A DNA stretch of 39,839 nucleotides from Xanthobacter aminoxidans (lineage in GTDB: Bacteria; Pseudomonadota; Alphaproteobacteria; Rhizobiales; Xanthobacteraceae). The stretch spans positions 1 through 39,839 of the forward strand of contig NZ_JAMJXC010000029.1 of NCBI RefSeq assembly GCF_023571765.1, written 5' to 3'. The notes under the pieces were generated by a model, which was given only the letters and a program-made list of their open reading frames with translations, ran no database searches and was not told where the DNA came from. Below, one piece after another: positions 1 through 39,839 of the stretch. Numbering within the stretch: the stretch's first letter is position 1; every line of letters starts with the position of its first letter. Made by a program: the position numbers and the translations under genes.

Positions 1-166
1 GGGCCTCGAGGCGCTCGGCGAATTCGAGGCGTTGCCGCTGCCACACGCGAACAGCATCCCGCATGGCCTCGCTGGTAGTCGCGAATTCACCAGATTCCAC
101 GCTTTCGCGGAGTGCGCGCATCATGTCGGGCGTCATGGTGACGCTGACTTTCTCGGCATTGGGCAT
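1..166 (-). CDS. ParD-like type II antitoxin, N-terminal part (cut by window edge)
   Basis: The minus strand from ATG at 166 is open to the window edge (55 codons). It begins MPNAEKVSVTMTPDMMRAL and continues through a segment reading GEFATTSEAMRDAVRVW. This is the ribbon-helix-helix pattern of ParD/CopG-type antitoxins: a short beta strand, then two helices, with the TSEAMRDAVR signature. Family members bind their own promoter and neutralise a ParE/RelE toxin, which would lie beyond base 1. Upstream (179-199) an imperfect TATC...GATA symmetric element could be the operator, but this is weak. The gene is cut by the window, so its integrity and partner cannot be judged. It is distinct from the complete ParDE pair at 30403-30976. 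Confidence 0.7.
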   Translation of the reverse strand, partial: MPNAEKVSVTMTPDMMRALRESVESGEFATTSEAMRDAVRVWQRQRLEFAERLEA

Positions 167-285
167 GGTCGAACCTCATATCACCCTCATGGTAGGATAA
201 AATCCCACTCAGCGCGAGCGCGATGTGCCTGGACGCAAGGAGACTGTCGGCAGGGGCGCGCATGATCCTAATCCGGGGGCCTGGC

Positions 286-492
286 CTACTCAACGCGAGC
301 TCGAAGCCAGCTTTTTTCAATCGAAAGGCCTACCTCAGTTACCTTGGCCTCTACTGATCTCATGCCGTCGTCCGATGTGATCGTCACCAACCCCGCATCC
401 GCAAGCGTTCGAATGGCGTGAGCGTATGCAGATCTATAATTACTATCCAGTATTGCCGTTTTGCGTCGTGCAGACTGTTTGAATGGTGCCAT
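286..492 (-). CDS. small hypothetical ORF, possibly a decayed winged-helix fragment
   Basis: A 68-codon ORF whose second half (AHAIRTLADAGLVTI, then a beta-like strand) vaguely resembles the recognition helix and wing of a winged-helix DNA-binding domain. A second ORF in another frame (584 down to 384) starts MVNNDDLLRPLLLL and overlaps it. The two could be halves of one gene broken by a frameshift. The stretch is less GC-rich than its surroundings. It lies between the antitoxin start and the left end of the ISL3 element, so decay is plausible. I do not recognise a family and it may not be translated. Confidence 0.22.
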   Translation of the reverse strand: MAPFKQSARRKTAILDSNYRSAYAHAIRTLADAGLVTITSDDGMRSVEAKVTEVGLSIEKSWLRARVE

Positions 493-594
493 ATGCCTAA
501 ATCGTCTCTGTATACATCCGGCATTCCACAGCGCTGGGCAGCCAGTAATAGTAGAGGTCGCAAGAGATCGTCATTGTTCACCACCGGCTCGATG

Positions 595-2289
595 TGTCAA
601 TCGGCGTGGAAGCCTGGGTCTGACGCAGTTTTGGTGACGAAAATCTAAGGCGCGCCGACGAGACGGGCCTGAAGGAGATCGAGCTTTCCTCTTCCAGAAA
701 TCTGGAACTTGATGAGTTTGAGCTTTGTGATTTGCCCCTCGGTTTGGCCGTTGGACAAGTGCGAGGAGATGGCGGCAACCACCGCGGCCCGATCTTTGAC
801 GACGCCATTGGCAAATGACGCGATAGGGCTGGATCTGGCCCGCTCAAGCCATGGCTCGAGCTCTGCGACAATTTTCTTGCGGATCATGGCCTGGAACGCG
901 GCGATGATCTCTCGCGCCTCGACGAGGAGCGGCACGCCGGCTTCGATCGCAGCGATCGTGACGCTCTCGAATTTGGACACGCGGTCCCGGCCAATGGTCA
1001 TGAGGCGCGCGATGGTGCGCGCCGAAGGGGTTCGAGTGAGTGCATCACTGTCCATCCGTTCGGCGCGCCGACGGCGTGACACCCACTCGGTGACGACCCG
1101 AAGACAACCCCGGAAGCCCTGGCGCTTGAGGCGCCGCCACAGCTCCGCGCCGTTGCGTTCGCCGGCGGCCCACCTGTCCTCGAGCCACGGAAGGTACAGT
1201 TCCAGCGAACTTTCCCGGGAGCGGAACACGTCCGTGCGTTCGCCGCGCAGGGTCCTGCGGACAAGGCCACGACTATGCCCGGTGCGGCGCACGATCTCCT
1301 TGATCGCGATCCCGTCCTTCGCCAAGCGGAGGATGGTCCCGTTTGCGTCTTCCCGACGAAGATATCCCTCGTATTGCAGCCGCTCGGCGGCCGTAAGCAG
1401 ATCAGGGTTGATGGTCGCGGCGCCGATCGCGGCCCGGACCTGACGCATGGATTTGCGCACCGCGTCGAGAAAGGCACGGCTGGCGTTCTCCATCAGGTGC
1501 CAGCGGTCAGCCACCTGCGTGGCCGTCGGCAGCGCCTTGGCCGTAGCCGTGGCATATCCGCCGCCGCGATCACGAGCGACGGTGGTGATTTGGGGCTGGC
1601 AGGTCAGCCACGCCTGCGCTGTCGCGGGCTCCCGGTCGGGCAACAGAGCGATGGTCCTGCGGCGCTCAAGGTCACAGATGATCGTGCCATAGCGTTGGTT
1701 GCGCCGCCACGCCCAGTCGTCGATCCCAATGAACGTTGGCGGGACGAAAGGCCGGTGGCCGCGTCGCCGCACCACCCGCAGCAGGGTGTCGTTGCTGACC
1801 GGCAGCATCAGCCTGCGGGCAAAGCTCCCCGCTGGCCGTCCGCCGAGCGCCAGCCCCAGGTGGTGGACGATGTGGTCGAGCCGGGCAGTCCGCCGTGCCC
1901 ATGCGCCAAAACCTTGGCGTCGAAGCGCTCCGCAAAGATGCGCCGGCCGCAGAGCACCGTGTCGCAGTGGAAACGCCGCGCCCGGACGACGAGCCGAACC
2001 GGTTTGCCCGCCATCGGCAGATCCGCCAGATGCCGATGATAGCGACTGTGGATCCGCTCCGAGGTTCTCCCGCATCCCGGGCACGAACTCGCCTTGCCAA
2101 CCGCGCGAACCATAATCAGCGTGCCCGCGCTGTCGCTGCTGACATCGTCCACGACGAATCCGAGCGGCACCAGGGTCGAAGGTCGGAGAGAGGGCTGCAT
2201 GGCGTTGTTTCCAATCAGAAAATCAACGCCAGCCGAATCCCAAACTCCATCAAAAGTGAGTCAGACCCAGGTTTCCGTGCCGATTGACA
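595..2289 (-). mobile_element. ISL3-family insertion sequence
   Basis: The element has long terminal inverted repeats. The left end at 595-633 begins TGTCAATCGGC and the right end at 2251-2289 begins, on the reverse strand, with the same TGTCAATCGGC. They share about 33 of 39 positions, including CTGGGTCTGAC. A single minus-strand transposase gene of the ISL3 (IS204/IS1001/IS1096/IS1165) family fills the interior. I find no matching 8-bp target duplication (GCTCGATG on the left, GAAATCCG on the right), so one flank may have been rearranged after insertion. The right end interrupts what looks like a dehydrogenase gene tail. Confidence 0.85.
645..2200 (-). pseudogene. ISL3-family transposase, disrupted by a frameshift
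   Basis: Two overlapping minus-strand frames together make one ISL3 transposase of about 519 codons. The N-terminal frame, from ATG at 2200, carries the zinc-finger segment CPGCGRTSERIHSRYHRHL and runs to about RFDAKVLA. The C-terminal frame, open to 645, continues WARRTARLDHIVHHLGL. It carries the catalytic DDE domain (FIGIDDWAWRRNQRYGTIICDLERR region), an internal HTH insertion (AIKEIVRRTGHSRGLVRRTL) and the ISL3 C-terminus. The switch lies near 1895-1908 and looks like loss of one base. ISL3 elements normally use one ORF, so this copy is probably inactive, or there is a sequencing error. It could still move if transposase is supplied in trans. Confidence 0.82.
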
Positions 2290-2365
2290 GAAATCCGGCA
2301 GGACTACCTTGCCGATATTGCGGCCGCGTCCGACGAGCGCATGTGTCGCGCGAAGATTGGACGCC
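2290..2365 (-). pseudogene. C-terminal remnant of a zinc-type alcohol dehydrogenase/quinone oxidoreductase
   Basis: One minus-strand frame next to the ISL3 right end reads ATHALVGRGRNIGKVVL. This matches the conserved C-terminal signature of the medium-chain dehydrogenase/quinone oxidoreductase family (typically AHxLmExGrxiGKivL). The frame then runs directly into the IS end at 2289. Upstream it merges within about 20 codons into the repeat at 2362-2540, so only the tail survives. The call rests on one short motif and is tentative. Confidence 0.3.
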
Positions 2366-2540
2366 TTCTTCCCTAAATCTGAGGCAAGGAGGCTCCGATG
2401 ATGTCCGCGGCCATGCGTTTGTTCACGCCGCGCGCAGGGGGAGGAAGGCGTTCATACGTCGTGTCTGAGCAAGACGCGCATATTTATATAATAATATCAA
2501 TTACAAAAGCGTTCGCAGTTTCATTCTGTCCGGCGCGCCA
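2362..2540. repeat. long direct repeat, copy A
   Basis: This segment is repeated in the same orientation at 33325-33470. Shared blocks run in the same order: CGCCTTCTTCCC, GAGGCAAGGAGG, GATGTCCGCGGCCATGCGTT, CGTGTCTGAGC, then an AT-rich core at 2479-2504, GTTCGCAG and GGCGCGCCA. Copy A contains about 35 extra bases after the ATGCGTT block. The AT-rich core is identical over more than 20 bases and stands out in this GC-rich DNA. Outside these limits the two copies diverge at once. I recognise no known IS end, att site or gene in it. Confidence 0.75.
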
Positions 2541-2783
2541 CCTAAATCCAAGAAAACGCACGATAATCGGCCGTCCGTCCAGTCGCGGGGAAGCATCTTC
2601 GTGATGTCGGGTCATCACTAGAACCAGCGTGCGCGCTCGCGGGCTGTCGGCTTCTCCTGGATGACACTGGGCGTGCAGGCGCAAACAGATTCTCGCTTCT
2701 CCTTCCGCACTCGATTGGGAAGCTCGGCAGGACGGCCGTGACCTCTCCTGCGGACGACGCCGTCGTGCCAATAGGGCGCGGCC
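2541..2783. other. non-coding scar between repeat copy A and the IS66 remnant
   Basis: No ORF here has a recognisable family. Short open frames occur on the minus strand, but codon use and composition do not support them. The stretch separates repeat copy A from the truncated IS66 TnpA and is probably decayed mobile-element DNA. Confidence 0.5.
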
Positions 2784-3146
2784 TCAGCCCAATATCGAAA
2801 GCACCACCTCCGCCGGCCCGCAAGCCAATGGCCGCGAGCGTGTGGGCGAAGGCTCCGATGCCGGAGCAATCTCCTGCGTGACCACAGCTGGCACAAACGC
2901 TGGGATCGTCTCGCTTGCCTTGCGTGCCTCACGGCGCCACGTGAACAACTGCTGCGGCGTCAGTCCGTGGCGGCGGGCAACCGCGGACACCACGGCGCCG
3001 GGAGCGAGCGTCTCTTCCAGGATCCGAGCCCGGTCGTCCGCCGTCCAACGCCGGCGCCCCATCGCGCCGTTGATCACCTCGAAGCGCCGGACCTCACCCT
3101 CCGGCTCAAGTCTATGGTCAAGCCCAGACACAAGACGATCTTCCAA
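2784..3146 (-). pseudogene. IS66-family TnpA (Orf1), C-terminus probably lost
   Basis: The 120-codon ORF reads RRFEVINGAMGRRRWTADD, then APGAVVSAVARRHGLTPQQL and FTWRREAR. This is the helix-turn-helix of the IS66 accessory protein TnpA. Family members usually end with a short beta-rich tail after a Pro/Ala linker. Here the tail stops abruptly after AEVVLSILG, where the sequence changes character. Without TnpB and TnpC it cannot support transposition. The start at 3146 is the first ATG inside the inverted repeat, as expected for the family. Confidence 0.72.
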
Positions 3147-3209
3147 TCGGGATCGTCAGACTGCGCTCTCACACCAGACCTATGAAGGTGCCCCAAGGAC
3201 GACGCTTAC
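2784..3209 (-). mobile_element. IS66-family remnant (one end plus tnpA)
   Basis: The outer terminus is at 3209. On the minus strand it begins GTAAGCGTCGTCCTTGGGG, which matches the GTAAGCG start typical of IS66-family inverted repeats. Inside it lies a tnpA gene. No tnpB (the IS66 Orf2 protein) or DDE tnpC follows, and no partner inverted repeat is visible nearby. The element is therefore a deletion remnant of its left part. The end sits 21 bp beyond the stop codon of the acyl-CoA ligase. Confidence 0.75.
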
Positions 3210-3230
3210 GTTCGGGGAGGCGCCGACGGA

Positions 3231-4730
3231 TCACGTCAGGCTCGAAGCGCCCTTGAGACGCACTTTGTCGATCTTGCCGCTCGCAAGCAGCGGCATTTCC
3301 GGAAGAGCGGAGACCTCCTGCGGCAGCTTGTACCTAGCAAGGCGCGAGCGGCAGTGCTCCATCACCTCCTGCGGGGTCAGCGATCGGCCATTCTTGAACA
3401 CCACATAGGCTCGACCCACCTCGCCCCACTTAGGGTGCGGCACCGCGACCACCGCAGCCTGGGAGATGGCATCGTGGCTGCAAAGGGCCTGCTCGACCTC
3501 GGCGCAATAGACGTTCTCTCCACCCGAGATGTAAAAGTCCTTCGCGCGCCCCACCAAATAAAGATAGCCATCGGAATCGTAATGAGCGACGTCGCCAGTG
3601 CCGAACCACTGGCAAGCCCCGCGCGGCATCGCACCCCAATAGCCGGGCGTGATGGTTGGCCCGCGCACCTCGATCTCGCCATGGACGCCCGCCTCGGTCA
3701 CGACCCTGCCGGCGTTGGTGAGGCGCAGCTCCACATGGAGCAGCGGCCGCCCGCATGAGCCCAGCCGCGACAGGCTCCCCGTCTTGGAGAGGGCAGTCGC
3801 CGCAGTGGTGGTCTCGGTCATGCCCCAGACATTCCGAAGCACAATGCCCCTGCGTTCGTAAGTCTCCAGCAGCGTCTGTGAGCAGGGCGCCCCGCCCACG
3901 GCACACACTTTCACATGGGGCAATTTTATATCCTCGAAGCCCGGCTGCTCCGACATCATAAGGTAGTTGGTGGGCACGCCGAGGACGTGGGAGATGCCCA
4001 GTTGGGGATCGCGTAGGAGCGCCAGCGCCTGCCGCGCATCGAAAGTGCGCATGACATGGACCGTGCCGCCCCAGTGGAATGCCACGTTCCCATAGGCATT
4101 CAGGCCGCTAATGTGGAACATCGGGAGGAAGGTGAGGGTGTTCGAGGTGCTGTCGAAATCGAAGTGCATGCCCGCGTGCACACAATTGTGCAAGGTCATG
4201 CCATACGTGATGCGTGCTCCCTTGGGCACGCCGGAGGAGCCTGACGTATAGACGATCGCCCAGGTATCGTCGCTGTCGAGCAGCGCGCGTTCGGCAGGCG
4301 GCCCCTCCGCGCGCCAGTCCTCATAGGCGCTCGCGCCGCCATCGCTCAGGGTGAGGAGTGGGGCGCCCGCTTGGTCTACGGCGGCGAGGTTCTTCTCGAA
4401 CTCCACATGCGCGAGGATCACGGCCGGCGCGCAATCGGCCACTAGCCGCTGCAGTTCCACGGGAGTCAGCCGCCAGTTCAGCGGCACATAGATGGCACCG
4501 ATGCGCTGGCAAGCAAACTGAAGCTCGAAAAGGTCCGTGGAATTATAGCAGAGGGTCGCCACCCGGTCGCCCGGCCGCGCCCCATGGGCGTGCAGGAGGG
4601 AGGCTGCCCGATCCACGCGCCGGTGGAAGTCAGCATAGGTATAGCGGCGCTGGGAGAAGCAATCCACCGCCGCCAGCCTGTCGGGCCGGTTGATCGCATG
4701 GTGGGCGATCCAGTCCATGACCATGTTCAT
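3231..4730 (-). CDS. AMP-forming acyl-CoA synthetase/ligase (class I adenylate-forming enzyme)
   Basis: A 499-residue protein of the ANL superfamily that activates a carboxylic acid to its CoA thioester with ATP. The phosphate-binding loop YTSGSSGVPKG is at about 161-171 and the A5 motif WGMTETT at about 302-308. The GTGD motif is near 377 and the hinge region GRAKDFYISGGENVYCAEVE near 394-413. The catalytic lysine is in LLASGKIDK (K486). The ATG at 4730 is preferred over the longer open frame because the family N-terminus (DWIAHHAINRPDRLAAV) begins there and it follows the upstream stop by 14 bp. It is the last gene of the operon that starts at 8341, together with an importer and two crotonase-fold enzymes. 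The substrate is therefore probably an organic acid taken up by the MFS protein; side-chain specificity cannot be read. Confidence 0.9.
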   Translation of the reverse strand: MNMVMDWIAHHAINRPDRLAAVDCFSQRRYTYADFHRRVDRAASLLHAHGARPGDRVATLCYNSTDLFELQFACQRIGAIYVPLNWRLTPVELQRLVADCAPAVILAHVEFEKNLAAVDQAGAPLLTLSDGGASAYEDWRAEGPPAERALLDSDDTWAIVYTSGSSGVPKGARITYGMTLHNCVHAGMHFDFDSTSNTLTFLPMFHISGLNAYGNVAFHWGGTVHVMRTFDARQALALLRDPQLGISHVLGVPTNYLMMSEQPGFEDIKLPHVKVCAVGGAPCSQTLLETYERRGIVLRNVWGMTETTTAATALSKTGSLSRLGSCGRPLLHVELRLTNAGRVVTEAGVHGEIEVRGPTITPGYWGAMPRGACQWFGTGDVAHYDSDGYLYLVGRAKDFYISGGENVYCAEVEQALCSHDAISQAAVVAVPHPKWGEVGRAYVVFKNGRSLTPQEVMEHCRSRLARYKLPQEVSALPEMPLLASGKIDKVRLKGASSLT

Positions 4731-4744
4731 GGGACGTCCGATTC

Positions 4745-5527
4745 TTATTGGGTTTTGGCCGTGCGCCGGGCGAGAAAGGCATCGATGCCCGCCTTGCCGT
4801 CGGGGCTCTCGAACAGCATGCGATAGAGGTCTCGCTCGTGCCTCTTGGATGCGTCGTAATTCTCGCGGACGCATCCGCTCAGCACTTGCTTGGTGAGGGT
4901 GATGGCCGCCGGGCGATAGGACGCCAGGCGCACCGCCAAGGCATAGGCTTCGTCCTGCAAGGCCTCGGGCGCGTAGAGCGCATGAAGGAGGCCGAGCGTC
5001 AGGCAGCGCTCCGCATCCATCGGGTCGCCGGTGATGCACATGGCCCGAGCCACCACGGGCCCGGCCAGATGCTCGATAAGCACCGTTCCGGCATTGCCCG
5101 GAAAGAAGCCCAGCTTGATTTCCGGGAAGCCCAGCTTCGCGTCGCGCGCGGCGATCAGCACGTCGGCCGACAGTGCGATCAGCAGCCCGCCCCCCAAGGC
5201 ATAGCCATGGATAGCGGCGATCACCGCCTGGGGAAGCGCCTGGATGCGCTCATAGACGGCGCAGCCGCCAGCCCATTGCCGGTCGATTTCATCCACCGTC
5301 ATCTTTTGCAATTCGGTGATGTCCGCCCCCGCGGCGAAGGACTTGCCGTTGCCGGAGATGACCACGGCCCGCACGTCCTGCGCGCGCTCCAGAATGGCGC
5401 AGACCGCGTCTAGATCGCGCAGCATCTGGCGATTGAGCGCGTTGTAGCGCTCGGGGCGGTTCAGCTGCACCTGGGCGATGGAGCCCGCGCGCTTCAGCTG
5501 CAAGGTCTCGAAGTCACTGAGCGGCAT
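4745..5527 (-). CDS. enoyl-CoA hydratase/isomerase family protein with one catalytic Glu replaced
   Basis: A 260-residue crotonase-fold protein. The first oxyanion-hole segment is FAAGADI (about 64-70). The second is HGYALGGGLLIAL (about 107-119). In true 2-enoyl-CoA hydratases this reads GGGxELA, with Glu144 (rat numbering) activating water. Here that position is Leu (L116), while the second glutamate, in FPEIKLG (E136), is kept. One-Glu members are often isomerases, hydrolases or dehalogenases instead of hydratases, so the reaction is uncertain. The gene overlaps the tetR stop by 14 bp (ATG at 5527 inside the tetR end). It is followed 14 bp later by the acyl-CoA ligase, so it is translationally coupled in the operon. 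Confidence 0.88.
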   Translation of the reverse strand: MPLSDFETLQLKRAGSIAQVQLNRPERYNALNRQMLRDLDAVCAILERAQDVRAVVISGNGKSFAAGADITELQKMTVDEIDRQWAGGCAVYERIQALPQAVIAAIHGYALGGGLLIALSADVLIAARDAKLGFPEIKLGFFPGNAGTVLIEHLAGPVVARAMCITGDPMDAERCLTLGLLHALYAPEALQDEAYALAVRLASYRPAAITLTKQVLSGCVRENYDASKRHERDLYRMLFESPDGKAGIDAFLARRTAKTQ

Positions 5528-6161
5528 CGGCGCGCGTCCTCAGGATCATCTGGAGTCCAAGATCCGCCATGCAGTCCACCACCTCGTCCTCCGACAGGCG
5601 GCCGGTGGGCTTGTACCAGAGGAACATCCAGGTCATCAGACCGCCGATGCCCAGCGTGGCAAGGCTCGTGTCCTTGACCGAGAATTCGCCGGTGCGCACG
5701 CCTTCCTGGATCACTTCGGTCACGATGGCATCGAACTCGGCGCGCAGGAGGGACTGGGACTCCACCGAGTCCTCGGGCAATTGCATCTCCTCCCGAAAAT
5801 AGATGGCCAGCGACGCGCGGTTCTGGATCACCGAGCGGGCAAAGTCCCGGAGAAAGGCTTGCATGCGCTGCGTGGGCGTACCGCTCCTGGCCTTCAGGGC
5901 GGTGGCACATTCGAAGGCGCCGCACAGGCCCCTTCGGGCAACGGTGGCAAGGAGGTCCGCCTTGTTGCCGAAATGGTTGTAGATGACGGGCTTGTGTACG
6001 CCAGCCAGCTGCGCGACGGCGTCGAGCGAGGTGCCCACATAGCCGTGCGACAAGAAGAGCTTGGTCGCCGCCTCCAGCACGCGGGCGCGCTTCAGTTCCT
6101 CTATTTCGTCCTTGAGGGATCGCTGGGCCTGCCCTGCGACCGGGTTGCTGTCATCGGCCAT
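5514..6161 (-). CDS. TetR/AcrR-family transcriptional regulator
   Basis: A 215-residue regulator. The TetR DNA-binding domain occupies about 26-72: RVLEAATKLFLSHGY, then TSLDAVAQLAGVHKPVIYNHFGNK cut by normal family spacing. A helical ligand-binding domain follows. ATG at 6161 is chosen because an AGGA ribosome-binding site lies about 10 bp upstream and the longer open frame upstream has no family match. It sits inside the operon between the PaaG-like gene (31 bp gap) and the enoyl-CoA hydratase gene (14 bp overlap), so it probably autoregulates. The likely ligand is an acyl-CoA intermediate, as for FadR-, PaaR- and PsrA-type TetR proteins (inference). A candidate operator is the ATAC...GTAT palindrome at 8525-8538. 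Confidence 0.9.
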   Translation of the reverse strand: MADDSNPVAGQAQRSLKDEIEELKRARVLEAATKLFLSHGYVGTSLDAVAQLAGVHKPVIYNHFGNKADLLATVARRGLCGAFECATALKARSGTPTQRMQAFLRDFARSVIQNRASLAIYFREEMQLPEDSVESQSLLRAEFDAIVTEVIQEGVRTGEFSVKDTSLATLGIGGLMTWMFLWYKPTGRLSEDEVVDCMADLGLQMILRTRADAAQ

Positions 6162-6192
6162 GGCACGTTCGTCCTTTTGGGGCGGGTAGTTC

Positions 6193-6987
6193 TCAAGCGC
6201 CGGCGGGTTTGGGCGCCCGGCGCTCGAAAAAGGCGCTCGCGGCGCACTTGGCTTCCGTGCTTCGGCAACATTCGGCGTGGCGGCGGGCCTCCCTGTCCAT
6301 ATGGTCGGCAAAGCTCAGGTCGAACGTCTCCGCGAGATTGAGCTTGCCATAGCCGAGGGAAAGCGTCGTGCGGGACAGAAGGCGTCCCACCAGCGCCTCG
6401 ACCGCGTCGGCAAGTTCGCTTGCTGGATGTACCTCCCCCACTAGGCCGATCGCCCGCGCCTGCTCAGCGTTAAGTGTCTTCGGATCGAGCATAAGCTGGC
6501 GCGCCCGGGCGGGACCCACGATGCGGGGCAGCAGCCAGGAAATGCCGAAATCCCCAGAGACGCCCACATTCTGAAAGGCGGTGGCGAACTTGGCGTTGTC
6601 CGCCGCCAGCCGGAAATCGCAAGCACAGGCCACCGAGAGGCCGGCGCCGGCGCACGCTCCATTGATGGCCGCAACCGTGACCTTGTCCGTCGTGTGGAGC
6701 AACTCGCTGATGCGCATGAAGCGCCGCAGGCGCGCGGCCTGCTGGTCCAAAGTGCCCTCCCCGTTCACCGTCTCCAGGCCGGTGGAGATGTCCCCACCGG
6801 AGCAGAAGGCCCGGCCCGCGCCGGTCACCACGATGATGCGGCAGTCCGGGGCCGCGACGGTAGCCTCGGTCGCCTGCAGCATGTCTTCCAGCAGCGCGGC
6901 GTCCATGGCGTTCATGACGTCGGGCCGGTTCATCCGCAAGGTGGTGACGGGACCCGCCACGCTCAGTTCTATGGTCTTGTAAGGCAT
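6193..6987 (-). CDS. PaaG-like enoyl-CoA isomerase/hydratase family protein
   Basis: A 264-residue crotonase-fold protein. The oxyanion-hole segments are FCSGGDIS (about 61-68) and NGACAGAGLSVAC (about 109-121). Both hydratase glutamates are absent: Ser118 and Asn140 occupy the positions. An Asp is present in SGDFGISWLLPR (D146). That Asp and the WLLPR segment recall PaaG, the ring 1,2-epoxyphenylacetyl-CoA isomerase, where the equivalent Asp is catalytic. ATG at 6987 is preferred over TTG at 7002 because GAGAAG lies 7 bp upstream, inside the end of the MFS gene. The stop of the MFS gene is 4 bp before this start. Isomerisation of an unsaturated or cyclic acyl-CoA in a small catabolic pathway is the best guess. 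Confidence 0.85.
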   Translation of the reverse strand: MPYKTIELSVAGPVTTLRMNRPDVMNAMDAALLEDMLQATEATVAAPDCRIIVVTGAGRAFCSGGDISTGLETVNGEGTLDQQAARLRRFMRISELLHTTDKVTVAAINGACAGAGLSVACACDFRLAADNAKFATAFQNVGVSGDFGISWLLPRIVGPARARQLMLDPKTLNAEQARAIGLVGEVHPASELADAVEALVGRLLSRTTLSLGYGKLNLAETFDLSFADHMDREARRHAECCRSTEAKCAASAFFERRAPKPAGA

Positions 6988-6991
6988 GGCG

Positions 6992-8341
6992 TCACTTCTC
7001 AAGGCGGGAAGACAGGGTCTGCTTGGGGATCACCAGCACCAGCACGCCGCCGAGCAGCATCAGGGCAGCCAGCACATAGGTGCCGTTATTGATGTCCCCG
7101 GTGAGATCCTTGGCGAGACTCGCGGCATAGGAGCCCACAAAGCCGGACGTGGAGCCGATGGATGTAATCAGGGCGATGCCGGCGGCGGCGGCTGTGCCGG
7201 AGAGCACGGAGGCCGGGAAGGTCCAGAAGACCGGAGCATGAGCCATGACGCCGCCCGCCGACACCGACAGGAAGAACAGGGCCACCGGCAAGTTGTTGGC
7301 GGTGAGCGCCGCCAGGATGAAGCTGATGCCCGCGATGAAAGAGGGAATGGCCGCGTGCCAGCGCCGCTCGTTCATCTTCCGAGAATGGGCCGCGTTCAGG
7401 ATCATGGCGACGGCGGAGACCAGCCACGGAATGGCGGAGAGCAGCCCGATGTCGAACGCACTCTTCACTCCGGCATTCTTGATGATGGTGGGGAGCCAGA
7501 AGGACAGGCCATAGATGCCAGTGCTGTAGCAGATCATGATGCCGGCCATCACCCAGACCCGGTAGTCACCGATGACTGCCGAGAAATTATGGCGCTTGTG
7601 ACGGTCGTCGATCTGCAGATTGTTGGCAATCGTCTTCTTTTCACCGTCCGTAAGCCACTTTGCGTCGGCAACGGAACTGTCCAGATACATGAAGACAACG
7701 ATGCCCAGGATCACCGCCGGAAGGCCTTCCAGCACCAGCATCCACTGCCAGCCGGCAAGGCCGTGCACATCGTGGAAGTGGTCCATCAGCGCGCCCGAGA
7801 TGGGGCCGCCCACGATCAGGCTGATGGGGATGGCGACGATGAAGCCGGCCATCACCTTGGCCTGGCGCTCCGCCGGGAACCAATAGCTGATATAGAGGAC
7901 GATGCCGGCAAAGAAGCCCGCCTCGCTCACGCCCAGCAGGAAGCGCAGGATGTAGAAGGTCAGTTCCTTGCCGAGCCCGGTCCAGGCGGCGATGGGGTCG
8001 ACGAAAGCGATGGCGGCGGAGACGATGCCCCAGGTGATCATGATCCGGGAGATCCAGATCCGGGCTCCGATCTTGTGCAGCACGATGTTGCTGGGGATCT
8101 CGAAGGCCACATAGCCCACGAAAAAGATGCTCGCACCAAAGGCGTAGACGGCATCCGAAAATCCCAGGTCCGTGAGCATCTGCAGCTTAGCAAAGCCGAT
8201 GTTCACGCGATCCAGATAGGCGACCGCGTAACACAAAAAAAGCAATGGCACGAATCGCCACGTAATTTTCTTGTAAAGCGGATCCCCGCTTAATTTTGAG
8301 TATGGCTGTGACGGCGCAGCATTCAGCTGATTGATCGGCAC
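6992..8341 (-). CDS. MFS transporter, anion:cation symporter (ACS) type
   Basis: A 449-residue inner-membrane protein with 12 predicted hydrophobic segments. It has the ACS-family N-terminal signature AYLDRVNIGFAKLQM followed by EIPSNIVLHKIGAR. The family (phthalate, tartrate, 4-hydroxyphenylacetate and glucarate permeases) imports organic anions with protons. GTG at 8341 is chosen because AAGGGGGG lies 6 bp upstream and the longer frame upstream is low-complexity leader. It is the first gene of a minus-strand operon of five (MFS, PaaG-like, tetR, hydratase-like, acyl-CoA ligase), all coupled or closely spaced. Context suggests it imports the acid that the ligase activates. The substrate cannot be named from sequence. 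Confidence 0.88.
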   Translation of the reverse strand: MPINQLNAAPSQPYSKLSGDPLYKKITWRFVPLLFLCYAVAYLDRVNIGFAKLQMLTDLGFSDAVYAFGASIFFVGYVAFEIPSNIVLHKIGARIWISRIMITWGIVSAAIAFVDPIAAWTGLGKELTFYILRFLLGVSEAGFFAGIVLYISYWFPAERQAKVMAGFIVAIPISLIVGGPISGALMDHFHDVHGLAGWQWMLVLEGLPAVILGIVVFMYLDSSVADAKWLTDGEKKTIANNLQIDDRHKRHNFSAVIGDYRVWVMAGIMICYSTGIYGLSFWLPTIIKNAGVKSAFDIGLLSAIPWLVSAVAMILNAAHSRKMNERRWHAAIPSFIAGISFILAALTANNLPVALFFLSVSAGGVMAHAPVFWTFPASVLSGTAAAAGIALITSIGSTSGFVGSYAASLAKDLTGDINNGTYVLAALMLLGGVLVLVIPKQTLSSRLEK

Positions 8342-8684
8342 TACGTTCCCCCCTTGTATTTTTGTTTTCGTGCGTACCGCATTGGCTGCGCATCGCATCG
8401 CCCATGCGGTACCTGGACGTCGGCGCGGAGCCCCTCTTTTTTCTTGCGGATTTACCCCTGCCGGTGGCCGGCCAGCGTGTTTGGCGTGTCCTGGCTGGTC
8501 CAAAAAACCGACCAGGACTTTTTGATACCAATCAGTATTTTTGTCAATCTCGTTGAGTGCGGAATGCATTAAGCCCTGGGCTCCGACCATGGATAGGGAC
8601 TGTCGTGGCCGAAGCGCGCCGTCGCGGTTCCGGTGAGGGAAGCTCTGACCCAGAAGCGAAGAGGAAGGCTTGCGCCGCTCGCAC
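8342..8684. other. upstream region of the acyl-CoA operon, truncated by the IS3 element
   Basis: A 343-bp gene-free stretch. On the minus strand a TTGACA hexamer lies at 8542-8547 close to a symmetric element at 8525-8538. Beyond about 8560 toward the IS3 end I see no gene. The IS end at 8685 probably cut off whatever originally flanked the operon. Confidence 0.5.
8525..8538 (-). promoter_or_regulatory. candidate TetR operator upstream of the acyl-CoA operon
   Basis: The sequence ATACCAATCAGTAT is an imperfect palindrome with ATAC/GTAT arms (10 of 14 symmetric positions). It sits 184 bp upstream of the MFS start, directly beside a minus-strand TTGACA at 8542-8547. Spacing to a -10 box is not convincing. 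Assigning it to the operon's own TetR protein is inference. Confidence 0.35.
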
Positions 8685-8748
8685 TGGCCTGCCGCCTGAA
8701 AAGTGGTCCTCCGTGAAGTAGGCTTTCGGGCCTTTGGAGGATGGCGCA

Positions 8749-9066
8749 ATGGCGCAGAAGAAGCACAAGCCGGAAGAGATCGTCGGGAAGCTTCGGCAGG
8801 TCGACGTTCTGGTGTCGCAGGGGCGCCCCGTTGCCGAAGCGATCCGGGCGATCGGGGTGACGGCGTTCACGTATTACCGCTGGCGCAAGGAGTTTGGCGG
8901 GCTGAAGAGTGACCAGGTCAAGCGGCTGAAGGAACTCGAAAAGGAGAACGAGCGGCTGCGCAAGGCGGTCTCGGATCTGACGCTTGAGAAGCTGATCCTG
9001 AAGGAAGCTGCGGCGGGAAACTTCCGAGCCCCGCCCGGCGCCGTCGCTGCGTCGAACACGTCGTGA
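8749..9066 (+). CDS. IS3-family transposase OrfA
   Basis: A 105-residue protein beginning MAQKKHKPEEIVGKLRQ, with the IS407-group HTH (SQGRPVAEAIRAIGVTAFTY) and a C-terminal leucine-zipper-like coiled coil (VKRLKELEKENERLRKAV). It binds the IS ends and forms dimers with OrfAB. ATG at 8749 is preferred because GGAGG lies upstream and the family N-terminus starts there. The 3' end overlaps orfB by 4 bp, compatible with a programmed -1 frameshift making the OrfAB transposase. Confidence 0.88.
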   Translation: MAQKKHKPEEIVGKLRQVDVLVSQGRPVAEAIRAIGVTAFTYYRWRKEFGGLKSDQVKRLKELEKENERLRKAVSDLTLEKLILKEAAAGNFRAPPGAVAASNTS

Positions 9067-9893
9067 GCAAGCTCGGCGTGTCGGAACGGCTGGCGTGCCG
9101 GGTTCTGGGGCAACATCGATCAACCCAACGCAAGATGCCGGTTGGCCGTGCCGACGAGGCGGCCCTGACCGCGGACATCGTCGAACTCGCCACCCGGTAC
9201 GGACGCTATGGCTATCGCCGGATCACGGCCTTGCTGCACGCTGCCGGGTGGGCGGTGAACGTCAAGCGGGTGGAGCGGATCTGGCGGCGGGAGGGGCTCA
9301 AGGTGCCGCACAAGCAGCCGAAGAAAGGCCGGCTCTGGCTCAATGACGGGTCCTGCGTGCGGCTGCGGCCGGAATATCCCAACCACGTCTGGTCCTACGA
9401 CTTCGTCGAGGATCGCACTCACAATGGCCGAAAGTTCCGCATGTTGAACGTCATCGACGAATATACCCGGGAGTGCTTGGCCATCCGCATCGACCGGAAG
9501 CTCAACTCGACCGCCGTCATCGACGTCCTGACGGACCTGTTCGTGCTGCGGGGCGTGCCCGGGCATGTTCGTTCAGACAATGGCCCGGAGTTCATCGCCA
9601 CCGCCGTCCGGGACTGGATCGCCGCTGTCGGGGCCAGGACGGCCTTCATCGAGCCGGGCTCGCCGTGGGAGAATGGCTATTGCGAGAGCTTCAATTCCAA
9701 GCTCCGCGACGAACTCCTCGATGGCGAGATCTTCTACAGCCTTGCCGAGGCCAGGATCGTCATCGAGAGTTGGCGGCAGCATTACAATACTGAGCGGCCT
9801 CATTCCTCGCTCGGCTACAAACCACCGGCGCCGGCCGCCATCGTGTCGCCACCGCCAACATCAAACCCGGCACAAAGGCCGACAATGCATTAG
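9063..9893 (+). CDS. IS3-family transposase OrfB (integrase catalytic domain)
   Basis: The 276-residue frame carries the IS3 DDE integrase core. The first Asp is in VWSYDFVEDRTHNGRKFRML, the second in HVRSDNGPEF, and the Glu in SPWENGYCESFNSKLRDELL. The N-terminal HTH_21 segment is TRYGRYGYRRITALL. The frame is open upstream of the GTG at 9063 and there reads SPARRRRCVEHVVSKLGVS, as in other IS407-group OrfB proteins. Production as an OrfAB fusion by -1 frameshifting is therefore likely. All catalytic residues are present and the copy looks intact. Confidence 0.9.
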   Translation: MSKLGVSERLACRVLGQHRSTQRKMPVGRADEAALTADIVELATRYGRYGYRRITALLHAAGWAVNVKRVERIWRREGLKVPHKQPKKGRLWLNDGSCVRLRPEYPNHVWSYDFVEDRTHNGRKFRMLNVIDEYTRECLAIRIDRKLNSTAVIDVLTDLFVLRGVPGHVRSDNGPEFIATAVRDWIAAVGARTAFIEPGSPWENGYCESFNSKLRDELLDGEIFYSLAEARIVIESWRQHYNTERPHSSLGYKPPAPAAIVSPPPTSNPAQRPTMH

Positions 9894-9936
9894 GGTCAAG
9901 CTGGACCACTCAATCCGGGCAGGTCAATGATAACGC

Positions 9937-10818
9937 TTACTTTGGTCTCCTCGCCGGTCTTTCGCCCATCAGGGCGATGAAGGCGGCGGCGAAGAGGTGA
10001 TCCATGGCCCGGGCCAAATTACCGCCGGTCATGGTGAGGCAGCGGATTATCAATCCGCCGCCATTCGGCAATTCGCTCATGCCGGCGCAGCAACCGAGTG
10101 GCTCCACCTCGGCCGTAAGAGCATGCGGGTCGATCTCGCCGAGGCGTGGGCCGAGCACTAATATACTGCCCATGGCGCGATAGGTCCCCAGAGGCGAACT
10201 GACCCCTGCGAACCCACGGCCGCTCAAGTTGCTTCGCTCCGTCGCTATCAGGCGTCCATCAGCGTCAAGAATGCGCACACATGTCTCAAGCCGGTCGAAC
10301 GGGCAGCCACGTGCTTCTGGGTCGTGTGTGGCGAAGCCGTCGGAAACGATGACGCGAGCGCCGACGGCCACCGTCACGTCCATTGACGAAACGAAGCTCG
10401 CCTCAGGAAAAAGAATGAAGGGGTCGTTGGTGAGGGCGAGGAAGGCGTGTTCGCGGACGGTGACCGTGGTGGTGAGGAGCGCGGGAGCATCGGGGGTGCG
10501 ATGGACAACGGTTGCGGCCTGGCTGGTAAGATGGACGTGGGCGCCACGGCCGGCCTCTATGTCGAGCCGCAAGCGGTCACCTCGGTAGAGCCCGCCGGAG
10601 GCGGACTGGAGATACAATGTGGCGAGTTCCGGCAGCCGCGGGTCGAGTGCGAAGGACCGTGTGATGTGGAAGGGATAAGGCACGTGTTGACGAGCCAACA
10701 CAGTTCGTCCGCCTCCGCGCACGAAAGCGAGGCCCGCTGTCACTTGGCGGCCTGATGTGGGCGAAAGCCGGTCCGGCACGGCCACGCGGAAGGTGGGGTC
10801 CCTCGGCGCGACGTTCAT
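9937..10818 (-). CDS. ureD: urease accessory protein UreD (UreH)
   Basis: A 293-residue protein. UreD is the scaffold that binds the urease apoprotein and recruits UreF and UreG for nickel-site assembly. Family segments seen are [42 protein letters not shown] and [14 protein letters not shown] at 10818 overlaps the ureG stop as ATGA, so the genes are translationally coupled. It is the last gene of the long minus-strand urt-dmf-ure cluster. The IS3 element lies 10 bp after the stop, so anything once downstream is gone. The protein itself appears complete. Confidence 0.92.
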
Positions 10819-11465
10819 CGAAACAGAACCGCCCTGACGATCCGATCGGCGACGGCGTCGATGCCGGCGCTTCGACGCGAATCGGTGATTACAACCGGAC
10901 GGTTCGACCGCACCTTCAGCGCGTCGGCTTCCATCTGCACGAGGTTCACCCCGACATGCGGGGCAAGATCCTGCTTGTTGATCACCAGCAGGTCGCAGCG
11001 CAGCACGCCCGGTCCCTTCTTGCGCGGAATGTCGTCGCCGCCCGCGACGTCGATGACAAAGATCCACCAGTCGACCAGGTCCAGCGAGAAGGTGGAGGCG
11101 AGATTGTCGCCGCCGGATTCGAACAATATGAGCTCGAGGCCGGGGAAGCGCAGTTCCAGATCGTCGCCGGCCGCCATGTTGAGCGTCGGGTCCTCGCGGA
11201 TCACAGTGTGCGGGCAGGCGCCTGCCTCCACCGCCAAAACGCGCAGAGGGTCGATCAGGCCTGAACGGCGCAGCCGCTCGGCATCCTCGCGGGTGACGAG
11301 GTCGTTTGTTACCACGGCCAAGTCGACGCCGCGCGCTTGAAGCACGGGAATCAGCGCCTCGATCAGCGCGGTCTTACCAGAGCCGACCGGCCCGCCAATG
11401 CCCACGCGGGCGGCGATGCTGCGGGGAAATGTCTCGTCGAGGGGCATCGCCATCGGCCCGTTCAT
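10815..11465 (-). CDS. ureG: urease accessory GTPase UreG
   Basis: A 216-residue SIMIBI-class GTPase that delivers nickel to urease. The P-loop GGPVGSGKT is at about 24-32 and the nickel/zinc-binding CPH motif at 84-86 ([11 protein letters not shown]). ESGGDN is at about 116-121 and the guanine-specificity motif NKQD at 163-166 (usually NKTD). The start at 11465 overlaps the ureC stop by ATGA. In-frame ATGs at 11453 and 11447 are alternatives, but the family N-terminus is variable. It sits between ureC and ureD, in the same transcript. Confidence 0.93.
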
Positions 11466-13174
11466 CGCAACACATAACGCTGCGCCAGAGGCAGCGTCGC
11501 CGAGGGCTCGCAGGTCGCCAGCACGCCATCGACGAAGACGTCGAAGGTCTGGGGATCGACGCGGATATCGGGACAGGCCGTGTTCAGCCGCAGGTCCTTC
11601 TTGCGCAGCGTGCGTGTACCGACCGCGGGAAGCAGCGGCTTCGACAGGCCGAGCTCGCCGCCCAGTCCCCGCTTGATGGCGAGCGGATGCACAAAGCAGG
11701 CGGAGAGCTGCGAGGCGGCGCGGCCGAACGCCCCCCATTGCGGGCGCACCAGCAGGGGCTGACAGGTCATCAGCGAGGCGGCGCTGTCGCCCATCGCCCC
11801 CCAGGCGATGAAGCCGCCCTTGACTACCAACTCCGGCTTGATGCCGAAAAAGCCGGGCCGCCAGATGACGATGTCTGCCATCTTGCCGTCCTCTAGCGAG
11901 CCGATGTGCCCGGCGATGCCGAAGGTGAGCGCGGCGTTGATGGTGTATTTGGCTATGTAGCGCTTGATGCGAGCATTGTCGCCCATGCCGTCGACATCCT
12001 CCGGGAGCGGCCCGCGTTGCTCCTTCATCTTGGAGGCCAGCTGCCACGTGCGGCAGATCACTTCATGGATGCGCCCCATACCCTGGCTGTCCGAGCCGAG
12101 CATCGAGATGGCGCCGAGGTCATGCAGCACGTCTTCGGCGGCGATGGTCTGCGGTCGGATGCGGCTCTCGGCGAAAGCTACGTCCTCTGGGATGGCCGGG
12201 TTGAGGTGGTGGCACACCATCGTCATGTCGAGATGTTCGTCGAAAGTGTTGACCGTGTAGGGGTTGGTCGGGTTGGTCGAGGAGGGCAGGCAGTTCTCAA
12301 GGCCGGTGACGCGGATAATGTCCGGCGCGTGGCCGCCGCCGGCGCCCTCGGTGTGGTACATGTGGATGGTGCGTCCACCGACCGCGGCCAGTGTGTCCTC
12401 CAGGAACCCGCTCTCGTTCAATGTATCGGTGTGGATCTGCACCTGGAAGTCGAGCTCGTCGGCGACCCCAAGGCAAGTGTCGATAGCGGCGGGCACCGAG
12501 CCCCAATCCTCGTGTAGTTTCAGGCCGAGGCAGCCGGTCTCCATCTGCTCGACCAGCGAGGCCGGTTTGTGGCTGTTGCCGCGCCCAAGGAAGCCGAAGT
12601 TCATTGGCCATTGCTCGGACGCCTGAAGCATTTTGCCGGCGTTGAACGGGCCGCCGGAATCGATGCCGACGGTAATGGGGCCCAGCGAACCGCCGATCAT
12701 GGTAGTGATGCCGCTGGCAATGGCGTGCTCGACGAGGCCGGCGCTGTCGAAATGCACATGCACGTCGATCGCGCCGGCGGTGGCGATCAGCCCCTCGCAG
12801 TCGCGCACCGTGGTCGCCTGCGAGACGACGAGACGTGGATCGACACCGTCCATCACAGCCTGGTTGCCGGCCTTACCGATCCCGACGATCCTGCCGTCCT
12901 TGATGCCGAGGTCGCCCTTGACGATGCCCAGCATGGCATCGATTACCACGACGTTGCACAACAGCATGTCGAGTGCACCCTGCGTGGAAGTGACGCCGGC
13001 GGCAAGACCGGCGCCGTCGCGCAGCGTCTTGCCGCCGCCATGCAGGCACTCGTCGCCATAGACCGTGTAGTCCTTTTCGATCACGGCGATAAGCGAGGTG
13101 TCGGCCAGACGCACACCGTCGCCTGCGGTCGGACCGTACATGCGGGCATAGTCGCGGCGCTGCATCATCACCAT
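11462..13174 (-). CDS. ureC: urease catalytic subunit alpha UreC
   Basis: A 570-residue nickel amidohydrolase that hydrolyses urea to ammonia and carbamate. Ligands are in place with a +2 offset from the Klebsiella enzyme: H139 and H141 in DVHVHF, the carbamylated K219 in [10 protein letters not shown]248 in [11 protein letters not shown]274 in [11 protein letters not shown], and D362 in GSDSQGMGR. The flap cysteine and histidine are C321/H322 in [19 protein letters not shown]. The segment after HVHF is unusual: the normal CPQQ is replaced by SAGLVEH. The C-terminus ([10 protein letters not shown]) is complete. It starts 2 bp after the ureAB stop and overlaps ureG by ATGA, so it should be functional within the operon. 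Confidence 0.95.
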
Positions 13175-13176
13175 AG

Positions 13177-13872
13177 TCAGGCTCCCTTGAAACCGGCGGC
13201 GCGGGCGCGCTGCAGCGCCTGCGCGCGTGCCTCCTCGCCGTCCGTCGGTCCCCCGCTCAGACTGTTGAAGCCGTCAATCTCGCGGGTACCGCCTACTGCC
13301 ACCAACGTCAGCGTCTTGCCCTGCCCCGGCTCGAAGCGCACGGCAGTGCCGGCGGGGATGTCGAGCCGCATGCCGAACGCTTTGGCACGGTCGAAGTCGA
13401 GCGCCTTGTTGACCTCGAAGAAATGGTAATGCGAGCCGATCTGGATGGCCCGGTCGCCGGTGTTGACTGCGGTGATCTCCAACCGCGCGCGGCCGGTATT
13501 TAGTTCAATTTCGCCCTCCAGCGGCAGCAACTCGCCCGGCTCCAGCCTGTCGGGCGCGGCACCTTCGCGCGGTCGGATCGGCTCATGGATCGTCACCAGC
13601 TTGGTGCCGTCGGGAAACACGCCCTCGACCTGAAGGACATCCAGCAGCGCGGCGACTCCGGGCATGACGTCGTCGGTCGTAAGGATCAAGGAGCCCGCCC
13701 CCATCATCTGCGCCACCGTACGCCCGTCGCGCGCACCCTCCAGTATCTCGTCGGTGATCAGCGCCACCGCCTCTGGATAGTTGAGTTTCAGCCCGCGCGC
13801 CCGGCGCTTGCGTGCCAGCTCGGCGGCGGTGAAGATGGTCAGCCGTTCGAGTTCCGTCGGCGTGAGCAGCAT
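13177..13872 (-). CDS. urease gamma-beta fusion subunit (UreA-UreB)
   Basis: A 231-residue protein with both small urease subunits fused. The gamma part (about 1-100) has [20 protein letters not shown] and [21 protein letters not shown]. The beta part (about 108-231) has [29 protein letters not shown] and [16 protein letters not shown]. The same arrangement is known from Helicobacter UreA and some other bacteria; separate ureA and ureB genes are commoner in proteobacteria. ATG at 13872 has AGGAAAG just upstream and matches the family start. It precedes ureC by 2 bp. Confidence 0.93.
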
Positions 13873-13900
13873 GGCTTCTTTCCTGCGGGTGGGAGCTTCG

Positions 13901-14584
13901 TCAGTTCGAGAACAGGCGAACCTCGGACGTGGCGTGGCGCATGGTGGCAATGTCGAGAAGCGGGCTCATGCTGGCGAAATCGTCTGCAGAGACGGGTGAC
14001 CTTGCGCCGATCTCCTCGATCAGTCCGGCGATTACCGGCAGCGTCGCGGCAAGCGCCCGCTGCGCGTCCACCGCGCCGACGAGGCCGAGTCGCACCGCCG
14101 CGCTCACCATGGTAGACGCGGCACCATAGGCGGAGGCGGCAAGCGCCGAGGTCTCGTCCAGCCCGCAACGGTGCCACAGTGCGCCCTGCATCACCGGCAG
14201 GTGTCCGTGCAGCCGCCGTGCGTCGACCTCCACCTTCAGCGCGCTGGCACCCGTGGTGCCGATCCGCGCATGCGAAGTGAGAAAGGCCAGTCCGTTGCGA
14301 CGGGAGCCGCTGCGCTGCGGCGCGGGCAGTGTCGCCGCCTCCAGCCGGCTGTCGATTCCGACCAGCCCGGCGAGGTCGTCGACGGCGGCGAAGGCAAGGA
14401 GAACGGCAATGGCATCCATGCGGGCCCAGCGATGGGTCAGGGTCGTGGCCAGCACAGCCGCCAAACGGTCGCGGTCGAGGCGCTCGCCCAGCTCCGCCAG
14501 CCCCTCAATGCCGTTCGAGAAAGCGAACGCGCCGTTCGGGAAGGCCGAATCCGACTGCCAGAGCGTTGCTAGTAGCGTTAGCAT
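13901..14584 (-). CDS. ureF: urease accessory protein UreF
   Basis: A 227-residue all-helical UreF. It bridges UreD and UreG and gates GTPase activity during nickel insertion. Family segments are [21 protein letters not shown] at the N-terminus (usually SPxLPVGxFsyShGlE) and the small-residue-rich C-terminal helices ([19 protein letters not shown]). ATG at 14584 overlaps the ureE stop by 7 bp, showing coupling. A 28-bp gap separates it from ureAB. Confidence 0.9.
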
Positions 14585-15045
14585 GGCGCGCTCCCGGCTT
14601 CGGGCGCAGCCACCTCGATCCGGTCATCGAGGCCAAGCGCCGCCAGCCGTGCGAGATAGGCTTCAGCGGGGCCTTCCAGCGCGACGCAGATCGCCGTTGC
14701 CTCGAACCGTACCCGCCAGTGCAGATTGCCGACGTGATAGCCGAGCTCCAGCGCGACTGCCATGTCCCGCACCCCGAGCCGCAACCACCGCTCCGCATCG
14801 ACCCGCACCACGATCGCCCGATGCTGTTCGAACAGCAGCACGGCGCCGTCGAACAGCGTTTCGTCCCGCGGCAGCGCCACCGCGATCTCGGTGCCGCCGC
14901 TGGTCACCGCTCGAAACCGCCGCCGCGCCAGCTCGGCCGCCGCAAGCATCAGCCACTCCACCGCCCCATGATGCTCCAAATCATGCAGCCGCTCAGAGTA
15001 CCCTTCGTCCAGCCGGCTCCCGACAATGCGATCAATCTGCAGCAT
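14578..15045 (-). CDS. ureE: urease accessory nickel metallochaperone UreE
   Basis: A 155-residue protein. The N-terminal domain ends in a strand-rich segment with TEIAVALPRDETLFDGAVL. The C-terminal metal-binding domain has LGYHVGNLHWRVRF; the His in GNLHW is the conserved nickel ligand. There is no His-rich C-terminal tail, so it delivers rather than stores nickel. ATG at 15045 follows a strong AAGGAGGTC site and fits the family start, unlike the longer open frame. It overlaps the upstream unknown gene by 14 bp and ureF by 7 bp. Confidence 0.88.
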   Translation of the reverse strand: MLQIDRIVGSRLDEGYSERLHDLEHHGAVEWLMLAAAELARRRFRAVTSGGTEIAVALPRDETLFDGAVLLFEQHRAIVVRVDAERWLRLGVRDMAVALELGYHVGNLHWRVRFEATAICVALEGPAEAYLARLAALGLDDRIEVAAPEAGSAPC

Positions 15046-15373
15046 GATCGACCTCCTTGCCGGTCCTCGCCGGCGTGCGGATTGGCCTCTCAACCGGGCC
15101 GCGCCGGAACAGGAAAATGCAGCGACCGGTCTCCTCCGCCACCGCAGGTACGTGGAGTTGCTCCGTCAGGTAACGAAACACGATGCGTGCCGCGGCCGGC
15201 GACAGCGTCGGCTTCCACAGCCAGATGTCCCGCTCGGTATCGACCGCGTGCCGCACGAACAAGGCGCGCGCGGGATCGTCGGCGCACCCGACGCACCAAT
15301 CGGCGGGCCGCCCACCGAATTCCTTGATGTAGCTCAGGAACTCGAATTTGACTTGTTGCGGACTGAACACCAT
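15032..15373 (-). CDS. small unknown protein encoded in the urease operon
   Basis: A 113-residue protein starting MVFSPQQVKFEFLSYIKEFG, with a WCVGC pair (Cys-x-x-Cys) near residue 28 and a basic C-terminus (CIFLFRRGPVERPIRT). I do not recognise a family. ATG at 15373 is 5 bp after the Sel1 gene stop, and the end overlaps ureE by 14 bp, so it is embedded in the transcript. The CxxC could bind a metal or form a disulfide; that is speculation. It could assist urease maturation or the neighbouring Rieske-like protein. Confidence 0.65.
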   Translation of the reverse strand: MVFSPQQVKFEFLSYIKEFGGRPADWCVGCADDPARALFVRHAVDTERDIWLWKPTLSPAAARIVFRYLTEQLHVPAVAEETGRCIFLFRRGPVERPIRTPARTGKEVDHAAD

Positions 15374-15378
15374 CTGCG

Positions 15379-16077
15379 TCACCCGGGAAGCGGGTTGAGA
15401 CGCGCATGGCGGGAAACTTCGGCGGTGCGCCCCCGCCAACGCGCGACCGAGGTGCTTCCCGCCTGCTTCTCGTCCGACGACATTTGCGCCACGATCGCTT
15501 CAAGCGCGGTCAGCGCGGCCCCGATGCCGTGCTGGGCGGCAAGCGACAGCCAGGTGAATGCCTCTACGCGATCCTTTGGCACGCCGAGGCCGTTCACATA
15601 CATGAAGCCCAGCCGCGCCTGCGACGGATAGTGCCCGCGCTCGGCCGCGGAGCGATACCAGCGCGCGGCGGCTTCATGGTCGGAGCGCCCTCCCTCGCCC
15701 TTCGAGAGCAGCGTCGCCAGATTGTATTGAGCGAAGACGTCACCGCGCTGTGCCGCCTTTTCCAGCCAGGCGACGCCGGCGGGAATGTCGCGGGGCGTGC
15801 CGTGTCCCATTGCGAGCATGGCTCCGACATTGGTCTGCGCGAGCAGGATGTCAGCCTGCGCGCCTTCGAGATAGAGCGCGAAGGCGCGCATCAGTGAGGC
15901 TTCAACGCCTTGGCCATTGGCGTACATCGCGCCCAGCCACGTCGTTGCCTCCAGATCGCCTTCGCCGGCCCGGAGTGAAAACAGACGGAACGCCTCGTCG
16001 TAGTCGCCGCACATGTAGGCGGCGATGGCGCCCCCCAGCTCCGCGTCGTGCTTGGTGGTGAGATCCGCAGACAGCAT
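15379..16077 (-). CDS. Sel1-repeat (TPR-like) protein
   Basis: A 232-residue protein made of Sel1-like repeats of about 36 residues. Examples are ATTWLGAMYANGQGVEASLM, TNVGAMLAMGHGTPRDI, YNLATLLSKGEGG and ARLGFMYVNGLGVPKDRVEAF. Such solenoids are protein-protein scaffolds. ATG at 16077 is 4 bp after the Rieske-like stop. I see no signal peptide, so it is probably cytoplasmic. Its position between the Rieske-like gene and the urease genes suggests an assembly or bridging role for an enzyme of this cluster (inference). Confidence 0.85.
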   Translation of the reverse strand: MLSADLTTKHDAELGGAIAAYMCGDYDEAFRLFSLRAGEGDLEATTWLGAMYANGQGVEASLMRAFALYLEGAQADILLAQTNVGAMLAMGHGTPRDIPAGVAWLEKAAQRGDVFAQYNLATLLSKGEGGRSDHEAAARWYRSAAERGHYPSQARLGFMYVNGLGVPKDRVEAFTWLSLAAQHGIGAALTALEAIVAQMSSDEKQAGSTSVARWRGRTAEVSRHARLNPLPG

Positions 16078-16081
16078 GGGC

Positions 16082-17173
16082 TCAGCTCCTCGGGTTCTGG
16101 TAAAGTGGTTGCGGGAAGGCATCGCGAGGCATGCGAGCGAGGTGGGCGGCGAGGGCCACCTGCATCCAGGCGCCCGGCCCATCGCTCTGCGTCGGCAGTG
16201 CGACGCCGATCGTCGCCGGGCGGTGCTGGGTTCCCCAGCGTGCGAGGTCCGCATGCACCGCTTCCGCGCGCTCGGCACGCCGCCGGATTTCCTCGCGCCA
16301 GAACGGCAGCGCACCGCATGGGTCGGCGCCATAGGTCGACAACCGGCACTGGGTCTGGCCCATTGAGGTTGGCTGCAAGATCAGGACGACAGTGCTGTCT
16401 TGCGTGCCGATCAGCACGAGGTTCGGGAACAACCAAGCGGTGCGCGCGACCGTACCGTCGGACAAGTTGGTCGTGGCGGACATCCACAGATCGCGTTCGG
16501 TGTTCACCGGCACGCCGGCGGTCAGCGACTGGCCCATGAGCTTCCAGTTCGCTGCGTATTCGAGCCAGATCTCGTCAGAGCGGCGGGGCTTGTGAGCGCC
16601 GAAGAACCGGCCCGTCTGGTTCAGGGCTGCGAGTTCCCCGTCGGGCCATGCGGGGGCGAGATCCAAATTTACAAAGATCAGCGGGCCCCAGCTGCGGACA
16701 TTGGCAGTCAGCAGACGTTCCGGACGCAGGCCCAGATATTGGTGCATCTGCGGCGTGCCGTCGCCGAGTTCGCCGGCGGGGATGGCTCCGCGGTCACGAC
16801 TGTAGCCGCAGGAGGTGAAGGAGCATTTGGTCTTCGCGCCGGTCTGGCACTGGAGCGGTACCGTTCGGCAACCGCCGTGCTGTGCCTTGTTGAAACGCGC
16901 GACGATGCCGCCATCCGCGCGCTGGACATGGATGCCGTGCGTGCCAACCGTGAAAGGAAGAAGGTCGCCCTTTTTGGGAATGGCCTCATGGGAGCCGATG
17001 CAGACCCAGTCGCGCGTCCAGATCGCCTCATCCTCAAGTTGGCTGAACCGCCGCGAGCGAAAAGCGAGGGGCGGAAGCACGCGCGGAGCCTGGCCGAGCG
17101 CGTCAGCATAAAACGAGGCGTCCACGAGGTTGCTGCCCTCATCCCAGTAACCGAGATCGCGTCTGTGGGTCAT
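16082..17173 (-). CDS. degenerate Rieske-type oxygenase alpha-subunit homologue
   Basis: A 363-residue protein with the overall layout of Rieske non-heme iron oxygenase large subunits: DEAIWTRDWVCIGS near 48-61, then a Rieske-like region, then a catalytic-domain start at ANWKLMGQS. The ligands are broken. In the first box (normally CxH) residue A97 replaces Cys while H99 remains. In the second (normally CxxH) C122 remains but S125 replaces His. The Asp/His/His iron site that should follow NWKL is not visible. It is therefore unlikely to be a working oxygenase. ATG at 17173 follows AGGAG. A strong hairpin separates it from dmfA2, and the Sel1 gene follows by 4 bp. A structural or regulatory role next to the DMFase-like enzyme is possible. 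Confidence 0.75.
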   Translation of the reverse strand: MTHRRDLGYWDEGSNLVDASFYADALGQAPRVLPPLAFRSRRFSQLEDEAIWTRDWVCIGSHEAIPKKGDLLPFTVGTHGIHVQRADGGIVARFNKAQHGGCRTVPLQCQTGAKTKCSFTSCGYSRDRGAIPAGELGDGTPQMHQYLGLRPERLLTANVRSWGPLIFVNLDLAPAWPDGELAALNQTGRFFGAHKPRRSDEIWLEYAANWKLMGQSLTAGVPVNTERDLWMSATTNLSDGTVARTAWLFPNLVLIGTQDSTVVLILQPTSMGQTQCRLSTYGADPCGALPFWREEIRRRAERAEAVHADLARWGTQHRPATIGVALPTQSDGPGAWMQVALAAHLARMPRDAFPQPLYQNPRS

Positions 17174-17194
17174 GTCCGGCTCCTGGCGGGAAGG

Positions 17195-17225
17195 ACCGGC
17201 ATCCGCGCGGCGCGCGGATGCCGGT
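17195..17225 (-). promoter_or_regulatory. very strong intercistronic hairpin between dmfA2 and the Rieske-like gene
   Basis: ACCGGCATCCGCGC (17195-17208) is followed by GGC and the exact reverse complement (17212-17225). This makes a perfect 14-bp, GC-rich stem with a 3-base loop, between the dmfA2 stop (17243) and the next start (17173). There is no U-tract on the minus-strand side, so it is not a classical terminator. It may attenuate downstream expression or stabilise the 3' end of the urt-dmf message. Confidence 0.8.
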
Positions 17226-17242
17226 TGTTCCGTTCGACAGAC

Positions 17243-19639
17243 TCAGGTGGTGACGCCAAGCGCGGGCGACTCGTAATCCGCGCGGCCACGATGCTTGATG
17301 GCCTCCACCGGAACCGGCGGCAGCGGGCCATCCGCCGAGAACCGGTCGAGCACGTTCTTCACCAGAGTGGACACGTTGTTCCTGCACTCGTTCCACGGCA
17401 GCGAGCCGCAGAAGGCGATCGACGAGAAGGCGAAGCACGCACCGCCATTCGGCGTCTCGTGGAAGGCGATGTCACCGCGCACGCGAGGATGAACAGTGCC
17501 GTCGAGGCCCTGCTGGTTGAAGCCGAAATCCTCCATGACCAGAAGGTAGGCTTCGGTGTGACGGCCGGCCGATGTTGCTACTGCCAGCGTGTGGGGCGGA
17601 GAACCGAGCGTGACGTCGACAATGTCGAGTTCGAGGCCGGCACAGCCCCCGCCGACGAGGCCGAAATTGCCGATCGGCTCGTCATAGGAGATACCCTCGA
17701 AGGCCCAGGCCACACGCGGGTCGAGACTGTCCGGAGTCCGGCTGTAATAAGTCGAGATGTCGAAGCCTTCATTGGTCATGCCGACACCGGCGACCGAGTA
17801 GAGCGACCTGCCGCGGAAGCGCCACATGCCGCCCAGTTCGCCCGTGCCTTGGTGGTAGTACTCGCCCGGTTCGGCGCGCCAGGTGCGGATGCCGGATTCG
17901 CAGCGCCGCATCTCGGTGACGACGCCGCGCCCGAGATCGTCGTAGGCCGGATGGTACGAATGCACCCAATACCAAGCGTCGGCGCCCATATACATCAGGC
18001 GGCCGCCACGCTGCGTGTAGTTGTGCAGGGCGTCGAGCTGGGTGCCCGAATTGTGCTCGGGATGCGAGCCCGTGATGATGACGTTGTAGTTCTCGAGCCT
18101 CGCGAGACCGTCATAGGTAACGTCTTCGTCGGTGATCACGTCATACTCATAGCCCATGGTCTCCAGCCAGTAGATCAGGTGAAGATCGGCGGGATACTGC
18201 CACGGCGCCTGAGCAAGGAAGTGATCGTACTTCGGCCGAATCGACAGGATCGGGCGGAGCCGCGACGACAGGCAGATGCCCGAGCCGTCGGTGTGGGTGT
18301 CGTAGATCGAGCCGCCATATTCGCGGTGTTCCGCCAGGAACATGTTCTGGTGCTGCATGATGGGCACGCGGTACACGAACAGCTCCGCGCCGCCAGCGTT
18401 GCAGGCAACGTGCTCGTTGGCGTAGGCCATGTAGCTGATCGTCGGCACCATGACGGCGATCTTCGACTGCTCCTTGCCGATTTTCGGGACGATCCAGAAC
18501 GGGATATAGTCCTCATCGCCGTCCCGAGTCGTCAACTTCATTGCGTAGAAGCGACTCTTGATCTGTTCCGGCACGCTCCACTCAACATCCGCCTCCCAAC
18601 GGGCATTATCGACGTCGTCGTCGTGGAAATGGATCGCGCCATATTCCTTCTTGGCGTATTTCCAGTCAAAATTCTCGCCTACCCAGTTGTAACCGGTCAG
18701 CGCGCGCGTCGGGCAATTAACCAACGTCGCGTCGAAACGGTATGGGCCGTTGTCCTTGGCGACGATGGTGCTGATGCCATCCCAGAAATCCCACGCGGCA
18801 ACGATGAGGGCAGAGAGTTCACCCGTCGGGCCGGAGTTGCGGCGCTCGGTGAGACCCGGCTGCGCGCCGCCCTTCATCTGCTCGATCTCGAAGCGGGTCA
18901 GCGCCTTCTTGACGATACGCGGGCTGTCGATCTTGCCGTTGTACTTACCGGTGAACCAGACGCCGGCGGGGAGGGAGGACTTGCCCAGCGGGTCGTCGTT
19001 GATGGTCTCGACATAGGCCGCCAGAGCGACCGGAGCCGCGGTATGGACGACCTTCGTGTCGATGGTCGCCTTCACCGGCTCGATGACCGGATCGAGCGCA
19101 TAGACGATCAGCGGCTCGTGATAGAGGACAGCTTCGCCGGTCGCCGCGTCGAAGCTGGCGGCAACGAAGTGCCAGGCGTGATCACGGACCGGCACGCCCG
19201 TGGTGATCTTGTGCTCGTTGATACGGAATTCGAGGAAACCGTCCTCATTGATGAACAGGCCATAGCCCTTGCCGTCCATCCACTTGGTGACAAGCCCCTG
19301 CGCACCGTGCTTCCAGTAGCGTGGATGGGTCTTCGGCGTGGTCGGCCAGATGTGGCACTGCAGCGTGAAGCTGTCTACGTGAAACTGCGGTGCGTCCTCG
19401 ACATAGCCGTAGGAGCCGCCATGGATGATCTGCTTGCGTCCCTTGTAAGTACCGTTGGCGTCCGCGGCGACCGGCTTCTCGATGAAGCCTGGGCCACGCG
19501 GGTTGGTGTCGCCATTGATCATCTGGACGATTTCGGCTTTGAACTCCGCGGGGCCGTCGCAATTAACATAGAACTTGATCGTGTCGCCCGGATGGACGCC
19601 GAACTTGTCGGCGTAACCGGTCAGCCGCATGGCACACAT
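17243..19639 (-). CDS. dmfA2: N,N-dimethylformamidase-like large subunit
   Basis: A 798-residue homologue of the dimethylformamidase beta subunit, which hydrolyses DMF to dimethylamine and formate. A LamG-like beta-sandwich is at about 85-245. The catalytic half holds YGAIHFHDDDVDNARWEADV and YIPFWIVPK. The Paracoccus enzyme uses a Tyr-Tyr-Glu iron site. Matching segments here are ISYMAYANEH (402-410), EYGGSIYDTHTDG (440-452) and GSHPE (E528), so the metal site looks preserved. ATG at 19639 has GGAG 8 bp upstream; a longer frame reaches 19684. The small subunit gene lies just upstream. Location between a urea/amide importer and urease suggests an amide or substituted-urea substrate; DMF itself is not proven, and no dimethylamine-oxidation genes are in the window. 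Confidence 0.85.
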   Translation of the reverse strand: MCAMRLTGYADKFGVHPGDTIKFYVNCDGPAEFKAEIVQMINGDTNPRGPGFIEKPVAADANGTYKGRKQIIHGGSYGYVEDAPQFHVDSFTLQCHIWPTTPKTHPRYWKHGAQGLVTKWMDGKGYGLFINEDGFLEFRINEHKITTGVPVRDHAWHFVAASFDAATGEAVLYHEPLIVYALDPVIEPVKATIDTKVVHTAAPVALAAYVETINDDPLGKSSLPAGVWFTGKYNGKIDSPRIVKKALTRFEIEQMKGGAQPGLTERRNSGPTGELSALIVAAWDFWDGISTIVAKDNGPYRFDATLVNCPTRALTGYNWVGENFDWKYAKKEYGAIHFHDDDVDNARWEADVEWSVPEQIKSRFYAMKLTTRDGDEDYIPFWIVPKIGKEQSKIAVMVPTISYMAYANEHVACNAGGAELFVYRVPIMQHQNMFLAEHREYGGSIYDTHTDGSGICLSSRLRPILSIRPKYDHFLAQAPWQYPADLHLIYWLETMGYEYDVITDEDVTYDGLARLENYNVIITGSHPEHNSGTQLDALHNYTQRGGRLMYMGADAWYWVHSYHPAYDDLGRGVVTEMRRCESGIRTWRAEPGEYYHQGTGELGGMWRFRGRSLYSVAGVGMTNEGFDISTYYSRTPDSLDPRVAWAFEGISYDEPIGNFGLVGGGCAGLELDIVDVTLGSPPHTLAVATSAGRHTEAYLLVMEDFGFNQQGLDGTVHPRVRGDIAFHETPNGGACFAFSSIAFCGSLPWNECRNNVSTLVKNVLDRFSADGPLPPVPVEAIKHRGRADYESPALGVTT

Positions 19640-19688
19640 GGTGAAGTCTCCAAGGATGAGGCGGGCATTTGGGCATGCCGCCACCGTT

Positions 19689-19705
19689 CATGGCCGATGG
19701 CCATG
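19689..19705 (-). promoter_or_regulatory. hairpin between the two dimethylformamidase-like subunit genes
   Basis: CATGGCC-GAT-GGCCATG is a perfect 7-bp stem with a 3-base loop, in the 130-bp gap between the small-subunit stop (19770) and the large-subunit start (19639). It could tune the subunit ratio or protect the message. It is the only clear structure in that gap. Confidence 0.55.
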
Positions 19706-19769
19706 CGTACAGAACCAATATTGAAGCCGAGTTGAGAGGTCTGATGCCGGTTTGCGCGAGATCAGTGTG

Positions 19770-20252
19770 TTAAGTCACCGGCCAGTTATCATCCCTATGT
19801 TTCCACCCTTCGTGGAAATTCTCGGGCATTCCTGCTGTCTCGGGAAGTTCGTCCAGCCGCATCAGGAAGATGGCGTGCTGAATCTCTTGCTCGTCCGCGT
19901 AAACTTGGTCGTCGACGAACTTCGGCGGAACGCCGCGAATGCCAGAAAGGCGGCCGATACGCCATTCGGCATCAACCTTGGTGCAGATGACGACAAGCTT
20001 GCCCTTCGGCGATTCTCCGCGCATGCGCAGCAGCACGCGGCGAAGGTCCGGGTTTTCGTGCACACCACCCGTGACGACCGTGGTGTCGCCAGGAGTCTCG
20101 CATTTCAGCACCGAGAAGCCTGCCACTCCCTTCATGGAGTCGACGCACTCCCTGTGCTGCTTAATCATGGCCTCCCGCGCGGGCGTACCCTTCTTCGGAA
20201 TCGGAATCATCGCCAATTTCTCCGTCTTGATCGAAGAAACGCCGCCGAACAT
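19770..20252 (-). CDS. dmfA1: N,N-dimethylformamidase-like small subunit
   Basis: A 160-residue protein. Its C-terminal part, VYADEQEIQHAIFLMRLDEL, resembles the end of the DMFase alpha subunit (an EEEAMHAVFLRRIED-type helix). The order small then large subunit is the same as in known dmfA1A2 operons. The protein is longer than the 132-residue Paracoccus subunit, and its N-terminal half (IPIPKKGTPAREAMIKQHR onward) is quite divergent. ATG at 20252 is taken; GTG at 20255 and an ATG at MIPIPKK (about 15 codons later) are alternatives. The 139-bp gap to the urtE end contains CTAG motifs, so a separate promoter is possible. Confidence 0.75.
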   Translation of the reverse strand: MFGGVSSIKTEKLAMIPIPKKGTPAREAMIKQHRECVDSMKGVAGFSVLKCETPGDTTVVTGGVHENPDLRRVLLRMRGESPKGKLVVICTKVDAEWRIGRLSGIRGVPPKFVDDQVYADEQEIQHAIFLMRLDELPETAGMPENFHEGWKHRDDNWPVT

Positions 20253-20336
20253 CACAGATCGTCATGACGGCTGACGCAGGACCCTTGAATTCGACGCGTT
20301 AGGTCGACAAGCCCTTAGTTTAGAATTTGACTCAAT

Positions 20337-20349
20337 CTAGATGTTTCGT
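20337..20349. promoter_or_regulatory. CTAGATGTTTCGT motif upstream of dmfA1
   Basis: CTAGATGTTTCGT recurs with one change (CTAGACGTTTCGT) at 25647-25659 between urtA and the response regulator gene. Here it overlaps a possible minus-strand -35 hexamer TTGACG at 20347-20352. It is a candidate binding site for the neighbouring NarL-type regulator. Confidence 0.45.
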
Positions 20350-20370
20350 CAATAACATTTGAAGCGACGC

Positions 20371-20395
20371 CTAGATATTTAGTTGTTAAATCTAG
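20371..20395 (-). terminator. AT-rich stem-loop overlapping the urtE stop codon
   Basis: CTAGAT at 20371 and ATCTAG at 20390-20395 form the base of an almost complete inverted repeat (with TTTA/TAAA continuing inward and one bulge). It overlaps the urtE stop at 20392-20394. There is no U-run after it, so it may be a weak terminator or processing site, or an operator, since it also contains the CTAGAT motif. Confidence 0.4.
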
Positions 20396-21096
20396 ATAGT
20401 CATGTGCCGCTCGACCAAGGTGTCGGTCATCTCTGTCATCGGCCCCTCGGCGACGACGCGTCCATTGTCAACCATGAGGAACGCGTCGCCGAGCTTGCGG
20501 GCCACCTTGATGTGCTGCTCGGTCACGATCAGGCTAATGCCGAGCTCGCGGTTCAGCATCTTCAGGATCTCGCCGATCTCGTGGACGATGTTCGGCTGGA
20601 TGCCTTCGGTCGGCTCGTCGAGCAGTAGGATCTGCGGATCCACCGCCAGCGCGCGGGCAATGGCGAGTTGCTGCTTCTGCCCGCCGGACAGTAGCCCGGC
20701 GCGACGATCGAGGTTGTCCTTGAGATAGGGGAATATCCGCAGGCAGATTTCCGGGATGTCGCCAGACTTGTCGGGGCGCGCAAAGGTCCCGAGCAGAATG
20801 TTCTCGCGAACCGTGAAGTTCGACAGGATGCCGCGCCCCTGAGGCACGTAGCCAAGGCCGTAAGTGGCCCGCACATGCGTCGGCTTGCCGCGCAGTTCTG
20901 TATCGTTGATGCGGATTGCGCCTACCGAGCGATCCGTCAGCCCCATGATGGTGCGCATGAGTGTGGTCTTGCCCACGCCGTTGCGCCCGAGCACACACAG
21001 ACACCGGCCCTTCTCGATCCTGAAGGAGAAGTCTTTCAGGATGCGGGTCGCACCGTAATAGGACGTAACGTTGTTGAAGCTTAGCAATGCGCTCAT
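20392..21096 (-). CDS. urtE: urea/short-chain amide ABC transporter ATPase UrtE
   Basis: A 234-residue ATPase. Walker A is LGRNGVGKTTLM (about 36-47), the signature LSGGQKQQLAIARAL, Walker B ILLLDEPTEGIQP, and the H-loop Gln/His in VTEQH. The Glu-Gly-Ile-Gln-Pro run after Walker B is typical of UrtE/LivF-type subunits. ATG at 21096 overlaps the urtD stop by ATGA. With UrtD it energises the UrtBC permease. It ends just before the dmfA1 leader. Confidence 0.92.
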   Translation of the reverse strand: MSALLSFNNVTSYYGATRILKDFSFRIEKGRCLCVLGRNGVGKTTLMRTIMGLTDRSVGAIRINDTELRGKPTHVRATYGLGYVPQGRGILSNFTVRENILLGTFARPDKSGDIPEICLRIFPYLKDNLDRRAGLLSGGQKQQLAIARALAVDPQILLLDEPTEGIQPNIVHEIGEILKMLNRELGISLIVTEQHIKVARKLGDAFLMVDNGRVVAEGPMTEMTDTLVERHMTI

Positions 21097-21851
21097 GCCA
21101 CCTCCTGCTCGCCGAGATAGACGTCCCGCACCCGCAGGTCCGCCTCGATCTCCTGGATCGAACCCTGGGCGAGCAGCGATCCCATGTGCATCACGACAAC
21201 GACGTCGGCGATCTCGCGGACGAAGCCCATGTCATGCTCGACCACCAGCAACGTTGCTGACTTGCGCAAATCCTTGAAGATTCGCGCCGTCTTCTCGATC
21301 TCACTCTCGGTCATGCCGGCGATCGGCTCGTCCATCAGCAGCAGCCGAGGCTCCTGCATGAGGACCATGCCGATCTCGAGCCACTGTGTCTCACCATGGG
21401 AGAGGATGCCGGCGCGCTCCTTCAGCCGACCCGTCAGGCCAGCAAGGGTTGCGACCTCGTCGAGCTTGGCGGTCAGCCCCGGCTTGTGAAACTTCAACAG
21501 ATTGCGGAACGGATTGGTCTGGCGGCTGTAGGCGACCTCGAGGTTCTGTCGCACGCTCATGTCGCGGAGCACGGCCGGCACCTGAAACTTGCGGCCGATG
21601 CCGGCCCGCGCGATCAGGTGTTCGTGTTTGGCGGTAATATCTTCATTCGCAAATATTATCTTTCCGGAAGTCGGCTTGATCCGGCCCGTGATGAGATCCA
21701 TCGTCGTCGTTTTTCCGGCACCGTTCGGGCCGACTAGGCAGCACACCGTGCCCTCGACGACTTCCATGCTGAAGTCGTTGATGACTTTGGTCGTGTCGAA
21801 ACTCTTCGAGAGGCGTTGGATTTCGAGAAGACCAGACATGGCGTCGTTCAC
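21093..21851 (-). CDS. urtD: urea/short-chain amide ABC transporter ATPase UrtD
   Basis: A 252-residue ATPase of the UrtD/LivG type. Walker A is LVGPNGAGKTTTMDLITG, the signature-like segment LSHGETQWLEIGMVLMQEP (the UrtD form of LSGGQ) and Walker B LLLMDEPIAGMTESEIEKT. GTG at 21851 overlaps the urtC stop as GTGA. An in-frame ATG at 21839 (MSGLLEIQRL) is an equally good start by family comparison. It couples to urtE by ATGA. Confidence 0.92.
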   Translation of the reverse strand: MNDAMSGLLEIQRLSKSFDTTKVINDFSMEVVEGTVCCLVGPNGAGKTTTMDLITGRIKPTSGKIIFANEDITAKHEHLIARAGIGRKFQVPAVLRDMSVRQNLEVAYSRQTNPFRNLLKFHKPGLTAKLDEVATLAGLTGRLKERAGILSHGETQWLEIGMVLMQEPRLLLMDEPIAGMTESEIEKTARIFKDLRKSATLLVVEHDMGFVREIADVVVVMHMGSLLAQGSIQEIEADLRVRDVYLGEQEVA

Positions 21852-22948
21852 TCGGCTGGCAGTGGCCTGCCGCCGTCCGGCGCAGGCGAGGAGGTCGGAT
21901 CCGGGCGCGCAAGTAGGCCGAGTGCCACCTCAAGAAGGCTGGCGAGGCCGTTCGGCAGGAACCGGACCACGACGATGAAGAAGCCACCCAGGATCAGTAG
22001 CCAGGTCGCGAGGAAGGTGTCACCGAGATAGCTCTGGGCCCCCTGGATGATTAAGGCACCGAGGATCGAGCCGAGCAGCGAGTGGCGGCCGCCGATGGCT
22101 GCCCAGATGACGATCGAGAGGCTGAAGCCGACATCCATCTGGGCCGGCGAGACATACTGCACCAGCATCACCCAGCAACAGCCCGCGACCGCGGCGATGA
22201 GGCCGGAGATCGTGTAGATCACCGTCTCGTAGCCGGCGACGCTATAGCCGAGGAAGCGCACGCGCTCGCTGTCGTCGCGGATCGCCTGCGTGACGAGGCC
22301 GAACGAACTCTGGGTGATGAGCTTGGCCAGGAACGTCGCCCCTGTCAGAAAGAACAACACGACCCAGTAGGCGGTGGGGCTGTAAGGGTCGACCTCCACG
22401 CCGGCAAACTGGAAGGCGGAGGGCGGCGTCAGGCCATTGACGCCACCGGTATAGGCCTGCCGGTCGAGAATGATGGTGTAGAACGCCGAAAGCATGGCGA
22501 GCGTCATGATGGCGAAGAACGGTCCGGACACGCGCGCGCGGAACATGATGCCGCCAAATGCGGCGCAGAACAGTGTCGGCACGGTCACCGCCAGGATGAG
22601 CCCGAGCAGCGTGCTTTGGAAGGGTTGCCAGAGCAGCGGCAGGTAATCGAGGCTGTTGTTGAGCATGAACGGCGGAATCGGATTGGATTCGGTCTGACTC
22701 TGCATCTGCATGGTCATTGCCATGCCGTAGGCGCCGAGGCCGAAGGCGATGCCCTGGCCGAGGTTGAGGATGCCCCCGAAGCCCCAGCAGAGGCTGATCG
22801 AGAGGGCCAGCATGCCGTAGACGCAGTAGGTGGCGAACTGGTTCAGCAGGAAGCTGTCGCCCACCATGTTCGGGATGATCGCGAGCGCCGCGAAGAACGC
22901 GACATACACGACCCACTGCGCGATCTTGTTGTGATAGAGGTTGCCCAT
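21848..22948 (-). CDS. urtC: urea/short-chain amide ABC transporter permease UrtC
   Basis: A 366-residue LivM-type permease with about nine to ten membrane segments. UrtC signatures are CWGFGGILNLGQGIAFGLGAY and the loop FLGYSVAGYETVIYTISG, preceded by QAIRDDSERVRF (the EAA-like ATPase contact). A 45-bp gap follows urtB, and the stop overlaps urtD. It forms the channel together with UrtB. Confidence 0.92.
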   Translation of the reverse strand: MGNLYHNKIAQWVVYVAFFAALAIIPNMVGDSFLLNQFATYCVYGMLALSISLCWGFGGILNLGQGIAFGLGAYGMAMTMQMQSQTESNPIPPFMLNNSLDYLPLLWQPFQSTLLGLILAVTVPTLFCAAFGGIMFRARVSGPFFAIMTLAMLSAFYTIILDRQAYTGGVNGLTPPSAFQFAGVEVDPYSPTAYWVVLFFLTGATFLAKLITQSSFGLVTQAIRDDSERVRFLGYSVAGYETVIYTISGLIAAVAGCCWVMLVQYVSPAQMDVGFSLSIVIWAAIGGRHSLLGSILGALIIQGAQSYLGDTFLATWLLILGGFFIVVVRFLPNGLASLLEVALGLLARPDPTSSPAPDGGRPLPAE

Positions 22949-22993
22949 GATCTCAGACCCGTGCTGGCGCGGTGTTGCGGACGACGGTGGCGG

Positions 22994-23869
22994 TCATCGC
23001 CGAGCCCCCGACTGCGCAAACAGGCCCTGTGGACGGAAGCGCAGGAAGGCGACGATCAGCACGAAAATGATGAAGCGGGCGAGGGTGTCGTTGGTGAAGA
23101 AGGCGAAGACCGACTGCATTTCGCCGGTCACGCCGCTCGCCACCACGCTTCCCGCCAGCGAGCCGCCGCCCACGACCACCATGAGGAAGGCCTGCACGAC
23201 GTAGCTTGCGCCCATCGTCGGCAGCACGATCGCCAGCACTCCGAAGAGGGCCCCGGCAACGCCGGCCAGCCCGGCGCCCAGGGCGAAGGTCAGCATGTAG
23301 ATGCGGCCGGAATTGATGCCGAACGCCGCAGCCATTTCCTTGTTCTGCATGACCGCGCGCACCTGCACGCCGAAGCGCGTCTTGTAGAACAGCAGCCACA
23401 GCGCGAGGACCAGCAGCACAGTGACCAGCAGGACGACGATGCGGAACGCGGAAACCGACACCGAGCCCAGCATCACGTTGCTCTGGAAAATTTCCGGCAC
23501 CGCGAGATATTTCGGGTCACTGCCGAAGATCAGCCGAACGCCCTGCATCAGCACCAGCGAGACGCCATAGGTCGCCAGCAGCGTGTCCAGCGGGCGACTG
23601 TAGAGATAGCGGATCAGGCCACGCTCCAGCGCCAGCCCCACCAGGGCGACGACGACAAAAGAGGCTGGCAGGCACAGCAGGTAGGGCAGTCCCAGGTAGA
23701 ACTGCAGCATGTAGGAACTGTAGGCACCAAGCATGATCAGTTCGCCATGCGCCATGTTTATGACACCGGCCGTACCGTAAATGATCGTCAGGCCGAGCGC
23801 GGCGATCAACCAGATGCTGGCGATGCTCACGCCGAGAATGAGTGCGTTCAGAAGCGAACCGAGATCCAT
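22994..23869 (-). CDS. urtB: urea/short-chain amide ABC transporter permease UrtB
   Basis: A 291-residue LivH-type permease. The N-terminus LNALILGVSIASIWLIAALGLTIIYG is followed by GVINMAHGELIMLGAY, the family hallmark. The ATPase-contact loop VQVRAVMQNKEMAAAFGIN is present. ATG at 23869 (MDLGSLL) is chosen; a longer frame to 23953 lacks family similarity. The 113-bp space after urtA is larger than elsewhere in the operon, as is usual after a highly expressed binding-protein gene. Confidence 0.92.
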   Translation of the reverse strand: MDLGSLLNALILGVSIASIWLIAALGLTIIYGTAGVINMAHGELIMLGAYSSYMLQFYLGLPYLLCLPASFVVVALVGLALERGLIRYLYSRPLDTLLATYGVSLVLMQGVRLIFGSDPKYLAVPEIFQSNVMLGSVSVSAFRIVVLLVTVLLVLALWLLFYKTRFGVQVRAVMQNKEMAAAFGINSGRIYMLTFALGAGLAGVAGALFGVLAIVLPTMGASYVVQAFLMVVVGGGSLAGSVVASGVTGEMQSVFAFFTNDTLARFIIFVLIVAFLRFRPQGLFAQSGARR

Positions 23870-23982
23870 TGAACCGTATCCGTTGCGCCCTTGCGGGCCA
23901 TCCGCGCCGCAGAGGTGGCGCACCCAGTCATGAAACGCCGGCAGGGGCGCCACGGCGCGCGACGCTGCAGGGCCTGTTCATT

Positions 23983-25290
23983 TCAGATGACGCTCTTGCG
24001 GATCTTGCCGTCCGGCGCCTTCAGGCCGTCCTTGGTGCACAAGCCGACGTCCGGGTAGATTGAGTACGGATCAGGAGCGACGTGCTTCTCGGCGGCCTTC
24101 ACGATCTTGAAGGTACCATCGGCCTGGCACTGGCCGATCTTCGGCTTTAGCCAGGTGTTGAAGTTGTTTTCGTCGATCCAGATCAGGCCTTCTGGCGAGA
24201 CGTCGTCCTCGACTCGGATGCCACCGGAATGGTCACGAATGATGCGCGGGGTGACGTTCTCGAAGCCCACGGCGGCGGCGGCCTTCTCGAAGCCGGCCTT
24301 GAACACGTAGGCCGACGTGTATGTCTCCTCCATGTTGTAGTGGGTGGTGCCGTTTTTGCCGTACTTGCTCTTTAGGAAGCTCTCGACGAACTTCTGGTTG
24401 GTCGGGGTGTCGAGCGACTGGAAATACGGCGCGGACAGGAAATGGCCGGCGCCGAATTCCGCTCCCATGGCCCGCGTCTCGATCTCGCCGGTGGTCAGGG
24501 AGGCGATCGGCATCTTGTCGACCTTGAAGCCCTCCTGCTTGAACTGCTTGTGGAAGGCGATGTCGGACGCGCCGACGACCGTCGAGAAGATGAAGTCGGG
24601 GTTGGCGTCGCGGATCTTGTTGAGGAGCGGCCCGAACTCGGAGCTGCTGAGCGGGATGTATTCCTCGCCGAGCAACTCGCCGCCAGCCTTCTCGAGCCAC
24701 ACCTTAGCGTTCTTGTTCGATTCCTTCGGCCACACATAGTTCGAGCCGACGAAGAACACGCGCTTGCCGAACTGCTGCACCATGAAGGGGATGAGGTCCT
24801 GCGAATGCTGATTCGCGAGCGGCCCGGTGCAGATCGTGTTCTGCGTGCACTCGGCCCCTTCATAGCAGGTTGGATAGTACAGAAGATGATCGCGCTGCAT
24901 CACCGTCGGCAAGATCGCCTTTCGGCTCGCCGAGGTGTAGCAGCCGAACAGCGCGATGACCTTGTCGCGCAGGATGAGTTCCTTGGCCTTTTCCGAATAG
25001 ACGGCGAAGTCCGATTTCGCGTCGACGATCACCGGCTCGATCGGCAGGCCGGCCACGCCGCCCGCCTTGTTGATCTCGTCGATAGCGTACTGCATGACGA
25101 GCGCGGAGTCCTCCTCAGGAACGGCGAGCGAACCGGTGAGAGAGAACAACAGGCCGACCTTGATCGGCTCGCCCTTCTTCAGGGTCGCTCCCCAGGCCTC
25201 GCTGGACTCGGGAATCCAGAGTTGGGGCAGACTAACAGCTGCGGCAGCGGCGGCGGTCGACTTAAGTATGTTACGGCGTGTGATCTTCAT
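23983..25290 (-). CDS. urtA: Tat-exported urea/short-chain amide binding protein (UrtA/FmdD type)
   Basis: A 435-residue periplasmic binding protein of the Peripla_BP_5/6 (type 1) fold. The N-terminus ITRRNILKSTAAAAAAV is a twin-arginine signal. The mature part has IKVGLLFSLTGSLAVPE, DEINKAGGVAGLPIEP, LFGCYTSASRKAILPTV, YYPTCYEGAECTQN and FVGSNYVWPKESN, all characteristic of UrtA and of FmdD from Methylophilus, which serves urea and short-chain amides. Ligand choice cannot be settled between them. It heads the minus-strand cluster; a candidate promoter and operator lie at 25360-25405. It probably supplies the substrate for the DMFase-like enzyme and urease. Confidence 0.92.
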   Translation of the reverse strand: MKITRRNILKSTAAAAAAVSLPQLWIPESSEAWGATLKKGEPIKVGLLFSLTGSLAVPEEDSALVMQYAIDEINKAGGVAGLPIEPVIVDAKSDFAVYSEKAKELILRDKVIALFGCYTSASRKAILPTVMQRDHLLYYPTCYEGAECTQNTICTGPLANQHSQDLIPFMVQQFGKRVFFVGSNYVWPKESNKNAKVWLEKAGGELLGEEYIPLSSSEFGPLLNKIRDANPDFIFSTVVGASDIAFHKQFKQEGFKVDKMPIASLTTGEIETRAMGAEFGAGHFLSAPYFQSLDTPTNQKFVESFLKSKYGKNGTTHYNMEETYTSAYVFKAGFEKAAAAVGFENVTPRIIRDHSGGIRVEDDVSPEGLIWIDENNFNTWLKPKIGQCQADGTFKIVKAAEKHVAPDPYSIYPDVGLCTKDGLKAPDGKIRKSVI

Positions 25291-25359
25291 ATCTGTGACC
25301 CCTCGGACATCCCGCGCTGAATGGGCATTTCATCTATCTGTCCGGGCGCCTAATCGCCG

Positions 25360-25376
25360 CTAGACCATATATCTAG
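25360..25376 (-). promoter_or_regulatory. operator-like palindrome just downstream of the putative urtA -10 box
   Basis: CTAGACCATATATCTAG has perfect 5-bp arms (CTAGA/TCTAG) with a 7-base spacer. It lies immediately downstream of the proposed -10 at 25377-25382, where it would cover the transcription start. It contains two copies of the CTAGA motif seen elsewhere in the control regions. Confidence 0.55.
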
Positions 25377-25405
25377 ACGATAGGTTTGGCTCGCGATGGC
25401 GTCAA
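25377..25405 (-). promoter_or_regulatory. urtA: candidate sigma70-type promoter for urtABCDE
   Basis: On the minus strand, -35 TTGACG (25405-25400) is separated by 17 bp from -10 TATCGT (25382-25377). The start would fall near 25370, giving a leader of about 80 bases before the urtA ATG at 25290. The -35 matches 5 of 6 and the -10 matches 4 of 6 consensus bases. Confidence 0.45.
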
Positions 25406-25646
25406 TGCCTTTTCGCTGGAGTTATCGAAGTTTCTTCTGACGATCAGATTCTGCATGAACTGGTGCCAAGACGGTGGTTGCAATCTGGGCAACTGCCTCT
25501 CTCTTAAGCGAATTCCTGTACGATCCTGCGGTCAGGTAGTCCGCCATACGGTTCGTCTCTCCCGCAGGTTGCGCGCTCTCTTGCTAGCTACGCCCCACCT
25601 GCCCCAGAAAGTGGATGCGACACCGCCTGGGGTCGGCACGTCGAAG

Positions 25647-25676
25647 CTAGACGTTTCGTTTGGTCATGGCCAAACG
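25647..25676. promoter_or_regulatory. CTAGACGTTTCGT motif joined to a 20-bp palindrome
   Basis: CTAGACGTTTCGT (25647-25659) repeats the motif upstream of dmfA1 with 12 of 13 bases identical. It overlaps CGTTTGGtcatggCCAAACG (25657-25676), a palindrome with perfect 7-bp arms. It is a likely protein-binding site in the divergent control region. Confidence 0.5.
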
Positions 25677-25732
25677 AATGGCTGCTCCGCGTTCTTTCGC
25701 TAGCGCAAATTCGTCAGCCCCCTTTAAATAAA

Positions 25733-25746
25733 GTCACAATCGTGAC
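25733..25746. promoter_or_regulatory. perfect palindrome GTCAC-AATC-GTGAC
   Basis: An inverted repeat with 5-bp arms, about 100 bp before the response-regulator start. A possible -10 (TAGATA, 25757-25762) lies downstream, so the palindrome would overlap the -35 region. The promoter assignment is weak; the symmetry is clear. Confidence 0.45.
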
Positions 25747-25787
25747 AGAAGGATCCTAGATAACCTCGTGGGTGCGCAGGCTCGGTT

Positions 25788-25803
25788 GACGCGATATCGC
25801 GTC
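25788..25803. promoter_or_regulatory. 16-bp perfect palindrome upstream of the response-regulator gene
   Basis: GACGCGATATCGCGTC is perfectly self-complementary and ends 41 bp before the ATG at 25845. Position and symmetry suggest an operator for autoregulation, or a site of another dimeric regulator. Confidence 0.5.
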
Positions 25804-25844
25804 GGGGGCGTCAACGGCCGTCGGAAGCAGCGATCGCTGACCAT

Positions 25845-26570
25845 ATGAAGATCCTCATCGCAGATGACCATTGGGTGGTCCGTCAATCGCTAAAGCAGGT
25901 CATGCGGCGCCTGCGTCAGAAGCTCGAAATCTTCGAGGCAGAGACCTTCGATGAGGCAGCAGTCCTGCTCGTCGAGCATCCGGACATCGACCTGGTGCTC
26001 ATCGATCTGGTCATGCCCGGCTTCAATGCCTTTGACGGCCTGCACAAGCTGCGAACGAATTTTCCCGACGTGCCCGTGGTGGTAATCTCGGTTCACGAGG
26101 ATGTCGACCACGTACTGCGCTCCGTCGAGCACGGCGTCATCGGCTACGTCCCGAAATCCGCTGGCGGCCCCGAGATAGAGCGCGCTCTCGAGCGGGTGCT
26201 TGGTGGAGAGGTGAGCTTTCCACGGAGGATCATCGAACGCTCGGCGGGGGCGAACACGGCGAAGCCCGCCGCCGATCCGGCCCCTGCGACCGTCGCGGCG
26301 TCGGCGCCGGCTTTTCCCCCCGGTGCATCCCCAGCCACCACGACCGCCGAGCCGCGCGACGAACTGGACCTGCTCACGCCGCGTGAGCGCGACGTCCTCG
26401 GCCTGCTTGGCCGCGGCTATTCCGTGAAGCGCATTGCCGAGGAGTTCGAGCTCAGCAGCCAGACGGTCCGGGTGCATCTGGGAAATGCGATGCGTAAGCT
26501 CAACATCCGCGATAGGGCCGCAGCGGTGCACTACGCCATCGGCCGCTTCGGCGCGGGGGAGCACGTCTGA
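25845..26570 (+). CDS. NarL/FixJ-type response regulator
   Basis: A 241-residue regulator. The receiver domain (1-120) has the acidic pair D7/D8 in ILIADDHW, the phospho-acceptor D54 in LVLIDLVMPG, Ser101-type switch region VVVISVHED, and K129 in YVPKSA. A Pro/Ala-rich linker (about 142-170) leads to a LuxR-type HTH (LTPRERDVLGLLGRGYSVKR to NIRDRAAAVHYA). It lies 1 bp upstream of the histidine kinase start and is divergent from urtA. It most likely activates or represses the urt-dmf-ure cluster in response to the kinase (inference from context). Confidence 0.92.
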   Translation: MKILIADDHWVVRQSLKQVMRRLRQKLEIFEAETFDEAAVLLVEHPDIDLVLIDLVMPGFNAFDGLHKLRTNFPDVPVVVISVHEDVDHVLRSVEHGVIGYVPKSAGGPEIERALERVLGGEVSFPRRIIERSAGANTAKPAADPAPATVAASAPAFPPGASPATTTAEPRDELDLLTPRERDVLGLLGRGYSVKRIAEEFELSSQTVRVHLGNAMRKLNIRDRAAAVHYAIGRFGAGEHV

Positions 26571-26571
26571 C

Positions 26572-28143
26572 GTGAGCGATCCGCCTGTCCCTGCCGGGTC
26601 GGTCCACCTCAGTGAGATCTTCGCCGGACTGGATATACTCCCGTTCGGCGTGCTGATCTGGTCCCGTGAACGGCAGCTGGTCTATGCGAATGATCGCTTC
26701 CGGCGTAGCTGGGATCTTCCGGTGCGAATCGGCATCACATTCGAGGCGTTCATTGCCACCATGGCGCATTCGCGTGAATGCGTGCTGCCGACGGATGCCG
26801 ACACATGGGAGCGCGAGCAGATCGCGGCCTTCGGCGCGGAAAGCAGCGCGGATTACCTGTTCGCCGCCGGCACGGTGCTGAATGTGACTCAGGCGCCGAC
26901 CGCGTCTGGCGGCATGACGATGTCGTTTTCGGACGTGACCGCGGTGAAGAGCAACGAGCGGGCGCTCCAGCTAGCGAAGGAGACCGCGGAGGCGACCGAC
27001 GAGGCCAAGTCGCGGTTTCTGCGGGCCGCAAACCATGACCTGCGCCAGCCGCTCGCCTCCCTGAAGATCCTTATCTACAATTGCATTCGCGAGGAGGATC
27101 CCGAGCATCGTTCCGACATGCTGCATGCCATGGAGATCGCCACCTCCATCATGGAGGACCTGCTGGGCGCGCTTCTTCAGATAGGCCAGCTCGATGCCGG
27201 CCGCGTCGAGCCTCGCATCACCTCGTTCCAGCTGTCACAGTTGTTCGAGCGGCTCGACGTCCAGTTCCGCCATCAGGCGCGCGAGAAGGGGCTTCGCCTG
27301 GTCTTTGTGCCGCCGCACGGCACGATTGCAACCGACCGCGCCCTGCTCGAACGCATCCTGAGCAATTTCGTCGCCAATGCCGTTCGTTTCACCGAGGTCG
27401 GCGGCATCGTCGTCGGCTGCCGGCGCGAGGCGAACGGCCTACGCATCGAGGTGGTGGATACGGGACGCGGCATCCGCCCGGAGGACCGCGAACGCGTATT
27501 CGACGAGTTCTTCCGCTCGGAAGAACAGCGCGGGCAGAAGAGCGGCCTCGGCCTCGGCCTCAATATCGTCAAGCGTCTGGCCGACTTGCTTGAGCTTCCC
27601 GTCCGCCTTCGTTCGGAAGTTGGCCGCGGGTCGATCTTCTCGGTCACGGTCCCGCTGGGAAACATCTGGCACAGCGTCGCGAACGAGGTGGAGATTAGCG
27701 AAACCGTCGCCGGCGAGTTCGTCGGCACGTCAGTCATACTGGTCGAGGACGACGATATCCTGCGCGAGACCATGACCCAGCTGCTACGGCGTTGGGGCAT
27801 CGACGTGCATGCGGCGGCGGACGAGGCCGAGGCCATCCGGCTGATCGAAAGCGGGGTGTCACCGCGATTGATCGTGGCCGATTACAACCTCAAGGCCCGC
27901 ATGGGTGTGGACGTGGTGGAGCGGCTGCGCCGGGCCGTCGGCGCCGACGTGTCGGCGATGATCGTCACGGCCGATGCCGAGCCCCGCGTCATCGAGAGCA
28001 TCCGCAGCGCTGGGTTGCCAGTGCTGGTGAAGCCGGTCAGCCCGCCGCGGCTGCGCGTGCTGATGCACAATCTGCTGTTCGAGCCTTCGCTGGTGACGGT
28101 CGGTGAGCCGACATCGGCTCCGCCTCGGAGACACATGCCGTGA
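26572..28143 (+). CDS. soluble hybrid histidine kinase with PAS and receiver domains
   Basis: A 523-residue kinase without membrane segments or signal peptide. A PAS-like domain (about 15-130; GVLIWSRERQLVYANDRF) is followed by a short coiled linker. The H-box FLRAANHDLRQPLASLKI has the phospho-accepting H155; the N-box is SNFVANAVRFT (264-274), the G1 box DTGRGI and the G2 box GLGLGLNIVK. The C-terminal receiver (from about 386) has D437 in LIVADYNLK and K487 in LVKPV. GTG at 26572 has a GGGGGAG site and starts 1 bp after the response-regulator stop. It overlaps the next gene by GTGA. As a cytosolic kinase it probably gets its input from the co-encoded binding-protein homologue. Confidence 0.9.
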   Translation: MSDPPVPAGSVHLSEIFAGLDILPFGVLIWSRERQLVYANDRFRRSWDLPVRIGITFEAFIATMAHSRECVLPTDADTWEREQIAAFGAESSADYLFAAGTVLNVTQAPTASGGMTMSFSDVTAVKSNERALQLAKETAEATDEAKSRFLRAANHDLRQPLASLKILIYNCIREEDPEHRSDMLHAMEIATSIMEDLLGALLQIGQLDAGRVEPRITSFQLSQLFERLDVQFRHQAREKGLRLVFVPPHGTIATDRALLERILSNFVANAVRFTEVGGIVVGCRREANGLRIEVVDTGRGIRPEDRERVFDEFFRSEEQRGQKSGLGLGLNIVKRLADLLELPVRLRSEVGRGSIFSVTVPLGNIWHSVANEVEISETVAGEFVGTSVILVEDDDILRETMTQLLRRWGIDVHAAADEAEAIRLIESGVSPRLIVADYNLKARMGVDVVERLRRAVGADVSAMIVTADAEPRVIESIRSAGLPVLVKPVSPPRLRVLMHNLLFEPSLVTVGEPTSAPPRRHMP

Positions 28144-29414
28144 ACACGCTCTCTGAACCCGTTCCCATTGGCAGTATGGTGCCGCTTACCGGCCCTTCGG
28201 CGGCAGACGGCGCCGAGTTCCGCAAGGGGATGATCCTCGCTGTGGAGGAGCTCAATGCCCGCGGCGGGCTGCTCGGTCGGCCGATAAAGCCGATCTTCGC
28301 CGATACCTGCCGCCAGACGGCGGAAGAAGTCGTCGGTGCGGCTCGGTGGCTGATCGAGAAGCACAAGGTCCACGCCATCGTTAACGGCTACAATATTGGC
28401 CCGCAGAACTCGGAATACGAGCCGATTGCGGATGCGGGAATCATCTATGTCCACGCAAATACGCTGTTGCAGCACCACGACACTGTCATGAGCGACCCTG
28501 ATCGCTATTTCGGCTGCTTTATGGCGGATCCGGCGGACTACTGGTACGGGCCCGGGTTTATCAAGTTCATATCGTGGTTGCGCGATTCCGGGCAATGGAC
28601 GCCGCACTCCAATCGCATCGCCATCATCTCCGGCTCGAAGCCCTATAGTATCGTCATCGCCAATGCGATGGCGAAGGCGGCGGCCGATTTCGGCTGGCAG
28701 GTGGCCTTCGGGCCGAAGATCGTGCAGACTCCGACCCACCACTGGCGGGATGTGCTGGAGGAAGTGCGTTGCACTAATCCCGCCGTGCTCGCGAACACGC
28801 ATTTCTATGCGGTCGACCTCGCGCATTTCCAACGGCAGTTTCGGGCCAACCCCATGGATTGCATAGTCTATCTGCAATACGGTGCAATGCACCGCACCTT
28901 CAACGACATCGCCCAAGAGGCCTGCGACGGGATTATCGTCTCCTCGGTGATCGGCCTTCTGCGCGATGAAATGGGCAAGCGCTTCGAGACCCGCTACAAT
29001 GCGCGCTTTGGCGAGGGCTCGACCGCGACGATCGGCTGCCAGTCCTACAGCAACATGCACCACTATGCGGTAGCAGCCGCTATGGCGGGCGGTTCCGGCC
29101 CGCCCGGCGATTTCGAGCAGAACCGCAAGGTTGCCTTCGCTCTCAAAGGCATGATCTACCGTAGCGTCCACGGCACGATCCGCTACCATCCCGACTGGCA
29201 GGCGGTGGTTCCCTACCCCGTGGTGACGCACGATCCCTCTCTCGGAATGCCCCACATTTTCTACCAGATCCAGGACTACCGGAAATCGTTGTCTATGATC
29301 GCGCCGGAGCCCTACAATACTGAACGTTTCATCTATCCGCCCTGGATGAGCGGCCGGACGACAGCAGTGAAGCCGGCCACTTCCCAAAACCCGCGTGGCC
29401 TCATAGGTTTTTGA
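28140..29414 (+). CDS. cytoplasmic type-1 periplasmic-binding-protein homologue, putative amide/urea sensor
   Basis: A 424-residue protein of the Peripla_BP_5/6 (AmiC/NhhC/UrtA) fold. The first strand and helix read PIGSMVPLTGPSAADGAEFRKG, then AVEELNARGGLLGRPIKPIF. There is no signal peptide: the domain begins within 10 residues of GTG at 28140. Like AmiC of Pseudomonas aeruginosa it should therefore bind a small amide in the cytoplasm and talk to a regulator. It is coupled to the kinase gene by GTGA. I infer a three-part sensor (binding protein, soluble hybrid kinase, NarL regulator) for the substrate of the adjacent cluster. A metabolic role is not excluded. Confidence 0.85.
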   Translation: MNTLSEPVPIGSMVPLTGPSAADGAEFRKGMILAVEELNARGGLLGRPIKPIFADTCRQTAEEVVGAARWLIEKHKVHAIVNGYNIGPQNSEYEPIADAGIIYVHANTLLQHHDTVMSDPDRYFGCFMADPADYWYGPGFIKFISWLRDSGQWTPHSNRIAIISGSKPYSIVIANAMAKAAADFGWQVAFGPKIVQTPTHHWRDVLEEVRCTNPAVLANTHFYAVDLAHFQRQFRANPMDCIVYLQYGAMHRTFNDIAQEACDGIIVSSVIGLLRDEMGKRFETRYNARFGEGSTATIGCQSYSNMHHYAVAAAMAGGSGPPGDFEQNRKVAFALKGMIYRSVHGTIRYHPDWQAVVPYPVVTHDPSLGMPHIFYQIQDYRKSLSMIAPEPYNTERFIYPPWMSGRTTAVKPATSQNPRGLIGF

Positions 29415-29479
29415 GCGTCAACAACCTGCGCCAGCACGGCCGCAGCGGACCTAGAATTTTCCATGGCCAGATGGCCTAG

Positions 29480-30310
29480 GCTCAGGACCTATTAATTGCG
29501 TTCTGGATGTGATTCACAGTCTCCATTGAGGAGGCCGTCATGGGTGATTTGTTCCTGTTGAGCGCGCGTCAGATGGCTCGGATCTCGCCGTTTTTCCCGT
29601 TGGCCCATGGGGTGCCGCGAGTCGATGACCGCCGGGTGGTGAGCGGCATCGTCTATGTGATCCGCAACGGCCTGCAATGGAAGGATGCGCCGAAGGACTA
29701 CGGCCCGCACAAGACGCTGTATAACCGCTTCATCCGCTGGAGCCGGCTCGGGGTCTTCGACCGGATCTTCGCCAACCTCGCCGGCGAAGGGCCGAGACCC
29801 GAGCGCATCATGATCGATGCCACCCACCTGAAGGCCCACCGCACGGCGGCAAGCCTGCTTAAAAAGGGGATGTTCCCCGTCGTATCGGGCGCACCAAAGG
29901 CGGCCTGAACTCCAAGCTCCACACCGTCTGCGACGGCGAGGGCCGGCCGATCATCATGGTGCTGTCCGAGGGCCAGATGAGCGACCACAAGGGCGCCCGC
30001 CTCGTCCTCGATGCCTTGCCGCCGGCGAGATGCCTGATCGCCGACCGGGGCTACGACAGTGCCTGGTTCCGCGAGGCACTGGCCGCCAAGTGCATCGATC
30101 CCTGCATTCCTTCATCGCGGAGCCGCAAGCGGCCCTATCCCTACGACAAAACCCTCTACCGGCAGCGCCACAAGGTCGAGAACCTGTTCGCCAAGCTCAA
30201 GGACTGGCGCCGCATCGCCACACGCTACGAACGATGCGCTCACACCTTCTTCTCTGCCATCTGCATCGCAGCCACCGTCATCTTCTGGCTCTGATCAATG
30301 AGGCCTGAGC
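29480..30310 (+). mobile_element. IS5-family (IS427 group) element with CTAG target duplication
   Basis: The 831-bp element begins GCTCAGGACCT at 29480. Its right end, read in reverse from 30310, begins GCTCAGGCCT. A CTAG duplication flanks it at 29476-29479 and 30311-30314. The transposase is encoded in two overlapping frames, as in the IS427 group. The intact ends and duplication point to a fairly recent insertion, 62 bp after the sensor gene stop. Confidence 0.88.
29540..30294 (+). CDS. IS5-family transposase made by programmed -1 frameshift (two frames)
   Basis: Frame one starts at ATG 29540 after an ideal GAGGAGG site and covers the DUF4096-type N-terminal domain (RRVVSGIVYVIRNGLQWKDAP) and the first Asp region (RIMIDATHLKAHRTAASL). 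At 29859-29869 a TTAAAAAGGGG slippery run allows a -1 shift. The second frame then reads RIGRTKGGLNSKLHTVCDGEG, followed by LIADRGYDSAWF and KRPYPYDKTLYRQRHKVENLF, holding the second Asp and the Glu. Frame one alone stops at 29908. The composite protein is about 250 residues. This organisation is normal for the IS427 group, so it is probably active rather than broken. Confidence 0.85.
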
Positions 30311-30402
30311 CTAGGGGGGTGACCTCTCAAACACACTGCGGCTATTTCGGAACCCGCTCCACGTAGGAAGTGGCGGCGAGACTTCAAGCCCCGCCTGGCG
30401 CT

Positions 30403-30711
30403 TTACAGATCGTCGCTGAGCGCACCTTCCATGAAGCGGCCGCCGTAGAACACGCCCAGGATCTCCACCACCTTCCCCGTGATCCGGTAGGCAATCGATA
30501 TCCGACGCCGGAATGAGAGCACGCGCACACCAGGTCCAACCTCCGGCCGGAGGGGTGCCCGCTCCGGCATCTCCGCCAGGCGCGCGCATTGCTCCTCGAT
30601 CTTCAGAACATATCCAAGGGCCACGTCCGCGCCGCCGCGCTCGCTGATATAGGTGTAAAGCTGATCAAGCGCCTCGGCCGCCCGGGGGCGGAATACGACC
30701 TTAAACGCCAC
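30403..30711 (-). CDS. parE: ParE/RelE-family toxin
   Basis: A 102-residue protein with the ParE fold: VVFRPRAAEALDQLYTYISERGG at the N-terminus (the family helix pair), RPEVGPGVRVLSFRRRISIAYRI in the strands and EILGVFYGGRFMEGAL at the C-terminus. ParE toxins poison DNA gyrase; RelE relatives cleave mRNA. The conserved Arg/strand pattern and Tyr/Gly-Gly-Arg end favour ParE. GTG at 30711 lies inside the end of the antitoxin gene (11-bp overlap), the normal coupled order. Confidence 0.88.
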   Translation of the reverse strand: MAFKVVFRPRAAEALDQLYTYISERGGADVALGYVLKIEEQCARLAEMPERAPLRPEVGPGVRVLSFRRRISIAYRITGKVVEILGVFYGGRFMEGALSDDL

Positions 30712-30976
30712 GCTCGGCCGCTTTCGCTTCCTCCTGGTGGCGCCGCTTCAGCCGCGCAAACACATCCTCCGACGGGACGCTTGGCCGCGAATCATCGAGG
30801 GCTTTGCGGACTTCCTCCCGCATATATGCATCCAGCGCCGCCTGTTCCCGCTCCAGAGCCCGCACCCCGGCGCGCAGAACCTCGCTCGTGGACGCATAGC
30901 GCCCGGACACCCGCAGAGCATCGACCCGCTCCGCCATGTCGCCCAGCGTGACCGTCACCGGTTTACTCGTTCTCAT
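30701..30976 (-). CDS. parD: ParD-family antitoxin
   Basis: A 91-residue ribbon-helix-helix antitoxin: PVTVTLGDMAERVDALRVSG, then YASTSEVLRAGVRALEREQ, then an acidic-basic C-terminal tail that would wrap the toxin. ATG at 30976 is chosen; AAAGGG lies about 8 bp upstream, and the longer frame from 31054 crosses the operator. It precedes parE with an 11-bp overlap. A perfect palindrome at 31013-31027 is the likely autoregulatory operator. Confidence 0.88.
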   Translation of the reverse strand: MRTSKPVTVTLGDMAERVDALRVSGRYASTSEVLRAGVRALEREQAALDAYMREEVRKALDDSRPSVPSEDVFARLKRRHQEEAKAAERGV

Positions 30977-31012
30977 GTTCGCACCCTTTCTTTCCTCCCT
31001 TATAGCACACGA

Positions 31013-31027
31013 TATGACACTGTCATA
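31013..31027 (-). promoter_or_regulatory. operator palindrome of the parDE pair
   Basis: TATGACACTGTCATA is a perfect inverted repeat (7-bp arms, 1-base centre), 37 bp upstream of parD. A minus-strand -10 TATAAG lies at 31004-30999, and the palindrome covers the -35 position. This is the expected layout for repression by a ParD-ParE complex. Confidence 0.65.
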
Positions 31028-31096
31028 CTGACAACACGCCGTTGCGCTGTGCAATAGGCAAGGGGCGGGGCATCGCCGTCGAAGGTGGCGCAGCGG

Positions 31097-31390
31097 CTAA
31101 CTCTTGCCGAACACCCGACCCCAGAAGCCGGGCTCCTTCGCGGGGCCAGGTTGGCGGCTCGCCGCTTGCGGCTGGTGCCATGCGGCCGGGAGATCGGGGC
31201 TTCGATCCTTGGCCGGCTCTTGCGGCCGCTCCTGCGAGGGCGTTGGGGCTTTGCGCAGGGCTTCCGCGGCGACTTTCCCAAGAAGGTCGGTCAGCTCCTG
31301 CTCAAAGCCGATGGTGACGTCTGTCTCCCCGCTTCTGGCTTGCCCGATCTCGTGCAGTAGGACGGCGCGTAGGCCTCTGAACTGATGGGG
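31097..31390 (-). pseudogene. C-terminal fragment of an unknown protein
   Basis: The minus-strand frame reads RGLRAVLLHEIGQARSGE, then ELTDLLGKVAAEALRKA, a Pro/Gln-rich linker, and the terminus GFWGRVFGKS with a proper stop at 31097. Composition and heptad-like helices look like real protein. Upstream it runs into IS1111-type sequence beginning near 31385, so the 5' part is missing. I do not recognise the family. A Pro-rich tail ending in an aromatic/basic motif is seen in some plasmid transfer proteins, but that is too weak to name it. Confidence 0.45.
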
Positions 31391-31535
31391 TGGATACCCC
31401 CTCCGACCAGCATCGTATGATGTCTGCGCAGCGCCTTGGGGCGCTTTCAGGGGAGGAGCACATGCCAGATGTTCATGTCCTCGCGATCGACCTGGCCAAG
31501 CGGAGCTTCCAGGTATGCGGCACGGATCGGGGCTG
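31385..31535 (+). mobile_element. IS1111-type left-end remnant, inverted relative to the full copy
   Basis: About 150 bp, starting at the GGGGTGGATACCCCCTCC end and running through the ribosome-binding site GGGGAGGAGCAC and the first 24 codons (MPDVHVLAIDLAKRSFQVCG). It is almost identical to the left end of the complete element on the opposite strand (32927 down to about 32775). It stops where the complete copy begins. It is a truncated second copy and, with the full copy, makes an inverted repeat. Confidence 0.85.
31462..31533 (+). pseudogene. N-terminal scrap of an IS1111-type transposase
   Basis: From ATG at 31462 the frame encodes the same first 24 residues (ending CGTDRG) as the transposase on the minus strand at 32844. 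It then changes into unrelated sequence at the border with the complete IS. Only the first catalytic Asp of the DEDD domain (AIDLAK) is left, so it is non-functional. Confidence 0.8.
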
Positions 31536-31554
31536 GGCGTGTGTGGATGCCCCC

Positions 31555-31830
31555 GGTTTTGCAAGGGGATTTTCTGACGGACTTGGGCAGCTTGGAGCTT
31601 CTATCGGTCGTGTGTCAGGCCTCTGGTCGTGGCCTGTGCCACGGGGCCGGTATGCAGTTCGAAGAACAGGGTCCACATCGGTTCAGAGAGCTTTGCGCTC
31701 GAGCCCCGGGACTGGTTTTCCCCGTCCTGAACATTGAAGTCCTTGCCGCATAGGTCGTCAGTCGATCTCCTTGCCGGGACCTCACAGCCCCGAGGCGCTT
31801 GCTGATTTGCCTTCGCTGGAAGGCCTCCGC
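31555..31830 (-). ncRNA. candidate IS1111 guide RNA (seekRNA/bridge RNA) region
   Basis: The 276 bases between the right subterminal repeat and the transposase stop have no coding sign. They contain structured segments, for example a CGTGGC-CTGT-GCCACG hairpin at 31628-31643. In IS1111 elements the guide RNA is made from this 3' non-coding part; in the IS110 group it is from the 5' side. Limits and loops cannot be fixed by eye, so only the region is given. Confidence 0.45.
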
Positions 31831-32844
31831 TCACGCCATCCTGTAGTTCTGTTCGCGGGTCATCATTGCCCAGATGTTGCGGGCCATCTTGTTGGCCAGG
31901 GCGACGGCGGCGACCATGCGCGGCTTGCGCCCAACAAGGCGCCCGAGCCAGCTGTCCGGAGGGATGCCCTTGCGGACGATCCATCGGATCCGGCTCATGG
32001 CGCCGACGATCAGAAGTTTGCGGATGTCGGTCTGTCCCATCTTACTGACCCCGCCGAGCCGCGTCTTGCCGCCCGTCGATCGCTGCTTCGGCACAAGCCC
32101 CAGCCAGGCCGCGAAGGTCCTGCCGCTCGAGAAGGCACGCAGATCGGGGGCGAAGGCGAGGACGGCGCCCGCCGTGACAGGACCGACACCGGGGACCGTG
32201 CAGAGACGGCGCATCTCGGCATTCTCCCGGGTCGCGTCCCTGAGCCGACCATACAGCTCATCGATCTTGCGCGTGAGAACATCGATCTGGTCGAGGTAGA
32301 GCTGGACGATCTCCCTGACGGTGTCCGGCACCTCCGCCCTTGCTTCAGCGAGCAGTTCGATGATCTGCTTGAGGTGAGCGGGTCCTTGGGCGACGACCAG
32401 CCCGAACTCCGCCAGATGGCCCCGCAGGGCATTGATCAGTTGGGTGCGCTGGCGGACGAAGCACTGGTGGGTCCTGAAGGCCACAGCACGTGCCTGATGC
32501 TCGGCGCTCTTGACCGCCACGCAATGCATGTTCGGACGCAGCGCCGCTTCGGCGATCGCGGCTGCGTCAGCGGCATCATTCTTCTGTCGCTTCACAAACG
32601 GCTTCACGTAGATCGGCGGGACCAGCCGCACGTCATGTCCAAGGCCTTGTGCAACCCGGCCCCAATAGTGGCTCGTGGCGCAGGCCTCCATCGCCACGAT
32701 GCAGGGCGGTTGCGCATTCAACAACTGGATCAGCTTCGACCGGGACACCGTCCGGTTGAACAGAACCGCCCCGCCCCGATCCGTGCCGCACACCTGGAAG
32801 CTCCGCTTGGCCAGGTCGATCGCGAGGACATGAACATCTGGCAT
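31831..32844 (-). CDS. IS1111-group DEDD transposase
   Basis: A 337-residue protein. The N-terminal RuvC-like DEDD domain carries VLAIDLAKRSFQV (first Asp), VAMEACATSHYWG (Glu) and KNDAADAAAIAEAALRP (the two Asp). A coiled-coil middle (DQIDVLTRKIDELYGRLRDA) follows. The C-terminal Tnp domain has VPGVGPVTAGAVLAF and FAAWLGLVPKQRSTGGK, with the catalytic Ser region. ATG at 32844 has GGGGAGGAG 4 bp upstream. All four acidic residues are present. A truncated copy of its first 24 codons lies inverted at 31462. Confidence 0.9.
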   Translation of the reverse strand: MPDVHVLAIDLAKRSFQVCGTDRGGAVLFNRTVSRSKLIQLLNAQPPCIVAMEACATSHYWGRVAQGLGHDVRLVPPIYVKPFVKRQKNDAADAAAIAEAALRPNMHCVAVKSAEHQARAVAFRTHQCFVRQRTQLINALRGHLAEFGLVVAQGPAHLKQIIELLAEARAEVPDTVREIVQLYLDQIDVLTRKIDELYGRLRDATRENAEMRRLCTVPGVGPVTAGAVLAFAPDLRAFSSGRTFAAWLGLVPKQRSTGGKTRLGGVSKMGQTDIRKLLIVGAMSRIRWIVRKGIPPDSWLGRLVGRKPRMVAAVALANKMARNIWAMMTREQNYRMA

Positions 32845-33046
32845 GTGCTCCTCCCCTGAAAGCGCCCCAAGGAGCTGCGCAGACATCATACGATGCCGTC
32901 CGGAGGGGGCATCCACCCCATCAGTTCAATCCGTAACGGCCTGCTGGCGAGGCAATTGTTATCGATCGAGGACGCCTTGCTCACGGCGGACCTCGCGGCG
33001 GCGCGGTGGGGTCCGCCACATTGATGGCGACCCCGAAGCTCGCGTT

Positions 33047-33061
33047 TGTCCGTGACGGACA
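33047..33061. repeat. perfect palindrome TGTCCG-TGA-CGGACA
   Basis: A 15-bp inverted repeat with 6-bp arms and a 3-base centre, in gene-free DNA. A related CTCCGTGACGGATAC occurs near 33796-33810. No gene start is close, so its role is unknown. Confidence 0.4.
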
Positions 33062-33324
33062 TGGCGTCTGAGATGGCGCGCATGCGGCGCAGCACCAAAC
33101 GTCGTCGCATGGCTGCTTTCAGACCAAGCGTCTAATGTCAATTGAGTAATATTGACCGCGGACGGCAGAGACCCCGCCGGCATCCGCTCCCCCCAGGAGG
33201 ATCGTTGAACTTTGCTCTCGGCCCATCAGGTGCAAACCGAGCGATTCGTCGGCTGATCGCCCCTCGAAAAAGTGGACGGGGGGGGGGGTAGACCGCTCTT
33301 TGAACCGCCCCCTTGATTCCTGGG

Positions 33325-33470
33325 CGCCTTCTTCCCAAAATTTGAGGCAAGGAGGCCCCGAGGATGTCCGCGGCCATGCGTTCGTGCATCGTGTCTGAGC
33401 GAGACGGGCATATTTATATAATAATATCAATTACATATGTGTTCGCAGCTTCATCCTGACTGGCGCGCCA
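33325..33470. repeat. long direct repeat, copy B
   Basis: The same block order as copy A at 2362-2540, in the same orientation, lacking about 35 bases after ATGCGTT. The AT-rich core at 33408-33435 is the most strongly conserved part. The copies bracket about 31 kb that includes both catabolic clusters and most IS elements of the window. The sequence diverges right after GGCGCGCCA at 33470. Confidence 0.75.
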
Positions 33471-34041
33471 TTGCAACTAATAGTTGCTTTGATATTTCCG
33501 TGGCAGGCGTCCGTTTTTGTCCCCGTGCTGGAAGCTGATTGGCACGCTTTGGCAGGGGCGTGGCGCGGATCGTACCTGCATCCGAATCCCGTCTGCTCCA
33601 AAATTCAATGGTCTATGAGATGCTCGGCTTGGCAATCCGTGCTGCCAGGGCCTCTGGTTTGTCATGAGGTCGGTAGACGCCGATGTCATCTCTCCGCGGC
33701 GATCGGGTCTTCTTTTAAAAGCAATAGGGTAGCCTCCGTTTGTCATCATGCGGCCCAGCCCTCACTTCTCGCTGCTTGGTCGCCGATCTGAGCACTCTCC
33801 GTGACGGATACGTCGTGCGAGAGAGGGTGCCATCCTGCCGATCTGAATTATGGGTCACAGCAACCGCCGTCCCTGCTGCCGCTTTTGACGGGACTGCGCT
33901 TCAGGATTTGTCGAGCCCTAGTGATCGGGCCGAAGAGGGTAGCGCTGTTTGCAAGGGTCAAAGGTGACCCGAGGCGGACATCCAGCGGGTCCGTTATGGA
34001 GGCCCCACCTTCCATAGCCTATACGTGCGCCGAGAGGGGTG

Positions 34042-35073
34042 TCAGCCCAGGAAACCCCTAAGCTGGCCGAGCAGTTCGGCCGGCGCTTCCTCCGGAAGGT
34101 AATGGCCGCAGGGCAGGCTGCCGCCGCGCACGTTCCGAGCTTTCTCGCGCCAAGTGGCAAGCACGTCGTAGGTGGAACCCACCACACCCTTGGCGCCCCA
34201 CAGCGCGAGGAGGGGAACGGCAATCCTGGCGTCGGCGTCCGCCGCATCGTGCACAAGGTCGATGCCGGCCGATGCGCGATAGTCCTCGCAGACGGCGTGC
34301 AGCGTCTCGCGCGTGTAGCACCGCCGATACTCGGCAAAGGCGGCGGGATCGATGGCGCCGGACGTCTTGTTTTGCTTGGCGATGTGGGTCTCGACATAGA
34401 AATCGAGATTGTTGCCGATCAGCGTCTCCGGCAGTGGCGCCGGCTGGATGAGGAAGAACCACCACATATAGCGGGTGGCGAAATCCTTCGTCACCTTGGC
34501 GTACATGGTGGCCGTCGGGGCGATGTCGAGCACCGCCGCCTTCGTCACCGCATCGGGATGGTCGAGCAGCAGGCGGTGCAGCACGCGCCCTCCGCGGTCG
34601 TGGCCCACTGCGGCGAAGCGGGCAAAGCCGAGCTGTTGCATCACCTCCACCTGGTCCTTCGCCATCTCGCGCTTGGAATAGGCGATGTGATCCGGTCCTC
34701 CGTCGGGCTTGGAGCTGTCGCCGTAGCCGCGCAGGTCGGTGACGACGACGGTGAAATTCCCCGCGAGTGCCGGCGCCACCTTGTGCCAGCAGACCATCGT
34801 CTGCGGGTGGCCGTGCAGCAGCAGGAGCGGCGGTCCGCTGCCGCCGACCACGGTGTTGATCTCGGCGCCCGAGGTCTTGATGCGCTGCTGGCGGAAGCCG
34901 GGAAGGAGCCTGGCAATGCCGGTGTCGTCCATGGGTCTGGTCTCCGTGGAGAAGGCTGTCCGCGGCAGGAGGCCGGCGCCCACCATGCCGGCAATCGAGG
35001 CGCCGGTGGAGAGGAGATTTCGGCGCGACGGGCCATCCGGCCGCCGTTCAGGCAAGTTGGTGCGTTGGGTCAT
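34042..35073 (-). CDS. Tat-exported alpha/beta hydrolase, haloacetate-dehalogenase-like
   Basis: A 343-residue alpha/beta hydrolase. The N-terminus SRRNLLSTGASIAGMVGAGLL is a twin-arginine signal. The core has LLLLHGHPQTMVCWHKVAP, VVVTDLRGYGDSSKP and the nucleophile elbow VGHDRGGRV (Asp159), with the two arginines that hold the substrate carboxylate in fluoroacetate dehalogenase, and the His in PCGHYLPEEAP. QPAPLPETLIG is another dehalogenase signature. The pocket HW pair (His155/Trp156 in FAcD) is WW here, so fluoride binding may be lost. ATG at 35073 gives better spacing to GGGAG than ATG at 35079. It is the last gene of the leuCD-transporter operon. Periplasmic hydrolysis of a halo- or ester acid is a guess. 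Confidence 0.82.
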   Translation of the reverse strand: MTQRTNLPERRPDGPSRRNLLSTGASIAGMVGAGLLPRTAFSTETRPMDDTGIARLLPGFRQQRIKTSGAEINTVVGGSGPPLLLLHGHPQTMVCWHKVAPALAGNFTVVVTDLRGYGDSSKPDGGPDHIAYSKREMAKDQVEVMQQLGFARFAAVGHDRGGRVLHRLLLDHPDAVTKAAVLDIAPTATMYAKVTKDFATRYMWWFFLIQPAPLPETLIGNNLDFYVETHIAKQNKTSGAIDPAAFAEYRRCYTRETLHAVCEDYRASAGIDLVHDAADADARIAVPLLALWGAKGVVGSTYDVLATWREKARNVRGGSLPCGHYLPEEAPAELLGQLRGFLG

Positions 35074-35107
35074 GGGCATTTGCTCCCTGATTTTTGTGGG
35101 CCGGCGG

Positions 35108-36430
35108 TCAGTAGAAGACCTTCATCAGCAGCGTCGCGACGACGATCATGATGGCCCCGCCCACCCGCGTGGCGATCTGGGCGAAGGCCATCAGTCCCAT
35201 GCGGTTGGAGGCGCCGAGAATGGCCACGTCGCCGGTGCCGCCGAGGCCCGAGTGGCAGGCCGTGACGATGGCCGCCTCCACCGGGAACATGTTGAGCCAG
35301 CGGCCCACGACGAAGCCGGAGGTGATCATCGCCACCACCGAGGCAGCGCAGATGAGGATGTATCCGGGGGTGAATGAGGCCACCAGCTGCTGCCAGGAGA
35401 CCAGCATGGCGCCCATGGCGACGAGAATGGCGAAGGTGAGGTTCGTCGACATGAAGCGGTTGATCTGGTAGGCGCCGCGCTCCATCTCCACCGGAAGCAG
35501 CCGCGACAGCTTGAGCGCGGTGGCCGCGAGGATCATCAGGATCGGCCCGGGAATGCCGGTGTGCGGCGCAAGCACCGTGCCGAGGATGAAGAGCGCGCAG
35601 GACAGGACGATCCCGCAGCCGAGCAGCGGCAGCTCGATGGCGCCGGCGGGCCCCTCCTGCTGCAAGAGGTCATCGTCTCCCGTGCGCACCAGAATGCCGT
35701 TGCCGCTAAGCCCGGGCCGCGCCTCACCCAGCCGCGCCAGAAGGCCGGCGCCGACGATGGCCACCACATTGCCCATGAGCGCCGCCGGCACCATCTGCGC
35801 GACGAGTTCGCCCTGGGCACGGCCGAGCATTTCCGAATAGCCGATGGAGAGCGGCAGCACCCCTTCGGCCAGACCACCGCCGACGATGGGGACGATGATG
35901 AAGAAGAAGGTCTCCCTCGGGCTGTGGCCGAAGGCGAGGCCGACGAGGATGCCCGTCGCGATCGCGGCAAGTGTGCCCACCGTAAGCGGCACGAACATGC
36001 GTATGAAGCCTTGCACCAGCACCTTGTGGGGCATGCCGAGGATGGAGCCGGCGACCAGGCAGGCGATGAAGAAATACTGGAAATTTGCGGTTTTGAAGGT
36101 GGTGGCAATGGCCTTCATTGCCGCCTCGGGCATCAGCCCGTAGCCGACGATGGCCGAGGGCACAAACAGGCACAGGATGGCGGTTCCGCCGATCTGCTTC
36201 AGCACCGGGATCGTCTGGCCGAGTTTGCCGAGCAGGAAGCCGAGCAGCATTAGGACGGAAAGGCCACCGATGACGTCATTGGGCAGGCGCCCGCTCCACA
36301 CCGCGCATGCTGTCACGACGGCGGCGCCCACATAGACCGGCCAAGGTAGTGGGCCGATGGAAAGGCCGCGCCGCATGGGGGGCGCCTCCTCGGGGGGGCG
36401 GATTTCGGCGGCGGCGATGGCGTCGGACAT
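35108..36430 (-). CDS. 2-hydroxycarboxylate transporter (2HCT family)
   Basis: A 440-residue membrane protein with about 11-12 hydrophobic segments. The 2HCT family (CitS, MaeN, MleP) exchanges or symports citrate, malate, lactate and related acids. Family signs are the two GGxG-type re-entrant loops, IIVPIVGGGLAEGVLPLSIGY and VTACHSGLGGTGDVAILGASNRM, and SAIVGYGLMP. ATG at 36430 is followed by a cytoplasmic Pro-rich leader. It lies 81 bp after leuD and 28 bp before the hydrolase gene. It probably imports the acid handled by the dehydratase. Confidence 0.88.
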   Translation of the reverse strand: MSDAIAAAEIRPPEEAPPMRRGLSIGPLPWPVYVGAAVVTACAVWSGRLPNDVIGGLSVLMLLGFLLGKLGQTIPVLKQIGGTAILCLFVPSAIVGYGLMPEAAMKAIATTFKTANFQYFFIACLVAGSILGMPHKVLVQGFIRMFVPLTVGTLAAIATGILVGLAFGHSPRETFFFIIVPIVGGGLAEGVLPLSIGYSEMLGRAQGELVAQMVPAALMGNVVAIVGAGLLARLGEARPGLSGNGILVRTGDDDLLQQEGPAGAIELPLLGCGIVLSCALFILGTVLAPHTGIPGPILMILAATALKLSRLLPVEMERGAYQINRFMSTNLTFAILVAMGAMLVSWQQLVASFTPGYILICAASVVAMITSGFVVGRWLNMFPVEAAIVTACHSGLGGTGDVAILGASNRMGLMAFAQIATRVGGAIMIVVATLLMKVFY

Positions 36431-36511
36431 GGTTCCCTCCTGGGATGGGCGTGTTTTCTCGTTCGGGCCACGCGGGTGGCCCGTTGGGCGGTCGGCGACG
36501 GATGGGACGGC

Positions 36512-37123
36512 TCAGGCGAGCCAGGGGTTCTCGGCGCGATGGCGGGCCTCGAACGCGCGTATGGAGTCGGCCTCCGCCAGCGTCGTTCCCACCGCATCGA
36601 GGCCGCGCAGAAGCGGCTCCTTGCGCAGCGGCTCGATCTCGAACAGGATCTCCTCGCCGGTTGCCACGATGGTCACGCGTTCGGCGGGCAGATCGATGCG
36701 CAGGCGGCTGGTCTCCGGCCGCGCCACCACCACGGCAATGCGCGCCACCACGGCCGGATCGAGGCTGATGGTGAGCAGGCCGTTGTTGCGGCAATTGTCA
36801 TCGAAGATACCGGCAAACGAGGTGCCGATGAGCGCGCGGATGCCGAGCTGCGCAAGGCCCCAGACCGCATGTTCACGGCTGGAGCCGCAGCCGAAATTGG
36901 GGCCGACCACAAGAAAGCGCGCCCCCTCGTAACCCGGCCGGTTGAGGATGAACTCGGGTTCCGGCGCGCCGTCCGCCCTGAAGCGCAGCAGGTTGAACAC
37001 GCCCCGGTCGAGCCCGGCGCGGTCGATCCCCTTCAGGAACGTCTTCGGCATGATGACGTCCGTGTCCACATTGGGCAGAAGGAAGGGCGCGGCGGCGCCT
37101 TCCACGGTCACGAAAGGGAGCAT
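36512..37123 (-). CDS. leuD: LeuD-type small subunit of a 3-isopropylmalate dehydratase-like enzyme
   Basis: A 203-residue swivel-domain subunit. The start is LPFVTVEGAAAPFLLPNVDTDVIMPKTFLKG. The substrate-loop segment is FLVVGPNFGCGSSREHAVWGLAQLGIRALIGTSFAGIFDDN, abridged here to the family hallmark GCGSSREHA. The ATG at 37123 overlaps the leuC stop by 16 bp. The presence of a 2HCT transporter and absence of leuB suggest a catabolic paralogue acting on another hydroxy acid, such as citramalate or a methylmalate, in place of leucine synthesis (inference). Confidence 0.9.
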   Translation of the reverse strand: MLPFVTVEGAAAPFLLPNVDTDVIMPKTFLKGIDRAGLDRGVFNLLRFRADGAPEPEFILNRPGYEGARFLVVGPNFGCGSSREHAVWGLAQLGIRALIGTSFAGIFDDNCRNNGLLTISLDPAVVARIAVVVARPETSRLRIDLPAERVTIVATGEEILFEIEPLRKEPLLRGLDAVGTTLAEADSIRAFEARHRAENPWLA

Positions 37124-38562
37124 GGCTCGGGCTTTCTGGCGGGTGCCGCGAGGCGGCGGACGTCGGTGATGCGGCCGGTGACTGCGGCCGCCGCCACCAT
37201 GGCGGGGCTCATGAGATGGGTGCGCGCGCCCGCGCCCTGGCGACCTTCGAAATTGCGGTTGGTGGAGGAGGCGCAGCGGTCACCGGGGGCCAGAACGTCG
37301 TCGTTCATGGCGAGGCACATGGAGCAGCCGGACTGCCGCCATTCGAAGCCCGCCTGCCGGAAGATTTCGGCCACGCCCTCCGCCTCCGCCTGCACCCGCA
37401 CGGCGGTGGAGCCCGGCACGACGATAGCGCGCACGCCCGGCGCCACCGTGCGGCCGGTGAGCACCCGCGCGGCGTCGCGCAGGTCCTCGATGCGGGCATT
37501 GGTGCACGAGCCGATGAAGGCGTGGCTGATGGGAATGGCATCGAGCGGCGTACCCGGCCGAAGGTCCATGTAGGCCAGCGCCCGCTCGGCCGCCCGTCGC
37601 CGCGCGGGATCGCCCTCGGCCTCGGCCTCGGGCGCCGGGACACGCCCGGCCACCGGCGCCGCCTGGTCCGGGCTCGTGCCCCAGGTGACCATGGGCGCGA
37701 CCTCCGCCACATCGAGGGTGAAGCTCCTGTCGAAGCGCGCGCCGGGGTCGGAGGCAAGGCCGGCCCACGCGGCCAGCGCCCGCTGCCACAGCGCCCCGCG
37801 GGGCGCGCGGGGGCGCCCATCCATGTAGCGGAACACCTTGTCGTCGGGCGCCATGACCGCGCCCCGCGCGCCGGCCTCAACGATCATGTTGGCGAGCGTC
37901 ATGCGCTCCTCCACCGAGAGCGCGACAAGCGCCGGTCCGTCGAATTCCACCGCATGGCCCACCGCTCCGTCGGCGCCGATGCGGCGGATCAACTCCATCA
38001 CCATGTCCTTGGCGGTGACGCCGAGACCTGCCGCGCCATGAAGGGTGATGCGCATGGTCTTCAGGCGGCGGTAGACCAGGGTCTGCGTCGCCAGATAGTG
38101 CTCGATGTCCGAGGTGCCGATGCCGAAGCCGAGCGCGCCCAGCGCGGCATAGGAGGTGGTGTGGCTGTCGCCGGCCGCCACCACCATGCCCGGCAGCACC
38201 AGCCCCTGCTCGGGTGCCACCACGTGCTCGATGCCCTGGCGAGGGTCCAGCACGTCGATCAGCTCGATGCCGAAGTCGCGAGCATTCTGCGCAAAATAGG
38301 CCGCCTGCCGCGCCGCTCCGGCATCGGGCATGTCCGCCGTGCGGCGCGGGGTCGTGGGGTTGACGTGGTCCACCACCATCAGCGCGGCGGCGGGGTTCCA
38401 TACCGTTCGGCCCGCCTCGCGCAAGCCGGTGAATGCCTGGGGGCTGGTGTATTCGTTGAGGATGGTGCGATCCACATAGAGCAGCACCCGCCCCTTGTCG
38501 TCGAGCGCCCGCACAGTGTGGGCGTCCACGATCTTGTCATACAGCGTGCGGGGCCCTGCCAT
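37108..38562 (-). CDS. leuC: LeuC-type large subunit of a 3-isopropylmalate dehydratase-like enzyme
   Basis: A 484-residue aconitase-superfamily subunit. It starts MAGPRTLYDKIVDAHTV and has VDRTILNEYTSPQAF, VDHVNPTT, AAGDSHTTSYAALGALGFGIG, and the 4Fe-4S cysteines in FIGSCTNARIEDL and SGCSMCLAMNDD. The active-site segment STNRNFEGRQG follows. ATG at 38562 has AAGGGAG at good spacing; the longer frame to 38598 adds nothing. It heads the operon leuC-leuD-2HCT-hydrolase and is divergent from lysR. An unusual Pro/Ala/Glu-rich insert (PVAGRVPAPEAEAEGDPARR) lies before the GSCTN motif. Confidence 0.92.
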   Translation of the reverse strand: MAGPRTLYDKIVDAHTVRALDDKGRVLLYVDRTILNEYTSPQAFTGLREAGRTVWNPAAALMVVDHVNPTTPRRTADMPDAGAARQAAYFAQNARDFGIELIDVLDPRQGIEHVVAPEQGLVLPGMVVAAGDSHTTSYAALGALGFGIGTSDIEHYLATQTLVYRRLKTMRITLHGAAGLGVTAKDMVMELIRRIGADGAVGHAVEFDGPALVALSVEERMTLANMIVEAGARGAVMAPDDKVFRYMDGRPRAPRGALWQRALAAWAGLASDPGARFDRSFTLDVAEVAPMVTWGTSPDQAAPVAGRVPAPEAEAEGDPARRRAAERALAYMDLRPGTPLDAIPISHAFIGSCTNARIEDLRDAARVLTGRTVAPGVRAIVVPGSTAVRVQAEAEGVAEIFRQAGFEWRQSGCSMCLAMNDDVLAPGDRCASSTNRNFEGRQGAGARTHLMSPAMVAAAAVTGRITDVRRLAAPARKPEPCSLS

Positions 38563-38638
38563 GCTCGCTCCCTTCGTGACGGTTGCGGCGGGAAGCATGG
38601 CGAAGGAGGCAGGGTCACATCCAATGCCGGCTGGCTAT

Positions 38639-38665
38639 ATCGTTATGCGCCCCGTGCATCACGAT
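38639..38665. promoter_or_regulatory. LysR operator in the leuC-lysR intergenic region
   Basis: ATCGTTATGC-GCCCCGT-GCATCACGAT is an inverted repeat with 9 of 10 arm bases matching and a 7-base spacer, in the 158-bp gap between the divergent starts (38562 and 38721). Its position and symmetry are those of a LysR recognition site. A smaller CGGCG-GTAA-CGCCG hairpin sits at 38677-38690. Confidence 0.6.
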
Positions 38666-38720
38666 CAGGGATATGACGGCGGTAACGCCGCGATGATAGC
38701 AGGAACCGGAGGTAGCCCCC

Positions 38721-39644
38721 ATGGAGATCTCGTGGCTGGAGGACTTCCTCGCCGTGTCGGGGTCCGGCAGCTTCTCCCGCGCCGCGGAGGAGCGGCACAT
38801 CACCCAGCCGGCGCTGAGCCGGCGGATCCGCGCGCTGGAAGAATGGGTGGGTACGCCGCTGTTCTTCCGCACCACCCACAAGGTGGAACTGACGCCGGCC
38901 GGGGACAGCTTCCGGCAGTCGGCGGAAGATGTCTTGCGGCGCCTCGCGGTCGGCCGCTCCATCGCCCGTGAGCAGGCGAGCGGGAGCATCGAGCAGTTGC
39001 AATTCGCCGCCACCAATGCGCTGGCGCTGACCTTCTTTCCCGGCTGGCTGCGCACCGTCGAGCACCGGCTGCCATTCGTCGCCAACATCCATCTCGTGGC
39101 CAATCACATGGTGGCCTGCGAGCGCCTGATGCTGCAGGGGCAGGCGCAGTTCCTGCTCGCCCACCACCACCCCGCCGCCGATACGCTGCTGACGCCGCGC
39201 CAGTTCCTGTCCCATCCCGTGGGCGTCGATGTGCTCATCCCCGTCTCGGCCCCGACCGGAGAAGGCAGCGACCCATCCTTCGCATTGCCGGGCTCACAGG
39301 AGCACGCCTTGCCCTATCTCTCCTACCGGCCGGAATCCGGCATGGGTCGCATCATCGCAGCGGTGCACGATGGTGCGCCGGAAAAGGCTTTCCTCCGGCC
39401 CTGTTTCGAGTCTCATGTGGCCAAGCTGCTGGTAACCATGGCGGTGGAGGGGCGAGGGCTCGCTTTTCTCCCGAAGAGCCTCATCGGCGAGGAACTGGCG
39501 CAGGGCACGCTGGTCCGCGCCGGCGACACCACATGGGACATCACCATAGAGATCCAGCTCTTCCGACCGCGCACGCGTCTTTCGAGCACCGCCGAGGCCT
39601 TCTGGACCGCCGTTGCCGGTGGCGGGACTTCGGAAGGCCGATAG
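38721..39644 (+). CDS. LysR-family transcriptional regulator
   Basis: A 307-residue LTTR. The winged HTH is at about 1-60: ISWLEDFLAVSGSGSFSRAAE, HITQPALSRRIRALEEWVG and LFFRTTHKVELTPAG (each within the family pattern). A periplasmic-binding-like effector domain follows (QLQFAATNALALTFFPGWL to SYRPESGMGRII). ATG at 38721 is preceded by AGGTAG. It is divergent from leuC, so it probably activates the leuCD-2HCT-hydrolase operon in response to the acid or a metabolite (inference). Confidence 0.92.
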   Translation: MEISWLEDFLAVSGSGSFSRAAEERHITQPALSRRIRALEEWVGTPLFFRTTHKVELTPAGDSFRQSAEDVLRRLAVGRSIAREQASGSIEQLQFAATNALALTFFPGWLRTVEHRLPFVANIHLVANHMVACERLMLQGQAQFLLAHHHPAADTLLTPRQFLSHPVGVDVLIPVSAPTGEGSDPSFALPGSQEHALPYLSYRPESGMGRIIAAVHDGAPEKAFLRPCFESHVAKLLVTMAVEGRGLAFLPKSLIGEELAQGTLVRAGDTTWDITIEIQLFRPRTRLSSTAEAFWTAVAGGGTSEGR

Positions 39645-39712
39645 CGGCCCTGCGAGTCGCCGCCGACCGCACGCTATCGACCGGTCGCGCACTTGCGAGC
39701 GGAGCGTTCACT

Positions 39713-39839
39713 GTGATCGTCCCCCGTTTTGGTGGACACCCATGCTAGCTTTGGCGAGCTTCACAGGAGTGTTCGATGGGCGCACGGCGTCGGGTGTTTC
39801 CAGAGGCGTTCAAGCGGGAGGCGGTTGAACGGGTCACGG
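39713..39839 (+). mobile_element. IS3-family element, left end (continues beyond window)
   Basis: A putative left inverted repeat begins TGATCGTCCCCCGTTTTGGT at 39713, with the TG start normal for IS3 elements, and leads into an orfA start at 39776. Only 127 bp are visible. It lies 68 bp after the lysR stop. Confidence 0.6.
39776..39839 (+). CDS. IS3-family transposase OrfA, N-terminal part (cut by window edge)
   Basis: From ATG at 39776 the frame reads GARRRVFPEAFKREAVERVT up to the edge. This matches the start of HTH_Tnp_1 (IS911/IS2-type OrfA: RRxFspEFKreAVelv). CAGGAGTG about 10 bp upstream is the ribosome-binding site. The subgroup cannot be told from 21 codons. Confidence 0.75.
   Translation, partial: MGARRRVFPEAFKREAVERVT

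Follow-up and report, generated by a model that had tools for sequence, protein, structure and literature searches.

Dimethylformamidases (DMFases) are usually treated as enzymes for a man-made solvent. What might be the substrate of a DMFase-like enzyme whose genes lie between those of an Urt-type importer and those of a urease? The question is raised by a stretch of 39,839 nucleotides from Xanthobacter aminoxidans (the window), in which positions 9937..29414 hold 16 minus-strand genes facing three plus-strand sensor genes. This layout had been claimed in an earlier note on the same DNA and is confirmed by ORFs, family scans and homology matches. UreF, UreG, UrtB and UrtC were assigned by their match (28-55%) to the canonical urt/urease locus of the same genome. 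Neither Rfam at gathering threshold nor a tRNA scan returned any RNA feature. The features are as follows:

9937..10818, minus strand: ureD (PF01774, E 6e-36; start taken from the ORF)
10815..11465, minus strand: ureG (ORF; 55% to canonical-locus ureG; orthologue in L032 at 79%)
11462..13174, minus strand: ureC of a divergent urease clade, urease-2 (TIGR01792, 809 bits)
13177..13872, minus strand: ureAB fusion (PRK13192, 360 bits)
13901..14584, minus strand: ureF (ORF; 28% to canonical-locus ureF; tblastn orthologues)
14578..15045, minus strand: ureE (PF02814, E 1e-10)
15032..15373, minus strand: 113-aa small protein, fifth core gene (in 68/69 loci)
15379..16077, minus strand: Sel1-repeat protein, core gene (PF08238, E 2e-33; 69/69 loci)
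16082..17173, minus strand: core gene for a protein of Rieske-oxygenase fold whose metal ligands are rewired
17243..19630, minus strand: dmfA2-like large subunit, core gene (PF20254, E 2e-85)
19770..20210, minus strand: dmfA1-like small subunit, core gene (invariant H19, C22, C37, C76)
20335..20342, no strand: candidate operator palindrome ATCTAGAT, upstream of dmfA1
20390..20397, no strand: candidate operator palindrome ATCTAGAT, in front of dmfA1 and overlapping the urtE end
20392..21096, minus strand: urtE-like ATPase (TIGR03410, 286.4 bits, cut-off 285.8)
21093..21851, minus strand: urtD-like ATPase (TIGR03411, 302.2 bits, cut-off 304.1)
21848..22948, minus strand: urtC-like permease (ORF; 32% to canonical-locus urtC; orthologues in most loci)
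22994..23869, minus strand: urtB-like permease (ORF; 41% to canonical-locus urtB; orthologues in most loci)
23983..25290, minus strand: UrtA-like binding protein with AmiC-like motifs (TIGR03407, 335 bits, cut-off 492.75)
25371..25378, no strand: candidate operator palindrome, upstream of urtA
25845..26570, plus strand: LuxR-type response regulator (PF00072 and PF00196)
26572..28143, plus strand: PAS-histidine kinase-receiver hybrid (PF12860, PF00512, PF02518, PF00072)
28140..29414, plus strand: binding-protein-fold sensor (PF13458; 381 bits to 3H5L)

A five-gene core, dmfA1-dmfA2-Rieske-like-Sel1-113-aa protein, was found in 66 of 69 fetched loci, the other three being cut by contig ends. The same order thus recurs in other genomes, which argues that the arrangement is not due to chance; the case that the earlier note had named as refuting, an order found nowhere but in the window, does not hold. 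Hosts of the core are Alpha-, Beta- and Gammaproteobacteria, and the island is carried by soil methylotrophs, Bradyrhizobium, Rhodopseudomonas and aquatic MAGs. A single search, with the Rieske-like protein as query, yielded the 69 loci, so that its presence there is by construction; its gene occurs together with dmfA2 in 69/69 of them. In the reverse direction, the Rieske-like gene was also present in 15 out of 15 additional genomes that have a close dmfA2. urtE is missing in 11 of the 69 loci, and for eight of these, of Methyloversatilis type, and for L039, a contig end alone is no explanation. Urease genes were detected in the fetched flank of 25/69 loci, at identity thresholds that, as for all locus gene, MgsC, FmdA and divergent-urease counts given here, were our choice. 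The earlier note had proposed conversion of an N-acylated or N-substituted urea, or of a formamide, into urea or ammonia. N-substituted ureas and formamides are compatible with the data, and urea is not required as an obligatory intermediate, since urease lies outside the invariant core. Its broader claim, that amide and urea functions form one system under a dedicated sensor, is borne out and extends to other genomes, and the evidence points to an inducible island. Our literature search found no described pathway with this combination, in line with that note, bar a remark on the dmfA pair of Paracoccus plasmid pAMI5; searches for methylurea or N-methylformamide together with the cluster genes returned nothing beyond fungal, review and off-topic material. 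The accessible part of PMC10308929 mentions a rhodopsin gene with a dimethylformamidase gene in its vicinity.

DmfA2 aligns with 6LVB, a DMFase large subunit (E 8e-152), and is 37% identical to that of the pAMI2 DMFase. The Fe ligands Y399, Y440 and E521 and the catalytic H519 are retained in all 84 orthologues, a set that, like the 86 Rieske-like sequences below, contains near-duplicates. In the same 84/84 sequences, N547 is replaced by Asp. Asn547 is present in 14 of 15 remoter members, including the pAMI2 DMFase; the one with Asp is L018. Because N547 has been called essential in the known DMFase, its replacement suggests that the substrate may not be a formamide, and an Asn-to-Asp swap at a catalytic-site residue is a puzzle in itself. 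According to the available part of PMC7686228, the catalytic efficiency of the Paracoccus DMFase is 6167 for N-methylformamide, 257 for DMF and 4 for formamide, and the enzyme is inactive on urea and acetamide. DmfA1 matches the alpha subunit of the pAMI2 DMFase at 34% over 74 aa, with a different N-terminal part, and gave no Pfam match and no PDB match by phmmer. Its H19, C22, C37 and C76 are invariant in 84/84 sequences and were not seen in the pAMI2 subunit.

The Rieske-like protein has the fold of a Rieske oxygenase alpha subunit. Its CxH...CxxH ligand set is broken in the alignment, the first Cys being A97 and the second His T120, while H99 and C117 are kept. C102, C109, C117 and C122, together with H79, H82 and H99, are invariant in 86/86 sequences, so that the description of this protein as degenerate holds for the two lost cluster ligands, and rewired is the better word for the whole. 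A Rieske fold carrying an invariant non-Rieske Cys/His set is a second puzzle. No His outside positions 79, 82 and 99 is conserved at 90% or more among the 86 sequences, as a His-His-Asp/Glu catalytic iron site would need, and the model has low confidence over residues ~100-150. The 113-aa protein is modelled at pLDDT 86, with no Pfam match and, in a fold search of the PDB, no hit reaching E 0.001.

The urease of the cluster is a second copy, as a canonical urt and urease locus lies elsewhere in the genome (G000:C37), and its UreC is 58% identical to the canonical one. Two positions that we take to be canonical urea contacts are altered: Ala366 is Gly, and the Ala170 loop is three residues short. 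The metal-ligand motifs (nickel ligands and carbamylated Lys) are present in all 32 urease-2 clade members checked, as is CHH at Cys322/His323 in the urease-2 sequences inspected. Ureases are generally considered highly specific, which makes a clade with changed urea contacts a third puzzle. Of the 16 cluster genomes, 14 carry divergent ureC (8/281 among the others), and in 12 it lies no farther than 25 kb from dmfA2; the two cluster genomes without it are G124 and G233. In five fetched loci, urease-2 stands beside AmiE and urt or AmiC/AmiR, which replace the DMFase module, and this pairing suggests that it may serve general amide metabolism.

The UrtA of the cluster scores below the TIGR03407 cut-off (335 against 492.75 bits), whereas the canonical UrtA of the genome reaches 568. 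Aligned with UrtA and AmiC, it shares GCYxS, YPT, FSTVVG and PIASLTT with AmiC, motifs that presumably have a functional role. On the opposite strand, the PAS-kinase hybrid has no strong membrane segment (top 19-residue hydropathy 1.64), and the binding-protein-fold sensor shows no sign of a signal peptide (N-terminal hydropathy 0.64). The palindrome RTCTAGAY, discovered and counted in the same 18 regulator gaps, occurs at the urtA and dmfA1 promoters with three of its 13 genome copies; a fourth copy in the window, at 5408, is away from both. In L109 (genome G050), which is outside the discovery set, two copies precede dmfA1 and one precedes urtA. The palindrome is absent within 300 bp of dmfA1 in 5/20 regulator-positive loci and within 200 bp of urtA in 2/12 loci. 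The narrower ARTCTAGAY matched the genome five times against 11 for the reversed control, and is thus rare, yet without specificity on its own. A single sigma-54-like pattern matched none of the 18 regulator gaps. The LuxR-type regulator may bind RTCTAGAY, with the kinase and the sensor as the presumed signalling route.

MgsA, MgsB and MgsC, names that we take to denote N-methylglutamate synthase (the NCBIfam labels are only generic), are all encoded in the source genome, elsewhere than the cluster. At 74% identity or more, MgsC was detected in 16/16 cluster genomes against 83/281 others (Fisher 1e-8; background in the order, 99/297), with shared ancestry among the cluster genomes, 8/16 of which are from one family. 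In the subset lacking the methylotrophy marker fae, MgsC was found in 5/5 genomes with the cluster and 43/232 without it, and 21 out of 22 genomes carrying the divergent urease have it. Mgs and type III glutamine-synthetase-like genes neighbour the cluster in L105, L106 and L107/L108, and one or the other is present in 10/69 loci; in only three of the 16 genomes do Mgs genes lie close to it, those of the others being elsewhere or past the fetched flank. Amine genes are indeed absent from the window, as had been stated, and are found beside the cluster in several relatives and elsewhere in the same genome. Methylamine assimilation, which the earlier proposal did not include, is the downstream step best associated with the cluster. 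The parts that relatives substitute are amide parts (AmiS/UreI and AmiC/AmiR), FmdA or AmiE neighbours occur in 9/69 loci and a PF09694 outer-membrane-type protein in 10/69. FmdA was detected in 10/16 cluster genomes against 32/281 others, and in the source genome it adjoins AmiS/UreI. A homologue of the PF11927 oxidative N-demethylase is present in 11/16 cluster genomes against 79/281 others and lacking in five of the 16.

We infer that the island may serve the inducible scavenging of small N-methylated amides with release of methylamine, N-methylformamide being the favoured substrate, and our confidence in this reading is evenly balanced. The cytoplasmic binding-protein sensor would detect the amide, and the signal would pass via the kinase to the LuxR-type regulator and on to its presumed binding sites, the RTCTAGAY copies at the promoters of urtA and dmfA1. 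The AmiC-like UrtA and its ABC importer would bring the amide in, and the DmfA1A2-like Fe(III) hydrolase would split it into methylamine and a carboxylic acid, which would be formate in the case of N-methylformamide, perhaps with the Rieske-like, Sel1 and 113-aa proteins as partners or maturation factors. Methylamine could then pass to the N-methylglutamate synthase, whose genes lie outside the cluster, and the divergent urease might handle a urea-type co-substrate brought in by the same importer. If so, the DMFase family would have a natural function in the cycling of C1 compounds and nitrogen.

Several observations weigh against scavenging of N-methylated amides: Asp547 in all orthologues, the small number of genomes with Mgs genes close to the cluster and the shared ancestry of the cluster genomes; in addition, FmdA and AmiE neighbours fit unmethylated amides equally well, and N-methylformamide alone leaves the recurrent divergent urease unexplained. 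Alternatively, both the urease and the DMFase-like enzyme might act on N-methylated ureas, N-methylurea for example yielding methylamine, ammonia and CO2, with the ureido NH2 donating a hydrogen bond to Asp547. The frequency of divergent ureC in cluster genomes and its proximity to dmfA2, the altered Ala366 and Ala170 loop with metal ligands kept, the presence of MgsC in nearly all genomes with urease-2 and the canonical urt and urease already in the genome are in favour of this alternative. We nevertheless consider it rather unlikely, as G124 and G233 do without urease-2, five loci pair it with AmiE in place of the DMFase module and the known DMFase leaves urea unhydrolysed. A composite version, in which an N547D DMFase, a Rieske-fold third subunit with a new Cys/His metal site and a urease pocket remodelled for N-methylated urea act under one sensor and operator and pass methylamine to N-methylglutamate, is unlikely. 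The amide neighbours (FmdA, AmiE and PF09694) and the AmiC-like UrtA would also suit plain nitrogen scavenging from formamide, acetamide and urea, with the methylamine genes reflecting only methylotroph hosts; the Methylophilus fmd cluster, which joins a formamidase, a porin and an amide/urea importer according to the available text of PMC10781810, is a precedent. This is quite unlikely given that the MgsC association persists without fae and that formamide is a poor substrate for the known DMFase; moreover, FmdA beside AmiS/UreI and the canonical urease suggest that plain formamide and urea are already covered.

The remaining alternatives concern the chemistry of the enzyme. A true DMFase for N,N-dimethylformamide would agree with the 37% identity to the pAMI2 large subunit, the intact iron site and the enrichment of PF11927 homologues. 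It is highly improbable in view of N547D, the different small subunit, the five genomes lacking PF11927 and the history of Paracoccus aminophilus, in which loss of pAMI2, with the real DMFase, abolished growth on DMF despite the pAMI5 locus, whose dmfA genes had no link to DMF in the accessible part of a 2015 report (PMC4543880). With this orthologue reported as unlinked to DMF use, DMF as main substrate was held at low probability. A reaction beyond simple hydrolysis would be expected if a cluster bound by the four invariant Cys of the Rieske-like protein supplied electrons to, or loaded iron into, the DmfA1A2-like complex. The seven invariant Cys/His, the invariant H19, C22, C37 and C76 of DmfA1 and the constant pairing of the Rieske-like gene with dmfA2 are consistent with such gating, but the five-gene core has no reductase or ferredoxin gene, the relevant Rieske-like segment is modelled at low confidence and those relatives of the enzyme that have been characterised act by hydrolysis, so that we give this idea very little credence.

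Several known systems resemble the island in part. The DMFases of Paracoccus sp. DMF (6LVB) and P. aminophilus pAMI2 share full-length large-subunit homology with Y399, Y440, E521 and H519, whereas the cluster has Asp547, a small-subunit N-terminal part with invariant His/Cys, three additional core proteins, an importer and another regulator. The pAMI5 locus has dmfA1 (63%), dmfA2 (70%), the Rieske-like protein (40%) and the 113-aa protein (37%), faced by a binding protein, a histidine kinase and a response regulator. In contrast to the window, AmiS/UreI replaces urt, the sensor is UrtA-like (49% to the window UrtA) and does not resemble that of the window, and no Sel1, urt or urease is annotated in the 32-kb stretch; the accessible part of PMC4543880 mentions only the dmfA pair of this island. 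In Methylophilus methylotrophus, fmdCABDEF likewise combines an amidase, a porin, a regulator and an amide/urea ABC importer and is induced by formamide and urea, but its enzyme is the formamidase FmdA rather than a DMFase-like one, and the available text of PMC10781810 mentions no Rieske-like, Sel1 or urease component. AmiC/AmiR-AmiE operons and an amiE-fmdAB-urtABCDE cluster also join a binding-protein sensor or an Urt-type importer to an amidase, one of them with a NorQ/NorD-like pair as well; as far as the accessible part of PMC13209695 goes, the enzyme is a nitrilase-type AmiE or FmdA and there is no DMFase-like module. The canonical urease/UrtABCDE locus of the same genome (G000:C37) shares gene content and metal ligands with the cluster, which differs from it in a UreC at 58% identity with A366G and the A170-loop deletion and in a UrtA under the equivalog cut-off.

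The gene list and coordinates proposed in an earlier note for the cluster at 9937..29414 were confirmed by ORF calling and family scans of the window, which forms contig C25 of a 5.82-Mb genome. The cluster comprises:

9937..25290, minus strand: urtA-E, dmfA1, dmfA2, the Rieske-like gene, Sel1, a gene for a 113-aa unknown protein, and ureE, F, AB, C, G and D
25845..29414, plus strand: genes for a LuxR-type response regulator, a PAS-kinase-receiver hybrid and a binding-protein-fold protein

Insertion-sequence-like genes bracket this island (8734-9893 and 29475-30315, also 645-2084 and 31831-32916). Only 43 bp separate the end of an IS3-type transposase gene from ureD, 22-bp inverted repeats that start 60 bp past the sensor gene surround transposase-like ORFs, and ISL3 and IS110 transposases lie farther outward; the island may have been recently moved or trimmed. 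An unrelated 2-hydroxycarboxylate transporter, an aconitase-family gene and a LysR regulator occupy 35108-39644.

Scanning genome contigs for matches to the Rieske-like protein yielded 69 loci, 66 of which contain the complete five-gene core clustered on a single strand; the other three (L047, L066 and L070) are truncated by contig ends. The order dmfA1-dmfA2-Rieske-Sel1-unknown is found in 51 loci, and in 15 the last two genes are swapped. urtE is present in 58 of the 69 loci, immediately ahead of dmfA1 in 49, and 25 have urease genes within the flank that was fetched: 22 show ureC, AB or E, and to these are added L040 and L041 (ureG, ureD) and L058 (ureC end, ureG, ureD). Hosts include Ancylobacter, Methylopila, Hansschlegelia, Hyphomicrobium, Methylobacterium, Methylocella, Methyloversatilis, Bradyrhizobium, Rhodopseudomonas, Stutzerimonas and aquatic MAGs. 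In an order-wide sample of 297 genomes, 16 encode a dmfA2 of at least 76% identity, the next-best matches reaching at most 47%. These 16 cluster genomes carry nine family labels, eight belonging to one family, and the 15 other than the window's own all have the Rieske-like gene.

DmfA2 aligns over its full length with the solved dimethylformamidase (DMFase) 6LVB, and more weakly with the N-acetyl-beta-phenylalanine acylase 8HUY. The iron-binding or catalysis-essential residues Y399, Y440, E521 and H519, as given in an excerpt of PMC7686228, are all retained in 84/84 orthologues. N547, labelled essential in a figure legend of that excerpt, is Asp in all 84. Among 15 members farther away in sequence, 14 have Asn, including the DMFase of plasmid pAMI2, and L018 is the exception. 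DmfA1 resembles the pAMI2 small subunit in its second half only, and its H19, C22, C37 and C76 are invariant (84/84).

The predicted structure of the Rieske-like protein (pLDDT 89) has a complete Rieske-oxygenase alpha fold, nearest to biphenyl dioxygenase, stachydrine demethylase and CntA. Alignment shows two of the four cluster ligands replaced (first Cys by Ala97, second His by Thr120), leaving His99 and Cys117 (n=86), and no conserved His for the catalytic iron site was found in the 86 sequences. Cys102, Cys109, Cys122, His79 and His82 are likewise invariant (86/86). Because of these changed ligands, the absent catalytic His and the invariant Cys/His set, the protein is unlikely to act as an oxygenase, yet probably still has a function. 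Most simply, it would have a new metal site, in exactly the region where model pLDDT falls to 60-77.

At 335 bits, the cluster UrtA-like protein falls short of the 493-bit UrtA cut-off; the canonical UrtA encoded near the canonical urease of the same genome reaches 568 bits. The cluster protein matches AmiC, not UrtA, at GCYxS, YPT, FSTVVG and PIASLTT, which we take to line the AmiC pocket. Related loci have different amide components: AmiC and the ANTAR regulator AmiR in eight, and AmiS/UreI in the Paracoccus aminophilus pAMI5 locus. The binding-protein-fold sensor has no signal peptide apparent from hydropathy. UrtA-like sensors are paired with a different kinase in three loci, and the kinase of L061 has a strong membrane segment. 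Since genes homologous to that of the cytoplasmic sensor lie opposite or beside other, more distant DMFase-like genes (L145:7954-19540 and L019), this sensor type may accompany DMFases in general. In 10/69 loci, including L035:12348-13160, the core is followed by a gene for a Gcw_chp family protein (PF09694, from a scan of the L038 copy), through which the amide may perhaps cross the outer membrane. On another contig of the window's genome (L112:7254-9237, G000:C4), a gene for the formamidase FmdA adjoins an AmiS/UreI gene.

A candidate operator, RTCTAGAY, accompanies the response regulator. The 18 gaps between regulator and urtA/dmfA1 (11.3 kb) hold 36 copies of TCTAGA. This density of 31.7 per 10 kb compares with 0.19 in the 49 loci whose fetched stretch lacks the regulator. 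Among the 68 sites of 20 regulator-positive loci, 52 sit upstream of urtA or dmfA1. A site lies within 300 bp of dmfA1 in 15/20 regulator-positive versus 2/47 negative loci, and within 200 bp of urtA in 10/12 versus 1/35. The window's genome has only 13 RTCTAGAY palindromes (114 for the reversed control pattern), of which three are at the urtA/dmfA1 promoters and a fourth is at another place in the window.

A canonical urt-urease locus is also present in this genome (L121, G000:C37:455000-474900), which makes the copy in the window a divergent paralogue; the two UreC proteins share 58% identity. Among matches at E 1e-205 or better in the 297 genomes, UreC falls into two groups (at least 77% and at most 59%), the close group being present in 14/16 cluster genomes versus 8/281 others (1e-16). 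Of the 16 cluster genomes, 12 have close ureC no more than 25 kb from dmfA2, two have it on another contig and two lack it. Metal-ligand motifs are retained in 32/32 close-group sequences checked. Nevertheless, all 34 sequences long enough for both positions (the window, 19 loci and 14 further genomes) have Gly for Ala366 and an Ala170 loop three residues shorter; both are presumably urea-contacting alanines. In five fetched loci (L134, L135, L139, L140 and L146), AmiE is encoded next to the divergent urease, with urt genes in four and AmiR in three. Four of these genomes lack close dmfA2, and G017 (L146) has one on another contig. The divergent urease, found in AmiE loci with urt or AmiC/AmiR, is therefore a companion of amide-cleaving enzymes.

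The strongest genomic companion is methylamine assimilation. MgsC (query from L084, at least 74% identity) occurs in 16/16 cluster genomes versus 83/281 others (Fisher 1e-8, uncorrected for genome relatedness), in 5/5 versus 43/232 of those without fae (likewise uncorrected), and in 21 of the 22 genomes with close-group UreC. Other markers fit less well (fae 11/16, PF11927 11/16, FmdA 10/16). The whole mgs and cluster arrangement is visible in three genomes: the genes of L106 run XRE-mgsABC-GS type III-purU-ure-urtABCDE-dmfA1-dmfA2-Rieske with a single orientation, and in L105 and L107/L108 mgsC lies within 18 kb of dmfA2, with adjoining mgsA called, plus mgsB in L108. The window's genome has mgsABC and a GS-like gene on contig C23, and C76 carries another mgs set.

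The simplest account of these genes would be that a small N-methyl amide is taken up and hydrolysed by an inducible system. The favoured candidate is N-methylformamide, being the substrate of highest catalytic efficiency for the characterised DMFase (PMC7686228, in part) and one whose amine product matches the methylamine genes. Given the N547D replacement, the urease clade and the loci with AmiE instead, the substrate may also be a methylurea or a plain amide.

This gene combination was not found in the open-access literature searched. According to part of PMC4543880, DMF use is not linked to the homologous dmfA1-dmfA2 pair of pAMI5. Operons of the form amiE-fmdAB-urtABCDE and amiE-amiC-amiR-NorQ/D are reported in an excerpt of PMC13209695, with uptake of formamide as the suggested role. 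A MoxR/GvpN-like AAA ATPase (weak NCBIfam match) followed by a partner of about 760 aa shares a stretch with sensor and urease genes in L142:10883-14001, L143, L147 and L135. Possibly a metal-site activator, this pair resembles the NorQ/NorD-like pair of the amidase operon in that excerpt.
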